DNA from: Streptomyces sp. SID13031
GTDB taxonomy: Bacteria > Actinomycetota > Actinomycetes > Propionibacteriales > Kribbellaceae
Reading direction: 5' to 3'
Assembly: GCF_010548305.1 (NCBI RefSeq)
Contig: NZ_JAAGLV010000010.1
Location: 124,001 to 188,000, forward strand
Length of the DNA: 64,000 bases
Shown here piece after piece: positions 1-64,000 of the stretch. Below the pieces are notes generated by a model that searched no databases, was not told the DNA's origin, and saw only the letters and a program-made list of their open reading frames with translations. The position numbers were made by a program, and so were the translations under genes. Position 1 is the stretch's first letter. Each line of letters opens with the position of its first letter.

Positions 1-411
1 GTCCGGCTGCACGTGCCGTGGAGTCGACTCATCACGGCGGAACTGCTCGACGACGCGGTTGCCCGGCAAGCGTTGCTGGTGCTGAAGCCGGCTGACGAGT
101 ACGGCGGTGCCGGCGTACTGGTCGGGCACGAGACCGATCCGGGCGCGTGGCGGGAAGGGCTCGAGGAGGCGATCCGCCGTGGCGGCTACCTGTTGCAGGA
201 CTACGTGCGGCCCGACCGGCTGACGATGGACTTCACCAATATCGACACCGGCGAGCACCTGCAGGTCGAGGTGCCGTACTCAGTCGGTCCGTACACGTTC
301 GGGCGGAAGTCGTTCGGCTGCTTCCTCCGGGTCGGGTCGCACGAGCACGGCGAGGTGCTCAACCTCAAGCGCGCGATCCACGTGACCGGCCCGCTCCTGG
401 TGACGACGTGA
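1..411 (+). CDS. C-terminal part of a glutathionylspermidine synthase-like ATP-grasp ligase (cut by window edge)
   Basis: The reading frame is open from the first base and ends in TGA at 409-411, so only about the last 136 residues are present. The fragment aligns by eye along its whole length with the C-terminus of the next gene: LVLKPADEYGGAGVLVG, then a QDY..PDRLTMDF segment, YTFGRKSFGCFLRVGS and EVLNLKRAIHVTG. Those are the ATP- and metal-binding parts of circularly permuted ATP-grasp enzymes (GSP_synth type), which join a carboxylate to an amine through an acyl-phosphate. The family call rests mainly on the complete copy downstream. The stop overlaps the next GTG start by 3 bases, so the two genes are probably co-translated. 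The substrate is unknown. Confidence 0.7.
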   Translation, partial: VRLHVPWSRLITAELLDDAVARQALLVLKPADEYGGAGVLVGHETDPGAWREGLEEAIRRGGYLLQDYVRPDRLTMDFTNIDTGEHLQVEVPYSVGPYTFGRKSFGCFLRVGSHEHGEVLNLKRAIHVTGPLLVTT

Positions 412-1772
412 GCGATTTCGACTGGGCCGGGCGCCCCGGATTTGATGCCTGGGGCAACTTGTCCGAGGAGGTGGAGGCGGCGGTACTGGCGGCTGGTACG
501 GCCGGCTGGCGGGTCGTCTTCGACGAGATCGCGACCTACAACGAGACGTGGCGGCCGGTGCGGCCGGTGCTGATGAGCAAGTCCTGGCTGGACGAGCTCT
601 ACGGGTTGAGCGATCGGATGCTGCAGCTGCTGCTGGAATGCTGCCGGCGCCGGGCCAGTACTGCGGGGGAGTTGCGCAAGTTGCTGGGGATCCCGGAAGG
701 GCGGGTCGAGTTCCTGGACGATGCCGAGCCGCTCGGTGATCATCTGGTGATGTCGGGGCGGCCTGACATCTTGCTGACCGACGGTGTGCCGAAGTTCGTC
801 GAGTTCAACGTCGGTAGCGATGTGGGCAGCGTCTGGGACTCCGAGAAGGTGTCGGCGCGGTTCCTGGAGCTCTTCCGTAACTCCGGGGTCTCCTCGTTGC
901 TGCCGGTCGAGGCGCCGGCCTCGGCCGTCGACGGGCGGTACTCCGCGATTCGTGAGTCGCTCGGGCTCGCGCCGGGTGCGCGGCTGACGATGGTGTTCCG
1001 GACCGATGGCGAGTATCCGGAGTCGCATGATCCGGAGAAGCTGGTCGAGCTGCTGCAGCCGTTCGTGGATCGTGGGCGCGAGAACGGCTTCGACATGGAT
1101 GTGCAGCCGGTCGACTGGCTGTCGCTGGACGCGAACGGCGAGCTGGTCGGGCGAGGACGACGGGTCGAGGCGATCCTGCGACTGTTCGTCTGCTCCGAGA
1201 TGCCGCCGACCGTTGGGTTGCAGGCGATCAAGGATGCGCTGCAGGCCGGTACGGCGACGTTGTTCACCTCGGCGGCTTCGTGGTTGATCAGCAACAAGGT
1301 GGTCTTCGCCTGGCTCTGGGAGGACGCCGACGAGCTTCCGGCTGCTGATGCTGAGCTCGTCCGGAACCACTTGCCGCGCACGCGGTTGCTCACGCCGTCG
1401 CTGGTCTCGTCTGTGGTTGCCGAGCGGGAGCAGTTGGTGCTCAAGCCGGCTGACGAGTTCGGTGGGTCCGGTGTGGTGGTCGGCCGGGAGGCGACTCCGG
1501 CGGAGTGGCTCCAGCTGGTCGAGAGTGGTGCTGCCGAGGGGCTGCATCTGGTGCAGGACTACTCGAAGCCGGACCGGATGGTGATGGACTTCGTGCATCT
1601 GTCCAGCGGCGCGCAGGAGCGGGCGGAGGTCCCGTTCTCGATCGGGCCGTACACCTTCGGGCGGCGCGGGTCCGGGTGTTACGTGCGGATCGGGAGCCAG
1701 GGTGAGGGGGAGGTCCTCAACCTCAAGCGCAACGTGCACGTCACCGGCTCGCTGCTGCTCGGCGAGACGTGA
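408..1772 (+). CDS. Circularly permuted ATP-grasp ligase (glutathionylspermidine synthase-like)
   Basis: A 454-residue protein starting at GTG 408 inside the stop of the preceding paralogue; the open frame extends further upstream but over that gene. Visible features are an acidic substrate/metal segment VEFNVGSDVGSVWDSEKV near residue 130, the nucleotide loop VLKPADEFGGSGVVVG near 345, VQDYSKPDRMVMDF near 385, and YTFGRRGSGCYVRIGS near 415. The family forms amide bonds using ATP without a carrier protein. Two copies in tandem suggest duplication followed by specialisation, perhaps two successive couplings in the neighbouring biosynthetic cluster (inference). The gene ends 2 bases before the stop of the convergent methyltransferase, leaving no room for a separate terminator. 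Family call is fairly sure; substrate unknown. Confidence 0.72.
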   Translation: MSDFDWAGRPGFDAWGNLSEEVEAAVLAAGTAGWRVVFDEIATYNETWRPVRPVLMSKSWLDELYGLSDRMLQLLLECCRRRASTAGELRKLLGIPEGRVEFLDDAEPLGDHLVMSGRPDILLTDGVPKFVEFNVGSDVGSVWDSEKVSARFLELFRNSGVSSLLPVEAPASAVDGRYSAIRESLGLAPGARLTMVFRTDGEYPESHDPEKLVELLQPFVDRGRENGFDMDVQPVDWLSLDANGELVGRGRRVEAILRLFVCSEMPPTVGLQAIKDALQAGTATLFTSAASWLISNKVVFAWLWEDADELPAADAELVRNHLPRTRLLTPSLVSSVVAEREQLVLKPADEFGGSGVVVGREATPAEWLQLVESGAAEGLHLVQDYSKPDRMVMDFVHLSSGAQERAEVPFSIGPYTFGRRGSGCYVRIGSQGEGEVLNLKRNVHVTGSLLLGET

Positions 1773-1774
1773 TG

Positions 1775-2734
1775 CTAGACGACGTACTCCAGCACGCGCG
1801 GGCCGGCCGTGGGTTGGTGGATGGCCTTGCGGGTCAAGCCTGCGGCCGCTGCGGCGTCGTCGTACTCGGCGAGGGTGCGCTCCCGGCCGTGCCCGAGCAC
1901 CAGCATCAACAGATCCATCGCGGCGAAGACGGCCGGCACTGCGTCGGATGCTTCCATGACGAGGATGGAGCCGCCGGCGGTGAGCGCCTTCCTGCACTTG
2001 CTGAGCGCGTCGACGGCTTGGTCGTCCTGGAAGGAGTGCAGGAGGTAGCGCAGCACGAACACGTCGGCCTGGGGCAGCTCCAGGTCGAAGAGATTGCCGG
2101 CCAGGACACCGCAGCTCACACCTGCTGCGTCGAACTCCCGCCGCGCGGTAGCGATGCTCGCCGGCAGCTCGACCAGAGTCCCGCGGAGCCCGGGGAAGGC
2201 CGTCAGCAAAGCGATGAGCTGAGCCCCGGTACCACCGCCGACGTCGACAACATGCCGGAACCGCCTCCAGTCGAGCACCCGCGCGAGAGCCGGCCCTTCG
2301 CTGCTGGCCCGCTCGCCCATCAACTCGTCATACGAAGCAGCCGCCCCCGGCGTAAGACTCAACTTGTTGCCCGCAGCAACAGGCCCACCGGCCCGCACGG
2401 TCCCGAGCAACTCGAAGAACGCCCGATCCATATGCCCCCCGAAGCCCTCCAGATCCAGCCACCGCCGAGCGGCCCCAGGAGCATCGTCCAGCAACCACCG
2501 CCCGGACTCCCCGAGCGCGAACTCTGTAGTGCCTGCCGCCTCGAAGAGGCCGCGGGCAACGAGGTAGCGCATCAGACGGTGGAGGGCTTCGGGGTTTGCG
2601 CCCGCCTTGGTCGCGAGGGCTTCTGCGGTGAGCGGGCCGTCGGCGAGCAGGTCGGCTATGCGCAGGGTAGCTGCCACCCGGATGGCCATCGGCATGATCA
2701 GGTCGCTCGCTGCTGCCAGCTCGGCGGGGGTCAT
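1775..2734 (-). CDS. SAM-dependent O-methyltransferase (plant-type/hydroxyneurosporene family)
   Basis: A 319-residue protein with the usual two-part layout: an N-terminal winged-helix dimerisation region (residues 1-100, with LMRYLVARGLFE) and a C-terminal Rossmann domain with the SAM motif VVDVGGGTGAQLIALL near residue 165. Then come the acidic residue of LVELPAS, and LRYLLHSFQDDQAVDALSK, where the His matches the general base position of small-molecule O-methyltransferases. The start ATG overlaps the stop of the upstream MFS gene (ATGA), so the two are translationally coupled. It is probably a tailoring enzyme of the cluster, methylating a hydroxyl or carboxyl of the product. The methyl acceptor cannot be read from the sequence. 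Confidence 0.8.
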   Translation of the reverse strand: MTPAELAAASDLIMPMAIRVAATLRIADLLADGPLTAEALATKAGANPEALHRLMRYLVARGLFEAAGTTEFALGESGRWLLDDAPGAARRWLDLEGFGGHMDRAFFELLGTVRAGGPVAAGNKLSLTPGAAASYDELMGERASSEGPALARVLDWRRFRHVVDVGGGTGAQLIALLTAFPGLRGTLVELPASIATARREFDAAGVSCGVLAGNLFDLELPQADVFVLRYLLHSFQDDQAVDALSKCRKALTAGGSILVMEASDAVPAVFAAMDLLMLVLGHGRERTLAEYDDAAAAAGLTRKAIHQPTAGPRVLEYVV

Positions 2735-3981
2735 CCCGGGTCTCCTGTGGGTTGCATGGTTTCTGTTGCCGGGGGTTCTGAGGTTTGCCGGCGGTATCTG
2801 ATCAGGGGGATCAGGGTGAGCGCGAGCAGCACCACACCGCCGACGAGGATGGTCGGCCTGAGCCCGACGCCGGCCGCGGCGACTCCGGCGAGGGCGCTCC
2901 CGATCGGGATGCCGGAGACCGCGACCGCGGCGACCACCCCGAAGACGCGGGTCTGCAGCTCGACCGGGATCCGCTCGTACAGCACCGCACCGACGATCGG
3001 GTTCACGCTGGCTATTCCGAACCCGGCGAAGAATGTCACGATCAGCACCACCACCAGGCTGTCGCTCAACCCCAGCACCAGGATTCTCGGCGCGCCGCCG
3101 ATTGCCGCCCCGATGAAGAAGGAAAGCATCTGCGGAAGCTTTGTCGAGAAGATGGTGAAAACCACGTTCCCGGCCAGCGAGCCACCCGCAAAAACCCCGA
3201 GAATGATCCCCAGCCGGGTCGGTGAACCGAATTCCTCCTGCACCCACAAAGGCAGTAGCACGGTACTCGCCGCCTGCTGGAAGAAATTGATCAGGAACAG
3301 CGTCGCGATCATCCCGAGCAGCAGCTTGTCGGTGCGCAGGAAAGTGAATCCGCCACGTAGCGCCTTCAGGTACGGCTCCTTGGCCGGCGTGACCTCCTCC
3401 GCCTCCGGCGCGGGCCGCACCAGCGCCCACACCAGCAGCGCCGAGACGGCGAACGTGCCGGCGTCCAGCCAGATCGTGTGCCGCGCCCCGAGGGTCGCCA
3501 CCAGGATGCCCGCGAGCGGCGCGCCGATCAGCCCCGCAGTGCGGTTCATCGCCTCATACGCGCTGGTCACACGGATCATCGGGATCCCGGACTCGGCCGT
3601 CACCGGCCGCAGCAGCACGTGTTTGACCCTGTCTCCGACGCCCCGCATCCCGCCGCTGACGGCGATCAGCAGGACCAGTTGCCAGAAGCCGAAGTCGGGC
3701 GTCGCGGCGACCACGCTCATCGCCACGGCGGAGCTGAGGTCGCAGACGATCGACGTCCGGCGCATCCCGAACCGGTCCGCGATCGGCGCTGCCAGAACAC
3801 TCGTCAGCAGGTACGGAATCATCTCCGCCGCGGCGACCAGTCCCATTTTCGCCGGACTGCCCGTGGTGATCAATACCAGCCATGGAATTGCGACCACCGA
3901 GAACCGGCTCCCGAACGCCGAGAAGACATCGGCGGTGAGCAATGCGTAAAGCCCGATTCGCCGTTGCTGAATCATATCCAC
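2731..3981 (-). CDS. MFS exporter (MefA/EntS-type, DHA3-like)
   Basis: A 416-residue protein with about 12 hydrophobic segments, beginning GTG at 3979-3981; an ATG two codons later is an alternative start. It contains WLVLITTGSPAKMGLVAA in the first helices and ADRFGMRRTSIV in the loop 2-3 position typical of major facilitator exporters. It closely resembles the protein encoded at 6260-7495: the segments TGSPAKMGLVAAAEM, GDRVKHV and GAAIGGAPR are nearly identical. Stop and start overlap with the methyltransferase (ATGA). It probably exports the cluster product or an intermediate, or gives self-resistance. Substrate is not predictable. Confidence 0.8.
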   Translation of the reverse strand: MDMIQQRRIGLYALLTADVFSAFGSRFSVVAIPWLVLITTGSPAKMGLVAAAEMIPYLLTSVLAAPIADRFGMRRTSIVCDLSSAVAMSVVAATPDFGFWQLVLLIAVSGGMRGVGDRVKHVLLRPVTAESGIPMIRVTSAYEAMNRTAGLIGAPLAGILVATLGARHTIWLDAGTFAVSALLVWALVRPAPEAEEVTPAKEPYLKALRGGFTFLRTDKLLLGMIATLFLINFFQQAASTVLLPLWVQEEFGSPTRLGIILGVFAGGSLAGNVVFTIFSTKLPQMLSFFIGAAIGGAPRILVLGLSDSLVVVLIVTFFAGFGIASVNPIVGAVLYERIPVELQTRVFGVVAAVAVSGIPIGSALAGVAAAGVGLRPTILVGGVVLLALTLIPLIRYRRQTSEPPATETMQPTGDPG

Positions 3982-4120
3982 CCCGATTCTTGTCGCGTCC
4001 TCCCCCGGCAGTCACAGTACGGCACGGATCCGGTCGGGGTAAGTGTTCCGCAGCAATGATTTACGCCGCGGAAAGAAAGCAGAGAATGCGTTTTCGGCAT
4101 GCCGGAAATTGGGGGAGAAA

Positions 4121-5380
4121 ATGACTGCGGACGAGATCTTCCGGGCGCTGGCGGCCGACGGGACCGACGACCCGTACCCGCTGTACGCCGAGCTGCACCG
4201 GCTCGGCGAGGTGCTGCCGGTGACGGCGCCCGAGCTGCCGTACGCCGCGGCCGTCTTCGGCTACCGGGCCGTCGACCGGATCCTGCGGGACACCTCGTTC
4301 GAGGTGCACGACGCGCTCCGGATGGAGCCGATGACGCCGGGCTGGCGCGACCACGCGGTGCTGGTGACGCTGATGAACTCGATGATGTTCAGCAACGGCG
4401 ACCGGCACGGCCGGATGCGCGGGCTGTTCCGCAAGGTGTTCACCCCGCGCCGGGTGCAGGAGATGGAGCCGGACGTCCTCCGGATCACCGCCGAGCTGCT
4501 GGACGGCGTCGCCGAGCTCGGGGCCGACGGCGGCGAGGTCGACTACATGGCCGAGTTCGCCTACCTGCTGCCGGCCCGGGTGGTCGGGCGACTGCTCGGG
4601 TTGCCGGACGAGGACATCAGCTGGTTCCGCACGCAGGTCGACCTGATCAACGACTGGCTCGACTTCCGCCGCAAGGGATCCGACGTGCTGGCCGCGGCGG
4701 ACCAGGCCGCGACCCGGATCACCGACTACTACCTGGAGCTGATCGCGAAGCGCCGGGCCGATCCGCAGCGGGACCTGATCAGCGATCTGACCCGGGCGAT
4801 CGGCGACGGCGAGCACGAGGTCACGGATCTCGAGCTCGTGGGCAACCTGCTGGTGCTGTTCAACGCCAGCTTCAGTACGACGATCCACCTGTTCGGCAAC
4901 GCGCTGCCGCTCCTGCTCGCGCGGCCGGAGATCCGGAGTACGCCGGAGCTCATGCCGGCGTACGTGGAGGAGGTCCTGCGCTACGACACTCCCGCGCACG
5001 TGTTCATCCGGGTGGCGGGTCGCGACACGGAGCTCCTCGGCGTACCGCTGAAGGAGGGGGAGCTGGTCGCAGTACTGACCGGGGCGGCCAACCGGGATCC
5101 GCGGCGGTTCGCGGAGCCGGACAGGTTCGATCCGGCGCGGGCCGACAACCAGCCGATCAGCTTCGGTGCCGGCGTCCACTACTGCCTGGGGGCTGCGCTC
5201 GCGCGGGCCGAGGCGCAGCTGGCGCTGCCGCTGGTGCTCGAGCGGTTCCCGCAGTTGGCGCTCGGCAGTGAGCCGGTCCGGACGGACCAGTTGATCCTGC
5301 GCGGCTACAAGTCCCTGCCGATCACGGTGACGGATCGGGCCCTGGTCACGGCCGGAGGTACTGCTGATGCCGCCGGGTGA
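4121..5380 (+). CDS. Cytochrome P450 with a non-canonical I-helix
   Basis: A 419-residue soluble bacterial P450. The ATG at 4121 is chosen because GGGGGAG lies 4 bases upstream; the open frame before it has no ribosome site. It has the K-helix ExxR (E284-R287), the meander ANRDPRRFAEPDRFDPAR and the heme loop FGAGVHYCLG with Cys355 as proximal ligand. The I-helix reads NASFSTT (residues 248-254), where most P450s have AG-x-(D/E)-T-T; the acidic residue is replaced by Ser252 while Thr253 is kept. It is a paralogue of the P450 at 10549. Likely an oxidative tailoring enzyme acting with cellular ferredoxin; no redox partner gene is nearby. Confidence 0.88.
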   Translation: MTADEIFRALAADGTDDPYPLYAELHRLGEVLPVTAPELPYAAAVFGYRAVDRILRDTSFEVHDALRMEPMTPGWRDHAVLVTLMNSMMFSNGDRHGRMRGLFRKVFTPRRVQEMEPDVLRITAELLDGVAELGADGGEVDYMAEFAYLLPARVVGRLLGLPDEDISWFRTQVDLINDWLDFRRKGSDVLAAADQAATRITDYYLELIAKRRADPQRDLISDLTRAIGDGEHEVTDLELVGNLLVLFNASFSTTIHLFGNALPLLLARPEIRSTPELMPAYVEEVLRYDTPAHVFIRVAGRDTELLGVPLKEGELVAVLTGAANRDPRRFAEPDRFDPARADNQPISFGAGVHYCLGAALARAEAQLALPLVLERFPQLALGSEPVRTDQLILRGYKSLPITVTDRALVTAGGTADAAG

Positions 5381-5418
5381 CGAGGTGACGCCATTTCGGC
5401 GGTGCTCGGAAATTGCGA

Positions 5419-5435
5419 TCAGGGGCTCGCCCTGA
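5419..5435. terminator. Small hairpin between convergent P450 and SGNH genes
   Basis: TCAGGG-GCTCG-CCCTGA forms a 6-bp stem with a 5-base loop, 39 bases after the P450 stop. There is no T-run. The rest of 5381-5606 is AT-richer than its surroundings (for example around 5558-5580) and shows no gene. Confidence 0.3.
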
Positions 5436-5606
5436 GGGCTGAAGCAGCCAGTTCCGAGTGCGCCCGAAGTCGAATTCAAGCTACACAATTAGTGATCGTC
5501 CGCGCACTGTATTGAGGAAACCCCTGAATGCGGTTCACCATGCCCAGATACGGCAATTAATCGGCTATTTATTGACCGGTTTCGAGCATGACAAAGGGAC
5601 CACGCG

Positions 5607-6263
5607 CTAGCGGGCGAGGTGGGCGCCCAAGCGGCGGATCGTCTCGGCTGCGGCGACCGCGTCGCTGCGGGCGGTGCCGTGGCGGCCGTCCGGGCTGTAG
5701 AGGGTCGGGTCGCTCGAGAGCGGGTGGTCCGTGAGGTGGACGTGGATCGTCCCCAGGCGGGTGGCGAGGGCCTGGGTGCGCTCGGCGAGCTCGGTCATCC
5801 GGGTGCGGAGGCCGGGGCGGAGCCAGTCGGGGACGGCGGGGGAGTAGGAGACGTTGAACATGCCGAGGGTGATCACGTCGGCACCCGTCGCCTGCAGCGC
5901 TGTCACCAGCTCGGTCAGCTCGCCGTCGACCCGGTCGGGGTCGTAGCGGGCGCTGAAGGCGTCGTTGCCGCCGCCTACGACGAGCGCCAGGTCGGGCTCG
6001 AAGGCCAGCGCGGGGGCTAGCTGGGTGGCGAGGATCTCGCGGGTCCGGAGGCCGCTGACGCCTAGGTTCAGGTAGTCGGGGACCTGGAGCTCAGCCGCCA
6101 GGCGGTCGGCCCACTGCAGCTCGGAGTACCCAGGTACAGGCGAGCACAGGCCCTCGGCCACGCTGTCGCCCAGTACTACGAAGCGCCGCCACGGGTGCCC
6201 GGTCAGCAGCTTCGCCGACTCGCCCTCAGCCAGGCAGTACTCGTCAGTGGCCTCGGTGATCAT
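5607..6263 (-). CDS. Cytoplasmic SGNH/GDSL-family esterase
   Basis: A 218-residue protein starting at ATG 6261-6263, overlapping the MFS stop (ATGA). Block I is VVLGDSVAEGL with the nucleophile Ser, block III GGGNDAF supplies the Asn, and the C-terminal SPDGRHG carries the D-x-x-H pair. No signal peptide is visible, so it should act inside the cell, typically removing an acyl group from a sugar, amino acid or small molecule. It is the last gene of a three-gene minus-strand operon (ligase, MFS, esterase). A second, secreted SGNH protein opens the plus-strand operon at 9249. The substrate is unknown. Confidence 0.8.
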   Translation of the reverse strand: MITEATDEYCLAEGESAKLLTGHPWRRFVVLGDSVAEGLCSPVPGYSELQWADRLAAELQVPDYLNLGVSGLRTREILATQLAPALAFEPDLALVVGGGNDAFSARYDPDRVDGELTELVTALQATGADVITLGMFNVSYSPAVPDWLRPGLRTRMTELAERTQALATRLGTIHVHLTDHPLSSDPTLYSPDGRHGTARSDAVAAAETIRRLGAHLAR

Positions 6264-7495
6264 GCAGCCTCCTTGGCGCTGTAGTGGGGGAGCTCGACCG
6301 GGTCCCGCCACCAGCGATAGACCGGTACCAGCGTGACGAGCAGCAGGACCACCCCGGAGCCGATCAGAGCCGGCCGCAGCCCGAACGCCGCCGCACTCCA
6401 GCCCGCCAGGACGCCGCCGATCGGGACCCCCATGAACGAGATCGCGCCGGCCACCCCGAACACGCGCGTCTGCAGCGCGGCCGGCACCCGCTCGTACAGG
6501 GTCGCGCCTATCACCGGGTTGACCGCCGCGTTCGCGATCCCGCAGCAGAAGCTGACCGTGATCACCGGCCAGAGCCGATCCGACAGCCCGAGCGTGAACA
6601 GCCGGGGAGCGCCGCCGATCGCCGCACCGATGACGAAGGACGAGTACTGCGGCAGGCGCGGCCCGAGCACGGTGAAGATCACGTTCCCGAGCAGTGCTCC
6701 CGCGGCGAACCCGCCGAACAGCAGCCCGAGCGCGGCCGGCGAGACGAGCACCTGCTCGACCCAGAGCGGTACGAACACGCCGGTACCGGCCTGGTTGAAG
6801 ACGTTCAGGAAGAAGGTCATCACGATCATCCCGAGCAGCAAGTGATCCTTGCGCAGGTAGGCGAACCCGCCCCGCAACGCCTGGAAGTACGGCTCCCTCA
6901 GCGCCGCCGGAGCATCCGTGACCGCAGGCGCCGGGAGCCGGACGAAGAAGGCGATCAGCGAGGCGCAGACGACGAACGAGAGCGCGTCCACGGCGATCGC
7001 CTGGTTCGGCCCGATCCAGGCGATCAGCAGCCCGCCGAGCGGGGCGCCGACCAGCGTCGCGGTCCGGCTGAAGCCCTCGTACGACGAGGTCACGCGGATC
7101 ATCTTGACTCCGGCCGCGTCCGCCATCGGCTTGAGCATCACGTGCTTGACGCGGTCACCGCAGCCGCGCAACGCCCCCGCGACGGCGACCAGCAGGCACA
7201 GCCAGGCGAACGACAAGCCGGGCGTCAGGACGATCGCGGCCATCGCGGCGGCGCTGCCGAGATCCGTCACGATCGAGGTCCGGCGCAGCCCGAACCGGTC
7301 GGCCAGCGGCGCCGCGAGCACCCCCGATACGACGTACGGGAGCATCTCGGCCGCCGCGACCAGACCCATCTTCGCCGGGCTGCCGGTGCTGATCAGGACG
7401 AGCCAGGGGATCGCGATCATCGACACCCGGTCGCCGAGCGCGGACAGGATGTCCGCGCCGAACAGGGCGATCAGCCCTGCCTTACGCCTGTTCAT
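6260..7495 (-). CDS. MFS exporter, paralogue of the transporter at 2731-3981
   Basis: A 411-residue, 12-helix major facilitator protein. The start is ATG 7493-7495, overlapping the ligase stop by ATGA; the open frame reaches further back but into the ligase gene. Landmarks are WLVLISTGSPAKMGLVAA, ADRFGLRRTSIV, GCGDRVKHVMLKP and GAAIGGAPRLFTLGLSDRL. Similarity to the first MFS protein runs from end to end, indicating duplication inside the cluster. It likely exports the product or a precursor, and its coupling to the ligase and esterase ties it to biosynthesis. Substrate is not readable from sequence. Confidence 0.82.
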   Translation of the reverse strand: MNRRKAGLIALFGADILSALGDRVSMIAIPWLVLISTGSPAKMGLVAAAEMLPYVVSGVLAAPLADRFGLRRTSIVTDLGSAAAMAAIVLTPGLSFAWLCLLVAVAGALRGCGDRVKHVMLKPMADAAGVKMIRVTSSYEGFSRTATLVGAPLGGLLIAWIGPNQAIAVDALSFVVCASLIAFFVRLPAPAVTDAPAALREPYFQALRGGFAYLRKDHLLLGMIVMTFFLNVFNQAGTGVFVPLWVEQVLVSPAALGLLFGGFAAGALLGNVIFTVLGPRLPQYSSFVIGAAIGGAPRLFTLGLSDRLWPVITVSFCCGIANAAVNPVIGATLYERVPAALQTRVFGVAGAISFMGVPIGGVLAGWSAAAFGLRPALIGSGVVLLLVTLVPVYRWWRDPVELPHYSAKEAA

Positions 7496-9054
7496 GCCGA
7501 CGGCGCGGCATGCCGCGCCCGCAGAGCCACCTTGTCGACCTTGTGCGCCGAGGTCAGCGGCAGCTCGTCGAGGAAGTCGATCGTGCGCGGCATCCACATC
7601 TCGTTGAACTCGTCGCGGACCAGCGTCTGCAGCTCCCGCGCGGTCACCACGGCACCGTCGTACCGGACCACATACGCGTGCGGCACCTCACCGAAAGCCT
7701 CATCCGGTACGCCGATCACTGCCGCGGCCCGGACGCCTGGATGCGACTGGAGCAGGTCCTCGATCGGGCGGCAGTAGACGTTCCAGTTGCTCGACCCGGT
7801 GACGATCGTGTCCTGGACGCGATCGACGACGTACAGGAACCCGTCCGCGTCGAGGTAGCCCAGGTCGCCCGTGCGCACCCAGTCGTCGACGATGGCCCGC
7901 TCGGTCAGGTCCGGGCGACCCCAGTACCCCGCGAAGCGGAGCTTGCTCGTCGCGTAGATCTCACCCGTCTGGCCCGGCGCCGCCCGGTTACCGTCGGCGT
8001 CGCGGATCTCCACCCGCACGTCCCCGTACGTCGTACCCGACGAGCGCAGTCGCTCAGGGTGCTCCGGGTCCTCGGTGAGCCCGGGCTGAGCCGTGACCAC
8101 GATGACCTCGCTCAACCCGTACACGATCCGCAGTACCGGCCCGAAGCGCTCGATCGCCTGCCGCAGCCTCGATGGCGCGGCGGGCCCGGCGCCCACGTTG
8201 AGCATGAACAGGCTGCTCACGTCGGTCGTCGGCAGGTCCGGGTGGTCGAGCAGCTGGTAGAGCAGCGGCGGCGACACGTACGTCGAGTTGATCCGCTCGC
8301 GCTCGATCGTGGCGAGCGCGCGGCCCGCGTCCCAGTCGTCCTCGAGGAACAGCACGCCGCCCATGAACAGGTTGAAGAAGCTCGTGATCTGCCCGCTCGC
8401 GAACGCCATCGGCGAGTGCGACAGGTGCCGCAGCACGGGCAGCCCGGCGGCCAGGTAGTCGGCGGCGAGCGTCAGGATCTGCTCGTAGAACGCCTGCCGG
8501 TGATGCACCAGCTTCGGCTCCCCGGTGGTCCCGCTCGTCTGCAGGCAGGTCGCGGGCGACAGCTCGCCGTACTCCGGCCGGTACGCGCTGGTCGGCGGGG
8601 TCAGCAGGTCTGGCCCCAATCCGCCTTCGCCGAGACAGTGCACCGGTACTGCGAGGCTGACGGCCAGGCGCTCGCCGAGGACGGCCTTGGTCCGGGCGTC
8701 GTAGACGAACACGTCCGCCTCGGACAGCCGCGCGAACGCCTCGATCTCGCGGCGGCCGGCGATCGGTGCGATCCACATCGTCCGGGCGCCGACCAGGTGC
8801 AGCGCGAGCTGGAGTGCCGGGAGCTCGAGCGTGTTGCCGGCCAGTACGAGCACGCCGGCCCCGGCGCTGATGCCGCGGTCCTGCAGCGTCGCGGCCAGGT
8901 CGAGCACCTGCGCGCGCAGCCCGGCGAACGTGAGCCGCCGGCCGCCGGCGACGATCGCCTCGGCCTCGCCGTAGTCCGCGAAAAGCCGGAGCGCGGCGAC
9001 CACATAGGAACCGGACCGCTCCAGGTTTTCGTCCAGCACGAAATCGACCGACAT
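7492..9054 (-). CDS. AMP-forming acyl/aryl-CoA synthetase or stand-alone adenylation enzyme
   Basis: A 520-residue member of the ANL superfamily. The phosphate-binding motif is TSGTTGEPKLVHH (near residue 180). VYGLSEVIV (near 315) corresponds to the A5 motif, TGDLGYLDADGFLYVVDR (near 395) carries the hinge region, and the C-terminal LTSAHKVDKVAL carries the candidate catalytic Lys. It activates a carboxylic acid as an acyl-adenylate and transfers it to CoA or another acceptor. No carrier-protein domain is fused to it or present nearby. It leads the minus-strand operon ligase-MFS-SGNH, each junction an ATGA overlap. The substrate could be an aromatic acid or the arylglycine made by the Hmo/HpgT pair, but that is inference. 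Confidence 0.82.
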   Translation of the reverse strand: MSVDFVLDENLERSGSYVVAALRLFADYGEAEAIVAGGRRLTFAGLRAQVLDLAATLQDRGISAGAGVLVLAGNTLELPALQLALHLVGARTMWIAPIAGRREIEAFARLSEADVFVYDARTKAVLGERLAVSLAVPVHCLGEGGLGPDLLTPPTSAYRPEYGELSPATCLQTSGTTGEPKLVHHRQAFYEQILTLAADYLAAGLPVLRHLSHSPMAFASGQITSFFNLFMGGVLFLEDDWDAGRALATIERERINSTYVSPPLLYQLLDHPDLPTTDVSSLFMLNVGAGPAAPSRLRQAIERFGPVLRIVYGLSEVIVVTAQPGLTEDPEHPERLRSSGTTYGDVRVEIRDADGNRAAPGQTGEIYATSKLRFAGYWGRPDLTERAIVDDWVRTGDLGYLDADGFLYVVDRVQDTIVTGSSNWNVYCRPIEDLLQSHPGVRAAAVIGVPDEAFGEVPHAYVVRYDGAVVTARELQTLVRDEFNEMWMPRTIDFLDELPLTSAHKVDKVALRARHAAPSA

Positions 9055-9151
9055 GGCGCCCCACCCCTTCGGTATCCGGGGCGACTGTACTTCCAGAAAT
9101 TCCCGGCGGCCAGTCGTCGGGTGAATTCAAGCGGACAATTCAAAACACCCG

Positions 9152-9180
9152 TTGACGTGTCAGGGATCCGGAACTAGGTT
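9152..9180 (+). promoter_or_regulatory. Sigma-70-like promoter of the SGNH-P450-hydrolase-hmo-hpgT operon
   Basis: TTGACG at 9152-9157 and TAGGTT at 9175-9180 are separated by exactly 17 bases, a near-ideal housekeeping-type promoter. Transcription would start near 9187, about 60 bases before the ATG at 9249, which is preceded by a run of G (GGGGGG) as ribosome site. It lies in the 194-bp divergent region between the minus- and plus-strand operons. Confidence 0.55.
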
Positions 9181-9248
9181 TTCGACACCGTCACTCGCGC
9201 AGGGGTATTTCTTGCCCGCCGCGCGTCAACCCATTGGGGGGTTGTTCC

Positions 9249-10544
9249 ATGCGCATTCCCAGTACCGTCAGATCGGCCGCACTAGCGGCCGTCGTCTCCC
9301 TGGCCGGCTCGGCCCTGGTCTTCACCGGCTCGTCGGCCCAGACGGCCGACAAGTCCGGCGGCCGGGACGAGTGGGTGGGCAGTTGGTCCACCGGCATCGT
9401 CAAGCCGGAGTCGGCCGGGTTCACGGCCACCGGCCTCAACAACCAGAGCGCTCGCTACGTGGTCCGGCCGTCCGTGGGGGGCGACAAGATCCGGATCCGG
9501 TTCACCAACATCTACGGCGACCGGCCGGTGCAGATCGGTGCGGCCACCGTGGCGAAGGGTGACACCAGTACGCCGGTGCAGTCCGACATCGACGTCGCGT
9601 CCAAGCGCTCGCTGACCTTCAACGGCGGCTCGCCGACCGCGGTGATGAACAAGGGCGCCGAGCTGCTCAGCGACCCGATCAACCTCGAGGTGCCGGACCT
9701 GAGCACGCTGGTGATCAGCGTCTTCTATCCGACCGCGACCGGCCCGACCAGCTGGCACGCGTCGTCCAACCAGCAGAACTTCTTCGGTCCGGGTGACCTG
9801 ACAGGAGCTGCGGACGGTACGCCGTACATCACTACGCGTGCGTGCTGCTGGACGTTCCTGTCCGGTGTCGACGTGGTGACCGACAAGCCCTCGGGCTCGA
9901 TCGTCGTGCTCGGCGACTCGATCGCCGACGGCCTGCTCAGCACGGCGAACGCCAACAACCGCTGGCCCGACCAGCTCGCCGAGCGGCTGGTCGCCGAGCG
10001 CGGGAAGAAGGCACCCGGCGTCCTGAACGTCGGCGAAGCCGGCAACCGGCTGCTGCAGGACAGCAGCGGTCTCATCCTCGGTGGCCCGAGTGGCACCGAG
10101 CAGCTCGGGCTGAACGCGCTGGCCCGGCTGAACGAGGACGTCTACGCGCAGACCGACGTACGCACCGTGATCACGCACCTCGGGGTGAACGACATCTGGA
10201 TGAACGGCGCCGGCGCCGACGAGATCATCGCCGCGCTGAAGCAGATCAACAGCCAGCTGCTGGAGAAGAACATCGGCAGCATCGGCGCCACCATCACGCC
10301 GTACGCCGGCTTCACCACGCCGGGCGGCTGGACGCCGGAGAAGGAAGCGACCCGGGTCGCAGTGAACACGTGGCTGCGCACGCAGGACGAGTTCGACGGC
10401 ATCATCGACTTCGACAAGGCCGTCCGGGACCCTGCCTCGCCGGACAAGCTGCTGGCGGCGTACGACGGTGGCGACCACATCCACATGAGCGACGCCGGCT
10501 ACCAGGCGATGGCCAACTCGATCCCGTTGAAGCTGGTCCGGTGA
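9249..10544 (+). CDS. Secreted SGNH/GDSL-family esterase
   Basis: A 431-residue exported protein with an N-terminal signal peptide (basic start MRIPSTVR, hydrophobic stretch to about residue 25, Ala-rich cleavage region). An N-terminal domain of about 190 residues is followed by the hydrolase domain: IVVLGDSIADGL (Ser nucleophile), HLGVNDIW (Asn) and GDHIHMSDAGY (Asp/His). The family removes acyl groups from glycans or small molecules. It opens the plus-strand operon, 4 bases before the P450 start, so extracellular processing of the cluster product is possible (inference). It could instead be a polysaccharide esterase swept into the operon. Confidence 0.82.
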   Translation: MRIPSTVRSAALAAVVSLAGSALVFTGSSAQTADKSGGRDEWVGSWSTGIVKPESAGFTATGLNNQSARYVVRPSVGGDKIRIRFTNIYGDRPVQIGAATVAKGDTSTPVQSDIDVASKRSLTFNGGSPTAVMNKGAELLSDPINLEVPDLSTLVISVFYPTATGPTSWHASSNQQNFFGPGDLTGAADGTPYITTRACCWTFLSGVDVVTDKPSGSIVVLGDSIADGLLSTANANNRWPDQLAERLVAERGKKAPGVLNVGEAGNRLLQDSSGLILGGPSGTEQLGLNALARLNEDVYAQTDVRTVITHLGVNDIWMNGAGADEIIAALKQINSQLLEKNIGSIGATITPYAGFTTPGGWTPEKEATRVAVNTWLRTQDEFDGIIDFDKAVRDPASPDKLLAAYDGGDHIHMSDAGYQAMANSIPLKLVR

Positions 10545-10548
10545 GTTG

Positions 10549-11766
10549 ATGACCACCGCCGCCGATCAAGTGCTCAAGGGACTCTTCAGCGAAGCCGGTC
10601 TGGACGATCCGTACCGGTACTACGCCGAACTCCACAAGCTGGGCCCCGTCAGTCTTCTCGAAGGCGGAGCCGGATATGCGGCGGTGGTCACCGGTTACGA
10701 GGCAGCCGATCAGCTGCTGCGGGACCCGCGGTTCCTCGTTGCCGACGACGTGTTCAGCGACGAGCTCAGCGGTCCCGAGTGGCGGGAGCACCCGCTGCTG
10801 ACGGTGCTCAACAACTCGATGATGTACAGCAACGGTCCCCGGCACACGCAGGCCAGACGCCTGTTCCAGCAGGTGTTCACGCCCCGCCGGGTGGCCGAGC
10901 TGGAACCGGCGGTCGGCCGGCTGGTCGACGGTCTGATGGACCAGCTGGCCGAGCGGCTGGCTGTCGACGGGGAGGCGGACTTCATGTCGGAGTTCGCCTA
11001 TCCGTTGCCGAGCAGCGTGGTCGCCGCGCTGCTCGGCATCCCGCAGGCCGACCTGACGTGGTTCCGGCCCCGGGTCGAACGGATCAACGATTTTCTCGAT
11101 GTGGTCGGCAAGACCGACGAGGTGCTGGCGGCCGCCGACCAGGCGACGCGTGAGCTGTCCGAGTACTACCGAACGCTGATCGCCGAGCGCCGCAAGGCGC
11201 CGAGCGACGACCTGATCAGCCAGCTGGTCGAGGCGGTCGACGCGGGCCTGCACGAGGTGTCGGACGACGACCTGATCTGCAATCTGCTGGTGCTCTTCAA
11301 CGCCAGCTTCGTGACGACGATCCACCTGATCGGCAACGGGATGTGGATGCTCCTCGACCAGCCCGAGCTACGGACGGCCGCCGCGACGCCCGCCTTCGTC
11401 GAGGAGGTACTGCGGTACGAGGCGCCGGTGCAGTTCGTTGCGCGCTGGTCCGAGGTCGAGGCCTCCTTGGCGGGCACGGTCATTCCGCCCAAGGAGATCG
11501 TGCTGGTGGTGCTCGGCGCGGCCAATCGGGACTCGGAGCGCTACCCCGACCCCGACGCCTTCGACGCCCGCCGGGTCGACGTCAAGCCGCTGAGCTTCGG
11601 GGCCGGGCCGCACTACTGTCTCGGTGCGGCGCTGGCCCGGGCGGAGGCGCGGATCGCCTTTCCCCGGTTGCTGGAGCGGTTCCCCTCGTTGCGGTCCGCC
11701 CGCCCGCCGGTGCGGAACCCGCAGCAGTTCCTGCGCGGGTACAAGTCGATGCCGGTGGCAACATGA
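10549..11766 (+). CDS. Cytochrome P450, paralogue of the enzyme at 4121
   Basis: A 405-residue P450 beginning at ATG 10549 with GGTGAG just upstream; a TTG immediately before it is less likely. It has EEVLR as the K-helix ExxR, ANRDSERYPDPDAFDARR as the meander and FGAGPHYCLG with heme-ligand Cys357. The I-helix is NASFVTT (251-257): the conserved acid is Val255, with Thr256 kept. Both P450s in the cluster share the NASF start of this helix and the flanking LLVLFNAS/TTIHL context, so they derive from one duplication. Probably a tailoring oxidase; the altered acid position may change oxygen activation or reflect oxidation of a substrate that supplies its own proton relay. Confidence 0.88.
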   Translation: MTTAADQVLKGLFSEAGLDDPYRYYAELHKLGPVSLLEGGAGYAAVVTGYEAADQLLRDPRFLVADDVFSDELSGPEWREHPLLTVLNNSMMYSNGPRHTQARRLFQQVFTPRRVAELEPAVGRLVDGLMDQLAERLAVDGEADFMSEFAYPLPSSVVAALLGIPQADLTWFRPRVERINDFLDVVGKTDEVLAAADQATRELSEYYRTLIAERRKAPSDDLISQLVEAVDAGLHEVSDDDLICNLLVLFNASFVTTIHLIGNGMWMLLDQPELRTAAATPAFVEEVLRYEAPVQFVARWSEVEASLAGTVIPPKEIVLVVLGAANRDSERYPDPDAFDARRVDVKPLSFGAGPHYCLGAALARAEARIAFPRLLERFPSLRSARPPVRNPQQFLRGYKSMPVAT

Positions 11767-11808
11767 CCGCCGGTGAGATCCCCGCCCGTTGATGTGAGAG
11801 GTCTTTCC

Positions 11809-12738
11809 ATGCCATTGGATCCGCAGGTCGAGGAGTTGCGCGCGAAGCGCGAAGCGGACAACGTGCCGCAGCTCTACACCCAGACGCTGGCCGAGGCTCG
11901 CGCCGCCGATCTCGCCTCCATCCAGGCGGGCGGCGGCGACGTCGACCCCGTCCATCACGTCCGGGATCTGGTGATGGAGGAGTCCGGTCTGGTGCTGCGG
12001 ATCTATCGCCCGGCGGGAGACGGGCCGCTGCCGACCCTGGTCTACTTCTTCGGCGGCGGCTGGACGCTCGGCAGCATCGAGACGGGTGACGGAGTCTGCC
12101 GGCGGCTGGCCAACCTCGTACCGTGCCAGGTGATCGCCGTCGGGTATCGACTGGCGCCCGAGAACCCCTTCCCCGCCGCGGTGCACGACTGCCATCGCGC
12201 CACCCAGTGGATCGCCGCTCACGCGGTGGAGCTCGGGGTCGATGTTGCTCGCCTGGCAGTCGGCGGAGACAGTGCCGGAGGCAACCTTGCGGCCGCAACA
12301 ACCTTGCTGGCGAGGGAATCCGGGCCTTCTCTGGCAGCACAGCTACTGATCTACCCGAACACCTTGTACGGCTCGGACACCGCCTCGATGCGAGCCGGCG
12401 ACGACCCGTTCCTCTTCAATCGAACGTCAGTGAACTGGTACTGGAAGCACTACCTCCCCAACGACGCTGACGGCACCAACCCGCTGGCGTCTCCACTCCT
12501 GGCGGCATCTCACGCCGGCCTGCCGCCTGCCCTCGTCATCACCGCCGAGTTCGACCCCCTGCGCGATGAGGGTGAGTACTACGCCGAGAAGCTGTACGCC
12601 GCCGGTGTCCCCACCGAACTGACCAGATACGACGGCATGGTCCATGGTTTCTACACCATGTCCGGCGTCCTGGACGCCGCCCGCAAGGCTCTCACCGACT
12701 CAGCCGCCTGGCTCCGCCAAACTTTCGCCGATGCCTGA
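11809..12738 (+). CDS. Alpha/beta hydrolase of the hormone-sensitive lipase (HSL) family
   Basis: A 309-residue cytoplasmic esterase; ATG 11809 is preceded by GAGAGG at good spacing. It has the nucleophile elbow GGDSAGG, a C-terminal Asp in TAEFDPLRDEG and His in YDGMVHGFY. The oxyanion motif, normally HGGG(W/F), reads FGGGW here (YFFGGGWTLG), so its first His is Phe. Family members hydrolyse short-chain esters or amides. It overlaps hmo by 8 bases and lies between a P450 and the Hmo/HpgT pair, which points to a role in the cluster, perhaps releasing or trimming an intermediate. Confidence 0.82.
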   Translation: MPLDPQVEELRAKREADNVPQLYTQTLAEARAADLASIQAGGGDVDPVHHVRDLVMEESGLVLRIYRPAGDGPLPTLVYFFGGGWTLGSIETGDGVCRRLANLVPCQVIAVGYRLAPENPFPAAVHDCHRATQWIAAHAVELGVDVARLAVGGDSAGGNLAAATTLLARESGPSLAAQLLIYPNTLYGSDTASMRAGDDPFLFNRTSVNWYWKHYLPNDADGTNPLASPLLAASHAGLPPALVITAEFDPLRDEGEYYAEKLYAAGVPTELTRYDGMVHGFYTMSGVLDAARKALTDSAAWLRQTFADA

Positions 12739-13816
12739 CCCGCAGGTCCCATCGCCCGCGGCCGTAAGCGTGGCCGATTTCGAGGGGCTGGCAGCCCGGG
12801 TTCTGCCTGCTGCCACTCGCGAGTTTGTTGCTGGGGGAAGTGGCAGCGAGACGACTCTTCGGCTCAACCGAGCCGCTCTCGACTCGGTGACCCTCGTGCC
12901 GCGGGTGCTTGCGGGGGTTGAGGCTGCCGACCCGGCTTGCCGGTTGGTTGGGGCGGCGGCGGGGATGCCTGTGGTGGTTGCGCCGATGGCTTATCAGCGG
13001 CTGGTACATCCTGACGGAGAGTTGGCGCTGGCGCGGGCTGCTGCCGCGGCGGGGGTTCCGTATGTGATCAGCACGTTGAGCAGCTATCCGTTGGAGGAGA
13101 TCGCGAAGGTAGCGCCTTCGTGGTTCCAGTTGTACTGGTTGCGGGACCGGGCGATGATCGAGTCGCTCGTCGACCGGGCCGAGGAGTCCGGCTGCGGCGC
13201 GTTGATGGTGACGGTGGATGTTCCCGTCATGGGTCGCCGATTGCGCGACGTGCGGAACGCCTTCGCGCTGCCGCCCGACGTGGGTGCGGCCAACCTCGTC
13301 GGCGCTCGCACCGAGGCGCATACCGGCGTGCCGGGGTTGTCGGCCGTCGCCGCCCACACCGCCTCTGCCTTCGAGCCCGCTGTCTCCTGGCGCGATCTCG
13401 AGTGGTTGAAGTCGAGGACCGATCTTCCCCTGCTGGTGAAGGGAGTTCTCGACCCGCGCGATGCCGTCAAGGCCGTCCAGATCGGTGCCGATGGCATCGT
13501 CGTGTCCAACCATGGCGGTCGGCAACTGGACGGAGCCGTTGCGTCGATCAACGCCTTGCCCCCGATCGTGGATGCCGTGGGCAAGGAATGTTCAGTACTA
13601 CTCGACAGCGGGATCCGGAGTGGTACCGACGTCCTGCGGGCGCTCGCGCTCGGCGCATCCGCAGTACTGGTCGGCCGGCCGTTGCTCTGGGCCCTTGCTG
13701 TCGATGCCTGTGGCAACGCATTCGACCTGCTGCGCAGAGAACTGGCCGACGCGATGCTGCTGGCCGGCTGCGCGAACGTCGCCGCCGTCGCGCGGCTCAC
13801 CACCGGGAGGGCCTGA
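12731..13816 (+). CDS. hmo: FMN-dependent alpha-hydroxy acid oxidase, probable 4-hydroxymandelate oxidase
   Basis: A 361-residue TIM-barrel flavoenzyme; ATG 12731 lies inside the end of the hydrolase gene. The FMN-binding and catalytic motif SNHGGRQLDG carries His261 and Arg264; other family segments are VVVAPMAYQRL, WFQLYWLRDR, MVTVDVPVMGRRLRD and LGASAVLVGRPLLWAL. The MAYQRL and VPVMGRRLRDVRNAF segments match, from memory, Hmo of glycopeptide clusters better than lactate or glycolate oxidases. Hmo oxidises 4-hydroxymandelate to 4-hydroxybenzoylformate, the substrate of HpgT, which is the next gene (stop and start share one base). A plain mandelate oxidase is the main alternative. Confidence 0.82.
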   Translation: MPDPQVPSPAAVSVADFEGLAARVLPAATREFVAGGSGSETTLRLNRAALDSVTLVPRVLAGVEAADPACRLVGAAAGMPVVVAPMAYQRLVHPDGELALARAAAAAGVPYVISTLSSYPLEEIAKVAPSWFQLYWLRDRAMIESLVDRAEESGCGALMVTVDVPVMGRRLRDVRNAFALPPDVGAANLVGARTEAHTGVPGLSAVAAHTASAFEPAVSWRDLEWLKSRTDLPLLVKGVLDPRDAVKAVQIGADGIVVSNHGGRQLDGAVASINALPPIVDAVGKECSVLLDSGIRSGTDVLRALALGASAVLVGRPLLWALAVDACGNAFDLLRRELADAMLLAGCANVAAVARLTTGRA

Positions 13817-15099
13817 TGGCCGATCTGGACGTCACCGACCTGCACGGTTCGCTCACCGACCGCGCGCTGAACTCGATGAACTTCCTCAACGAGATCGCCG
13901 GCCACTACCCCGACGCGATCTCGCTCGCGGCCGGCCGGCCGTACGAGGAGTTCTACGCGCTCGAGGATCTGCACTCCTACCTCGACACGTTCAGCCAGTA
14001 TCTGCGCGACGAGCTCGGCTACGACGAGGCGGGCGTCCGGCGGGCGATCTTCCAGTACGGCCGGACCAAGGGCATCATCCACCCGCTGGTCGCCCGCAAC
14101 CTCGCCGCCGACGAGGGGATCACGGTCGACCCCGACGCGATCGTCGTGACGGTCGGCTGCCAGGAAGCGATGGTCCTGGTACTCCGCGCGCTCCGCGCGA
14201 GCCCGGCCGACGTCTTGCTCGCGATCTCCCCGGCCTACGTCGGAATCACCGGCGCCGCCCGACTCGTCGACCTCCCGGTACTGCCTGTTGCCGGGGGCAA
14301 CTGTGGGGTCGACCTCGACGATCTCGTTGCCGTCGTCAAGCGTGCCCGAGCCGACGGTCTCCGTCCCCGGGGTTGCTACGTGATGCCTGACTTCGCCAAC
14401 CCCTCTGGCCTCAGCCTCGACCTGGAGACGAGGCAACGGTTGCTGGAGATCGCAATGCAGGAAGACCTGTTGCTGCTCGAAGACAACCCCTATGGGCTCT
14501 TCCCCGCCGCTGGCGTCGACCGCGTACCGACCCTGAAGGCCTTGGACACCGACCGCCGAGTGATCTACCTCGGCTCCTTCGCCAAGACAGCGCTACCGGG
14601 CGCCCGAGTCGGCTACTTGGTGGCCGACCAGACCGTCGCCGCCCCGGACGGGACGGTCGGCCTGCTCGCTGACGAACTCTCCAAGATCAAGAGCATGCTG
14701 ACGGTCAACACCTCCGCCGTCGCCCAGGCGGTGATCGGCGGCAAACTCCTCCAGAACGACTGCAGCCTGGTCACCGCCACCCAGCGCGAACGCACCATCT
14801 ACGCCGCCAACCTCCGCGCCATCACCGACGGCCTGGCCGCCCGCTTCCCCACCGGCGAAGTCACCTGGACCGTTCCCTCCGGCGGCTTCTTCATCGTCGT
14901 AACGGTGCCGTTCCCGGTCACCGACGCGCTGCTGCAGAAGTCCGCCCGCGACTACGGCGTCCTCTGGACCCCGATGAGCCACTTCTATGACGGCGACGCC
15001 CCGACCAACTCCCTCCGCCTCTCCTGCAGTTCCGTCACAGCCCTCCAGATCGACACCGCCCTCGACCGCCTCGCAGCCCTGATCAACGACCACCTCTAG
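13816..15099 (+). CDS. hpgT: PLP-dependent aminotransferase, probable 4-hydroxyphenylglycine transaminase
   Basis: A 427-residue fold-type I aminotransferase (MocR/KAT-like class I/II). The N-terminal LNSMNFLNEIAGHYPDAISL, IFQYGRTKG and the core VTVGCQEAMVLVLRAL are, as I recall them, characteristic of HpgT. Lys257 in SFAKTALPGARVGYL is the PLP Schiff-base lysine, preceded by LLLEDNPYG. HpgT moves an amino group, usually from tyrosine, to 4-hydroxybenzoylformate to give 4-hydroxyphenylglycine. It is coupled directly to hmo (TGATG junction). The usual first enzyme, hydroxymandelate synthase (HmaS), is not in this window. Specificity for phenylglycine or 3,5-dihydroxyphenylglycine is possible. 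Confidence 0.82.
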   Translation: MADLDVTDLHGSLTDRALNSMNFLNEIAGHYPDAISLAAGRPYEEFYALEDLHSYLDTFSQYLRDELGYDEAGVRRAIFQYGRTKGIIHPLVARNLAADEGITVDPDAIVVTVGCQEAMVLVLRALRASPADVLLAISPAYVGITGAARLVDLPVLPVAGGNCGVDLDDLVAVVKRARADGLRPRGCYVMPDFANPSGLSLDLETRQRLLEIAMQEDLLLLEDNPYGLFPAAGVDRVPTLKALDTDRRVIYLGSFAKTALPGARVGYLVADQTVAAPDGTVGLLADELSKIKSMLTVNTSAVAQAVIGGKLLQNDCSLVTATQRERTIYAANLRAITDGLAARFPTGEVTWTVPSGGFFIVVTVPFPVTDALLQKSARDYGVLWTPMSHFYDGDAPTNSLRLSCSSVTALQIDTALDRLAALINDHL

Positions 15100-15158
15100 A
15101 AACTGGTCCTCTTGCCGCTGCATGAACTGGATCTGTAGAGCAGACCGGTCAGTTTCTA
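15097..15158. promoter_or_regulatory. 9-bp inverted repeat between hpgT and the third MFS gene
   Basis: TAGAAACTG (15097-15105, including the hpgT stop) is repeated in reverse complement as CAGTTTCTA (15150-15158), just before the MFS ATG. A GACCGGTC palindrome adjoins the right arm at 15143-15150. It may be an operator or a transcript hairpin that separates the exporter from the operon. Confidence 0.3.
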
Positions 15159-15168
15159 CGGTGGTCGC

Positions 15169-16365
15169 ATGACCGACATCGCCTGCGAGCTCCCGACCAC
15201 GCCGAACGACCTCGCTGTCGAGCGGCTGGTGACGCCGGCGTTCGGGCGGTTGCTGGTGATGGTGTTCGGGTCGGGGCTGAGCATGTACTTGCTGACCTCG
15301 GTGGTGCCGCTCTATCTGGCGGCAAGCGGATCCGGTGGGATCGGCGCGGGACTGTCCACCGGCGCGATGATGCTGTCTGCCGTCGCGGTGGAGCTGCTCG
15401 TCCCGCGGATGCTCAGGCGATTCGGGTACTTCGGGACGCTCGGGCTGGGCCTCGTTCTGCTGGGAGCGCCGTCGGTCGCGCTGGTGTTCACCTCGGCACT
15501 CCCGCTCGTGCTCGCGGTGTGTGTCGTCCGCGGCGCCGGGCTGGCGATCATGGTCGTCGGCGCGGTGGCGCTGGTCGCCGAGATCACGCCGGCTCACCGT
15601 CGCGGCGAGGGGTTGGGGATCTACGGCGTCGTGGTCGGTCTGCCCGCCGCGATCGGGCTTCCGCTGGGCGTCTACCTCACCACCGTGGTCGGGTACGACG
15701 CGCTCTTCGTCCTCGCCGCGATCGCCTCGCTGGCGGGTCTCGCGATGCTGCCGGGCTTGCCACGTCGTAGTACCGGCCTGGAAGAGCAACACGTGAAGGT
15801 GCTGGGCGGCCTGCGGGGGAGCGGCCTGCTGATGCCGACCTTCGTCTTCGCAGCCGTGACTGTTGCCGCCGGCATCAGTGTGACCTTCCTGCCGCTGGGA
15901 TCGGCCAACCACCTCGTGGTCACTATGGCGCTGCTGATCCAAGCGACCACGGCGCCGCTCGCCCGGTGGCTGGCCGGACGGGTCGGGGACCGCGTCGGAC
16001 CGGCGAAGTTGCTCGCGCCCGCCGTCTTGCTGGCTGCGCTCGGAGCCGGCTCGCTCGTCTTCATCGGCAGCCCGGTAGCCGTCATCCTCGGCGCCGCACT
16101 TTTCGGCCTAGGCTTCGGCGCCGCGCAGAATCTGACGCTGGCGATCATGTACGACCGCTCGCCCGAGTTGCGCTATGGCCAGGTCAGCGCGCTCTGGAAT
16201 CTCGCCTACGACGGCGGCTGGGGTATCGGCGCGATCACTTTCGGTTTCGTCGTCGCCGGCACCGGCTACCCGATCGCGTTCGCACTCACCGCCGGAATCG
16301 TGCTGGCCGCTGTGATCCCTGCTACCGGGGTGGTTGAAGCGGTGGTTGAACAGTTCGATCGTTGA
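15169..16365 (+). CDS. MFS transporter, not closely related to the other two
   Basis: A 398-residue protein with 12 predicted hydrophobic segments and the short N-terminal cytoplasmic tail of drug-efflux MFS proteins. AEITPAHRRGEGLGIYG after helix 4 resembles the loop seen in many multidrug exporters, and ARWLAGRVGDRVGPAKLL follows the central loop. It lacks the TGSPAKMG sequence shared by the two cluster paralogues. It starts 69 bases after hpgT with GGTGG as a weak ribosome site. It is either the last gene of the cluster or an independent efflux pump; substrate unknown. Confidence 0.78.
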   Translation: MTDIACELPTTPNDLAVERLVTPAFGRLLVMVFGSGLSMYLLTSVVPLYLAASGSGGIGAGLSTGAMMLSAVAVELLVPRMLRRFGYFGTLGLGLVLLGAPSVALVFTSALPLVLAVCVVRGAGLAIMVVGAVALVAEITPAHRRGEGLGIYGVVVGLPAAIGLPLGVYLTTVVGYDALFVLAAIASLAGLAMLPGLPRRSTGLEEQHVKVLGGLRGSGLLMPTFVFAAVTVAAGISVTFLPLGSANHLVVTMALLIQATTAPLARWLAGRVGDRVGPAKLLAPAVLLAALGAGSLVFIGSPVAVILGAALFGLGFGAAQNLTLAIMYDRSPELRYGQVSALWNLAYDGGWGIGAITFGFVVAGTGYPIAFALTAGIVLAAVIPATGVVEAVVEQFDR

Positions 16366-16447
16366 CACTTCGCCGCGCTACAGTCTGCTCGATTCTCGGC
16401 CGGTCTAGACAAGATCGGCGTTTCTGCCCTGGAGGGGGACTCCTTAA

Positions 16448-17410
16448 ATGAAACTGCAGCGCCTCGCGCTCGCGCTGGCGGGGGCCGGCCTGTTCGCCGT
16501 CACCGCCGTCTCCGGCTCGGCCGTCGCGGCCGGTTCGGCCGACCCCAAGCCGTCCGTGAAGACCAAGGTCGCCCAGGCGAAGCAGGGAGCCTCGGTGAAG
16601 TCCGCCGCGGCCGCCGAATGCGCCAGCTGGGTCGGCTGGGTGAGGGCCGACGGCTCCGTCACGGCATCCGACATCTCGCCGGCCAAGCCGCCGGCGTCCG
16701 ACCCGTGGGAGAACTTCCAGTTCGTCGGTGTCCGGGCCTCCGGCACCTTCTACCTGAACGAGAACGCCGCCCAAACGCAGCTGTACTACTACGGTCTGTT
16801 CCTGCAGGGTGGCAACCTGTACCGGCACACGACCACGATCAACATGAACACCAACGTCCACACGCCGGTGGCGACGAAGGTCGGGTCCGGCTGGACCAGC
16901 TTCAAGACCATCGCGACGTCGAACTACACCTTGATGAAGCCGCGGCACAGCTACCTGTACGGCCTGAACGCCAACGGCAGCCTGTACCGCTACTCGCAGG
17001 TCGGCACCGCGTTCAAGTCGCTCGGCTCGTTCGCCGGTTTCAAGTCGTTCAAGGCGATGACCGTGGTCAGCGAGACGGCGACCTACGACACGCTCCTGAT
17101 GACGACGAAGGCCGGTGCGCTCTACACCGTCCGGATCCCGGTCACCGCCACGGCCAAGCCGGTTCTCAAGCTCGTCCGTAGCACCGGTTTCGCGGCGTAC
17201 GAGGGCCTGACGGCCCACGGCTGTGGCGTCAAGGGCGGTTCGCTGATCGTCGGCGTCGACCACGACACCGACTCCGGCGACCAGTACGCGTTCAGCAAGT
17301 TCAACGGCGCGGCCACCGCCATGACGGCCTACGGCAAGATCCCGCAGGTCTTCGACGGCACCGCCACCGCACCCTTCACCACCTACTGGCACCAGCTCGT
17401 CGGCGAGTAA
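16448..17410 (+). CDS. Secreted protein of unknown function, possible beta-propeller
   Basis: A 320-residue exported protein: basic start MKLQRL, hydrophobic core, then an Ala-rich cleavage region near residue 28. GGAGGGGGA lies before the ATG. The mature part contains recurring aromatic blocks such as LYYYGLFLQGGNLYRHT, SYLYGLNANGSLYRYS and ALYTVRIPV, spaced about 45-50 residues apart. This resembles tachylectin-like propeller blades (inference). Two Cys (in AAECASW and AHGCGV) may pair. No catalytic motif was seen. It is flanked downstream by two strong hairpins and appears monocistronic. Confidence 0.65.
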   Translation: MKLQRLALALAGAGLFAVTAVSGSAVAAGSADPKPSVKTKVAQAKQGASVKSAAAAECASWVGWVRADGSVTASDISPAKPPASDPWENFQFVGVRASGTFYLNENAAQTQLYYYGLFLQGGNLYRHTTTINMNTNVHTPVATKVGSGWTSFKTIATSNYTLMKPRHSYLYGLNANGSLYRYSQVGTAFKSLGSFAGFKSFKAMTVVSETATYDTLLMTTKAGALYTVRIPVTATAKPVLKLVRSTGFAAYEGLTAHGCGVKGGSLIVGVDHDTDSGDQYAFSKFNGAATAMTAYGKIPQVFDGTATAPFTTYWHQLVGE

Positions 17411-17431
17411 CCCCCCCGAACCACCAGTACC

Positions 17432-17463
17432 ACCGGGGACGCCGCACTCGCGGCGCCCCCGGT
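17432..17463 (+). terminator. Strong hairpin terminator after the secreted-protein gene
   Basis: ACCGGGGACGCCGC and GCGGCGCCCCCGGT form a 14-bp stem with one mismatch and the loop ACTC, 21 bases past the stop. Confidence 0.75.
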
Positions 17464-17473
17464 TGAGGACCTT

Positions 17474-17522
17474 GTGCACCACGTGAGCGTTTCGGCGGCC
17501 TCGAAGTACTCACGTGGTGCAC
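17474..17522. terminator. 14-bp perfect inverted repeat, probable bidirectional terminator
   Basis: GTGCACCACGTGAG (17474-17487) and CTCACGTGGTGCAC (17509-17522) are exact reverse complements with 21 bases between. The repeat lies between the convergent secreted-protein gene and coaA and probably stops transcription from both sides. The arms contain CACGTG, so protein binding is possible too. Confidence 0.65.
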
Positions 17523-17558
17523 GAAGTCGTGCGGGTGGCCGGGGCTAGGGCCGGTGGG

Positions 17559-18521
17559 TCAGAGTTTGCGGAGGCGGACCCAGCGGACTGCGTGGTCGGC
17601 GCCCTTGCGGAGGACCAGGGTGGCTCGGGAGCGGGTGGGGAGGATGTTTTCGCGGAGGTTGGGGCCGTTGATGCCGTCCCAGAGGGATTCGGCCTTGGCG
17701 ACGGCTTCGGCGCGGCTGAGTTCGCCGTAGCGGACGAAGTAGGACTCCGGGTTGCGGAAGGCCGTTTCCCAGAGCTTCAGGAAGCGATGCACGTACCAGG
17801 AGCGGATATCGTCGGCCGCCGCGTCGACGTACACGGAGAAGTCGAAGAAGTCGCTGACCGCCAGGCCGCTCTTGCCGTCGGCGTGCCGGGGGGCGGGGGC
17901 GAGCACGTTCAGGCCCTCGAGCAGCAGGATGTCGGGCTGCTCGACGGTGGTACGGACGCCGGGCATCCGGTCGTAGTGCAGGTGCGAGTAGACCGGCGCC
18001 TCGACGTTGTCCATGCCGGACTTCACCTCGACGACGAAGCGCAGCAGCGACTTACGGTCGTACGACTCCGGGAAGCCCTTGCGCTGCATCAGGTCGCGGC
18101 GCTCCAGCTCGGCGTTCGGCCAGAGGAACCCGTCGGTGGTGACCAGCGCGACGCGGGGGTGCTCGGGCCAGCGGGCGAGCAGTTCGCGCAGCAACCGGGC
18201 GGTCGTGGACTTGCCGACGGCGACGGAGCCGCCGATGCCGATCACGAACGGGGTGCGGGTCGCGGCCGGTTTGCCCAGGAACGCCTCGGTGTCGGTGTGC
18301 AGCGCCCGGGCGTGCCTCACGTAGAGCGACAGGATCCGGGACAGCGGCAGGTAGACCTCGCGGACCTCGTCGATATCGATCTCGTCACCGAGACCGCGCA
18401 GCCGCTCGATCTCCTCGGCCGTCAGCGGCGACTCGGTCGTCTCGGCCAACTGGGCCCAGGCGGCGCGGTCCAGCTCGGTGTACGGGGTCACCTCCCGCGA
18501 CGGCTGCAGCATGGGGCCCAT
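17559..18521 (-). CDS. coaA: Pantothenate kinase, type I
   Basis: About 320 residues, close to the usual length of CoaA. It phosphorylates pantothenate, the first step of coenzyme A synthesis. It has the P-loop [12 protein letters not shown] near residue 100, [33 protein letters not shown], and [20 protein letters not shown], all standard for the type I enzyme. ATG 18519-18521 is chosen (GGGAAG just upstream); ATG 18510-18512 would give 317 residues with better spacing to the same site. It is divergent from acpS, whose product uses CoA as donor of phosphopantetheine, with 84 bases between the starts. Confidence 0.95.
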
Positions 18522-18605
18522 TCTTCCCACACCTGGCGGGGATACGCTGACCGGCATGTGCGGCAACGAGACTGTGGGTGTGGCAGTTGTCACACCAGGG
18601 ACCCC

Positions 18606-18956
18606 ATGATCGTCGGCGTGGGCATCGATGTGGTCGATGTCGAGCGGTTCATGAAAACGCTCGAACGGACCCCGATGCTGCGTGATCGCGTCTTCACCGA
18701 GGCGGAGGCGAAGAAGCCACCGGCGTCGCTGGCGGCCCGGTTCGCGGCCAAGGAGGCGCTCGCCAAGGCGCTCGGCGCGCCGGCCGGGATGCAGTGGCAC
18801 GATGCGGAGGTATGGACCGACGACACCGGCCGGCCGTGGCTGGAGATCACCGGTACGGTCGCGGAGCAGGCCGCGCGCCTCGGCGTACAGAGCCTGCATC
18901 TGTCGCTGAGCCACGACGCCGGAATCGCGTCGGCGGTCGTCGTCCTGGAGGGCTGA
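18606..18956 (+). CDS. acpS: Holo-[acyl-carrier-protein] synthase
   Basis: A 116-residue AcpS. It transfers 4'-phosphopantetheine from CoA to the conserved Ser of acyl carrier protein. [11 protein letters not shown] at the N-terminus carries the Mg-binding Asp, and [14 protein letters not shown] has the Glu and Lys of the second motif; [15 protein letters not shown] closes the domain. ATG 18606 follows CCAGGGA. An imperfect GGTGTG...CACACC inverted repeat (18577-18596) lies in the promoter region shared with coaA. Only one base separates it from nnr. Confidence 0.95.
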
Positions 18957-18957
18957 G

Positions 18958-20421
18958 ATGCGCCGCGCGCACACCGTCGAACAGGTCCGCGCCGCCGAGG
19001 CCGGCCTGATGGCGAAACTCCCCGACGGCACGCTCATGCAACGCGCCGCGACCGGGCTTGCGGTTGCTATCAGCAACTTCCTAGCCGGGCCAGACGGAAG
19101 GAGCAGGACGTACGGCGCCCGCGTGGTGCTGCTCATCGGCTCGGGCGACAACGGCGGAGATGCCTTGTACGCCGGGGAGAAGCTGGCCCGTCGCGGCGCG
19201 AAAGTCACTGCGGTGCTGCTGTCGGACAAGTACCACCGGGAGGGGCTGGCCGCGCTGCTCGTGACCGGCGGCCGGGTTGCCGAAGGTGGGAGCGAGGGCG
19301 AGGCGTCCGACCCGGATCGGTCAGCCTTGGCCCGGGAGATCGCGGCAGCCGATGTGATTGTCGATGGCATCGTCGGCATCGGGGGCCGCCCCGGTTTGCG
19401 ACCGGATGCGCTGGCCGCGGTGCGCCTTGCCGAGGAGTACGGCGTGCCGATCGTTGCTGTCGACGTGCCGTCGGGGGTTGACGTGGATACCGGCGAGACG
19501 CCGGCTGAGCATGTGAAGGCGGCGCTCACGGTCACCTTCGGTACGCACAAGATCTGTCACCTGATCGACCCGGCCGCCGCGGCCTGCGGCCCCGTCCACC
19601 TCATCGACATCGGCCTTGACCTCCCGCCGGCGCCGGTCGAGTCCCTCCAAAGCCACGATGTCCGCGCCCTGTACCCGGTCCCGACCGGCGAGTCCGACAA
19701 GTACTCGCGCGGCGTTCTCGGTCTGATGGCTGGGTCGAAGCAGTTTCCGGGCGCCGCCGTCATCGCCGCCTCTGGAGCCTTGGCCGGACCCATCGGCATG
19801 CTCCGGTACGTCGGCCCGGACGCCGTCGCCGAGGCAGTTGGTGCCGTCCACCCGGAGGTGGTCGCCGGAGAAGGCCGGGTCCAGGCCTGGGCCATCGGTT
19901 CTGGTCTCGGCGATGAGCTCGATACTGCCAAGGTTCGCGAACTCCTCGACGGTGAGGAGCCAGTGCTACTGGATGCCGATGGGCTGAAGGCGCTCGATGA
20001 CTCGGGCGACCACGTGAACGTCCTGATCACCCCGCACGCCGGCGAACTCGCCCGCTTGCTCGGTGTCGAACGCTCCCAGGTCGAAGCCGAACGCTTGAAG
20101 CACGCGCGGCAAGCGGCCGAACGCTTCGACGTGACCGTCCTCCTCAAAGGCTCGACCACGGTGATCGTGGCGCCCGATGGCCAGGTTCGCGCCAACACCA
20201 ACGCCGGCGCCTGGCTCGCCACCGCGGGCGCCGGCGACGTACTGGCCGGTCTGTCCGGTGCGCTCCTGGCCGCGGGGCTCACCCCACTCGACGCCGCCGC
20301 GGTCGGGGCATACCTGCATGCCGCGGCCGCCAACCTCGCTTCTGCGGGTGGGCCGGTCACGGCGATGCAGGTCGCTGCCAAGGTGGCCGAGGCGACCAGG
20401 CAACTGATGGTGGACCGGTGA
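18958..20421 (+). CDS. nnr: Bifunctional NAD(P)HX epimerase / ADP-dependent NAD(P)HX dehydratase
   Basis: A 487-residue metabolite-repair enzyme. Residues 1-215 form the YjeF N-terminal epimerase domain ([44 protein letters not shown]). Residues from about 220 on form the ribokinase-like dehydratase domain ([51 protein letters not shown]). It converts hydrated NADH/NADPH back to the active cofactors using ADP. It follows acpS by one base, a common actinobacterial arrangement. Its last 65 bases overlap the 3' end of the convergent DUF222/HNH gene. Confidence 0.95.
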
Positions 20422-22069
20422 TCCGGTGCGTGCCCTTGTGGTCGACGCGGAATCTGAGGCCGTGCTTGGTGATCCACTCCAAGGCACCGTCGTCCAGGCG
20501 CCGGACCTTCCAGCCGCCAAGGGTCTTGACCCGGTGGCTGTAGCGCCGTAGCGGGGTGAGATTGGTGATGCTGGTTTGGCCTGGTGGTCCGGTGTCCTTG
20601 AAATCGTAGGGCTGGATGTGGTCCAAGTCGGTGCTGTTGGTGGTCTCCGCCGGCCCGTAGGGGAACTGCTCGACCGGGTGGATGAGCTTGACGCGCTCGC
20701 GGATCCGGTCGGGGATTTCGTAGGCGTTGACGCTGACCCGGTCGTCGTTGAGATCGATGACCGGCTTGACGATGATCCGGTCGTGGCCGAGGAGTTCTTC
20801 AAGCCGGGTGGTGAAGACGGGGCCGTAGCGCTCGACCCGGGTGACGCCTTCGCCGGCGAGCAGGGTCTGGTCGGTGAGGTGGACGTACAGGGTTGTCGTC
20901 TGCGCCCGGCCGCGGCCGGTGGCCCCGAGCCCGTGGCGGTCAGCGTTCTGCCGGATCGCGCTCAGCTTCTTGGCGAGTTCACGGCGTGCGGCAGCGTCCA
21001 TCCCCGGATCAGCCTGATCAGCGGTCTCCGCGGGTTCGGGTGTTGATGGTTCGGGTGGGTTGTCGTAGCGGGGATCGCTGGGGTGCGGCGGGTCCCAGTC
21101 GGGTTCGTCGGCGACGGACCAGCCAGCCACGTCCTCCGGTTCTGCGCCAGTGCTTGCTGCCGTCGGCCGGTCGTCCTGCGGCTTCTCACCTGCCGCCGCG
21201 TCTGCGCCGGCCTCCACATCCGGTTCCGCTCCCGGCTCCGCGTCCTGTTCCGTGTCCAGGTCCGGCTCGGGGGTGGTGGGGTTGGTGTGGGTTTGGGTGA
21301 GGTGGTTGGCGATGGTGAGGAGTTCGTGGGTGAGGGCGGGGTCGGAGATGATGCCGACGGCCATGGCCATGCGCTGGTTGAGGGGGTCGGTGTTGCCCAG
21401 TTCGGCGAGGGCGTCGGCGATTTGGCGCAGGGTGGCTTTGAGGCGGATCACGTCGCCGGTGGCGGCGCGGATGGTCAAGGTGGTGGAACCGTGTTCGTCG
21501 ATCCGCCCGGCCCAGACGCCGCGTTCTTTGGCGTTTTGTGCGGCGGTGGCGCGGGCGCCGTCGGGGTCGGCCTGCTGGATGGCGGCCTTGACGATCTTGT
21601 CCAACTGGATCGGGGTAACGGTGTCGACGATGGAGGCGACGCGGCGGTCGACGATCGCGGCGGCCTCGACCGACAGGGCCAGGCAGGCGGTGGCGATGGT
21701 GCGGGCTTTCCAGGGTTCGCCGTGACCGGACCGGACCATCGCCAGGATCCGTGGGAGCCGGTGGCGCAGCGCGAGGGCTTGACCGATGAAGACGGCCGCG
21801 GATCCGGCGGAGCGGCCGATCGCGGCACCGAACTCGGCGGCTGCGAACTCGGCGAAGCCGGGGCAGCCGGGGCCGCCGCTGACCCAGCCGCGTTCGCCGC
21901 CGGGCAGGGACACGTGGCCGGGGATAGTGGCGGGGTCGGGATGAAGGTCGGCGAAGTGCAGCGACAGTTCGATCAGGTCAAGGTCGGCCTCGGTGCGGGT
22001 GGCCTGCCTGTCGGTGGCTGCGGCGAGGGTCTCGACCGCGTCCAGCTCAGCAACACCTGACTCGAACAT
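20357..22069 (-). CDS. DUF222 / HNH endonuclease domain protein (13E12-type)
   Basis: A 570-residue protein with an N-terminal DUF222 region (about residues 1-245), an acidic Pro/Glu-rich linker (about 250-350), and a C-terminal HNH nuclease core with DLDHIQPYDF, ITNLTPLRRYSHR and W at the end. Actinomycetes usually carry many copies of this family; the role is unknown, and mobility or DNA repair has been proposed. Start ATG 22067-22069 has only a weak ribosome site. The last 21 codons (after RVDHKGTH) are read from the antisense strand of the nnr 3' end, so the original stop seems to have been lost or the gene arrived next to nnr by insertion. Confidence 0.8.
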   Translation of the reverse strand: MFESGVAELDAVETLAAATDRQATRTEADLDLIELSLHFADLHPDPATIPGHVSLPGGERGWVSGGPGCPGFAEFAAAEFGAAIGRSAGSAAVFIGQALALRHRLPRILAMVRSGHGEPWKARTIATACLALSVEAAAIVDRRVASIVDTVTPIQLDKIVKAAIQQADPDGARATAAQNAKERGVWAGRIDEHGSTTLTIRAATGDVIRLKATLRQIADALAELGNTDPLNQRMAMAVGIISDPALTHELLTIANHLTQTHTNPTTPEPDLDTEQDAEPGAEPDVEAGADAAAGEKPQDDRPTAASTGAEPEDVAGWSVADEPDWDPPHPSDPRYDNPPEPSTPEPAETADQADPGMDAAARRELAKKLSAIRQNADRHGLGATGRGRAQTTTLYVHLTDQTLLAGEGVTRVERYGPVFTTRLEELLGHDRIIVKPVIDLNDDRVSVNAYEIPDRIRERVKLIHPVEQFPYGPAETTNSTDLDHIQPYDFKDTGPPGQTSITNLTPLRRYSHRVKTLGGWKVRRLDDGALEWITKHGLRFRVDHKGTHRITGPPSVAWSPRPPWQRPASP

Positions 22070-22270
22070 GTCTTCGAATTTACCTGCCTGAATCGCGTAA
22101 GGCAAATCGTGTGGTGGCCTATTTCCCCTTATCCACAAGGAGAAAGTCTCACCAGGCGCCAAGCTCCAGAAGCGGATATGCGGCGATCGCGGATGGTGGG
22201 TGGTGCTTGAAGAGGAAGGAAGCGGGTAGGACGGAAGTGCCAGTGCCTCCACCGCCCGAGGAGATTGCAC

Positions 22271-25030
22271 ATGAAGCGCACTCTTGTCCTGCTCGCGACC
22301 GTGCTGCTCGTAGCTGCGGGGTTGCCCGCGACAACAGCGCAAGCCCAGCAAGCGATGCCGGCCACCAGTACGGCGTACGTCGCGGACAAGGCGACCAAGA
22401 TCGACGTGATGGGGGAGTGGGCCCATCCGGATGACGACACGAGCATCATCGGGCCGTGTGGGGTCTGGCATCAGCGGTACGGGACCAAGTGCGGGATCAT
22501 CATGGTCACCCGCGGTGAGGGTGGCGGGAACTCCGCCGGCAATGAGCTCGGGCCTGAGCTCGGGTTGCGGCGGGAGAACGAGGATCGGGTCGCGCACTAC
22601 CGGTCCGGCACGGTCGACATCTTCAACCTCGACCGGGTCGACTTCTTCTACAACCAGAGCGCGCCGCTGACGCAGTACTTCTGGGACGAGCAGGAGACGC
22701 TGCGCCGCGTCACCCGGGTGATCCGGACGACGCAGCCCGAGATCTACATCGGGTTCACGCCCACTCTTCAAGCAGGGCACGGCAACCACCAGCAGACGGG
22801 CCGGCTGATCTGGGAAGGCGTGCTCGCGGCCGCCGACCCGACCAAGTTCCCCGAGCAGTTGAAGGGGAAGAACGCGTTGAGCACCTGGCAGGTCAAGAAG
22901 GTGTTCTCGGGCGGCAGTACTGCGGGCACGGGCGGTACCACCGCGGCCGCCGACTGCACGACCGGCTTCGTACCGACCGGGCTCGACACTGTGGCGGGCG
23001 TCTGGACCGGCTACGACTCGCCGTACAAGTGGCCGGCCGGCAACCTCCAGGGCAAGCCGGCGGGGACGGCGAAGAGTTGGCAGCAGGTCGCGGACGAGGG
23101 GCGCGCGGCCTACCCGACGCAGAGTCGGGTGATGTACAAGGGCACTTCGGCCCCGGCCTGTCCTCGCTTCGGGATGACGCAATCGTTCGTACCGTTCCAG
23201 CCGAACACGAGTCCCGCGGCCGGTCAGGACGACGCGATCCTCTTCGGCGCGACGAAACCCGATCCGGGTGGCCTGCCGAAGGGAACGCTCGAGTACCTGA
23301 CCTTCTCGCCCTCACTTGGCCAGCAGAGCCTCAATGTCGCAGGCGAATCCTTCCAGGCCACGCTCCACCTCAAAGGCTCGCTGAAGCCTGGCCAGGCCGC
23401 GCTGACCGTCCCGCCGGGCTGGACCGTGAGCGCGCCACAGCACGTCGGCAAGCTCAACGGCAGCAAGGAGCTGACCTTCACCGTCACGCCCAGCGCCACC
23501 GCAGCGGTCAACCAGAACTTCAAGATCTCCGCGCTCTTCACCAGTGACAACGGCAAGTCCGGCTACACGGACAACGTCATCCGGATCGTCTCGCCGACCG
23601 AGGGCCGGTTCCAGCGCTGGGGGAATTGGCAGGAGTACGACGAATGGCTCGCCAGCACCGCGCCACAGGCCACCAGGCTCGGCAGGTCGGCGGCGATCCA
23701 GTCGATGGCCGTCGGCAAGACGCTCGCGCTGCCGGTCGTAGTACACAACTGGTCGAGTCAGCCACAGAGTGGGACGGTCGGTCTCACCCTGCCGCCAAAC
23801 TTCACTGCCGACGCCACATCGAAGCCCTACCCGACAGTGCAGCCGGGCGCCGAGACGGCTGTGACGTTCCAGGTGACCAACACCGACACCGCCTTACCTG
23901 CAACGCAGAACGTGTCCATTCCGATCACCACCACTTACAGCGCCCCGGCCGGATCCGGCAGCGAGACGCTGACGCTCTCGCTCGTCCCATCGACGGCCAT
24001 CGGGAAGGCAGCGAGCACGCCGGTCGTCGACGGCGTCGCAATGCCAGGCGAGTACGACGGGCCGACGCTCGACGTCAGCCGGGTCTGGCAAGGCGCCTGC
24101 GCGGACCCGAACGACTGCGGCGAAGGCACCACCGCGAAGGTCACCTGGTCCGACGATGCGCTCTACTTCTTCGTCCACGTCCGCGACGACTACCAGTCCT
24201 ACGCGGTCACGCCCGAGGAATGCGTCGGGCACTGGCAGGCCGACTCGCTGGAGATCCTGCTCGACCCGCGCGGGACCGCGTCGCAGGTGCTCAAGGACAC
24301 CGCGAACACCTTCAAACTCGGCATCTTCCCCTTCACCAACGACCCGGCCGGCAACAACGGACCCTGTTGGGAGCGCGACGCCGACAACCATCAGGGGTAT
24401 TCGTCCGGCCCGCTCAGCATCGGCAACGCCCCCGGCGTACAGGTCGCGACGACGGCGAAATGGGTCGGTAGCAACGAGACGACCACCCCGCACGCGTACG
24501 CCGGTGGCGGGTACGACGTGGAGGTGAAGATCCCACTAGCCGCCCTCCCGGCCGCGGTCGACCCGGCCAAGCTCGGGCTCAACATCACGCCGTACGACAA
24601 TGACGACACGTCGGCAGCCGGTACGACGACGCTGCGGCACATCGACATGAGTACGCGACTCGGGTGGTCGGCGCTCGGGTCGGTCCAATCCGATCCGTAC
24701 CGCTGGGGTCAGGCCTCGCTCACCGGCTACACCCCACCAGCCGACCGCCCCACGACCCCGGCGCCGCCGAACGTGTCCAACCCCGCGCCGGACTACGGCC
24801 TGACACCGTGTGCCGTCACGGATGGCGGCTATCCGCCGTGGTCGCCGGACCTGAGCGGCCACGTCGTGAAGCAGACGAGTCAGCAGCTGGCGCGTGGAGT
24901 GAAGCACCTCTCCATCCCGCTCGCGCCGGCGCAACGCGCGAAGCTGGCCGCGGACGGTCGGCTGCTGGTGTCCTTCGAGACGGCGCAGAACCAGGTGCAG
25001 GCGTTCGACGTACGGCTCAGCCGGCGGTGA
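22271..25030 (+). CDS. Secreted PIG-L family N-deacetylase with C-terminal sugar-binding-like domains
   Basis: A 919-residue exported protein; GAGGAG lies 8 bases before the ATG. A signal peptide covers residues 1-27. The LmbE/PIG-L zinc deacetylase domain shows HPDD at 52-55 (WAHPDDDTSII) and the third metal-ligand segment QAGHGNHQQTGRLIWEG. Next come beta-rich regions of the NEW3 type (residues about 350-440 and 490-570), then a CBM9/DOMON-like domain (from about 590: VDGVAMPGEYDGP, WSDDALYFFVHVRDDY, DSLEILLDPRG). PIG-L enzymes remove acetyl groups from N-acetylated sugars, so it probably acts on an extracellular glycan. The stop overlaps the convergent META gene by 14 bases. Confidence 0.82.
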   Translation: MKRTLVLLATVLLVAAGLPATTAQAQQAMPATSTAYVADKATKIDVMGEWAHPDDDTSIIGPCGVWHQRYGTKCGIIMVTRGEGGGNSAGNELGPELGLRRENEDRVAHYRSGTVDIFNLDRVDFFYNQSAPLTQYFWDEQETLRRVTRVIRTTQPEIYIGFTPTLQAGHGNHQQTGRLIWEGVLAAADPTKFPEQLKGKNALSTWQVKKVFSGGSTAGTGGTTAAADCTTGFVPTGLDTVAGVWTGYDSPYKWPAGNLQGKPAGTAKSWQQVADEGRAAYPTQSRVMYKGTSAPACPRFGMTQSFVPFQPNTSPAAGQDDAILFGATKPDPGGLPKGTLEYLTFSPSLGQQSLNVAGESFQATLHLKGSLKPGQAALTVPPGWTVSAPQHVGKLNGSKELTFTVTPSATAAVNQNFKISALFTSDNGKSGYTDNVIRIVSPTEGRFQRWGNWQEYDEWLASTAPQATRLGRSAAIQSMAVGKTLALPVVVHNWSSQPQSGTVGLTLPPNFTADATSKPYPTVQPGAETAVTFQVTNTDTALPATQNVSIPITTTYSAPAGSGSETLTLSLVPSTAIGKAASTPVVDGVAMPGEYDGPTLDVSRVWQGACADPNDCGEGTTAKVTWSDDALYFFVHVRDDYQSYAVTPEECVGHWQADSLEILLDPRGTASQVLKDTANTFKLGIFPFTNDPAGNNGPCWERDADNHQGYSSGPLSIGNAPGVQVATTAKWVGSNETTTPHAYAGGGYDVEVKIPLAALPAAVDPAKLGLNITPYDNDDTSAAGTTTLRHIDMSTRLGWSALGSVQSDPYRWGQASLTGYTPPADRPTTPAPPNVSNPAPDYGLTPCAVTDGGYPPWSPDLSGHVVKQTSQQLARGVKHLSIPLAPAQRAKLAADGRLLVSFETAQNQVQAFDVRLSRR

Positions 25031-25781
25031 AGTCGAGGCCACTGCCGTCTGCGGCGCGAAGCTGCAGGCGGTCGGCCTCGATGCTGTAGGTCAGCTCACC
25101 ACTCAGCTTGCTGATCACGCTCTGCTCGAGCTTGGCGGGTTCGTCGAGGCACTCTGCGGTGGTGACGGAGAGCTCTCCGAAGGTCACCTTGTTGCCGGTT
25201 CGCGCCACCACCCCCTGGAAGTCGTTGCAGCCGGTCGAACCGGTGACACGCTCGCCGTTGAAGGTCAGATGGGCCTTCCCAGCGTCGATCGGGTGCGACG
25301 CGGTCTGACCGCTGACGACCGTCTCCAGCGACCATCGCGTGCTGTCCAGTGGCTTATCGGGTTGCGCGGTCTCGCGGTTCTGGAGCACGAGCTGGGTGTC
25401 GCCCTTGCTGACCGTGAGCTTGTCGGCGGCGAGCGCCCAGGTGGGTTCGTCCTGCAGCAGTTTGGCGAGCCAGTCGTCCTGCGCGTGCCGGGGCGGGTCA
25501 CAGCCCATGTCGGTGGTCGCGAGGTCCTTCACGGCCAGCTTGCCGCCACCGGTCGCCACCTTGCCGCCCATCGAGTTGCAGCCGGCGTTCGCGCTCAGCC
25601 GCCCGTCGTCCAGGAACTGCAACTGGATCCGCGTGTTGGGCGCCAGTTGCTTGGCCTTCCCACCCTCGGTCACCGTCACGGACAGAAACGACTGCCCGTC
25701 CAGCGAGCCACCCGCGGAAGACTCACTCCCACAGGCACTCATCAACATCACACCGGCCGCGGCAACAACCACCATTCGCAT
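25017..25781 (-). CDS. Lipoprotein with two META domains
   Basis: A 254-residue predicted lipoprotein: short hydrophobic signal with lipobox LMSAC, so it should be anchored to the outer face of the membrane. Two META domains follow, each with the signature G-C-N (NAGCNSMGG and STGCNDFQG) and a second Cys (TTDMGCDPP and VTTAECLDE), roughly residues 30-140 and 145-254. META/HslJ domains are linked to stress or antibiotic tolerance but have no defined reaction. ATG 25781 is chosen for TAGG 8 bases upstream and for the Arg in the signal; GTG 25787 and ATG 25775 are alternatives. Confidence 0.8.
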   Translation of the reverse strand: MRMVVVAAAGVMLMSACGSESSAGGSLDGQSFLSVTVTEGGKAKQLAPNTRIQLQFLDDGRLSANAGCNSMGGKVATGGGKLAVKDLATTDMGCDPPRHAQDDWLAKLLQDEPTWALAADKLTVSKGDTQLVLQNRETAQPDKPLDSTRWSLETVVSGQTASHPIDAGKAHLTFNGERVTGSTGCNDFQGVVARTGNKVTFGELSVTTAECLDEPAKLEQSVISKLSGELTYSIEADRLQLRAADGSGLDFTAG

Positions 25782-25822
25782 CCTCACAACCTACGGACGC
25801 CAGCGCGCGTCCCGGCGTTGCA

Positions 25823-26854
25823 CTACCGCAGATGACCAACCAGTACTTCGGCCGCCCGCGCAACGTCCTCAGCCGTCGTCGTGAGATGAAACGCCATCCG
25901 GAGGCGGCCCGCGCGGACAGCGGCGACGATGCCCGCCTGCTCCATCAGCGCCGGGACCTTCTCATCGGCCTCGGCGGACACGATCGCGGACTCGTACGGC
26001 GCGAGCCCCACCGCCGATCGGAAGTCGGCCGCGAGCCCGAGGTTGTGGGCGTGGATGGCATCGACGCCGACCTCCCGGAGCAGTTCGAGCGCCGGTGCGG
26101 CCGCTACCCAGGAGTGCCAGGCCGGTGAGACGTTGAAGCGGCGCGCGTCCTCGGCCAGGCGCAGGGGTGAACCGTAGATGCTCGTCCAGGGCGACGGCCC
26201 GGCGTACCAGTTGGCGTTGATCGGGGTGAGCGTGTCGAGGTACTCGGGCTGCACGGTGAAGAACGCGGTCCCGCGGGGCGCGAGCATCCACTTGTAGCCG
26301 CCCGCGACGGTGAACGTGTACTGCGAGGCGTCGATCGGCAGCCACCCGGCGGCCTGGGTGGTGTCGAGCAGTACTCGTACTCCGGTCGCGCGGAGCGCCG
26401 CGAGGTCGGCGACCCGGCCGTCCGACGACTGCACCGCGGAGACCGCGACCAATGCCGTTTCCGGCCGGACCTCGTCGGCGAGCTGTTCGAGCGGAACTTC
26501 GCGAACCTGGTGGCCGAGGGCAAAGAATGGAAATGTCAGGCTGGTGAATTCACCCTCCGCAACCAATATGTCGCAATCAGTGGGCAACGACGCCGCGATC
26601 ATTCCGGCGAATACCGACACCTGGCTGCCGACCGCGATCAGTCCAGGCTCGACGCCGACGAGTTCGCCGTACGCCGCGCGCGCCCGGCCGAGCGGTTCGT
26701 CGTAGTCGGCCGCCGAGACGGTTCCGGAGCGCCAGGCGATCAGCGCGCTCTGCAAGGCGTTCCAGCTCGCCCGCGGCGGCAGGCCGAAGGTGGCGGTGTT
26801 CAGGTAGACGCCCGCCGGATCGAATTCGCGCCGGGCCTGCTCGATGCTCGTCAT
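25823..26854 (-). CDS. Class V PLP-dependent aminotransferase/cysteine desulfurase-fold enzyme
   Basis: A 343-residue fold-type I enzyme. The Schiff-base lysine lies in AGGYKWMLAPRG, and the PLP-ring Asp in VLLDTTQAAGWLPID; YLNTATFGLPP is the usual N-terminal substrate segment. Relatives include cysteine desulfurases, isopenicillin-N epimerases and kynureninases. No active-site Cys loop of the desulfurase type is seen, so an epimerase- or lyase-like activity is more likely than sulfur mobilisation. It is a single gene, divergent from the nuclease gene. The 180-bp region between them contains a CCAGCGCTGG palindrome. Exact reaction unknown. Confidence 0.78.
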   Translation of the reverse strand: MTSIEQARREFDPAGVYLNTATFGLPPRASWNALQSALIAWRSGTVSAADYDEPLGRARAAYGELVGVEPGLIAVGSQVSVFAGMIAASLPTDCDILVAEGEFTSLTFPFFALGHQVREVPLEQLADEVRPETALVAVSAVQSSDGRVADLAALRATGVRVLLDTTQAAGWLPIDASQYTFTVAGGYKWMLAPRGTAFFTVQPEYLDTLTPINANWYAGPSPWTSIYGSPLRLAEDARRFNVSPAWHSWVAAAPALELLREVGVDAIHAHNLGLAADFRSAVGLAPYESAIVSAEADEKVPALMEQAGIVAAVRAGRLRMAFHLTTTAEDVARAAEVLVGHLR

Positions 26855-27033
26855 GCGTCAACCCTCGGCGGCAGCGGGCCCAAGCGGTAGGCCGTCCTGC
26901 TGTGGGCGGGTCAAACGGGCGCTTTGGATCGATGAACTCCCGGAGAATTGTTGCCAGCGCTGGTTTCCCTGGCCGCTCCGTAGCACCATGCTCCTCGGTG
27001 GAATCACATTCGATCTAGGTGGGGGAAATTCCT

Positions 27034-29484
27034 GTGGCACATTCCAGAGCGCGCCGGCGCATCGTGGCGGCGGCGTTGCCGCTGGCCGTCATCGCGGCGA
27101 TGGCGGGGCTTCCCGGCACCGCGAACGCACTGTCGACCGACGTTGTCATCTCCGGTGTGTACGGCGGTGGCGGCAACAGCGGGGCGGTCTTCAAGAACGA
27201 CTACATCGAGCTCGCGAACCTGAGCGACAACCCGGTCAGCGTCGCGGGCTGGAGCGTTCAGTACGCGTCCGCCGCAGGTGTCGTCTTCCAGACGACCGCG
27301 CTGAGCGGCAGCATCCCGGCGCACGGCAAGTACCTGGTCCAGCAGGCCCAGGGCGCCGGTGGCACCGTCGCGCTGCCGACCCCGGATGCGACCGGCACGA
27401 TCCCGATGTCGGGTACTTCCGGCGTCGTCGCGCTGTCGACCAGCACGGTCCCGCTGGCCGGCTGCGGGACCGCCTGCTCGACCGCGCCGAATGTGAAGGA
27501 CCTGATCGGCTACGGCGCGACCGCGAACGTCGAGACGCTCGCGGCACCCGGGCTCAGCAACACCACGGCCGACGCGCGCTCCGGCGCGATGATCGACACC
27601 GACAACAACGCGGCCGACTTCAGCTCCGGCGTACCGAAGGCGACGAACACCGCCGGTACCACCGTGAGCGCCGGCGACGACCCGGGCGACCCCGGCGACC
27701 CGACGCCCGGCCCGATCCGCATCCACGACATCCAGGGCGCCGGCCGGATCTCCCCGATCGTCGGGCAGAACGTCACGAACGTCCCGGGCATCGTCACGGC
27801 GGTCCGGGTCACGGGCAGCGCGCGCGGGTACTGGATCCAGGACCCGACCGTCGACGCCGACCCGCTGACCAGTGAAGGCGTCTTCGTCTTCACGGGTACC
27901 ACCACCCCGGCGGTCGCGATCGGCGATTCCGTCGTGGCCTCCGGCCGGATCACCGAGTTCCGGCCGGCCACCGGGTCGCAGTCGCTCACCGAGATCGGCG
28001 GCACGGTCAAGACGATCAAGGTCAGCGGCGGCAACGCGCTGCCCACTCCGGTACCGGTCGCCTTCCCCGACGCGTACACGAAGACCGGCAGCCTGGAGGC
28101 CCAGCCGCTGGAGCCGAACAGCTACGTGCTGGACTGGCTCGAGGTGCACGAGGGCATGCGGGTCACCGTGGCCCAGGACACCCGCCTGGTCAGCCCGGTC
28201 AACACCGAGTTCGCCGAGCTCTGGGTGACGCTCAAGCCGAACCAGAACCCGACCCCGCGCGGCGGCACCGTCTACAAGTCGTATGACGACCAGAACAGCG
28301 GCCGGCTGATGATCCTGGCGCTGAACGGCGCCCCGGCCGCGAACGTCGGCTCGACGCTGGCTGCCGGTACCGCCGGCGTGGTCGACTACCAGTCGTTCGG
28401 CGGCTACGTGGTGCTGGCGACCCAGCTCGGCACGATCACCGAGGGCGGTCTGAAGAAGCAGAAGGTGCTCCCGCCGAAGAAGGCCGGTGACCTGTCCGTC
28501 GCCACCTACAACGTCGAGAACCTGGCCTTCACCAACCCGGCCTCCAAGTTCGCGAAGCTGGCCCAGGCCGTCGTCACCAACCTCGGCTCGCCGGACATCC
28601 TCGCGCTGGAGGAGATCCAGGACAACAACGGCGCCACCAACGACGGCACCGTCGTGGCCGACCAGACCATCGCGAAGTTCGTCGCGGCGATCCAGGCCGC
28701 TGGCGGACCGGCGTACGACTCGCGCTCGATCAACCCGAACAACGGCACCGACGGTGGCGAGCCGGGCGGCAACATCCGCCAGGTGTTCCTGTTCAACCCG
28801 GCCCGGACGACGTTCGTCGATCGTCCCGGTGGCGACGCCAACACGGCCGTCTCCGTGGTCCGCGCCCGGCCGACCAGCAACCAGGTCTCGCTGTCGGTCT
28901 CCCCGGGCCGGATCGACCCGGGCAGCGACGCCTGGGGTTCGAGCCGCAAGCCGCTCGTCGGCGAGTTCCTCTTCGACGGCAACAAGCAGCTGTTCGTGGT
29001 CGCCAACCACTTCAACTCCAAGGGTGGCGACTACCCGCTGAGCGCGGCCGTCCAGCCGCCGGTGCGGACGAGCGAGGTGCAGCGGCAGAAGCAGGCCACC
29101 GAGGTGAACGAGTTCATCCAGGACCTCAGCGTCAAGTCCGCCGGCCGCGCCCGCGCCATCGTGCTGGGCGACCTGAACGACTACCAGTTCAGCCCGTCCA
29201 TCCAGACGCTGACCGGCAACGGCACGGTGCTGAAGACGCTGATCGACACGCTGCCCGCCGACCAGCGGTACAGCTACGTCTTCGACGGCAACTCGCAGGT
29301 GCTCGACCACATCGCCATCAGCCCCGCGATCAAGGGCTACTCGTACGGCATCGTGCACATCAACGCGGAGTTCTCCGACCAGGCCAGCGACCATGATCCG
29401 CAGATCGTCCGCATCCTGACCGGCTGTGACACCGATCCGCTGCCGACCCGCTGCCTGCCGGGCAGCCCGGTGGTAGACCAGTAG
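27034..29484 (+). CDS. Secreted multidomain nuclease (ExeM/NucH-like)
   Basis: About 816 residues. GTG 27034 is preferred because GGGGGA lies 8 bases upstream; GTG 27019 is also in frame. A twin-Arg-containing signal region (SRARRRIVAAAL) and hydrophobic core end near residue 35. Domains in order are a lamin-tail domain (ISGVYGGGGNSGAVFKNDYI), a Pro/Gly linker, an OB-fold domain (IHDIQGAGRISPIVGQ), and a C-terminal endonuclease/exonuclease/phosphatase domain with SVATYNVENL, ILALEEIQD, NHFNSKGGD, VLGDLNDY and SDHDPQIV. Such proteins degrade extracellular DNA for nutrient recovery or biofilm turnover. The LysR gene starts 2 bases later. Confidence 0.88.
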   Translation: MAHSRARRRIVAAALPLAVIAAMAGLPGTANALSTDVVISGVYGGGGNSGAVFKNDYIELANLSDNPVSVAGWSVQYASAAGVVFQTTALSGSIPAHGKYLVQQAQGAGGTVALPTPDATGTIPMSGTSGVVALSTSTVPLAGCGTACSTAPNVKDLIGYGATANVETLAAPGLSNTTADARSGAMIDTDNNAADFSSGVPKATNTAGTTVSAGDDPGDPGDPTPGPIRIHDIQGAGRISPIVGQNVTNVPGIVTAVRVTGSARGYWIQDPTVDADPLTSEGVFVFTGTTTPAVAIGDSVVASGRITEFRPATGSQSLTEIGGTVKTIKVSGGNALPTPVPVAFPDAYTKTGSLEAQPLEPNSYVLDWLEVHEGMRVTVAQDTRLVSPVNTEFAELWVTLKPNQNPTPRGGTVYKSYDDQNSGRLMILALNGAPAANVGSTLAAGTAGVVDYQSFGGYVVLATQLGTITEGGLKKQKVLPPKKAGDLSVATYNVENLAFTNPASKFAKLAQAVVTNLGSPDILALEEIQDNNGATNDGTVVADQTIAKFVAAIQAAGGPAYDSRSINPNNGTDGGEPGGNIRQVFLFNPARTTFVDRPGGDANTAVSVVRARPTSNQVSLSVSPGRIDPGSDAWGSSRKPLVGEFLFDGNKQLFVVANHFNSKGGDYPLSAAVQPPVRTSEVQRQKQATEVNEFIQDLSVKSAGRARAIVLGDLNDYQFSPSIQTLTGNGTVLKTLIDTLPADQRYSYVFDGNSQVLDHIAISPAIKGYSYGIVHINAEFSDQASDHDPQIVRILTGCDTDPLPTRCLPGSPVVDQ

Positions 29485-29486
29485 GG

Positions 29487-30458
29487 ATGACCACCGACCT
29501 CGACCCCAGACGGCTGCTGATCTTTCGTGAGGTAGCCCGTCTGGGGTCGTTGTCCGCCGCGGCGACCGCGCTCGGCTGGACCCAGCCCGCCGTCGGGCAG
29601 CACATGCAACGACTCGAGCGAGACGTCGGCATCCCGCTGATGCTTCGCTCGGTCCGCGGCATCACCCTCACCGAAGCCGGTACCGCGCTACTGGCACACG
29701 CCGACGCCCTGTCCGCCCGCCTGACAGTCGCCGAAGCAGAACTCCAGGCCTTCGCCTCGATGGAACTCGGCACGCTGTCCCTGGCAGCCTTCCCCTCCGG
29801 CGCAGCCACCCTGGTACCGCCTGCGCTGGCGAAACTGCAGTCCCGCGCGCCTGCGCTCGAAGTACGGCTGACCGAAGCCGAACCACCCGAAGCCCGCGCG
29901 CTGGTAGCGGCCGGGGACGCAGACCTGGCCCTGGTCTTCGAGCACGCTCCCCGATCGGGTGCCCCCCGCCCCCGCCCTGCTACCCAGCAGCGGGGAGCTG
30001 TGGAAGAAGGCGATCTGCTCTTGCTGCCGTTGCTTGAGGATCCCTTGCTGGCAGTGCTGCCCGCCGGTCACCGGCTGGCGGGCCGGGCGCGGCCGATCGC
30101 CCTCGGTGATCTCGCCGGGGAGCGATGGGTTGCGGGGTGTCCGCGCTGTGAGGAGAACTTGCTTGTCACGACGGAGGCCGCTGGGTTTGTGCCGGATGTG
30201 CGGCATCGGACTGATGACTACGTGGTGGCTCAGCGGTTGGTGGCTGAAGGGCTTGCTGTGACGTTGCTCCCTGGGCTTGCGTTGCTTGCGGCGCCGGGGA
30301 AGGGCGTGGCTGTGCAGGCTGTGCGGACCTCGCCGAAGCGGCAGGTGTTCGTGTTGTTGCGGGCGGAGATGATGCAGAGCGCGGCGGTCGTCGCGACCGC
30401 CGAGGCGCTGCGTACGGTGGCCGATCGGACCGCCAAGCGACTGGTCTCCTTGTCGTAG
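29487..30458 (+). CDS. LysR-family transcriptional regulator
   Basis: A 323-residue regulator: N-terminal winged helix-turn-helix (residues 8-67; GSLSAAATALGWTQPAVGQH then RLERDVGIPLMLRSVRG) and a periplasmic-binding-protein-like effector domain (about 95-310). The effector domain has a CPRC pair (WVAGCPRCEENL) that could bind metal or respond to redox, although this motif recurs in actinobacterial relatives. It is placed 2 bases after the nuclease stop with little space for a ribosome site, suggesting translational coupling. A 12-bp inverted repeat lies within its first codons. Its targets are unknown; the nuclease or the class V enzyme are candidates by position. Confidence 0.87.
   Translation: MTTDLDPRRLLIFREVARLGSLSAAATALGWTQPAVGQHMQRLERDVGIPLMLRSVRGITLTEAGTALLAHADALSARLTVAEAELQAFASMELGTLSLAAFPSGAATLVPPALAKLQSRAPALEVRLTEAEPPEARALVAAGDADLALVFEHAPRSGAPRPRPATQQRGAVEEGDLLLLPLLEDPLLAVLPAGHRLAGRARPIALGDLAGERWVAGCPRCEENLLVTTEAAGFVPDVRHRTDDYVVAQRLVAEGLAVTLLPGLALLAAPGKGVAVQAVRTSPKRQVFVLLRAEMMQSAAVVATAEALRTVADRTAKRLVSLS
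29502..29548 (+). repeat. 12-bp perfect inverted repeat inside the 5' end of the LysR gene
   Basis: GACCCCAGACGG (29502-29513) and CCGTCTGGGGTC (29537-29548) are exact reverse complements with a 23-base loop. In RNA this would form a stable stem directly after the nuclease stop and the LysR start codon, and could work as an attenuator. Confidence 0.55.
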
Positions 30459-30467
30459 GGTCGGGGC

Positions 30468-31115
30468 GTGACCGGACCTGGATTGGTGATCTTCGACAAC
30501 GACGGTGTGCTGGTGGATTCGGAGCGGCTGGCGAACGGCATCCTGGCCGAGCTGCTGACCGAGGCGGGATTGCCCTACACCTTGGAGGAGGCCGTCCGGG
30601 ACTACATGGGCGGCAGCATGGTCTCGATGCGGCAGAAGGCCGAGGCCAAGCTCGGGTCACCGTTGCCCGCGGATCTCGAGGACCGGTACCACGAACGGCT
30701 TTTCGCCGGGTTCGCCCACCTGCAACCGGTTCCCGGCGTCCGGGAGGTGCTGGATCGGCTCGACGCGGAGGGCATCACCTACTGCCTGGCCTCGTCGGGC
30801 ACGCACCGGCGGATCCACACCGCGTTGACCACGGTCGGTTTCTGGGACCGGTTCGAGGGCCGGATCTTCAGCTCGGAGGACGTCGAGCACGGCAAACCGG
30901 CGCCCGACCTGTTCCTGCACGCGGCGAGCACACTGGGCGTGAAGCCGGCCGACTGCGTGGTCGTCGAGGACAGCCCGCTCGGCGTCGCGGCCGCCAACGC
31001 GGCCGGGATGAGGGTCTTCGGCTTCGCCGCCATGACCGACCCCGCCAAACTGGCCACCGCGACCGAGGTTTTCCACAACATGACGGCCCTGCCCGAGATC
31101 ATCTTCCAGGCCTGA
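30468..31115 (+). CDS. HAD-superfamily hydrolase (beta-phosphoglucomutase/phosphatase-like)
   Basis: A 215-residue HAD protein of subfamily I with an alpha-helical cap. Motif I is FDNDGVLVDSE (note DND rather than DxD with a third small residue), motif II the Ser in CLASSGTHRR, motif III the Lys in EHGKPAPDLF, and motif IV VVEDSPLGV. These proteins act on sugar phosphates or phosphorylated small molecules. GTG 30468 is the only start near the LysR end. It lies 15 bases before the alr gene, but a shared transcript is not certain. Substrate unknown. Confidence 0.85.
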   Translation: MTGPGLVIFDNDGVLVDSERLANGILAELLTEAGLPYTLEEAVRDYMGGSMVSMRQKAEAKLGSPLPADLEDRYHERLFAGFAHLQPVPGVREVLDRLDAEGITYCLASSGTHRRIHTALTTVGFWDRFEGRIFSSEDVEHGKPAPDLFLHAASTLGVKPADCVVVEDSPLGVAAANAAGMRVFGFAAMTDPAKLATATEVFHNMTALPEIIFQA

Positions 31116-31130
31116 GACACTGGAGGGGCT

Positions 31131-32279
31131 ATGTCAGAGCCTCAAGCCCCCTCCAATGTTCGCGCCGAAGCGGTCGTAGACCTCGGCGCGATCCGCCACA
31201 ACGTGGCCACGCTGCGTGCGCGCGTGGGTACCGCGCAGCTGATGACCGTCGTCAAGGCCGATGCGTACGGGCACGGGATGATCCCGGTCGCCCGGGCCGC
31301 GCGGGAGGCCGGCGCGGACTGGATCGGCGCCGCCGTGCTCGACGAGGCGCTCGCGCTGCGCGAGTCCGGTGACACCGGACCGATCTTCTGCTGGCTGACC
31401 ACGCCGGGGGAGCCGCTCGAGCGGGCCATTGCCGCGGGCATCGACCTGTCCGCGTCCGCGCCCTGGGAGATCGCCGAGCTCGCCGCCGGCGTCGAGGACC
31501 GGCCGGCCCGGGTGCACCTGAAGATCGACACCGGTATGAGCCGCGGCGGCGCAGTACCGGAGGAGTGGCCGGCCCTGATCCGGGCCGCGCTCGCCGAGGT
31601 CAAGGCCGGGCGGATCGAGATCGCCGGCATCTGGTCGCACCTGGCGTCGTCGGACGAGCCGAAGAACCCGGTCAACGAGGCTCAGCTGGCGACCTTCACG
31701 ATGGCCGTCGAGGTGGCCGAGGGCTTCGGGATCGACCCGGGCCTGCGCCATCTGGCGAACTCGGGTGCCACGCTCGCGCTGCCGGAGACTCATTTCGACC
31801 TGGTGCGGCCGGGCATCGCGACGTACGGGCTGTCTCCGTTCGGGCACGCGCTGCCCGCCGATGAGCTGGGACTGCGGCCGGCGATGACGCTGCGGGCCCG
31901 GTTCGCGATGGTGAAGCGGGTGCCGGCCGGCGCCGGCGTCTCGTACGGGCTGACCTGGACCGCGCCGCGGCCGTCGACGCTCGGACTGGTCCCGGTCGGG
32001 TACGGCGACGGGCTGCCGCGGCACGCTTCGAACAATGCGCCCGTGCAGGTCGCGGGGCGGCGACGTAGCATCGTCGGCCGGATCTGCATGGATCAGTGCG
32101 TGGTCAATCTCGAGGACGACCAGGTGGCGGCCGGCGACGAAGTCGTACTTTTCGGGCCGGGTACCGACGGGGAGCCGACCGCGGACGACTGGGCGGACGC
32201 GGCAGGAACCATCAACTACGAGATCGTCACCCGGCTGGGCTCCCGCATCCCCCGCCGGTACGTCGACAGCGGGAGGTGA
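31131..32279 (+). CDS. alr: Alanine racemase
   Basis: A 382-residue PLP enzyme producing D-alanine for peptidoglycan. The PLP lysine is in VVKADAYGHG near residue 40, and the catalytic Tyr lies in GVSYGLTW of the C-terminal beta domain. HLKIDTGMSRGG, LANSGATLAL, VRPGIATYGLSP and GRICMDQCVV are family signatures. GGAGGGG stands 2-8 bases before the ATG. It opens an operon with the t6A genes, as in many actinomycetes. Confidence 0.96.
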   Translation: MSEPQAPSNVRAEAVVDLGAIRHNVATLRARVGTAQLMTVVKADAYGHGMIPVARAAREAGADWIGAAVLDEALALRESGDTGPIFCWLTTPGEPLERAIAAGIDLSASAPWEIAELAAGVEDRPARVHLKIDTGMSRGGAVPEEWPALIRAALAEVKAGRIEIAGIWSHLASSDEPKNPVNEAQLATFTMAVEVAEGFGIDPGLRHLANSGATLALPETHFDLVRPGIATYGLSPFGHALPADELGLRPAMTLRARFAMVKRVPAGAGVSYGLTWTAPRPSTLGLVPVGYGDGLPRHASNNAPVQVAGRRRSIVGRICMDQCVVNLEDDQVAAGDEVVLFGPGTDGEPTADDWADAAGTINYEIVTRLGSRIPRRYVDSGR

Positions 32280-32284
32280 CCGGG

Positions 32285-33400
32285 ATGGCGAATGTAGGAC
32301 GCACCGCCGGTCTGATCGGCGCCGCGGTCGGTGTGCTCGCCGCGGGTGCCGCCGCCGGCGTGGCCGTCGAGCGGCAGGTGATCGGGCGCCGGTCGGGCCA
32401 GCGTGCGCAGCTCGAGGCCGAGCCGTTCGGGTCGCTGCGTGGCAAGCCTTATGTCTTCACCGCCGATGACGGCGTCGAGCTGTACGTCGAGGTCGACGAG
32501 CTCAAGCGTTCGCGCCGGGTGGAGCCGCCGAAGCGCCGGCTGGGCCGCAAGGTGGTGAGGCCGCCGGAGGACCTGACGCTGATCTTCCTGCACGGCTACG
32601 GGCTGAACATGGACTGCTGGCACTTCGAGCGCCGCGACCTGGCCGGGATCGGCAAGATGGTCTTCTACGACCAGCGTTCGCACGGGCGGTCCGGGCGGTC
32701 GCCGAAGGAGAACGTCAGCATCGACCAGCTCGGGCGCGACCTGTCCGGGATCCTGGAGGAGTTCGCGCCGACCGGGCCGGTCATCTTGATCGGGCACTCG
32801 ATGGGCGGGATGTCGATCATGGCGCTGGCCGGTGAGCGTCCCGAGCTGTTCGGCGACCGGGTGATCGGGGTCGGGCTGTGCTCGACCAGCGCGGGCGGGC
32901 TGGACAACGTCCCGATCCTCTTCCCGGGGCCGGTCGGCAGGCTGGCCCGGGCGCTGGCGACACCGACGGTCGCGGCGCTGGCCCGGATCCCGGACGTGGT
33001 CGAGCGGAGCCGGAAGGCGGGGACGGACATCAGCTACCTGCTGACCCGGAAGTACTCGTTCGGTTCGGAGGTACCGCCGGCCTACACCGAGTTCGTCAAC
33101 GAGATGATCGCCGCGACGCCGATCTCGGTGATCGCGGAGTTCTACCCGATCTTCGCGCTGCACGACAAGTACGACTCGCTGGAGCCGTTGCAGAAGGTCG
33201 AGTGCGTGGTGATCGGCGGCGACAACGACCATCTGACGCCGTTCGAGCACTCGGAGGAGATCGTCCGGCACGTGCCGGGAGCGGAGCTGGTCGAGGTACC
33301 GAACTGCGGTCATCTCGGCCTGGTCGAGCACCATCGTGAGTTCACCGCGGCCCTGCTCGGGATGATCGAGCGGGCCGAACTAGCCCTGGGACAGACATGA
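32285..33400 (+). CDS. Membrane-anchored alpha/beta hydrolase
   Basis: A 371-residue protein starting 5 bases after alr. A hydrophobic Ala/Gly-rich segment (residues 7-27) suggests an N-terminal anchor. The fold is shown by LIFLHGYGLNMDCW (oxyanion region), the elbow GHSMGG (Ser), GGDNDHLTPFEHSEEI (Asp) and NCGHLGLVEH (His). It resembles lipases/esterases conserved between alr and tsaE in actinobacteria. It may act on lipids or cell-envelope esters; the natural substrate is unknown. Its stop overlaps the next start (ATGA). Confidence 0.82.
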   Translation: MANVGRTAGLIGAAVGVLAAGAAAGVAVERQVIGRRSGQRAQLEAEPFGSLRGKPYVFTADDGVELYVEVDELKRSRRVEPPKRRLGRKVVRPPEDLTLIFLHGYGLNMDCWHFERRDLAGIGKMVFYDQRSHGRSGRSPKENVSIDQLGRDLSGILEEFAPTGPVILIGHSMGGMSIMALAGERPELFGDRVIGVGLCSTSAGGLDNVPILFPGPVGRLARALATPTVAALARIPDVVERSRKAGTDISYLLTRKYSFGSEVPPAYTEFVNEMIAATPISVIAEFYPIFALHDKYDSLEPLQKVECVVIGGDNDHLTPFEHSEEIVRHVPGAELVEVPNCGHLGLVEHHREFTAALLGMIERAELALGQT

Positions 33401-34323
33401 CCGATCTGCACGTGGTGGACGCGACCGCGGAGCACGTGGACGAGATCGTCGCGGTGATCCACCACGCCTTCGCCGCCCGCCGCACCCTCGACCCGCCCTC
33501 CACCGCCTTGTCCGAGAACGCGACGACGGTGGGCGAGGCGGTCGCGACGTACGGCGGTTTGCTGGTGCGCATCGACGGCGAACCGGCCGGGGCGATGCTG
33601 TACGAGGTCTCTGGTGACGTCCTCGGGCTGCGGCGGGTGTCGGTGGATCCACGCTTCCAGGGGCGTGGAGTGGCGTCGGCGCTGGTCGGGTGCGCGGAGG
33701 ATGCGGCGCGGGCGCGTGGGTTGCGGCGGGTGCGGCTGATCGCCCGGGTCGAGTTGCCTGACACGGTGGAGTTCTGGCGGCGGCGTGGGTATTCGGTGGT
33801 CGCGCGCGAAGAGCAGAACTTGATCTACGCGAAGGCGATGCCGATCACGCTGACCGTTCCGACCGCCGACGACATGCGTGCGGCGGCCGAAGAGCTGGCC
33901 GGCCAGTTGCGCGCGGGCGACGTACTGGTCCTGTCCGGCGACCTGGGTGCAGGCAAAACCACCTTTACCCAAGGCCTGGGCGCCGGCCTCAAGGTCCGCG
34001 GCGACATCACCTCCCCAACCTTCGTGATCTCCCGCGTACATCCTTCTTTGTCTGGCGGCCCTGCCCTCGTCCACGTAGACGCCTACCGCCTGGGCGGATT
34101 CGCCGAACTCGACGACCTCGACCTGGACGCCAGCCTCGACGAAGCAGTAACAGTCGTCGAATGGGGCCAAGGCCTCGCCGAGGCCCTCGCCCCCGACCGC
34201 CTAGACATAGTCGTCACCCGAGGCGACAACGACACCGACGAAACCCGCTCCCTCCGCATCACCCCCGCCGGCCCCCGCTGGGCCGAAACCGGAGTCCATC
34301 TCTCTGTCCTGGAGAAGGGCTGA
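33397..34323 (+). CDS. tsaE: GNAT acetyltransferase fused to TsaE, t6A-synthesis ATPase
   Basis: A 308-residue two-domain protein. Residues 1-148 form a GNAT domain with the acetyl-CoA loop DPRFQGRGVASAL. Residues 150-308 form TsaE, with Walker A SGDLGAGKTTFTQGL, TSPTFVISR, VHVDAYRL and VVEWGQGLAE. TsaE is the ATPase that regulates the TsaB-TsaD complex attaching threonylcarbamoyl to A37 of tRNAs that read ANN codons. A TsaE alone is about 150 residues; the N-terminal GNAT is an addition that I recall in some actinobacteria. tsaB follows 3 bases later. Confidence 0.9.
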   Translation: MTDLHVVDATAEHVDEIVAVIHHAFAARRTLDPPSTALSENATTVGEAVATYGGLLVRIDGEPAGAMLYEVSGDVLGLRRVSVDPRFQGRGVASALVGCAEDAARARGLRRVRLIARVELPDTVEFWRRRGYSVVAREEQNLIYAKAMPITLTVPTADDMRAAAEELAGQLRAGDVLVLSGDLGAGKTTFTQGLGAGLKVRGDITSPTFVISRVHPSLSGGPALVHVDAYRLGGFAELDDLDLDASLDEAVTVVEWGQGLAEALAPDRLDIVVTRGDNDTDETRSLRITPAGPRWAETGVHLSVLEKG

Positions 34324-34326
34324 TCA

Positions 34327-34995
34327 ATGCTGCTTGCTTTTGATACTTCGAGTGCTGCTGTGACTGTTGCCTTGGCCGACCCGGTGACGGGTGCGACTGT
34401 CGCTTCCTCTTCCACTGTTGACGCTTTGCGGCATGGGGAGTTGTTGGCTCCTGCGATTGTCGAGGCGTTGGCTGTTGCTGGGTGTTCGCCTCGGGAGTTG
34501 ACGAAGATTGCTGTGGGGGTTGGGCCGGGGCCGTTCACCGGGTTGCGGGTTGGGCTGGTGACTGCGCGGACCATGGGTGAGGTGCTGGGGATCGAGGTTG
34601 CCGGGGTTTGCAGCCTGGATGTTTTGGCGCGGCAGTCGTCGTTGCAGTTGCCGGTGGCTGTGGCTACCGATGCTCGGCGCAAGGAGATCTACTGGGCCTT
34701 GTACGACGGGCCTGCGGCTGACGGGAGTCGGCGGCGGCTCGAAGGGCCTGCGGTGGACAAGCCGGCTGCGGTCGCGCATGTGCTCGCCGGGTTACCGGTG
34801 ATCGGGCGAGGGGCTGTCTTGTACGGCGAGGTGCTCGGACTCGAGACGAGCGACGTGATCGAGTACCCGGCGGCCGAAGTACTGGCTCTCGGAGTGGCGA
34901 CCGGGACGTTGCCGGTCGTCGCGCCGGATCCGCTCTACTTGCGCCGCCCCGACGTCACGATGTCCGCCGGACCCAAGAGCGTGCTGCCGAAGTGA
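34327..34995 (+). CDS. tsaB: tRNA threonylcarbamoyladenosine biosynthesis protein TsaB
   Basis: A 222-residue ASKHA-fold protein, the inactive partner of TsaD in t6A formation. It has LLAFDTSSAAVTVAL at the start, then KIAVGVGPGPFTGLRVGL, the dimerisation segment of TsaB, and VATDARRKEIYWALYD. The first 300 bases use more T-ending codons than neighbouring genes (for example GCT, GTT, TCT runs), an oddity in this GC-rich region. Its stop overlaps the GTG of rimI. Confidence 0.94.
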   Translation: MLLAFDTSSAAVTVALADPVTGATVASSSTVDALRHGELLAPAIVEALAVAGCSPRELTKIAVGVGPGPFTGLRVGLVTARTMGEVLGIEVAGVCSLDVLARQSSLQLPVAVATDARRKEIYWALYDGPAADGSRRRLEGPAVDKPAAVAHVLAGLPVIGRGAVLYGEVLGLETSDVIEYPAAEVLALGVATGTLPVVAPDPLYLRRPDVTMSAGPKSVLPK

Positions 34996-35450
34996 GACCT
35001 GCTGTCCGCCCGGCCGTCGCGACTGACCTGGACGCTCTCGTGGCGCTGGATCAGGTCTGCTTCGGCGACTCCGCGTGGAGTGCTGAGTCGTGGGGTGAGG
35101 AGTTCGCCCGGCTTGCCGACGATCGCGTGGTGCTCGTGGCGGACGAAGGGGTTGCGGTCGGGTACGTCGTACTGCTGGTTCCGCCCGATAGCGAGGACCC
35201 GGTTGATTTGCTGCGGATCGCGGTCAGCCCGGCGGAGCGGCGTACCGGGATCGGTGGGCAGTTGATGACGGCGGCGTTGCGGCACTGCGCGGGCCGTACC
35301 GTCTTGCTGGAAGTTGCTGCGGGCAACGAGTCGGCCGGAGCGTTGTACAGCGGCTTCGGCTTCGAGGAGATCAGCCGGCGGCGCGGGTACTACGCCGGTG
35401 GCGAGGATGCGGTGATCATGCGCCGGCAGGAGGAGAAGGTTGATGAGTGA
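34992..35450 (+). CDS. rimI: Ribosomal protein S18-alanine N-acetyltransferase-like GNAT enzyme
   Basis: A 152-residue GNAT protein beginning at GTG 34992 within the tsaB stop. The acetyl-CoA loop is [35 protein letters not shown] is the C-terminal half characteristic of RimI, followed by [14 protein letters not shown]. RimI acetylates the N-terminal Ala of ribosomal protein S18, and the gene is usually found between tsaB and tsaD as here. It overlaps tsaD by 8 bases. Confidence 0.9.
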
Positions 35451-36498
35451 GAACGAGCCCCTGATCCTCGGGATCGAGACGTCGTGCGACGAGACCGGGG
35501 TCGGCATCGTCCGCGGGCAGACGCTGCTCGCCGACGCGATCGCCTCCAGCGTGGCGGAGCATGCGCGGTTCGGCGGCGTCGTACCGGAGGTCGCCAGTCG
35601 CGCGCACCTCGAGGCGATGGTGCCGACGATCCGCCGCGCCTGCGAGACCGCGGGGATCAAGCCGACCGACGTCGACGCGATCGCCGTGACCAGCGGCCCC
35701 GGCCTGGCCGGCGCGCTGCTCGTCGGCGTCGCGGCCGCGAAGGGTCTCGCACTCTCGCTCGAGAAACCGTTGTACGGCGTGAACCACCTCGCCGCGCACG
35801 TCGCCGTCGACACCCTCGAACACGGTGACATCCCCAAGGGCGCGATCGCGATGCTCGTCTCCGGCGGCCACTCGTCGCTGCTCGCCGTCGAGGACATCAC
35901 CGTCGGCGTCGAGCCGATGGGTGCGACCATCGACGACGCGGCCGGCGAGGCCTTCGACAAGGTCGCGCGGGTGCTCGGACTGCCGTTCCCCGGAGGTCCA
36001 TATATCGACAAGGCGGCACAGGACGGTGGGGACGCCCTGTATGTGAAGTTTCCGCGCGGGTTGACCGGCCGGCGGGATCTGGAGCAGCATCGCTTCGACT
36101 TCTCCTTCTCGGGGCTCAAGACCGCCGTTGCCCGGTGGGTCGAGGCGAAGCGGCGCGACGGTGAGGATGTCCCGATCAACCACGTCGCCGCGGCCTTCCA
36201 GGAGGCCGTCTGCGATGTGCTGACGCGCAAGGCGATCGACGCCTGCAAGGACCGCGGGTACGAGCACCTGCTGATCGGCGGCGGCGTCGCGGCGAACTCG
36301 CGCCTGCGGGCGATGGCCGAGGAGCGGTGCACGGCGGCCGGGATCGCGGTACGGGTGCCGCGGCCGGGGTTGTGCACGGACAACGGCGCGATGGTGGCGG
36401 CGCTCGGTTCGGAGCTCGTCCGGGCCGGCAAGGCGCCGTCGCCGTTGGGGTTGCCGGCCGATTCGTCGATGCCGATCACGACGGTGCTGAACTCATGA
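35443..36498 (+). CDS. tsaD: tRNA N6-adenosine threonylcarbamoyltransferase TsaD
   Basis: A 351-residue enzyme that attaches threonylcarbamoyl to A37 of tRNA together with TsaB and TsaE. The iron-binding His pair is in [12 protein letters not shown]; other motifs are [33 protein letters not shown] and [14 protein letters not shown] 35443 is chosen over the TTG just before it; AGGAGAAGG stands a few bases upstream inside rimI. The stop overlaps the next ATG (ATGA). Confidence 0.96.
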
Positions 36499-36995
36499 GG
36501 TGGCAGCACGACGGCGGGTTCGTGGCAGATGACGAGGCGGCGCGAGTCGATGTCGAGGTGGTGCACGGGTTCATCAATACGTCGTACTGGGCGTCCGGGC
36601 TGCCGCGTGAGGTGATGGTGAAGGCGATCGCCGGGTCGTTGAACATGGGCGTGTACGACGCTGCCGGCGCGCAGGTGGCATATGCGCGGGCGGTGACGGA
36701 TCGGGCGACGTTCGCGTGGATCGCGGATGTGTTCGTGCTGGAGTCGCATCGGGGGCACGGGCTCGGCAGGTTCGTCGTGTCGACACTGCTGGACCACCCG
36801 GAGCTGCAGGGCCTGCGGCGGATGATGCTGGCGACGGCGGACGCGCACGGGCTCTACCGGTCCTACGGCTTCAACGACCTCCCGGACCCGAGCCGCCTGC
36901 TGGTCATCCAGCGCGACATCGCAACGCTCTACGCCCCGAACAGCGCCACACCTGCTGCCACGGCTACATCCGCTGTGCCCGGTAGTCGCTCGTGA
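36495..36995 (+). CDS. GNAT-family N-acetyltransferase
   Basis: A 166-residue GNAT protein with the acetyl-CoA loop [17 protein letters not shown] and the C-terminal [15 protein letters not shown]. It resembles small GNAT proteins that acetylate amines or antibiotics, but no acceptor is indicated. ATG 36495 lies inside the tsaD stop, and its own stop overlaps the GTG of the following hydrolase. It is thus in one translationally coupled string with the t6A genes, without an evident link to that pathway. The last 20 residues are low-complexity Ala/Thr/Ser. Confidence 0.82.
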
Positions 36996-37735
36996 GTTCG
37001 GGGGTGTCCTCGGTAGTTCCCCGGATCGACTTACTGGTGGCGCCGCGCGACGCGAGTGAGCTGGTGTTGCTTGCCCATGGCGGCCAAGAGGAATCGCTCG
37101 CCCCCGCAGGCGCCTGGCGGGCCGCGATCCTTCGCATGTGGCCGTTCGTGCCGGCCGCCCGCGCTGGTGCTCCAGCGGCGGCAGTCGGCCTGATGCGCTA
37201 TCGGTACCGCGGCTGGAATGCCGCTGCAGATCCCGTGACAGACCTGCACACAGTTCTCGACCGCCTGCCCCCACGGATCACCCGCGTACTCCTGATCGGC
37301 CACTCAATGGGCGGCCGCGCCATCGTTGCCGCTGGCAACCACCCGCTGGTTGATGGCGCACTGGCTCTAGCGCCTTGGCTGCCGGACGGCGAACCGCTGA
37401 CACAGTTGCGCGGCCCGGTGGTGTTCGCGCATGGCACGGCCGACCAGGTCACCAACCCGGCCCAGACGGCCGCATACGCCAAACGCTTGCGCGCTTCCGG
37501 CGTACCGGTCGCTCTGCTGTCGGTCGCCGGCGACGACCACACGATGCTCCGCCGCAGCCCCGACTGGAACGCCCTGGTACGCGACTTCACGGCCGGTACG
37601 ACGTACGACCTGAGCCTCGACTCCGACGAGACCGAGCAACTGCCCCGGTCGACGCGCCCCGGCACTACCCTGCGCGGCGTACTCGACATCGCCAGGGCCC
37701 GACTCAGGTACCGCATCCTGCGCCACGGCTTTTAA
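36992..37735 (+). CDS. Alpha/beta hydrolase (dienelactone hydrolase-like)
   Basis: A 247-residue protein starting at GTG 36992 in the preceding stop. It shows LVLLAHGGQEES (oxyanion region), the nucleophile elbow LIGHSMGGRAIV, HGTADQVTNPAQT (Asp) and AGDDHTMLRR (His), which together make a full triad. The C-terminal 40 residues are an Arg-rich extension. It is the final gene of the alr-tsa operon. Probably a small esterase; substrate unknown. Confidence 0.8.
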   Translation: MSSGVSSVVPRIDLLVAPRDASELVLLAHGGQEESLAPAGAWRAAILRMWPFVPAARAGAPAAAVGLMRYRYRGWNAAADPVTDLHTVLDRLPPRITRVLLIGHSMGGRAIVAAGNHPLVDGALALAPWLPDGEPLTQLRGPVVFAHGTADQVTNPAQTAAYAKRLRASGVPVALLSVAGDDHTMLRRSPDWNALVRDFTAGTTYDLSLDSDETEQLPRSTRPGTTLRGVLDIARARLRYRILRHGF

Positions 37736-37809
37736 CGCTTCGCCCGCCGGCGACTCCTATCTGTCGAGGGCTGTCAGCGGGGCGGTCCGGAGGTGGACGG
37801 GAGGAGCCG

Positions 37810-37926
37810 ATGAGTCTCCTGATCGCGGGTGTCGTCGCGGGGTTGATCAATCTGCTCGCGTTGTGGGTACGCGAGCGGCATCGGCAGCGGAGGATCCTTC
37901 AGATCGTGCCGCGGTTGCCGAGGTGA
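37810..37926 (+). CDS. Small single-span membrane protein (38 residues)
   Basis: A short ORF with a textbook ribosome site, GGGAGGAG, ending 3 bases before the ATG. The protein begins MSLLIAGVVAGLINLLALWV, a likely membrane span, followed by a strongly basic tail (RERHRQRR, then a few more hydrophobic residues and a final Arg). It sits alone between the hydrolase and a secreted-protein gene. A positively charged tail after a single span suggests an inside tail and possible binding to another membrane protein or to nucleic acid. No family recognised. Confidence 0.5.
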   Translation: MSLLIAGVVAGLINLLALWVRERHRQRRILQIVPRLPR

Positions 37927-38105
37927 TCCTCAGGAACGGCATGGGGAGGGTGCAGAGGCTGCTGATGAGCAGGATGCGGGTGGGCCGGTTCGATCCGCCG
38001 GGCGGTGGTCCCGCCTGACCTGCCGCGTCCTGCGCTGTGGACCGTGACCCCGCTAATCTGCGGGCAGGGTGGCCGCGGGGTGCGGTCTTGGGTAGGGGAG
38101 GCGTC

Positions 38106-38798
38106 ATGCGGTTCAAGGTGTTGCTGGCCGGGGTGGGGCTTGTTGCGGGTGGACTGGTGGTTGGGGTGGAGCCTGCGCAAGCCGGTTCGGACTCGGCGGT
38201 TGGTCGGTCCGCGGTGACGTGTTCGCTCAAGATGCCGGCCAAGTTGGTCATGCGCGACCCGGAGACGTTCGTCCAGGTCGGGTGGAACAGCGGCTGCCCC
38301 ACGGGCGTGTGGTTCCAGGCGACCTTCCAGACCGAGAGCCCCCACGCCGGGCCGCTCATCCAGGGGTGCCGGGAGACAGGTTGCCCGATTCACGTGCGTT
38401 TCACAGAGGTCGGGGTCACGACGAAGTGGCAGCCGCAGGGTCCGGTCCGCGATCAGCACGGCCGGAAGGTCGCTGAGCTGCTACCCGCGCAGTCGGTGAC
38501 CAAGTACGCGTCGACCGCGGCGCTGTCGGGCACGCGGAAGGGTACGAGGACGACGCTGGTGGCGACGGCCGCCTACTACAGCGCGAAGAGCAACCGGTTC
38601 GTCCGCTCGCACAACCGTCTGCTGCTGCAGTACCAGGATCTGGGCACCTCGACCTGGAAGAACCTGACCTACGTCACGCCCGGTACCAGCGGCCAGGCGA
38701 CCTACACCCTCATCACCAACCGGAGCCGGCGTTACCGCGTCTTCGTCCCGTCGACGAACTCGGTCTGGTACGCCTACAGCGCCCCCATCACCCGCTGA
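38106..38798 (+). CDS. Secreted protein of unknown function
   Basis: A 230-residue exported protein. GGGGAGG precedes the ATG; the signal peptide (MRFKVLLAGVGLVAGGLVVG, then a cleavage region ending in AQA) is clear. The mature protein has four Cys (TCSL, SGCPTG, QGCRETGCPI) that could form two disulfides. The C-terminal half, with TTLVATAAYYSAKSNRFV, LQYQDLGTSTWKNLTYV and ATYTLITNRSRRYRVF, reads as beta-sandwich and resembles repeats found in actinobacterial surface proteins. No enzyme motif. Its stop lies in a 15-bp tandem repeat that provides three in-frame TGA codons. Confidence 0.72.
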   Translation: MRFKVLLAGVGLVAGGLVVGVEPAQAGSDSAVGRSAVTCSLKMPAKLVMRDPETFVQVGWNSGCPTGVWFQATFQTESPHAGPLIQGCRETGCPIHVRFTEVGVTTKWQPQGPVRDQHGRKVAELLPAQSVTKYASTAALSGTRKGTRTTLVATAAYYSAKSNRFVRSHNRLLLQYQDLGTSTWKNLTYVTPGTSGQATYTLITNRSRRYRVFVPSTNSVWYAYSAPITR

Positions 38799-38831
38799 CA
38801 GCTCCCCTGCTGACAGCTCGCCCGCTGACAG
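38794..38831 (+). repeat. 15-bp tandem repeat carrying repeated stop codons
   Basis: GCTGACAG occurs at 38794, 38809 and 38824, exactly 15 bases apart; the first two units share GCTGACAGCTC. Because the period is a multiple of 3, TGA recurs in the same frame three times at the end of the secreted-protein gene. The remaining stretch to 39111 contains no gene that I can support. Confidence 0.6.
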
Positions 38832-39111
38832 GGAAGCGCAGCGGGGTAGACAGAAAGCTGTGGACCAAGGTGCGCCGCTAGGTCCCCAGTAGCGGCCAGC
38901 GGTAGGCCGGTTCTGGGGATCAGCCTGCCCGGCCGAGGTGAACATCCTCCTTCGTCCGCATGACGCTGAGTTGACGACTGACGACTACGGGTTTAGTGGC
39001 GGGCTCCTGTCCGGGGTAGCGGCAACGGACGCAGCACCTCGTCCGTCGGCGAGCCGGTCAGGAGCCCGCTCGTGTGATCGATCATATGTTCGAATCTAGC
39101 GCGAGCGCAAG

Positions 39112-40290
39112 TCAGGAATTGCCGGGCGTGGTGACTCGCCGGCAGGAGTAAGCGACCGCGTCCCGGCCGATCCGGGTGACGATCAGCGTGGCGCTCGCCG
39201 AGCCCTTGGGGGCCAGCTTCTTGCGTAGTACGGCGGGGTCGAAGTCCACTCCGCGCTTCTTGATCTCCAGCGTCCCGATGCCCTGCGCCCGCACCCAGGA
39301 CCGCAGCGCTTTCTCCTTGTAGGGAAGCTCTTCGACCACCTCGTACGTCGAAGCCAGCGGCGTCGCCACCAGCGCATCCGAGCTCACATACGCGATCCGT
39401 AGATCCAGGAGCCACCCGTTGACTGCCTCGGCGACCGCTGTGACCAGCCCGGCCCTGACGACCGCTCCGTCCGGCTCGTAGATGTACTGCCCGACAGGAG
39501 CGCTCTCGGCCTCGGGTGCTGACGTCACCGTCGCGCCACCGGGCAGGAGGGTCGCGCGGCGCGTAGTACCGGCGTAGAGCTTGCCGGACCAGAGTGCTGC
39601 CTCTTTGACCTCACCTGCGTCGCTGACCCACTCCGCCTCGACGTCATCCGGCACGGCCTCGTGCGGGATGCCCGGCGCCACCTTCACGCACGCAGTGCCC
39701 GTCAGCAGTTCGGTGATGAAGGACCAGGGCGGCGAGTAGGCGTTGTGGTCGAACACCCGCTTCCCGTCCGCTCGCCGCGCCGGATCAGCAAAGACCACCT
39801 CGTACTGCGAAACGTCCTGCGCCTCAGCGTCACCCACCAGGACCTTCCCGGGCAGTCCTAGCGCCGCAAGGTTGGCCTGGGCTACAGCGGCAGTCGCTGG
39901 ATCCCGCTCGACTCCGGTGACTCGCAGGCCGGCCCGTGCTGCGCTGATCAGGTCGCCGCCGATCCCGCAGCCGAGGTCGACCACGGTGGCGCCGGGGAGA
40001 GCCCCGGCGATCCGTGCGGCCCGGTGCACCCCGACAGTGGTCCGAGTCGCCTGCTCCAGCCCGTCAGGCGTGAAGTACATCCGCACCGCGTCGTCTGCGC
40101 CGAACTTGGCCACCGCCCGGTGCCGCAGCGAAGCCTGCGTGACCGCAGCGGTGACCACGGCAGCGTCGTACCGGCGTCTGAGCTTCTCGACCAGACGTAG
40201 CTCGCCGCCTGGGGTGAAACCGGCGCAGGCCTCGGCCAAGACGATGGCCCCGGCCGGCGCCAGCAACAGCGAGATCGAGTCAGGTGTCAC
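39112..40290 (-). CDS. Class I SAM-dependent methyltransferase with THUMP-like domain
   Basis: A 392-residue protein starting at GTG 40288-40290. Residues about 90-200 form the Rossmann domain: VVDLGCGIGGDLISAA (SAM loop), VTGVERDPATAA (acidic loop end) and FADPARRADGKRVFD, whose DPARR resembles the DPP(R/Y) of nucleic-acid methyltransferases. The C-terminus (from about 300) is THUMP-like with KKRGVDFDPAVLRKKL. Such proteins are predicted to modify RNA or DNA bases, but no substrate is established to my knowledge. It may share a transcript with the upstream peptidoglycan-binding gene, 22 bases away. Confidence 0.82.
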   Translation of the reverse strand: MTPDSISLLLAPAGAIVLAEACAGFTPGGELRLVEKLRRRYDAAVVTAAVTQASLRHRAVAKFGADDAVRMYFTPDGLEQATRTTVGVHRAARIAGALPGATVVDLGCGIGGDLISAARAGLRVTGVERDPATAAVAQANLAALGLPGKVLVGDAEAQDVSQYEVVFADPARRADGKRVFDHNAYSPPWSFITELLTGTACVKVAPGIPHEAVPDDVEAEWVSDAGEVKEAALWSGKLYAGTTRRATLLPGGATVTSAPEAESAPVGQYIYEPDGAVVRAGLVTAVAEAVNGWLLDLRIAYVSSDALVATPLASTYEVVEELPYKEKALRSWVRAQGIGTLEIKKRGVDFDPAVLRKKLAPKGSASATLIVTRIGRDAVAYSCRRVTTPGNS

Positions 40291-40312
40291 CCGGCACAGT
40301 CTGCCCCGCCGG

Positions 40313-40921
40313 TCAGAGGGGACTGGAGCAGGCCTTGCTCCAGCTGTTGGTCTTGCTGTAGTACAGCCGCCAGTTCATCGCCGAACGCGTCTTGGGGCCG
40401 TAGATGCCGTCAGCGGCCAGCTTGTGGCGCCTCTGGACCGCCTTGATCACTCCGAGGGTGTTGCTGCCGTAGACGCCGTCCACAGTGAGCTTGTAGCCGT
40501 AGCAGTAGTTCAGGTTGCGCTGGAGGGTCCGGATGGCGGTGTCCGGGTCGCCTCTGCGAGACGTGGTCCGGTACGGGTCGTCGCCGTACATGAGGTTGCA
40601 GGTGGTGCTCGTGCTGTTCCACACCGACGGCAGTGGGATGCCCCAGCCGGTCTTGCCGATGGGGACCAGCCGGGCGTACAGGCACTGCGGTGTCGCGGCC
40701 GCAGCCTGTGCAGCCGTCCGCAGGCTCTCAGCGCTCGCGTCCTTGACCTGTACTGCGGGCGCGGCGCCGCCTGGGGCCGCGTTGCCGGGGCGGGCGGAGG
40801 AAGAGTGGTGCGCGCCGTTGGCCGCGAGGCCGGCGACGGCGAACGGGCTGATCACGAGGACCGCGATCACCACCGCCTTGCGGGGAGTCAGCTTCGGCAA
40901 CGACGGGAGCTGGAGCGCCAT
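40313..40921 (-). CDS. Membrane-anchored peptidoglycan-binding domain protein
   Basis: A 202-residue protein starting at ATG 40919-40921, where GAGGAGAG is the ribosome site; the longer frame upstream is unsupported. An N-terminal hydrophobic segment (residues 13-33, KAVVIAVLVISPFAVAGLAA) is a signal anchor. The C-terminal PG_binding_1 domain has two LQ/VQ half-motifs: TAIRTLQRNLNYCYGYKLTV and VIKAVQRRHKLAADGIYGPK, each with the D-G-x-Y/F-G-x-x-T pattern. Cys residues in ATPQCL, TTCNLM, NYCYG and SKACSS suggest disulfides outside the membrane. No catalytic domain, so it probably tethers to the cell wall. Confidence 0.8.
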   Translation of the reverse strand: MALQLPSLPKLTPRKAVVIAVLVISPFAVAGLAANGAHHSSSARPGNAAPGGAAPAVQVKDASAESLRTAAQAAAATPQCLYARLVPIGKTGWGIPLPSVWNSTSTTCNLMYGDDPYRTTSRRGDPDTAIRTLQRNLNYCYGYKLTVDGVYGSNTLGVIKAVQRRHKLAADGIYGPKTRSAMNWRLYYSKTNSWSKACSSPL

Positions 40922-41070
40922 GGTTCTCTCCTCGAGCAGTCGATCCCCGGGGCGGCCGGGAAGCCTACAAAGACGACGGTCCCACGACCAAGTGGGGTTC
41001 GCACAGGCCTCGGTGGCGGAAAGCGTCCAGGCGGACACGTCCCGTGTCAGCGTTCGCCGGTGGCGAGAAT

Positions 41071-41097
41071 CTGGCACTCGAGTTGACCGAGTGCTAA
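41071..41097. promoter_or_regulatory. CIRCE element 1 (HrcA operator)
   Basis: CTGGCACTC, nine bases, GAGTGCTAA. This matches the CIRCE consensus (TTAGCACTC-N9-GAGTGCTAA) with mismatches only in the first three bases of the left arm. The -35 box of the groES promoter lies in its spacer, so HrcA bound here would block RNA polymerase. Confidence 0.9.
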
Positions 41098-41111
41098 TCG
41101 CGGCCTAGATT
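41083..41111 (+). promoter_or_regulatory. Promoter of groES-groEL
   Basis: TTGACC (41083-41088) and TAGATT (41106-41111) with a 17-base spacer form a strong housekeeping promoter. The -35 falls within CIRCE 1 and the predicted start site near 41118 within CIRCE 2. Confidence 0.8.
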
Positions 41112-41116
41112 CGGTG

Positions 41117-41143
41117 TTGGCACTCTCCACTCGAGGGTGCCAG
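41117..41143. promoter_or_regulatory. CIRCE element 2 (HrcA operator)
   Basis: TTGGCACTC, nine bases, GGGTGCCAG. A second, less perfect CIRCE lies 46 bases after the first and covers the predicted transcription start. Confidence 0.82.
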
Positions 41144-41237
41144 CGGCCCGGCCTCTGATCCCCGCGACGGCAGAGGTGAACGGCCGCTTGCAGCACCCTG
41201 AGAGCACACCAAAGAACTCGACCGTGGAGGTCAGCAA

Positions 41238-41534
41238 GTGTCGGTCACGATCAAGCCGCTCGAGGACCGTATCCTCGTTGCGCCGCTCGAAGCCGAGCAG
41301 ACCACGAAGTCCGGCCTGGTGATCCCGGACACCGCCAAGGAGAAGCCGCAGGAGGGCGAGGTCCTCGCTGTGGGCCCCGGCCGTATCGACGACAACGGCA
41401 ACCGCGTCCCGCTGGACGTAGCCGTCGGCGACAAGGTCATCTACTCCAAGTACGGCGGCACCGAGGTCAAGTACGACGACCAGGACTACCTGATCCTGGG
41501 CGCCCGCGACATCCTCGCAATCGTCACCAAGTGA
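41238..41534 (+). CDS. groES: Co-chaperonin GroES
   Basis: A 98-residue co-chaperonin, the normal length. GTG 41238 is preceded by GGAGGT at 8 bases. It has [20 protein letters not shown] (N-terminal strand), the mobile loop [17 protein letters not shown] that contacts GroEL, and the Gly/Asp roof segment. It caps the GroEL cage during folding. First gene of the groESL operon, with a 95-base untranslated leader after the CIRCE sites. Confidence 0.97.
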
Positions 41535-41626
41535 CGATCGCTCGCAGTCTCTGATTGATACCGCTCCGGTGCCGGCTTCCGGTGCCGGGGCGGAATCGGT
41601 TCAGGGACCGCGAGCCTCATTGTTGA

Positions 41627-43270
<1,644 letters not shown>

Positions 43271-43297
43271 TTCTTCGTACTGCGCACCACCCGAACC

Positions 43298-43325
43298 GCC
43301 CGGCTGGTCCTCGGACCAGCCGGGC
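43298..43325 (+). terminator. Rho-independent-type terminator of groESL
   Basis: GCCCGGCTGGTCC pairs exactly with GGACCAGCCGGGC across a tiny loop. GAAC and GTTC extend the stem at the base, and TCTTTCT follows. It is 28 bases after the groEL stop. The remaining 210 bases up to the sigma-factor gene show no other gene. Confidence 0.85.
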
Positions 43326-43535
43326 AGTTCTCTTTCTGCGCTGGCGCCGGGCTGGCGATCCGCCGATCCAACTGCCCCGAGACCAGATAGGCGGCGGGTG
43401 TCGTGCCGGCCTCGTGGTGGCGATCACTGTTCGTAGTGAAAAAAGCTCGGTTATCACCTATTGCCACTAGGCAAAGGGGGGTGGGGGCCGTATTCTCTTG
43501 CAGGCTGAGAGGTCCGTGAACGAGGGGGGCGAGGG

Positions 43536-44156
43536 GTGGCTGAGGTCCGAGTGCCGCACACCCACGATCGCGTTGAACTCCGTGATCTCGCCGCTTCGGC
43601 GGCTGCAGGTGACCGGAACGCACTGAACGATTTGCTCACCCGGGTCCGCGCCGTCGCCCACCGCTATGTGCGGTCGAGGTTGTGGACGTACCCTGGCGGC
43701 GCCGACATGGTCGATGACGTCGCCCAGGAAGTATGTGTCGCGGTGTTCGGCGCGTTGGGCCGGTACCGGGACGAGGGGAGGCCGTTCGAGGCCTTCGTCT
43801 ACGGCATCGCGGCTCGCAAGGTCGCCGATGCCCAGCGTGCGTTCGCGGTGGCAGACTTGTCGACGCCGGATCTTCCGGACGGGGCGGACGAGTCGCCGAC
43901 GCCGGAGGAGCACGCGGTCAGACATTCAGAGGTCCAGCACATCGTGGGGTTGCTGGACAGATTGCCGGAGAAGCTGCGGGAGATCCTGCGGCTCCGGGTG
44001 GTAGCGGGGATGTCAGCCGAGGAGACCGGCCGGGCACTGGGGATGACACCGGGGGCGGTGAGGGTCGCACAGCATCGGGCGTTGAACACGCTCAGGGGGT
44101 TTGTGGGGCATGAGGCACAGTCGGAACGAGGGGCAGGGGAGGAGCGACATGGCTGA
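43536..44156 (+). CDS. sigD: Sigma-70 family RNA polymerase sigma factor, SigD/ShbA type
   Basis: A 206-residue group 4-like sigma factor. Region 2 covers about residues 25-100 (RVRAVAHRYVRSRLWTYPGG, DDVAQEVCVAVFGAL) and region 4 about 135-190 (LDRLPEKLREILRLRVVAG, then GMSAEETGRALGMTPGAVRV as helix-turn-helix). Position between groEL and the anti-sigma/guaB genes matches sigD of Mycobacterium and shbA of Streptomyces, where ShbA directs the main sigma gene hrdB. GTG 43536 is preceded by a G-rich run (GAGGGG); an upstream start is possible. It overlaps the anti-sigma gene by 8 bases. Confidence 0.85.
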   Translation: MAEVRVPHTHDRVELRDLAASAAAGDRNALNDLLTRVRAVAHRYVRSRLWTYPGGADMVDDVAQEVCVAVFGALGRYRDEGRPFEAFVYGIAARKVADAQRAFAVADLSTPDLPDGADESPTPEEHAVRHSEVQHIVGLLDRLPEKLREILRLRVVAGMSAEETGRALGMTPGAVRVAQHRALNTLRGFVGHEAQSERGAGEERHG

Positions 44157-45540
44157 CCGTTTTGATCTAGACGCGATTGAAGCCGATGACGCGCTGCTCG
44201 ACCTGCTCGCAGCCGGTGGGGAGTCCGCCTGGGCGGCCGGCGAGCACGACCCGGTCCTGATGATGCTGGCCGAGCTGCGGCTGGCGGTGGAGGTCGAGGA
44301 CGAGCTCCCGGTGGAGACGATCGACGACCCGGAGAGCTTCCTGGCGCGCTGCGCCGCGCTCAACCCGGTCACGGATCCGTTCGCCCGCAAGCTCGCGGCC
44401 CGCAGCCTGGCGCTCGGCGTCGCCGCGGTGGCCGCGCTGTCGGTCTCCGGGGTGGCCGCGGCCGTCACGGGTAACCCGCTCTCGCCGTACGAGAAGGTGA
44501 TCGAGAAGATCGCCGACGGTCTGCGGCCGGAGACGAGCCTGCCGAAGGAACAACTCGACGGCCTGCCGGCGTTCGACAAGACCAAGATCGTCAAGGTCGG
44601 CAAGGACTACCAGGCGACGCAGCAGCGGAACGCGGAGAAGGCGAAGGAGCCCACGAGTGGCGGCGTCGACACGCCGCCCGCCTCCAACCTGCTGCCCCCG
44701 CTGGCCCGGCCGGCCCCACTGCCGCAGACCGACCAGCAACTGCAGATCGAGACGCAGGCCGTCGCCCCGGTAGTACCGGAGCAGCCGGCCCCGGTTGTCC
44801 CGCCGCCGAGCGAGCCGACCACGCAGCCGACCGAGCCTGGCCCGACCGGCGAGCCGACTGCGCCGCCGACCGGCGAGCCGACCCAAGAGCCGACTGCGCC
44901 GCCGTCCAGCGAGCCGACCCAAGAGCCGACCGCGCCGCCGTCCAGCGAGCCGACCCAAGAGCCGACCGCGCCGACGACGACGCCGGCTCCGGGTGGTGGC
45001 GACAACGGTTCGACCGGCAACCCGGGCGAGGGACCGACCGATGCACCGACCCCGCCGGTCACCGAGCCGACCAAGCTGCCGACCACGGTGCCCAGCACGG
45101 GCGACGGTGGCGAGACCAGTACCGGGACCGAGAACGGCGGGGACGAGACCACGCCGGTGGTCCCGCCGAAGACCGACGAGCCCAGTCCTGACCTGCCCGG
45201 TGACCAGACCGGTGACGAGGGCAACCAGGGCACCGACAACCCGATCTCCGAGGTGCTGGGGAGCGTCGTACCAGTACTACCGACGCCGACCGGTGCCCCG
45301 ATCGAGGAGCCGGTGCGCCTGGAGCAGTACTTCGGCAAGGGGTTCACCGACAACGGCAAGCACTCCAGCGGCAAGCCCGCGCTGGGCTGGGCCAAGTCGC
45401 AGTACGCCAAGGGCAAGCACTCCACCGGTCAGTACGCCGAGGGCAAGCACGCGGCGACCAACCGCGCCCACGGCTCGATGGCCCCGGTCACCATCCGCCA
45501 GATCCTGGGAGTGCTGAACACCCCGATGTCCGACCGCTGA
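44149..45540 (+). CDS. RsdA-like anti-sigma-D factor with a long extracytoplasmic Pro/Thr/Glu repeat domain
   Basis: A 463-residue membrane protein; GGGGAGGAG lies before ATG 44149. Residues 1-80 are acidic, with DALLDLLAAGGESAW as the likely sigma-binding helix (RsdA type). A transmembrane span follows (ARSLALGVAAVAALSVSGVA), then an outside domain with Pro/Thr/Glu-rich repeats and a basic C-terminus with GKHS-type repeats (DNGKHSSGKP, YAKGKHSTGQYAEGKHA). Overlap with the sigma gene and the position before guaB support an anti-sigma role. The outside domain probably spans the cell wall and senses or anchors. Function is inferred from position and N-terminal pattern. Confidence 0.75.
   Translation: MADRFDLDAIEADDALLDLLAAGGESAWAAGEHDPVLMMLAELRLAVEVEDELPVETIDDPESFLARCAALNPVTDPFARKLAARSLALGVAAVAALSVSGVAAAVTGNPLSPYEKVIEKIADGLRPETSLPKEQLDGLPAFDKTKIVKVGKDYQATQQRNAEKAKEPTSGGVDTPPASNLLPPLARPAPLPQTDQQLQIETQAVAPVVPEQPAPVVPPPSEPTTQPTEPGPTGEPTAPPTGEPTQEPTAPPSSEPTQEPTAPPSSEPTQEPTAPTTTPAPGGGDNGSTGNPGEGPTDAPTPPVTEPTKLPTTVPSTGDGGETSTGTENGGDETTPVVPPKTDEPSPDLPGDQTGDEGNQGTDNPISEVLGSVVPVLPTPTGAPIEEPVRLEQYFGKGFTDNGKHSSGKPALGWAKSQYAKGKHSTGQYAEGKHAATNRAHGSMAPVTIRQILGVLNTPMSDR
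44875..44979 (+). repeat. 36-bp tandem repeat in the anti-sigma gene
   Basis: A 36-bp unit beginning GAGCCGACCCAAGAGCCGAC starts at 44875, 44911 and 44947 (third copy incomplete), encoding SEPTQEPTAPPS-type 12-residue repeats. A shorter related unit precedes it at 44851. The copy number probably varies between strains. Confidence 0.8.
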
Positions 45541-45570
45541 CCGCCTCGCTGCCTCCGGCAGCATGGCGGT
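45540..45570 (+). terminator. Hairpin terminator after the anti-sigma gene
   Basis: ACCGCC-TC-GCTGCC, loop TCC, GGCAGC-AT-GGCGGT: two 6-bp stems separated by a 2x2 internal loop, starting at the last base of the stop codon and followed by TT. It should separate the sigma/anti-sigma transcript from guaB. Confidence 0.7.
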
Positions 45571-45646
45571 TTAGCGGGTCCGGAGCGGTCTTCTCCGGTG
45601 GGCTGTGGGTAGGGGCTGTGGAGGACCGATTCGGGGCGTCGGGTAG

Positions 45647-47212
<1,566 letters not shown>

Positions 47213-47238
47213 GCACCGCCTAGCAAAGGGAACCCCAG

Positions 47239-48345
47239 ATGACCGAGATCGAGATCGGCCGCGCCAAGCGGGGCCGGCAGGCGTACGCGTTCGACGACAT
47301 CGCGATCGTGCCGTCGCGGCGGACCCGTGACCCCGAAGAGGTCTCGGTCGCCTGGCAGATCGACGCGTACCGGTTCGAGCTGCCGATCCTGGCCGCGCCG
47401 ATGGACTCGGTGATGTCGCCGGCCACCGCGATCGCGATCGGCAAGGCCGGCGGCATCGGCGTGCTGAACCTCGAAGGTCTCTGGACCAGGTACGACGACC
47501 CGACCTCGCTGCTGGCGGAGATCACCAGCATCAGCAAGGAGCAGGCCACCACGCGCCTGCAGGAGATCTACTCGGCGCCGATCAAGCCCGAGCTGATCTC
47601 CCAGCGGGTGCAGGAGATCCGCGACTCCGGCGTGACCGTGGCCGGCGCGCTGTCGCCGCAGCGGACCAAGCAGTTCGCCAAGCACGTCGTGGACGCGGGT
47701 GTCGACCTGTTCGTCATCCGCGGTACGACGGTGTCGGCCGAGCACGTGTCGGGTCAGGCCGAGCCGCTCAACCTCAAGCAGTTCATCTACGACCTCGACG
47801 TACCGGTCATCGTCGGTGGGTGTGCGACCCACCAGGCCGCTCTGCACCTGATGCGGACGGGCGCTGCCGGCGTACTGGTCGGCTTCGGTGGTGGCGCTGC
47901 GCACACGACCCGCAAGGTGCTCGGTGTCGCGGTGCCGATGGCCAGCGCTGTCGCGGATGTCGCCGCGGCCCGCCGGGACTACATGGACGAGTCCGGCGGT
48001 CGGTACGTGCACGTCATCGCCGACGGTTCAGTCGGCCGATCCGGTGACCTCGCCAAGGCGATCGCCTGCGGTGCCGACGCCGTGATGGTCGGCTCGCCGC
48101 TGGCCCGCGCGAGCGACGCTCCCGGCGGCGGCTTCCACTGGGGTGCCGAGGCCTGGCACGCCGACCTGCCCCGCGGCGAGCGCGTCGAGGTCGGCGTCAG
48201 CGGCACGATGGAGCAGATCCTCTTCGGCCCGTCCTTCGTCCCCGACGGCACGATGAACCTCGTCGGCGCCCTCAAACGCGCGATGGCAACCACCGGCTAC
48301 ACGGAACTCAAGGAGTTCCAGCGGGTCGAGGTCGTCGTCGGGTGA
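47239..48345 (+). CDS. guaB3: GuaB3 family IMP dehydrogenase-related protein
   Basis: A 368-residue IMPDH paralogue without CBS domains. TIM-barrel segments are AFDDIAIVPSRRTRDPEEV, LAAPMDSVMSPATA, VIVGGCATHQAALHLMRTG and ADGSVGRSGDLAKAIACGAD. The usual catalytic Cys loop of IMPDH is replaced by the VGGCATH segment. In M. tuberculosis the corresponding gene follows guaB2. Its role is less clear than that of GuaB; a GMP reductase-like or other purine function is suspected. It overlaps the following hydrolase gene (GTGA). Confidence 0.92.
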   Translation: MTEIEIGRAKRGRQAYAFDDIAIVPSRRTRDPEEVSVAWQIDAYRFELPILAAPMDSVMSPATAIAIGKAGGIGVLNLEGLWTRYDDPTSLLAEITSISKEQATTRLQEIYSAPIKPELISQRVQEIRDSGVTVAGALSPQRTKQFAKHVVDAGVDLFVIRGTTVSAEHVSGQAEPLNLKQFIYDLDVPVIVGGCATHQAALHLMRTGAAGVLVGFGGGAAHTTRKVLGVAVPMASAVADVAAARRDYMDESGGRYVHVIADGSVGRSGDLAKAIACGADAVMVGSPLARASDAPGGGFHWGAEAWHADLPRGERVEVGVSGTMEQILFGPSFVPDGTMNLVGALKRAMATTGYTELKEFQRVEVVVG

Positions 48346-48932
48346 CCACCGGCGTGCTTCTCCTGCACGGATCGAGCGGCAAGCCCGACCTCGACCGCGC
48401 GCAGATCCTGGAAGCAGCCGGGTACGACGTCGTCGCGCCGCAGTGGTTCGACGGCCCGATCAGCGAGATCCCGCTGGAGTCGTTCCCGCTGGACGAACTG
48501 GCCGCCCGCAACGACCGGCTCGTCGTGATGGGAATGTCCTACGGTTCGGTGGCCGCGCTACTGCTGGCAAGCTTCGACGAGCGTGTCGATGCGGTGGTCG
48601 CGCTCGCTCCGGGCGCACATGTGTGGGCGTGGATCGGAGACGGTGAGCAGACGTCGATGTTCACCCGGCAGGGTGAGCTGCTGTTGCTCGCCGGTGGTGA
48701 CGACCGGCTCTGGCCGTCGGTCGATTTCGCCGGGCAGCTCGCCGAGCGGCGCGGGACGCGCCCGACCCAGCTGCTGATCTCGGTTGATGCCGGGCACCGG
48801 CTGGTGTTTCCTGGTGAGGAGGTCAAGACCAGTGGGCAGCGGATGGCCAGAGGTGGGAGCGAGGAAGCGGACCGGGCGTTCGGGCAGCAGGCCTGGGCTC
48901 AGGTTGCCCAGGTCCTGGCGGGGACGCGCTGA
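48342..48932 (+). CDS. Small alpha/beta hydrolase
   Basis: A 196-residue protein coupled to guaB3 by a GTGA overlap. GVLLLHGSSG is the oxyanion region and VMGMSYGSVAALL the nucleophile elbow (G-x-S-x-G with GMSYG). LLAGGDDRLWPS carries the Asp and VDAGHRLVFPGEE the His. It resembles BAAT/dienelactone hydrolase-type thioesterases. Translation tied to purine synthesis genes suggests a conserved neighbour, but no role there is known. Substrate unknown. Confidence 0.78.
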   Translation: MTTGVLLLHGSSGKPDLDRAQILEAAGYDVVAPQWFDGPISEIPLESFPLDELAARNDRLVVMGMSYGSVAALLLASFDERVDAVVALAPGAHVWAWIGDGEQTSMFTRQGELLLLAGGDDRLWPSVDFAGQLAERRGTRPTQLLISVDAGHRLVFPGEEVKTSGQRMARGGSEEADRAFGQQAWAQVAQVLAGTR

Positions 48933-48984
48933 GACGGCGGCTCGGTGACGGCCCAGGTTTGCTGAGTCTGCAAGGATTGGTCTT

Positions 48985-49380
48985 ATGGGACTGTTCAGCA
49001 GCCGCCGCACCGAGGTTGACAACGTCGCGCTGGCCGAGGCGCGTACCCGGCTTACGTCGGAGGATGTCGACCAGATCCGCTTTCTGCTCACCACCAAGAA
49101 GACCGTATTTGCGGTCAGGTACGTGATGGAGCGGGCCGGGATCGAGCTCAAGCACGCGCGTGACCTGGTCGAGGACATCCGGCTCGGCCGCTATGTCCCG
49201 CCGATCACCGACACCCCGATCGTCCGGAGGCCCGGTACTAACCTGGCCGAGCGCACTCGCGCGCTGAAGGCCGCCGGCGAGCTCCACCAGGCTACCGCGC
49301 TGGTGGTCAGCGAGACCGGTATGACCGAGGTCGAAGCCGGCCTCTTCGTCGGCGCCCTCCGCGCCGACAACCACGCCTAG
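48985..49380 (+). CDS. Small protein with ribosomal L7/L12 C-terminal-like motif
   Basis: A 131-residue protein of unknown function. Residues 40-66 contain KTVFAVRYVMERAGIELKHA then RDLVEDI, which resembles the conserved helix-turn of the L7/L12 C-terminal domain (IKxVRExTGLGLKEAKDLVE). The rest has no known motif; a second helical half (AERTRALKAAGELHQATALV) follows a Pro-rich linker. It may bind translation factors or be a general small dimerisation domain (inference). The ribosome site is not obvious. Its stop overlaps that of the convergent gene by 4 bases. Confidence 0.62.
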   Translation: MGLFSSRRTEVDNVALAEARTRLTSEDVDQIRFLLTTKKTVFAVRYVMERAGIELKHARDLVEDIRLGRYVPPITDTPIVRRPGTNLAERTRALKAAGELHQATALVVSETGMTEVEAGLFVGALRADNHA

Positions 49381-50294
49381 CCCTTGACGTAGGAGAGCTT
49401 CTCCGCGATCTTCCCGTCGCGCAGCCGCAGCACGTCGACCCCGCGCACATGGCCGCGGCCGCCGTCCGCCTCCGCCCAGGAGAATCTCCACCGGACGACG
49501 GCACGGTCACCGAGCACCACCGACTCCTCGGTCTCGAACAGCGGCTCCGGCGTCTCGGCGAACAACTTCCGCCACTGCTCCCGTACTGCTTCCGCTCCCA
49601 CGAAGCGACTGCCGTCGGGAGCCGGTGAAGTGGACTCGAAGACGCAGTCAGCGGTCAGTTGCGCCATGATCGCGTCGACATCCCCGATGCCGAAAGCATC
49701 CCCCAGCAAGGCGACGGCGGTATGGCCGGGCGTCCACGCCGGATCTCGGCCGAAGGCGCCGAGGAGTGAGTCGGTGGCGCTGGAGAAGCCCTCGACGCGC
49801 GGGCCGATCGCACCGCCACCGCGATAGAGCTCCTCCCGGTCCTTGAACCAGGACGCCACTGCGGCGACCACTTCGGGATCGAGCCGGGCATCGGCGCCGA
49901 TCGCGACCGCCAGGTCCCACCCGTGCACGAGATGGTCCGCCGCGAGTTGGCTCACGTACTCGGCGGCCGACTCCTCCCCGTACGAGAGCTGCACGGTGGC
50001 ATCTCGCAGTACGGGCTCGGTGATGGCGAGCTGGGCGGCGCGGGCTGCCTCGGTTGCGGCCGAGGCAGGGTCGTTGCCGAGCAGGTCGCCGTCGAGTGAG
50101 TCTCCTACCTCTTCGATCGTCCGGCCGGCCAGCAGTGGCACGGTCCAGCGTTCCTCGCCGACCACGTGGTTGACGAGCGTCCGCACGTCCCAGTCCGGGC
50201 ACGGAGTCGGGTCGCCCCATTGAGCCGGCCCGACCGCGGCCACCTGCCGGGCGAACTCCTCGCTGGTCCGGCGGTGCAGTTCTACAACGTCCAT
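49377..50294 (-). CDS. Maleylpyruvate isomerase/DinB-fold protein (TIGR03086-like) fused to a SnoaL-like domain
   Basis: A 305-residue protein; ATG 50292-50294 has GGGGGAGG at 4 bases. Residues 1-190 form a DinB/maleylpyruvate isomerase-type helical bundle with the metal-ligand segments TLVNHVVGEE and DHLVHGWDLAVAIGAD. Residues 200-305 form a SnoaL-like polyketide cyclase fold (IMAQLTADCVFESTSPAPDG, VRGVDVLRLRDGKIAEK). The first domain often depends on mycothiol or another thiol; the second may bind small hydrophobic molecules. No pathway is shown by the neighbours. Confidence 0.75.
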   Translation of the reverse strand: MDVVELHRRTSEEFARQVAAVGPAQWGDPTPCPDWDVRTLVNHVVGEERWTVPLLAGRTIEEVGDSLDGDLLGNDPASAATEAARAAQLAITEPVLRDATVQLSYGEESAAEYVSQLAADHLVHGWDLAVAIGADARLDPEVVAAVASWFKDREELYRGGGAIGPRVEGFSSATDSLLGAFGRDPAWTPGHTAVALLGDAFGIGDVDAIMAQLTADCVFESTSPAPDGSRFVGAEAVREQWRKLFAETPEPLFETEESVVLGDRAVVRWRFSWAEADGGRGHVRGVDVLRLRDGKIAEKLSYVKG

Positions 50295-50348
50295 AAGTGC
50301 CTCCCCCAACAGCGTCAGCGTGCGCTCGGGGGAGGCGCAGGTCAATGC

Positions 50349-51788
50349 TTACAACTGGGCGGCAGCCTCGTGGGCGTGCTGGGAGGCCATGAAGTCGCCC
50401 TTCGCGGCGAGCAAGTCGCCGTGGTGGCGCAGGCAGTCGCCGGCCAGGATCTTCATCTCGAGGTTGGTCATCGTGAACGGGATGAGCGCGGTCGCGACCT
50501 CGGCGCTCCAGCCGGCCAGGTCGAGGGCCATCGCGGTCTGCCCGCTCTCGTGGTAGGCGCCGGAGATGTCGAGCAGCACCTTCGCCCAGATCGGCGCATA
50601 GGTGCTCGTCTCGTACCGCATCCGGTGCGACTCGCGCTCCGACGAGATCGCGAAAAGGTAGTGCGCCTCGAGCCCCAGCGTGAGCGCGGTCTCGGCGTCG
50701 TGCGCGAGCATCGGGCGGACCAGCTCGGCGAGCTCAGTAGCCCGTACCGCCGCCGACTCCGGATCGGTCCGGCCCGACACCGTGGCCAGCGTCATCCCGG
50801 GCGCCGGCTCGCTCAGGGCGACCAGCCGGAAGTACTGCTCGTACGGACCCAGCTTGATCTCCGCCGTCTCCAACGCCGTGGTCAGCGACGGTGGGATGCC
50901 GCGATCGAGCTCCTCGGTGACGACCGCGGCCGTCGCCGGGTCGGTCGCGAACGCCGTGCGCAGACAGTTCTCGCCTTCCAGCACCCGGCCGACGATGCCC
51001 AGGTGCTTGCCCTTGCGGGTCAGCGCGGACACGAGCGTGCGCAGATCGGTCGCGGACTCCGAGTCGGCCAGCGTGTCCGCAGTACTGAGCCCGATCTCGT
51101 CGGCCTCCAGCGCGAGGTCCAGCCGGCCGTCGGCGGCGTGGATGTCGGCCGAGACCGCCGTCGCCGAGCACAGGTAGCGCGCATAGGTCAGCGCCTGCGA
51201 GCTCGCGTTGATCTGGTCGGCCAGTTGCAGGAACAACTGGGTCGCCGCATCCGCCGACGCGACGGCCAGCGCTGGGTCGCCGTACCGGCGGAGGATGAGC
51301 GCGTTCATCGCGAGCACCCGGGCGAAGTCGGGCTGGTGCATGATGCCGTCGGCGCCACTGACCAGCCGGCCGTACGCGATCACCGCGCCGTCCATCTCCA
51401 GTACCGCGGTTGCCCCATAGCCGCGATGCGCCTGCGTCATCGCCCGCCGGGCACGCACGTCGGCCAGGAACGAAGTCGAGTCGAGCACGTCGGCATCGCT
51501 CAGCTCCGTGTAGCCGAGCTGGGCCTCGTGCAGGGCGGCAAGCGCTTCCTCGTGCCGGCCGGAGGCGTTCAGGGATCCGGCCAGCTCGTACTGCGTCGCC
51601 GCCATCAGGTGCTTGGCCTCGTAGTGATCCGGGCGATCCCCGGCGCGCTCCCTGGCCAGCTCGATGACGCGTTGCTGGTACGGCCCGGCCTCGTCGGCGC
51701 GGCCCTCCTCGATCAGCACCTGGGCTGTCTGCAGTGCCTCGCCGAGCTCGTCCTCAGGGGGCGTCCAGAGCCCCCCGCTGTCCACCAT
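50349..51788 (-). CDS. Tetratricopeptide-like helical repeat protein
   Basis: A 479-residue all-alpha protein made of recurrent TPR-type helices, for example IEEGRADEAGPYQQRVIELA, AGSLNASGRHEEALAALHEA, YGDPALAVASADAATQLFLQ and ESGQTAMALDLAGWSAEVAT, spread across the length. No catalytic motif, membrane segment or DNA-binding domain was found. Such proteins are scaffolds or sensors. ATG 51786-51788 is chosen; TTG 51798-51800 is possible. It is divergent from the dehydrogenase gene, with a 138-bp intergenic region. Confidence 0.68.
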   Translation of the reverse strand: MVDSGGLWTPPEDELGEALQTAQVLIEEGRADEAGPYQQRVIELARERAGDRPDHYEAKHLMAATQYELAGSLNASGRHEEALAALHEAQLGYTELSDADVLDSTSFLADVRARRAMTQAHRGYGATAVLEMDGAVIAYGRLVSGADGIMHQPDFARVLAMNALILRRYGDPALAVASADAATQLFLQLADQINASSQALTYARYLCSATAVSADIHAADGRLDLALEADEIGLSTADTLADSESATDLRTLVSALTRKGKHLGIVGRVLEGENCLRTAFATDPATAAVVTEELDRGIPPSLTTALETAEIKLGPYEQYFRLVALSEPAPGMTLATVSGRTDPESAAVRATELAELVRPMLAHDAETALTLGLEAHYLFAISSERESHRMRYETSTYAPIWAKVLLDISGAYHESGQTAMALDLAGWSAEVATALIPFTMTNLEMKILAGDCLRHHGDLLAAKGDFMASQHAHEAAAQL

Positions 51789-51926
51789 CTTTACGTTCAA
51801 CCCCTTCGCAGGTTCAGTCGTTCACCCTAGCGCCAACAGCCACCTCCATGCGCACGATCAGGACCGTTATCTCGGTGCTGTGGCAAAGTACTGACACGAG
51901 CTGTTACCGGCAGGTAGCCTGGGTGA

Positions 51927-53519
51927 ATGAGCGAGCAGACCTCGATTCCTGCCGACCCCGAGCTCGACCCGACCGCGTCGTATGCGACCGACCAATCGGT
52001 CATCCGTCGGCTGGCCGGTCTGTTGCGAGCCTCGGCAGGCACCCGCACGTCCTATGCGCCGGCGACCGGGCAACCGGTTGCCGAGCTGCCGGTGTCCGCG
52101 GCCGACGACGTCGTGGCCGCGGTCAGGTCCGCGCGCAAGACGCAGCGCACCTGGAAGGGCACCTCGATCGCCGACCGGTCGGCCATCCTGTTGCGCTACC
52201 ACGACCTCGTCCTGGACCACCGCCACGAACTCGCCGACCTGGTGATCGTCGAGTCCGGCAAGGCCCGCAAGCAGGCCTTCGAGGAGGTCGCGCACGTCGC
52301 GCTGACCGCCCGGTACTACGGCCGCAAGGGCGCCGAACTGCTCGCCCCGCAGCGCAAACTCGGCATGTTCCCGATCCTCACCCGCGCCGAGCAGCGGTTC
52401 GTACCGAAGGGTGTCGTGGGCATCATCTCGCCCTGGAACTACCCGCTCAGCATGGCGATGGCCGACGGTCTGCCCGCGATCATGGCGGGCAACACGGTCG
52501 TCCACAAACCCGACAGCCAGACCCCGCTGACCGCACTCAGAGCGATCGAGCTCCTGTACGAGGCCGGGCTCCCGCGCGACGCCTGGCAGCCGGTGAACGG
52601 TGACGGCCCGACCGTCGGCGGCGCGATCATCCAGAACACCGACTACGTCTGCTTCACCGGCTCGACCAAGACCGGCCGGCTGGTCGCCAAGCAGGCCGGC
52701 GAGCGGCTGATCGGTTGCAGCCTCGAGCTGGGAGGCAAGAACCCCATGCTCGTACTCCGGGACGCCGACGTGCACCGCGCTGCCGAGGGCGCCGTCCGGG
52801 CGTGCTTCTCGAGTGCCGGCCAGCTCTGCGTCTCGATGGAACGGCTCTACGTCGCCGACCAGGTCTACGACGCGTTCATCACCGCCTTCCTCGACCGGGT
52901 GAAGAAGATCAAGCTGTCGGCCGGTACCGGCTGGGACGTCGACATGGGCTCGCTGATCTCCAAGGCCCAGCTCGACACGGTCACCCGGCACGTCGACAAC
53001 GCTCGCGAGCACGGTGCCGTAGTACTGGCCGGTGGGAAGGCGCGGCCGGAGATCGGGCCGCTCTTCTACGAGCCGACGGTGCTGTCCGGCGTGACGCCCG
53101 AGATGGAGTGCTTCGACCACGAGACGTTCGGGCCGGTCGTGTCGGTCTACCGGTTCTCCGACGAGGCCGAGGCGATCCAGCGCGCCAACGAGGGCGAGTA
53201 CGGGCTGAACGCGAGCGTGTGGACCAAGGATGGCCGCCGCGGCCGCGCGATCGCGGCCCAGTTGGTGGCCGGCACGGTCAACGTCAACGAGGGCTATGCC
53301 GCGACCTTCGGCTCGATCGACACCCCGATGGGCGGAATGCGCTCGTCGGGCCTCGGCCGCCGCCAGGGCGTCGAAGGCATCCGCCGGTACGTCGACCCGC
53401 AGGCGATCGCGACTCAGCGCGTCGTCCCGATCGCCGCCTCGCACGGAATCAAGGACGAGGCCTACGCCGAGCTGATGACCGGAGCCCTGCGCGTGCTGAA
53501 GAAACTGGGACGCGCATGA
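51927..53519 (+). CDS. gabD2: Succinate-semialdehyde dehydrogenase (NADP+-type)
   Basis: A 530-residue aldehyde dehydrogenase that oxidises succinic semialdehyde to succinate, connecting GABA or 2-oxoglutarate catabolism to the TCA cycle. The catalytic Glu is in LELGGKNPML, the Cys in SSAGQLCVSMERLY, and the NAD(P)-binding FTGSTKTGRLVAKQA lies before them. VPKGVVGIISPWNYPLSM and EMECFDHETFGPVVSV are also characteristic. The long N-terminus matches the GabD2 form of actinobacteria. Its stop overlaps the GMC oxidoreductase ATG (ATGA), so the two are made together. Confidence 0.9.
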   Translation: MSEQTSIPADPELDPTASYATDQSVIRRLAGLLRASAGTRTSYAPATGQPVAELPVSAADDVVAAVRSARKTQRTWKGTSIADRSAILLRYHDLVLDHRHELADLVIVESGKARKQAFEEVAHVALTARYYGRKGAELLAPQRKLGMFPILTRAEQRFVPKGVVGIISPWNYPLSMAMADGLPAIMAGNTVVHKPDSQTPLTALRAIELLYEAGLPRDAWQPVNGDGPTVGGAIIQNTDYVCFTGSTKTGRLVAKQAGERLIGCSLELGGKNPMLVLRDADVHRAAEGAVRACFSSAGQLCVSMERLYVADQVYDAFITAFLDRVKKIKLSAGTGWDVDMGSLISKAQLDTVTRHVDNAREHGAVVLAGGKARPEIGPLFYEPTVLSGVTPEMECFDHETFGPVVSVYRFSDEAEAIQRANEGEYGLNASVWTKDGRRGRAIAAQLVAGTVNVNEGYAATFGSIDTPMGGMRSSGLGRRQGVEGIRRYVDPQAIATQRVVPIAASHGIKDEAYAELMTGALRVLKKLGRA

Positions 53520-55234
53520 TCTTCGACCACGACGTCATCGTCATCGGATCCGGGTTCGGCGGCAGTGTCAGTGCGTTGAGGCTGGTCGAGAAGGGGTATG
53601 ACGTCGGGGTCCTGGAAGCGGGGCCGCGGTACGAGGACCAGGGGTTCGCGAAGAACTCCTGGGACACCAAGCGGTTCCTGTTCGCGCCGAAGTTCGGCAT
53701 GTACGGGATCCAGCGGATCAGCGCGCTGCGCGACGTGATCATCCTGTCCGGCGCCGGGGTCGGCGGCGGCAGCCTCGTCTACGCGAACACCCTGTACGAA
53801 CCGCTGCCCGCCTTCTACGCCGACAAGCAGTGGGCGCACATCACCGACTGGAAGTCCGAGCTCGCCCCGTACTACGACCAGGCCAAGCGCATGCTCGGCG
53901 TCACGACCTATCCCGGCTTCACCCCGGCCGACAAGGTGATGAAGCAGGTCGCGGACGACATGGGTGTGGGCGACACCTTCCACCCGACGCCGGTCGGAGT
54001 GTTCTTCGGTGAGCCCGGGGTCGAGGTGGACGACCCGTACTTCGGCGGCGCCGGCCCCCGGCGTTCCGGCTGTATCGACTGTGGCGAGTGCATGACCGGC
54101 TGCCGGCACAACGCGAAGAACACGCTGACCAAGAACTACCTGTACCTGGCCGAGAAGGCCGGCGCCGAGGTGTACCCGATGACGACGGTGACGTCGGTCG
54201 AGGAGTTGCCCGGTGGCGGCTACGCGATCGAGACGCGCCGGACGTCGAACAAGAAGGCGACCCGCAAGTTCACGGCCCAGCAGGTGATCTTCGCTGCCTC
54301 CGCCCTCGGCACCGCGAAGCTCCTGCACCGGCTGCGCGACGAGGGCAAGCTGCCGCACCTGTCGGACCGGCTCGGCGTCCTGACCCGGACCAACTCGGAA
54401 TCGTTGCTCGGGGCAATCGCCAGGGACCGCGACGTCGACTACACCAAGGGGGTCGCGATCACCTCGTCGTTCCACCCGGACGACATCACCCACATCGAGC
54501 CGGTCCGGTACGGCCGGGGCAGCAACGTGATGTCGCTGCTGCAGACCGTGCTGACCGACGGTGGCGGTGACAAACCGCGCTGGCGGACCTGGCTGAGGGA
54601 GCTGGCCGTGCAGCGCAAGAACCTGCGCCGGCTTTACGACCTGAAGCACTGGTCCGAGCGGACCGTGATCGCGCTGGTGATGCAGACCGCGGACAACTCG
54701 ATCACCACCTACGGCAAGCGGGACCGGTTCGGCCGCTGGCGGCTGACCTCGAAACAGGGCCACGGCGCGCCCAACCCGTCCTGGATCCCGGTCGCCAACG
54801 AGGTGGTCCGGCGGATGGCCAAGCTGATGGGCGGGACGCCGGGTGGCACGATCGGCGAGCCGTTCAACGTGCCGATGACCGCGCACTTCATCGGCGGCTG
54901 CGCGATCGGCGACTCGGCCGCGACCGGCGTGGTCGATCCGTACCACCGGGTCTACGGGTACGACGGGCTGCACATCGTGGACGGCTCGACGATCTCGGCG
55001 AATCTCGGGGTGAACCCGTCGTTGACGATCACCGCCCAGGCCGAGCGGGCGTTGTCGTTCTGGCCGAACAAGGGTGATGAGGACGCGCGGCCGGCGGTCG
55101 GGGCGGAGTACCAGCGAGTGGCGCCGGTCACGCCGGTCAACCCCGTGGTACCCGTCGATGCCCCAGCGGCACTCCGGCTGCCGATCGTGACCATCACCAA
55201 GCAGGACGGGCCGGACACCACCAGCAGGCTGTGA
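53516..55234 (+). CDS. GMC-family FAD-dependent oxidoreductase (cholesterol oxidase-like)
   Basis: A 572-residue flavoprotein. The dinucleotide-binding motif is VIVIGSGFGGSVSALRL, followed by VLEAGPR and SGAGVGGGSLVYANT (flavin). The Cys-rich sequence SGCIDCGECMTGCRHNA could hold a cluster or metal, as in related 4Fe-4S-containing GMC proteins. HFIGGCAIGDS supplies the active-site His and LHIVDGSTISANLGVNPSLT the C-terminal FAD contact. It resembles the ChoD-type enzymes of mycobacteria, which are annotated as cholesterol oxidases but not always active on sterols. Coupled to the dehydrogenase; the substrate may be a sterol or other alcohol. Confidence 0.85.
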   Translation: MIFDHDVIVIGSGFGGSVSALRLVEKGYDVGVLEAGPRYEDQGFAKNSWDTKRFLFAPKFGMYGIQRISALRDVIILSGAGVGGGSLVYANTLYEPLPAFYADKQWAHITDWKSELAPYYDQAKRMLGVTTYPGFTPADKVMKQVADDMGVGDTFHPTPVGVFFGEPGVEVDDPYFGGAGPRRSGCIDCGECMTGCRHNAKNTLTKNYLYLAEKAGAEVYPMTTVTSVEELPGGGYAIETRRTSNKKATRKFTAQQVIFAASALGTAKLLHRLRDEGKLPHLSDRLGVLTRTNSESLLGAIARDRDVDYTKGVAITSSFHPDDITHIEPVRYGRGSNVMSLLQTVLTDGGGDKPRWRTWLRELAVQRKNLRRLYDLKHWSERTVIALVMQTADNSITTYGKRDRFGRWRLTSKQGHGAPNPSWIPVANEVVRRMAKLMGGTPGGTIGEPFNVPMTAHFIGGCAIGDSAATGVVDPYHRVYGYDGLHIVDGSTISANLGVNPSLTITAQAERALSFWPNKGDEDARPAVGAEYQRVAPVTPVNPVVPVDAPAALRLPIVTITKQDGPDTTSRL

Positions 55235-55281
55235 CCTGAGCCGATACCGCTAGCGTGCTAGAGAGCCTGGTGCGGAGTGGC

Positions 55282-55383
55282 TGTACACAAAGGCAGGAAG
55301 TAGTCGGGCGTTCGGCCGGGCGCCACGCTCACGGAGGCGGCGCCCGGCCGCAGTACGGGCACTACTTCCTGCCGTTATGCACA
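55282..55383. repeat. Large two-step palindrome (about 100 bp)
   Basis: Outer arms TGTACACAAAGGCAGGAAGT.. (55282-55304) and the reverse complement of ACTACTTCCTGCCGTTATGC.. (55361-55383) match at 20 of 23 positions; their inner 13 bases pair exactly. A second exact 12-bp pair, CGGCCGGGCGCC (55313-55324) and GGCGCCCGGCCG (55339-55350), closes a 14-base loop. The layout fits a transcriptional terminator after the GMC gene, a nonautonomous palindromic element, or a structured RNA. Confidence 0.7.
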
Positions 55384-55789
55384 CTTTCCCATTCCGCAAC
55401 AGGCTGGGCCGGATGGATGTGGTTGCTGGGGGCAACGGTTGGCGGTCGGTGCACGCCAAACCCGGCGAGCAAGCGCTTACCCCCGGTGTGTCGGGCCGGT
55501 CGTGCCGGGTTGGGCACGCGTGGCGGTCCGGGCCGGTATCTCCGGCGCCGCGTGACAGGTGTCTGAGTGATGGACGGTGCTGTCCGAGTGCGGAAATCGT
55601 GCTCGCCGGGGCTCGACTAGCAGGTTGTTGTACCGCTAGCGGGATGTTTCACGCCAGTGGTACGAAATCCCGCCAGTGACGGGGTGAAACGCATGCCCGC
55701 GCCCCGAGGGAGGCCGGCTGGGTGGAGTGGCGGGGTTGGATGGTGTGACCGAGCAGGCTGTGACGGAACTGTGACGTAGTGACAACAAA
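55384..55789. other. Intergenic DNA without a supported gene
   Basis: No ORF here has a convincing ribosome site or protein pattern. GTTTCAC (55645-55651) and GTGAAAC (55683-55689) with a repeated GCCAGTG form a minor inverted/direct repeat. Nothing else was recognised. Confidence 0.4.
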
Positions 55790-55817
55790 GGCCGGTAGCT
55801 CTTGAGAGTTACCGGCC
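55790..55817. terminator. Hairpin 1 of a three-hairpin block
   Basis: GGCCGGTAGCTCT and AGAGTTACCGGCC pair over 13 bp with one G-U-type position and a 2-base loop. The flanking AAA...TTT extends it weakly. It is either a terminator or part of a structured RNA with the two following hairpins. Confidence 0.55.
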
Positions 55818-55846
55818 AGTCCTTTGATCGGGAGGGTCATCGGGAA

Positions 55847-55884
55847 ATGAAACAGGCTCAGGATTGCTCCTGAGCCTGTTTCAT
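55847..55884. terminator. Hairpin 2: 17-bp perfect stem
   Basis: ATGAAACAGGCTCAGGA, loop TTGC, TCCTGAGCCTGTTTCAT: exact reverse complements. It lies 29 bases after hairpin 1. The symmetry suggests action on both strands. Confidence 0.65.
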
Positions 55885-55890
55885 AAAAGG

Positions 55891-55944
55891 GAGAAGACCC
55901 CTCGGGAACGTTTCCGCCCAAATCGTTTCCCAAGGGGCCTTCTC
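55891..55944. terminator. Hairpin 3: long imperfect stem
   Basis: GAGAAGACCCCTCGGGAACG (55891-55910) pairs with CGTTTCCCAAGGGGCCTTCTC (55924-55944) with two mismatches and one bulge, starting only 6 bases after hairpin 2. The rest, 55945-56283, is upstream of bioB; apart from a good ribosome site (GCAGGAG) before bioB, I could not assign a promoter or operator. Confidence 0.55.
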
Positions 55945-56283
55945 AAGCCGGGGTGAGGCGCCCGGCGCTTTGGGATCGGGTCACCAACCATGGCTGGCGA
56001 CCCGAGCTCGTGATCCTCACTCTACTACCGATTCGAGCCATTTTGACCTGCTCGCGGTGACCGTAATCACTCTGCGTGCTGTTCGTAATGTGCGACCTTT
56101 CAGTCGCTCCTCGTAACCGAGAGGCTGTCTTCTTGCGATGTCCGCCTCTGCACACATCAACGAGGCCACTCACAAGGGGTTACGAGATTCCGCAAAAGTT
56201 TTTTCTGGCCGTGACGCCCCTCGCAGCGCTGCCGCTGGGGCTGGCTTACTGTGGGCCGACCCGTTCGATGAGGCAGGAGAACA

Positions 56284-57279
56284 ATGACCGACATCCTCGA
56301 TGTTGCGCGTGAGCAGGTTCTGGAGCGAGGGATCGGCCTCACCCAAGAGCAGCTGGTCGAGGTGCTGCGATCGCCGGACGAGCAACTCGACGCCCTGCTC
56401 GCGCTCGCGCACGAAGTACGGGTCAAGTGGTGTGGCGAGGAGGTCGAGGTCGAGGGGATCATTTCGCTGAAGACCGGCGGCTGCCCCGAGGACTGCCACT
56501 TCTGCTCCCAGTCGGGTCAGTTCACCTCGCCGGTGCGCGCGGTCTGGCTGAACATCCCCGAGCTGGTCGAGGCCGCCAAGGAGACCGCGAAGACGGGGGC
56601 GACCGAGTTCTGCATCGTCGCCGCCGTCCGCGGCCCGGACGCCCGGCTGATGTCGCAGGTGAAGGCGGGGATCGAGGCGATCAACGCCGAGGTCGAGATC
56701 AACATCGCCTGCTCGCTCGGGATGCTGACCCAGGAGCAGGTCGACGAGCTCAAGGCGATGGGCGTCCACCGCTACAACCACAACCTGGAGTCCGCCCGCT
56801 CGTACTTCGGTGACGTGGTCACCACGCACTCCTTCGAGGAGCGCTGGGACACCTGCCTGATGGTGCGCGAGTCCGGTATGGAGCTGTGCTGTGGCGGCCT
56901 GGTCGGGATGGGTGAGTCCATCGAGCAGCGCGCCGAGCTGGCCGCGCAGCTGGCCGAGCTGGAGCCGCACGAGGTTCCGCTGAACTTCCTCAACCCGCGC
57001 CCGGGCACACCGTTCGGCGAGATGGAGATCATGGCCGGCAAGGACGCGCTGCGCACGATCGCCGCGTTCCGGCTGGCGATGCCGAAGACCGTACTGCGGT
57101 ATGCGGGTGGCCGTGAGCTGACGCTGGGCGACCTGGGCACGCGTGAGGGCCTGCTCGGTGGCATCAACGCCGTCATCGTCGGCAACTACCTGACCACGCT
57201 GGGCCGCCCGGCCACCGCTGACCTCGACTTGCTCGCCGACCTCAAGATGCCGGTGAAGGAACTCCAGAAGACGCTATGA
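56284..57279 (+). CDS. bioB: Biotin synthase
   Basis: A 331-residue radical SAM enzyme that inserts sulfur into dethiobiotin. The CxxxCxxC of the 4Fe-4S cluster is [15 protein letters not shown] (near residue 68). Cys, Cys and Arg ligands of the sulfur-donating 2Fe-2S cluster lie downstream, in ACSLGM and [25 protein letters not shown] and [10 protein letters not shown] are standard for BioB. ATG 56284 has GCAGGAG 5 bases upstream. First gene of the biotin operon, and its stop overlaps the start of the BsaP-BioA ORF (ATGA). Confidence 0.97.
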
Positions 57280-58808
57280 CCACAGTGCTCTACTACTGCG
57301 GCCACTGCGGCCGCGAAGAAACCGACGGCAGCCACGAGAGCTGCCGCCGGGCGCTGACGATGGAACCACCCCGGTACTGCGACCAGTGCCGCCGCCGGAT
57401 GATCGTCCAGGTGCACCCCATGGGCTGGACAGCACGCTGCTCAGCCCACGGGGAGCTGTCTTTCAGACAGCCGGTGACCGGAAAGGGAAACAGGCCCATG
57501 GGGTCGAGTGAGGAACTGCTCGGGCGGGATGCCACGTTGTTGTGGCATCCGTACTCGTCGTTGAGCGAGCCGGCGCCGGTGCGGGTGGTGCGGGGTGCCG
57601 ACGGGGTGCGGCTGCGGCTGGATGACGGCGCCGGGGGTGTGGTCGAGGCGATCGACGCGATGGCTTCGTGGTGGTGCATGATCCACGGGTACCGGCATCC
57701 GGTGCTGGACGCGGCGGTGAAGGCGCAGGTCGACGACTTCAGCCACGTGATGTTCGGCGGGCTCACGCATGAGCCGGCGATCCGGCTGGCCGAGCGATTG
57801 GTCGAGATCACGCCGGAGCCGATCAGGCACGTGTTCTTCTGCGACTCCGGGTCGGTGTCGGTCGAGGTCGCGATCAAGCTCGCACTGCAGTACCAAGTTG
57901 CCCGTGGCAACAACGGGCGGACCAGGATGCTGACCGTCCGGGGCGGATACCACGGAGACACGTTCGCGCCGATGAGCGTGTGCGATCCGGTGAACGGGAT
58001 GCACTCGCTGTTCGCGGGGGCGCTGAAGGAGCAGGTGTTCGGGCCGCAACCGCCGGCCGGGTTCGACCGCGCGGACGACGATCCGGAGTACCTGGCCTGG
58101 GCGGCGGCGCTGCGGGCGCTGGCGGCGCAGTACCGCGATGAGGTGGCGGCGATCATCGTCGAGCCGATCCTGCAGGGCGCTGGTGGGATGTATCCCTACA
58201 GCCCGGCCTGCTTGAAATTGCTGCGCGAGCTGGCCGACGAGCATGGCTTCCTGCTCATCCTCGACGAGATCGCGACCGGATTCGGGCGTACCGGCACGCT
58301 TTTCGCCTCTGAGCACGCTGGGATCGCCCCCGACATCCTCTGTGTCGGCAAGGCTCTCACCGGCGGTTACCTGTCGCTGGCGGCGACGCTCTGTACTACG
58401 GAGGTCGCGCACACCGTGTCGGGCGGCCCTGGCGGGGCGCTCATGCACGGGCCGACCTTCATGGCTAATCCCCTCGCATGCGCTGTCGCCTTGGCCAGCG
58501 TCGACCTGTTGCTGTCCCAGGACTGGGCGGCGCGCGTTGGTCAGATCTCCGCAGGATTGGCGGCCGGCCTGGCACCGGCAGCTGAGTTGCCTGGGGTGAA
58601 GGATGTGCGGGTGCTCGGCGCTGTCGGCGTCGTGCAGCTCGCTGGTCCGGTCGACATGGTGCGGATGACGGATGCCGTACTGCGCCGAGGTGTGTGGGTC
58701 AGGCCGTTCCGGGATCTCGTCTACACGATGCCGCCCTACACCTGCACTGCCGAGGAGATCGCCACCATCACCTCCGCCATCATCGAAGCAATTGCCGAGG
58801 GCAACTGA
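57276..58808 (+). CDS. bioA: BsaP-like zinc-ribbon domain in one ORF with DAPA aminotransferase BioA
   Basis: An uninterrupted 510-codon ORF coupled to bioB by ATGA. Residues 1-74 form a Cys-rich ribbon, [18 protein letters not shown] then [10 protein letters not shown] and ARCSAHGE, like BsaP, a small partner needed by actinobacterial BioB. Residue 75 is an ATG (57498) preceded by GGAAAGGGAAA, where an ordinary BioA (436 residues) could start independently. BioA features are [38 protein letters not shown], the PLP-Lys segment [12 protein letters not shown] and [15 protein letters not shown]. BioA turns KAPA into DAPA using SAM. The product may be a fusion, two proteins, or both. Confidence 0.88.
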
Positions 58809-59974
58809 TGGTGGAGGGCGGAGAGGCGGCCGGGCGGCCTGTCGTTGGCGGCGGCCTGGCGGGCTGGCTCGCGCCGAAGGCAGCGGCGCTCGAGTCGCGG
58901 GGGCTGACTCGACGGCTGCGGGCTCGGCCTTCGGATGAGGTTTTGATCGACTTGGCGGGCAACGACTACCTCGGGCTGGCGCGCGATGCGCGCGTGGTCG
59001 AGGCGGCGGTGGCAGCGGTCCGGGAATGGGGTGCGGGGGCGACAGCCTCCCGTCTGGTCACCGGTACCACGGCGCTGCATGCAGAGCTGGAGGGCGAACT
59101 GGCCGCCTACACCGGGCATGAGGCCGGCCTCGTTTTCTCGTCCGGGTATCTGGCCAACCTCGGGGTGATCACCGCGCTGGGCGGGCCGGGGACGTTGCTG
59201 GTGTCCGATGAGCACGTGCATGCGTCGATCGTGGATGCGTGCCGGTTGTCGCGGGCGCGGGTGGAAATCGTTCCACACAACGACGTCCAGGCCGTCGGCA
59301 AAGCGCTTGCCGAGCGCAAGGAACCGCAGGCGGTCGTGCTGGTCGAGTCCGTCTACAGCGTGCTCGGTGATGCGGCGCCATTGGAAGCCCTGTCTGCGGT
59401 TGCTCTCGAGAACGGCGCGGTGTTGCTGGCTGACGAGGCGCACGGGCTCGGTGTTACGGGTGGCGGTCGTGGTTCGATCAAGGCAGCTGGGCTGGCCGGG
59501 GCGGATCACGTGGTCGTCACCATGACGTTGTCGAAGGCAATGGCCAGTCAGGGCGGTGTCGTCCTCGGTCCGGCCGTACTCCGGGAGCATCTCGTCAACC
59601 GCGCCCGCTCCTTCATCTTCGACACCGGCCTCAATCCGGCCGCCTGCGCCGCTGCGTTGGCAGCGTTGCGCATTCTGATCGAGGAACCGGCGCGGCCGGA
59701 GGCGGTCCACACCACCGCTGCAAGGCTGGCCGAGGTCTGCGGCGTCACGCCGTCGGCCGGTGCTGTTGTCTCGGTGCCGATGCCTGGGCCTCGCGAGGCG
59801 GTTCGGGCCGCTGAGTTGTGCTTGGCGGACGGAGTACGGGTTGGCAGTTTTCGGCCGCCTTCTGTTCCTGATGGGATCAGCCGGCTTCGGCTCACTGCTC
59901 ATGCGGGGCTCTCGGCCGAAGACCTCGATCGGGCGTGCGAGGTCATCACCACAGCGATCCAGGAGGTTTCGTGA
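58808..59974 (+). CDS. bioF: 8-amino-7-oxononanoate synthase
   Basis: A 388-residue PLP enzyme of the alpha-oxoamine synthase family, condensing pimeloyl thioester with L-alanine to KAPA. It has LAGNDYLGLARD, GAGATASRLVTGTTALHAEL, HASIVDACRLSRA, ADEAHGLGVTGGGRGSI, and TMTLSKAMASQGG with the PLP Lys. ATG 58808 shares one base with the bioA stop (TGATG). Third gene of the operon; GTG of bioD overlaps its stop. Confidence 0.96.
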   Translation: MVEGGEAAGRPVVGGGLAGWLAPKAAALESRGLTRRLRARPSDEVLIDLAGNDYLGLARDARVVEAAVAAVREWGAGATASRLVTGTTALHAELEGELAAYTGHEAGLVFSSGYLANLGVITALGGPGTLLVSDEHVHASIVDACRLSRARVEIVPHNDVQAVGKALAERKEPQAVVLVESVYSVLGDAAPLEALSAVALENGAVLLADEAHGLGVTGGGRGSIKAAGLAGADHVVVTMTLSKAMASQGGVVLGPAVLREHLVNRARSFIFDTGLNPAACAAALAALRILIEEPARPEAVHTTAARLAEVCGVTPSAGAVVSVPMPGPREAVRAAELCLADGVRVGSFRPPSVPDGISRLRLTAHAGLSAEDLDRACEVITTAIQEVS

Positions 59975-60633
59975 GCGGGGTTCTGTTCGTCACCGGTACC
60001 GATACAGGGGTTGGGAAGACCGTGGTCACGGCCGCCCTGGCGGCGAGTGCGGACGGATCGGTCGCAGTGCTGAAGCCCGCCCAGACCGGCGTCACCGCTG
60101 ACGAGCCGGGCGACCTGCAGGAAGTGCAGCGGCTGACCGGCCTGACCGAGCTGCATGAAGGCGTCCGGTTGCTCGATCCGCTGGCACCGACGACGGCCGG
60201 GCGGCGGCAGGGGGTCGCGCTGCCCTCGGTCGATGAGCACGCCGAGACGATCGAGAAGCTGGCGCTCGACCATGACCTCGTTCTGGTCGAGGGTGCGGGC
60301 GGACTGCTCGTCGGGCTGGATGACGACGGCAACGACCTGGCCGATCTCGCTGCCCGGCTGGAGATCCCGTTCGCCTTCGTGGTGGTCGCCCGCGCGGGGC
60401 TGGGCACGTTGAACCACGCCGGGCTGACGGTCGAGGCGTTGCGTGCGCGAGCGCTGCCGATCGCCGGTCTGGTGATCGGGTCCTGGCCCGCCGAACCGGA
60501 GCTCGCTGAGCAGTGCAACCTGGACGACCTGCCGACGACGACCGGCGTACCGGTGATCGGGCGGATCCCGGAAGGCGCGGGCGCGCTCGACCGGGAGAGC
60601 TTCGTCGCCGCGGCGGCCGGCTGGTTCGACTGA
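59971..60633 (+). CDS. bioD: ATP-dependent dethiobiotin synthetase
   Basis: A 220-residue ATPase closing the ureido ring of dethiobiotin. Walker A is TGTDTGVGKTVVTAALAA, followed by VAVLKPAQTGV, LVEGAGGLLVGLDDDG and VVVARAGLGTLNHAGLTVEA. GTG 59971 has a perfect AGGAGG 4 bases upstream. It completes bioB-A-F-D; genes for the pimeloyl-ACP stage (bioC, bioH) are not in the window. Confidence 0.96.
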   Translation: MSGVLFVTGTDTGVGKTVVTAALAASADGSVAVLKPAQTGVTADEPGDLQEVQRLTGLTELHEGVRLLDPLAPTTAGRRQGVALPSVDEHAETIEKLALDHDLVLVEGAGGLLVGLDDDGNDLADLAARLEIPFAFVVVARAGLGTLNHAGLTVEALRARALPIAGLVIGSWPAEPELAEQCNLDDLPTTTGVPVIGRIPEGAGALDRESFVAAAAGWFD

Positions 60634-60673
60634 CATTGCACCTTTGACATCGCCCCGTGTCTACACTCGGGCG

Positions 60674-61765
60674 GTGACCCACTGCCCTGCCCGGTATGAC
60701 GAAAAGCTGGGTATGTGGGTCGTCGACGAGCCGGGTGAGGTGCGCGAGATCCTGCTCGATCCGGCGACGTTCCGGCCGGACAATGCGGTGCTGGCTCACA
60801 CTGCGCTGAGCGTGAAGGCCCTGCGGGTGCTGCAGGGAGTCGGATTCGCGCTGCCGCCGACGCTGGCCAACAACGCGGGCTCTTCGCACCGGCCGATCCG
60901 TGCTGCGGTGGCTCGATTCTTCAGCCCGGCTCGGGTCGCCGCCATCGAGCCGCTGACCCGCAGGCTGGTCTCCGAGCGGGTCGAAGCGGCTTTGGTGGCG
61001 TTGGACTCCGGCCCGGTCGATCTGGTCGAAACGGTCGCCGCTGAGCCGCCGGCGTTGGTGTTGCTGGACATGCTCGGGCTGCGCGACGTCGACGTACCGG
61101 CGTTGAAGGCGTGGAGCCGGGACTCGCTCGAGCTGTTCTGGGGTTGGCCAACTGAGGATCGGCAACTGGAGCTCGCGCACAGTGCCGCGGAGTTCTACGG
61201 CTGGTTGCGGCAGCGGGTGGTGGCGGCTCGACGGTCGCCGGGGGAGGACCTGTTCGGCGTACTGGTGTCGCTCGGGTTGAGTGATGAAGAGGTGTGTGCG
61301 GTCGCCTACTTCCTGCTGATCGCCGGCCAGGAAACGACGACCCAACTGATTTCGACGGCTTTCCAGCGGTCGCTCGGACAGCGCCTGGACCCCACCGAAA
61401 CAGTCGAGGAGGTACTGCGCGAGTCGTCGTCCGTTCCCACTTGGCGTCGGGTCACGGCCGGGCCTGCGGCGGTCGGTGACGTGGAGCTGCCCGCGGGTGC
61501 GCCGATCCTCCTCGGGCTGTCCGGCCACGGCGGCCTGGCCGAGCTCGCCTTCGGTCTGGGCCTCCACCGCTGCCTCGGCGCCGGCCTGGCCCGCCTTGAA
61601 GCCCGGGTTGCACTGGAAGTCGCCGCGCCGCTACTGGCTGCAGTACGGGCCGTGGAGCCGGAGCCGCCGATGATCGACCTGCTCTCGTTCCGGGCGCCCG
61701 CTCGCTTGGTGGTGTCCGGCGCGATTACAGCCTCACTGACCTGCACCGATACCCTTTGTGGGTGA
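60674..61765 (+). CDS. Short cytochrome P450 lacking the meander
   Basis: About 363 residues. GTG 60674 is chosen; TACACT at 60662-60667 would act as a -10 box for a leaderless transcript starting there, and no ribosome site is visible. The I-helix is canonical, [10 protein letters not shown] (A217-T222), the K-helix is EEVLR (E246-R249), and the heme loop is [10 protein letters not shown] with Cys300. However, only 51 residues separate Arg249 from Cys300, against 68 in the P450 at 4121: the ANRDP..F.DPDRFD..R meander, with the third Arg of the E-R-R triad, is missing. The N-terminus is also short. It lies between bioD and guaA and overlaps the guaA GTG. It may be an unusual active enzyme or a heme protein with another role. 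Confidence 0.78.
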
Positions 61766-63312
61766 CTGAGCATGAGCTGGTTCTGGTCGTCGACTTCGGG
61801 GCGCAGTACGCGCAGTTGATCGCGCGCCGGGTGCGCGAGGCGAAGGTGTACTCCGAGATTGTGCCGTCGTCGACGCCGGTCGAGGAGCTGCTAGCCCGGA
61901 ATCCGAAGGCGATCATCTTGTCCGGCGGCCCGCAGTCGGTGTACGCCGAGGGCGCGCCGCGAGTCGATTCGGCGCTGTTCGAGGCCGGGGTGCCGGCCTT
62001 CGGGATCTGCTACGGGTTCCAGGCGATGGCGCAGACGCTCGGCGGCGAGGTACGGCGTACAGGGCTGCGCGAGTTCGGCCGGACGCCGGTCACCGTGAGC
62101 GAGCCGGGCACGCTGCTGGCCGGCATCCCCGAGGACCTCAGCGTCTGGATGTCCCACGGCGACGCGGTGCACGCGCCGCCGGCCGGCTTCGCAGTACTGG
62201 CTGCTTCCGAGGGGGCGCCGGTCGCAGCCTTCGAGGACCTGGACCGGCAGCTCGCCGGCGTGCAGTGGCACCCGGAGGTGCTGCACTCGCAGGCCGGGCA
62301 GGCTGTGCTCGAGCACTTCCTCTACGACATCGCCGGCTGCAAGGGCGACTGGACCACGACCAACCTCGTCGACGAGCAGGTCGAGCTGATCCGCAAACAG
62401 GTCGGCGACAAGCAGGTGCTCTGCGGACTGTCCGGCGGCGTCGACTCCGCGGTGGCGGCGGCCCTGGTGCACAAGGCGATCGGCGACCAGCTGACCTGCG
62501 TGTACGTCGACCACGGGCTGCAGCGCGCGGGTGAGTCCGAGCAGGTCGAGAAGGACTACGTCGCCGCGACGGGCATCCGGCTGGAGGTCGTCGACGCGGA
62601 GGACCAGTTCCTCGGCATGCTGGCCGGCGTCACGGATCCGGAGCAGAAGCGCAAGATCATCGGCCGGGAGTTCATCCGGACCTTCGAGGCGACGGCGCGC
62701 AAGCTGGACGCCGAGCGGCACATCGAGTTCCTCGTCCAGGGCACGCTTTACCCGGACGTGGTCGAGTCCGGCGGTGGTACCGGGACGGCGAACATCAAGT
62801 CCCACCACAACGTCGGCGGGCTGCCGGACGACCTGCAGTTCTCGCTGATCGAGCCGCTGCGGACGCTGTTCAAGGACGAGGTCCGCGAGCTCGGCCTGGC
62901 CCTCGGGCTGCCCGAGGCGATGGTCTACCGGCACCCGTTCCCCGGCCCGGGCCTGGCGATCCGGATCGTCGGCGCGGTCGACCGGGAGCGGCTGGACATC
63001 CTCCGTGCCGCCGACCTGATCGCCCGCACCGAGATCACCGCGGCCGGCCTGGACCGCGCCATCTGGCAGTTCCCGGTGGTCCTGCTCGCCGACGTCCGCT
63101 CGGTCGGCGTCCAGGGCGACGGCCGGACGTACGGTCACCCGATCGTCCTCCGCCCGGTCACCAGCGAGGACGCGATGACCGCCGACTGGGCCCGCCTCCC
63201 GTACGACGTCCTGGAGAAGATCTCCACCCGGATCACGAACGAGGTCGACGAGATCAACCGCGTCACCCTCGACATCACCAGCAAGCCCCCGGGCACCATC
63301 GAGTGGGAGTAG
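61762..63312 (+). CDS. guaA: GMP synthase (glutamine-hydrolysing)
   Basis: A 516-residue two-domain enzyme making GMP from XMP with ammonia from glutamine. The N-terminal class I amidotransferase has Cys in [11 protein letters not shown] and His-Glu in [10 protein letters not shown]. The ATP pyrophosphatase has the P-loop [14 protein letters not shown] and YVDHGLQR. The dimerisation C-terminus is complete ([11 protein letters not shown]). GTG 61762 overlaps the P450 stop (GTGA); TTG 61756 is also in frame. Together with guaB it completes IMP to GMP. Confidence 0.96.
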
Positions 63313-63332
63313 TCCCGCACCTGGCAGGCTCG

Positions 63333-63911
63333 GTGCAGCTCATCGTGGTCCGGCACGGCCAGTCGACCTGGAACCAGGACCGGCGGTGGGCGGGACAAGC
63401 AGATCCACCACTGACCCAACTCGGCCGCGACCAAGCGGCTGAGCTGGCTCTCAGCTGCCGCGCCGCAGGGATCGGAGCCGTGCTGTGCTCCGATCTGAGC
63501 CGGGCGCGAGAGACCGCCGCCATCGTCGCCCGGACGCTGCAGCTCGGTGAGCCGATCGAGTCGCCAGACCTGCGGGAGCGATGGAGCAGGACCCTCACGG
63601 GTCTTACCGCCGACGAGATCGAGGCCACCTTCCCCGGTGCCCTGTCCGCGTGGAGAGACGGCAGCTCGACGAAGCTGCCGGGAGACAGCGAAGCCTTCGA
63701 TCCGTTCGCTGTCAGAGTCCGCCGGGGCCTGGAGACTGCCGCCGGACTCGCGCCGGTGGTCCTCGCCGTGGCTCACGCCGGCGTGCTCCGCGCCCTGGCA
63801 GAACTCACCGGAACCCCCACCGAACCCCGGCCGGCGAACACGACCGGCCGACGGTTCGTGCTCGACGCCGGCCGGCTGAGGGACAACGGGCCGGCCTTCG
63901 CCACCCCGTAG
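63333..63911 (+). CDS. Histidine phosphatase family protein (phosphoglycerate mutase-like)
   Basis: A 192-residue phosphatase with the catalytic RHGQSTWN at the N-terminus, DLSRARETAAIVA, the acid residue in LRERW, and the second His in LAVAHAGVLRAL. Members act on phosphorylated sugars, nucleotides or phosphoproteins; CobC-type alpha-ribazole phosphatases are relatives. GTG 63333 is preferred because GGCAGG lies 6 bases upstream; GTG 63303 would overlap guaA by 10 bases. Substrate unknown. Confidence 0.82.
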   Translation: MQLIVVRHGQSTWNQDRRWAGQADPPLTQLGRDQAAELALSCRAAGIGAVLCSDLSRARETAAIVARTLQLGEPIESPDLRERWSRTLTGLTADEIEATFPGALSAWRDGSSTKLPGDSEAFDPFAVRVRRGLETAAGLAPVVLAVAHAGVLRALAELTGTPTEPRPANTTGRRFVLDAGRLRDNGPAFATP

Positions 63912-63982
63912 TACGAACCCTTCGGCCGTGCGGACTGTTTGTGGGTTCCTGAGAGTTCCTGCAGAATTCGGGGGGATCGGTT

Positions 63983-64000
63983 GTGAGGCCGTGGATCGAG
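63983..64000 (+). CDS. Possible start of the next gene (cut by window edge)
   Basis: GTG at 63983 follows GGGGGGA with 7 bases of spacing and opens V-R-P-W-I-E before the window ends. Only six codons are visible, so no product can be named. Confidence 0.3.

Follow-up and report, generated by a model that had tools for sequence, protein, structure and literature searches.

A gene cluster of about 30 kb in a soil actinobacterium pairs predicted genes for 4-hydroxyphenylglycine (Hpg) supply with three tandem ATP-grasp ligases and a carrier-protein and KS arm. We propose that this is a hybrid, NRPS-free cluster in which an Hpg arm and a carrier-bound short acyl arm would be joined by one to three ligases of the GspS fold, a reading that we judge to have about an even chance of being right. 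The cluster extends from about −14004 to 16365 in the coordinates of the window, the whole 64,000-nucleotide stretch of DNA that was analysed; negative positions lie to the left of window position 1.

Organization of the gene cluster

The cluster comprises 28 genes, whose products were scanned with Pfam and NCBIfam models together with those of two flanking genes (30 proteins in total). Its left part is mostly a single plus-strand run and its right part is mixed. The left flank, from about −14004, carries two ACPs, a PPTase, a KS with its half-KS partner and a FabF-like KS, all located 7–13 kb left of the window, as well as two further AMP ligases. At the right edge, the last exporter gene adjoins a gene for a secreted protein that has no Pfam match, followed by coaA, acpS and nnr (the latter three assigned by eye). 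The features with coordinates are collected in Table 1.

Table 1. Cluster features in window coordinates, from left to right
Feature	Position	Strand	Evidence and occurrence
HmaS	−7038..−5965 (6–7 kb left of the window)		Best PDB match 2r5v
AG1 ATP-grasp ligase	−2308..−962		
AG2 ATP-grasp ligase, 3′ end in window	1..411 (whole gene −962..411)	+	AlphaFold model, fold comparison
AG3 ATP-grasp ligase	471..1772	+	41% identity to AG1; invariant columns
O-methyltransferase	1775..2734	−	Pfam Methyltransf_2; 9/10 mapped relatives
MFS exporter a	2731..3846	−	Pfam MFS_1
Cytochrome P450 a	4121..5380	+	Pfam p450
SGNH/GDSL hydrolase	5607..6263	−	Pfam Lipase_GDSL_2; 10/10 mapped relatives
MFS exporter b	6260..7495	−	Pfam MFS_1
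AMP-forming ligase AL3	7492..9054	−	Pfam AMP-binding; 10/10 mapped relatives
GDSL hydrolase, signal-peptide-like N terminus (by eye)	9249..10544	+	Pfam Lipase_GDSL_2
Cytochrome P450 b	10549..11766	+	Pfam p450
Alpha/beta hydrolase (esterase)	11809..12738	+	Pfam Abhydrolase_3
Hmo, 4-hydroxymandelate oxidase	12644..13816	+	359.7 bits to 5zzp; 10/10 mapped relatives
HpgT, arylglycine aminotransferase	13816..15099	+	Clade gap 372 versus 158.5 bits
MFS exporter c, right edge of cluster	15169..16365	+	Pfam MFS_1; missing in G034

A sequence-only reading of positions 1–16365 had listed an O-methyltransferase, P450s, esterases, an AMP-forming ligase and exporters, and had placed the remainder of the cluster to the left. 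Pfam bears out that list (an O-methyltransferase, two P450s, two GDSL/SGNH hydrolases and one alpha/beta hydrolase, an AMP ligase and three MFS exporters), and the leftward continuation is the one described above. The same reading had counted two GSP-synthase-like ATP-grasp ligases; the fold held, but there are three in tandem, the window containing the end of one and one complete gene. It had also described the cluster as free of NRPS domains and carrier proteins. None was found among the scanned proteins of positions 1–16365, and NRPS condensation domains are absent from the 328-kb contig, including the region just left of the window where NRPS modules had been considered; the idea of a carrier-free pathway was rejected, as the ACPs, PPTase and KS genes lie at the left and both ACPs occur in 10/10 mapped relatives. 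We consider it likely, with good confidence, that the cluster functions without an NRPS partner.

Hpg supply genes

Hmo is an FMN_dh protein in Pfam, and its best single-copy PDB match is the 4-hydroxymandelate oxidase 5zzp, the next single-copy family being hydroxyacid oxidase 1 at 277.7 bits. Tandem lactate-oxidase chains score highly against Hmo (7f22, 376.8 bits; 7f20, 352.4 bits) because they contain two copies; per domain, the score falls to ~187 bits in 7f22 and to about 187–191 bits for chains of the 7f22/2j6x kind. The start codon of Hmo is uncertain, with homology beginning near 12758.

A search with HpgT across 394 genomes of the class returned 17 matches outside the genome itself at 372–657 bits, whereas the remaining matches with E values up to 1e-40 reached at most 158.5 bits. 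The loci of this clade are arylglycine-like in 17 of 17 cases: 11 carry HmaS- and/or Hmo-like genes, 7 a DpgA-like type III PKS and 1 both. A MocR-type assignment of HpgT by NCBIfam was rejected; these matches lie far below their cut-offs and reflect the shared aminotransferase domain.

The closest PDB match of HmaS, 2r5v, which we take to be the HmaS PCZA361.1, scores 316.7 bits, above every other listed chain (next, 268.2 bits). The protein reads GNIKALYEA, whereas the separate HPPD of the same genome, 38% identical, reads GNFKALFEA. On these sequence comparisons, identification as HmaS is favoured over HPPD.

With HmaS found at the left in addition to Hmo and HpgT, the whole Hpg pathway is predicted to be present, which we regard as highly probable. 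The proposal that the adjacent Hmo and HpgT genes imply an arylglycine, with hmaS expected left of position 1, is therefore well founded on both counts. In the bit-score comparison neither protein grouped with lactate oxidases or ordinary aminotransferases, and the score gaps led us to reject an ordinary oxidase and aminotransferase pair.

Tandem ATP-grasp ligases

The AlphaFold model of AG2 (pLDDT 91.4) is nearest in VIA-align to YgiC (Z 26.0, rmsd 3.8, 367 aligned), followed by E. coli GspS (Z 25.5), homoglutathione synthetase (23.8) and Cp1B (22.4), in a list that re-scores Foldseek's own matches and outside which other families could also fit. Foldseek itself ranked human glutathione synthetase first (E 4.3e-18). 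The modelled structure suggests that the AG ligases share the glutathione/glutathionylspermidine-synthetase fold. Against Pfam and NCBIfam they gave no GSP_synth match, and only a sub-threshold CP_ATPgrasp match, with every Pfam cut-off missed; they are thus relatives by fold and are not filed as GSP synthetases. Seven residues (R116, D118, E130, N132, K301, K350 and R431) are invariant in 24/24 aligned ligases, including the three of this cluster. Four of them, R116, D118, E130 and N132, form an R-x-D...E-x-N pattern of putative Mg/ATP residues, which would correspond to 316, 318, 330 and 332 of E. coli GspS.

Ligase copy number varies: the Micromonospora and Salinispora clusters have one, and Kribbella clusters have as many as three in tandem, a count from which weak matches of 77–84 bits in G046 and G049 were left out. 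Relatives of the ligase also occur at loci where HpgT was not found (L053–L056 and L059–L061, of which L053 and L055 were annotated), and the ligase substrate may accordingly be something other than Hpg. We lean slightly towards a ligase that works on Hpg or an Hpg-containing intermediate.

The carrier-protein and KS arm

By Pfam and NCBIfam, the left arm consists of AL1, a PPTase, ACP1, ACP2, KSF, KSG, AL2, a FabF-like KS, a PhyH protein, a DUF3050 protein and E1 alpha and beta; among the cluster genes, these E1 subunits have no E2 or lipoyl partner. The closest resemblance of AL1 is to acyl-CoA/OSB ligases. No Pfam ACP model matches ACP2, which has only weak NCBIfam ACP matches and carries a conserved SMELAWLVH motif; its Exotox-A_bind match (Pfam E 1.8e-4, 21.4 bits, cut-off 20.5) was taken as spurious. 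KSF retains the Cys and the second His, with Asn replacing the first His, and scores higher against FabF (181 bits) than against AmcF (130.1 bits, cut-off 325). KSG is a half-KS by fold that lacks the active Cys (by eye), and its best NCBIfam match is AmcG (44 bits, curated cut-off 80). Almost the whole of AL2 aligns with the model for the AvaA6 3-aminoavenalumate diazotase, at 480.6 bits against 147.2 bits for the next model and a curated cut-off of 975, and the protein is predicted to be a diazotase-like family member. The conservation alignments excluded sequences outside length and coverage limits, leaving n = 11 (AL1) to 42 (HmaS). Since a PabAB-like gene occurs at only 3/8 other mapped KSG loci, an aromatic starter for this arm is a guess.

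Conservation among relatives

Among 37 other Kribbella genomes, 24 carry the ligase, and the same 24 carry a close HpgT orthologue (73–94% identity) and KSG; the other 13 have none of the three. Left out of the orthologue count are HpgT-like sequences at 44% identity, a paralogue in G051 and an additional copy in G006; the HpgT match in G114 spans residues 2–284 only. The 24 cluster-bearing genomes comprise ten that were mapped, nine represented by 3–4 kb loci (L019–L027) and five known as search rows only. AL1, the PPTase, both ACPs, KSF, KSG, AL2, FabF, HmaS, PhyH, DUF3050, E1a and E1b were present in 10/10 mapped relatives, as were two or three ligases, AL3, Hmo and HpgT, and neither P450 was found in G006. 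The gene caller missed or fused genes in places, for example the PPTase in a number of genomes, and KSG and Hmo in G096, L046 and L147; for the ten mapped genomes the tallies include repair by tblastn. The best tblastn piece in G002 amounts to 69% of AL1 and 71% of HmaS. The G096 contig ends before murQ/GNAT and that of G105 before coaA. Among the matches listed, gene order is largely kept in the Kribbella sandramycini, Micromonospora and Salinispora loci, and MFS exporter b is also found in those Micromonospora and Salinispora clusters that extend that far.

These genes almost certainly constitute one co-inherited cluster. That two unrelated clusters are neighbours by chance, as the strand difference between the left and right parts might suggest, is hardly conceivable: co-occurrence is 24/24 in one group of Kribbella genomes against 0/13 in the other, HmaS lies in the left part and Hmo and HpgT in the right, and order is preserved across families. 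Chance neighbourhood was rejected on the co-occurrence.

A distant relative, G521, has the PKS arm, the Hpg genes, E1a and E1b, but no ATP-grasp ligase was detected genome-wide at E values up to 1e-10. In the ligase's place, stand-alone proteins with Condensation domains occur together with two PP-binding proteins and a protein resembling class II tRNA synthetases; these appear to be another amide-type joining set. DUF3050 was not found by tblastn at 1e-10 across three stretches of the locus; the 20-kb locus L121 ends inside PhyH, and the stretches that follow were added. The example of G521 demonstrates that this core can occur with no AG-family ligase at all, NRPS-type condensation proteins serving it instead.

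Comparison with known systems

As in the glycopeptide and CDA NRPS clusters, HmaS, Hmo and HpgT are all present, HmaS and Hmo matching solved enzymes best and HpgT falling in the clade of Hpg/Dpg loci; unlike in those clusters, the contig has no condensation domain, and PhyH and ATP-grasp ligases accompany the Hpg genes. In the pheganomycin pathway, the ATP-grasp ligase PGM1 acts with a phenylglycine-type acid, a precedent for arylglycine ligation (PMC8939145). Both systems combine an ATP-grasp ligase with an arylglycine, and locus L124 holds an analogous set. Here, however, the route is to Hpg and not through a type III PKS to Dpg (no type III PKS match among the 30 scanned proteins), no amidinotransferase is present, all 28 cluster genes being otherwise assigned, and the ligases have the GspS/YgiC fold. 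The sequence-only reading had considered a carrier-free ligase route to an arylglycine amide or peptide unusual; the combination of an arylglycine with an ATP-grasp ligase as such has its precedent in pheganomycin (PMC8939145).

The cispentacin type II PKS-like genes AmcB and AmcF–AmcG (a KS-CYF system) resemble the left arm in having an ACP, a KS with its Cys and a short half-KS partner, and AmcG is the NCBIfam family nearest to KSG. In this comparison by family models, however, KSF and KSG both fall below the curated AmcF and AmcG cut-offs given above, KSF is nearer to FabF, genes like AmcC, AmcD or AmcE are lacking, and an extra FabF-like KS is present. The ava/cma clusters, of the highly reducing type II PKS kind, share the order acyl-ACP ligase, ACP, ACP, KS, partner and diazotase-like ligase (PMC10777205), whereas no families expected for ketoreductase, 3,4-AHBA or ANS genes were seen among the 30 proteins scanned here. 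E-64 biosynthesis uses the ATP-grasp enzyme Cp1B and the amide synthetase Cp1D independently of NRPSs (PMC12568646). It likewise has a ligase of GspS-like fold in an NRPS-independent amide pathway (Cp1B, Z 22.4), but is fungal and has other substrates, and identity to Cp1B is 13% over the aligned part.

Proposed pathway and alternatives

In the proposed hybrid pathway, HmaS, Hmo and HpgT would convert 4-hydroxyphenylpyruvate through 4-hydroxymandelate and 4-hydroxybenzoylformate to Hpg, as their sequences support. AL1, as an acyl-ACP ligase, may charge one of the two ACPs with a starter acid that could be aromatic, and KSF–KSG, by analogy with the cispentacin and ava/cma systems, would condense this acid with malonyl-ACP; the enzymes of this arm are identified, and its substrate is a conjecture. 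The acyl unit could then be modified by the FabF-like KS, the diazotase-like AL2, PhyH, the DUF3050 protein and E1 alpha/beta. The GspS-fold ligases would activate a free carboxylate as an acyl phosphate and form amide bonds, presumably between Hpg and either the acyl unit or a further amino acid, and the P450s, O-methyltransferase, esterases and MFS pumps would serve in tailoring and export.

A different use of the same enzymes, to which we assign a smaller though appreciable probability, would make Hpg or an acid of its pathway (4-hydroxymandelate or 4-hydroxybenzoylformate) the ACP-bound starter for KSF–KSG, with malonyl extension and cyclisation giving, for example, a 5-aryl tetramate or a cyclopentenone, and the ligase adding another amine or acid. 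AmcF–AmcG both extend and cyclise (PMC10698177); homologues of AL1, ACP, KSF and KSG stand alongside aminobenzoate genes in L148 and L147 (the latter by BLAST and N-terminal sequence); and G521 retains the PKS arm, Hpg genes and E1 in the absence of an ATP-grasp ligase. The resemblance of AL1 to acyl-CoA/OSB ligases argues against this use, and a keto-acid starter would make HpgT superfluous.

It is improbable that AL2 is a working nitrite-dependent diazotase and that the product arises through N–N chemistry. The AvaA6 model far outscores the next one, and ANS genes are lacking in 72/134 ava-like clusters (PMC10777205), but the score is far under the curated cut-off, and among the 30 scanned proteins no families expected for 3,4-AHBA synthesis or CreE/CreD, and no arylamine source, were seen. 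Less probable still is a supply of this Hpg to an NRPS located elsewhere in the genome. NRPS pathways account for most known Hpg users, stand-alone Condensation proteins adjoin the same core in G521, and 22 Condensation matches lie elsewhere in the genome, which leaves a trans-acting NRPS some small probability; yet none lies on the 328-kb contig, and in Kribbella, Micromonospora and Salinispora the Hpg genes adjoin those of the ligase and PKS, sharing their presence and absence in Kribbella.

Discussion

No description of this cluster was recognised in open-licence PMC papers, among the matches listed, or by its terms in the accessible part of PMC10868606 on Micromonosporaceae clusters. As arylglycine ligation by an ATP-grasp enzyme is already known from pheganomycin, the cluster would be a variation on a known theme and not a new class. 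A bolder reading, which we hold only tentatively and think rather unlikely, would see in the hybrid pathway a distinct and widespread assembly logic: KS/half-KS-derived aryl acyl units and Hpg would be stitched together by ligases whose copy number sets pseudopeptide length, G521 would be a natural swap to condensation proteins, and the diazotase-like ligase and DUF3050 protein would add chemistry new on an arylglycine.

Related clusters differ in their number of ligases, from one to three, and in G521 condensation proteins appear to take the ligase's place; both constitute natural experiments. These small ligases may also serve for arylglycine amide synthesis. The conserved association of Hpg genes, stand-alone ligases and a KS/half-KS pair points to an uncharacterised compound family, in a setting that includes Salinispora and Micromonospora, genera heavily mined for drugs.

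Organization of the gene cluster

The source genome (8.52 Mb, 134 contigs) carries the genes on a contig of 328,523 bases, C9, on which w 1 (w, window position) corresponds to base 124001. Gene calls on this contig, including the DNA left of the window, came from a simple script based on codon usage, which makes the start codons approximate. The genes left of the window are listed below with the ligases that cross or enter it; within w 1–16365, further genes encode an O-methyltransferase (OMT), two P450s, two GDSL hydrolases, an alpha/beta hydrolase and an AMP ligase, together with three MFS exporters, Hmo and HpgT. The right edge was set at w 16365 because a secreted protein lacking a Pfam match, then coaA, acpS and nnr (identified by eye), come next. 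On the other side, a GNAT gene and a murQ-like gene lie further left than AL1. The secreted flanking protein (320 residues, window 16448–17410) occurs in two copies in two relatives (G009 and G105).

Genes left of the window and the three ATP-grasp ligases, in left-to-right order
Feature	Position (w)	Remarks
AL1, acyl ligase	about −14004 to −12547	
PPTase		opposite strand; between ACP1 and AL1
ACP1		small; left of ACP2
ACP2		small; left of KSF
KSF, ketosynthase (KS)		left of KSG
KSG, half-KS		left of AL2
AL2, AMP ligase		left of FabF-like KS
FabF-like KS		left of HmaS
HmaS	−7038 to −5965	
PhyH oxygenase		between HmaS and DUF3050 gene
DUF3050 protein		left of E1 alpha; weaker Haem_oxygenas_2 match too
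E1 alpha (E1a)		left of E1 beta
E1 beta (E1b)		left of AG1
AG1, ATP-grasp	−2308 to −962	
AG2, ATP-grasp	−962 to 411	3′ end inside window
AG3, ATP-grasp	471 to 1772	complete

Conservation of the cluster

These parts form one cluster, which is widely kept. A search with AG2 of 293 genomes of the order yielded matches in 25, every one belonging to the source's own genus, taken to be Kribbella, with its own genome counted. The ligase, a close HpgT orthologue and KSG co-occur in the same 24 of the 37 other genomes of the genus, and the remaining 13 have none of the three. Ligase and HpgT share a contig in 22 of the 24, within about 17 kb by their listed places, and lie on separate contigs in G020 and G066.

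Ten of the 24 cluster-bearing genomes were mapped gene by gene, and all ten contain AL1, PPTase, ACP1, ACP2, KSF, KSG, AL2, FabF, HmaS, PhyH, DUF3050, E1a, E1b, the AMP-forming ligase AL3, Hmo and HpgT. The ATP-grasp ligase is present in three copies in six of them and in two copies in four, and OMT, the exporter MFS c and both P450s are each missing from one genome. The murQ/GNAT pair borders the cluster on one side and coaA on the other, save where a contig stops short of them (left in G096, right in G105). The order ACP1-ACP2-KSF-KSG-AL2-FabF-HmaS-PhyH-DUF3050-E1a-E1b-ligase, interrupted by insertions and gaps, is common to Kribbella sandramycini, Micromonospora and Salinispora loci, in which the ligase is followed by SGNH, MFS and AL3, and by Hmo and HpgT where the locus extends there. 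In the K. sandramycini locus (L031), the right half, from SGNH through HpgT, is flipped with respect to the left. The family of G474 has the ligase in 23 of 200 genomes, in single copy each; it is taken as Micromonosporaceae from the 98% identity between one member and the ligase of Salinispora mooreana. No Condensation domain was found on contig C9, and 22 matches lie elsewhere in the genome.

The predicted 4-hydroxyphenylglycine supply arm

Sequence comparisons make a predicted HmaS-Hmo-HpgT arm for 4-hydroxyphenylglycine (Hpg) well supported. HmaS scored 316.7 bits against the solved HmaS (PDB 2r5v) and at most 268.2 against the other chains among the matches listed. A separate HPPD in the same genome is 38% identical to HmaS, and the HmaS motif GNIKALYEA corresponds to GNFKALFEA in that enzyme. 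Hmo scored 359.7 bits against the solved Hmo, compared with 277.7 against hydroxyacid oxidase 1; tandem lactate-oxidase chains reached 376.8 bits only as the sum of two domains. The HpgT clade is clean, comprising 17 non-own matches of 372–657 bits in 394 genomes searched, with the others among the matches listed at 158.5 bits or less. Since each of the 17 loci has HmaS/Hmo-like genes or a DpgA-like PKS (HmaS- and/or Hmo-like genes in 11, the PKS in seven, both in one), all look arylglycine-type. Two genomes of one family (f22) carry a compact HmaS-Hmo-PhyH-HpgT-EamA exporter run (L118:8401-13937 and L119:8398-13856), around which no NRPS motif was seen in 20 kb; the run may represent a minimal route to a small arylglycine that is exported.

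The carrier-protein and ketosynthase arm

ACP1 matches the Pfam PP-binding family, and ACP2 was assigned from weak NCBIfam ACP matches and a conserved SMELAWLVH motif. KSF keeps the active-site Cys and the second His, and its first His is replaced by Asn (family alignment, n = 32; also relative to FabF). The model of KSG (pLDDT 85.6) predicts a half-ketosynthase fold, which Foldseek fits best to a ketosynthase chain of 203 residues and to ApeC, a chain-length factor; by eye, no Cys occupies the active-site position. The KSF-KSG layout resembles AmcF-AmcG of cispentacin (PMC10698177), but both proteins fall under the curated AmcF/AmcG cut-offs, and FabF is a better match to KSF (181 bits) than AmcF is (130 bits). 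The gene order ligase-ACP-ACP-KS-partner-diazotase matches the ava/cma table of PMC10777205.

AL1-ACP-KSF-KSG homologues stand alongside PabAB, PabC, AurF, KR and MaoC (Pfam) in L148, and a PabAB-like gene was recognized by N-terminal sequence in L147 and L150 and not seen in the remaining five mapped KSG loci. Because such genes appear at just some of these loci, an aromatic starter acid for the KS arm is only a guess. L147 also has AL1-ACP-KSF-KSG homologues with aminobenzoate synthesis genes, and L147 and L148 are probably nitro- or aminoaryl chain-extension clusters.

The ATP-grasp ligases

Curated models did not recognize the AG ligases. A structure model made from 24 sequences (mean pLDDT 91.4) had human glutathione synthetase as its top Foldseek match (E = 4.3e-18). 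R116, D118, E130, N132, K301, K350, Q387 and R431 are invariant in all 24, including the cluster's own three, and R116, D118, E130 and N132 presumably correspond to the magnesium site of GspS. VIA-align placed YgiC first (Z 26.0, rmsd 3.8, 367 aligned), followed by Escherichia coli glutathionylspermidine synthetase (25.5) and homoglutathione synthetase (23.8); the list also includes, at 22.4, the E-64 ligase Cp1B, which couples an acid and an amino acid without an NRPS (PMC12568646).

Across Kribbella clusters the number of tandem ligase genes ranges from one to three, and Streptomyces relatives of the ligase neighbour other amino-acid genes. At L055:2147-11269, a same-family ligase lies beside PALP, OCD, carbamoyltransferase-like, AurF, haem-oxygenase-like and DapF genes, a set that suggests a diaminopropionate-type pseudopeptide. 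L124:5462-15792 is a pheganomycin-like set, with a Dpg-kind type III PKS and ECH-type genes, HpgT, a P450, a ligase 27% identical to AG2, and amidinotransferase-like genes named from N-terminal sequence and lacking a Pfam match.

A distant variant and the proposed pathway

The distant relative G521 has AL1, both ACPs, KSF, KSG, AL2, FabF, HmaS, PhyH, E1a, E1b, Hmo, HpgT and the alpha/beta hydrolase (46–68% identity), and its whole genome has no same-family ATP-grasp ligase at E up to 1e-10. Near its E1 genes (L164:5307-18708) are three stand-alone proteins with Condensation matches, one of which falls below the cut-off. The same neighbourhood encodes two PP-binding proteins, a PPTase, a glycosyltransferase and one protein each resembling class II tRNA synthetases and KAS III; the Condensation, PP-binding, tRNA-synthetase-like and KAS III-like genes occupy the place of the ligase in other clusters. 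We take these genes to be a putative alternative joining machinery for the shared core. The variant speaks for the ligase as a bond-forming enzyme and shows just as much that the core is independent of the ligase family.

In the proposed pathway, HmaS, Hmo and HpgT would make Hpg, a carrier protein may take up a starter acid that KSF-KSG extends, and the ligases would form at least one amide bond involving Hpg. No description of the ligase/KS combination with the HmaS/Hmo/HpgT route was recognized among the open-licence PMC papers listed by the searches. ATP-grasp ligation of an arylglycine is already known from pheganomycin (PMC8939145), NRPS-independent ATP-grasp pseudopeptides from the ketomemicins, in genera shared with the present cluster (PMC11943689), and KS-CYF systems from cispentacin (PMC10698177).
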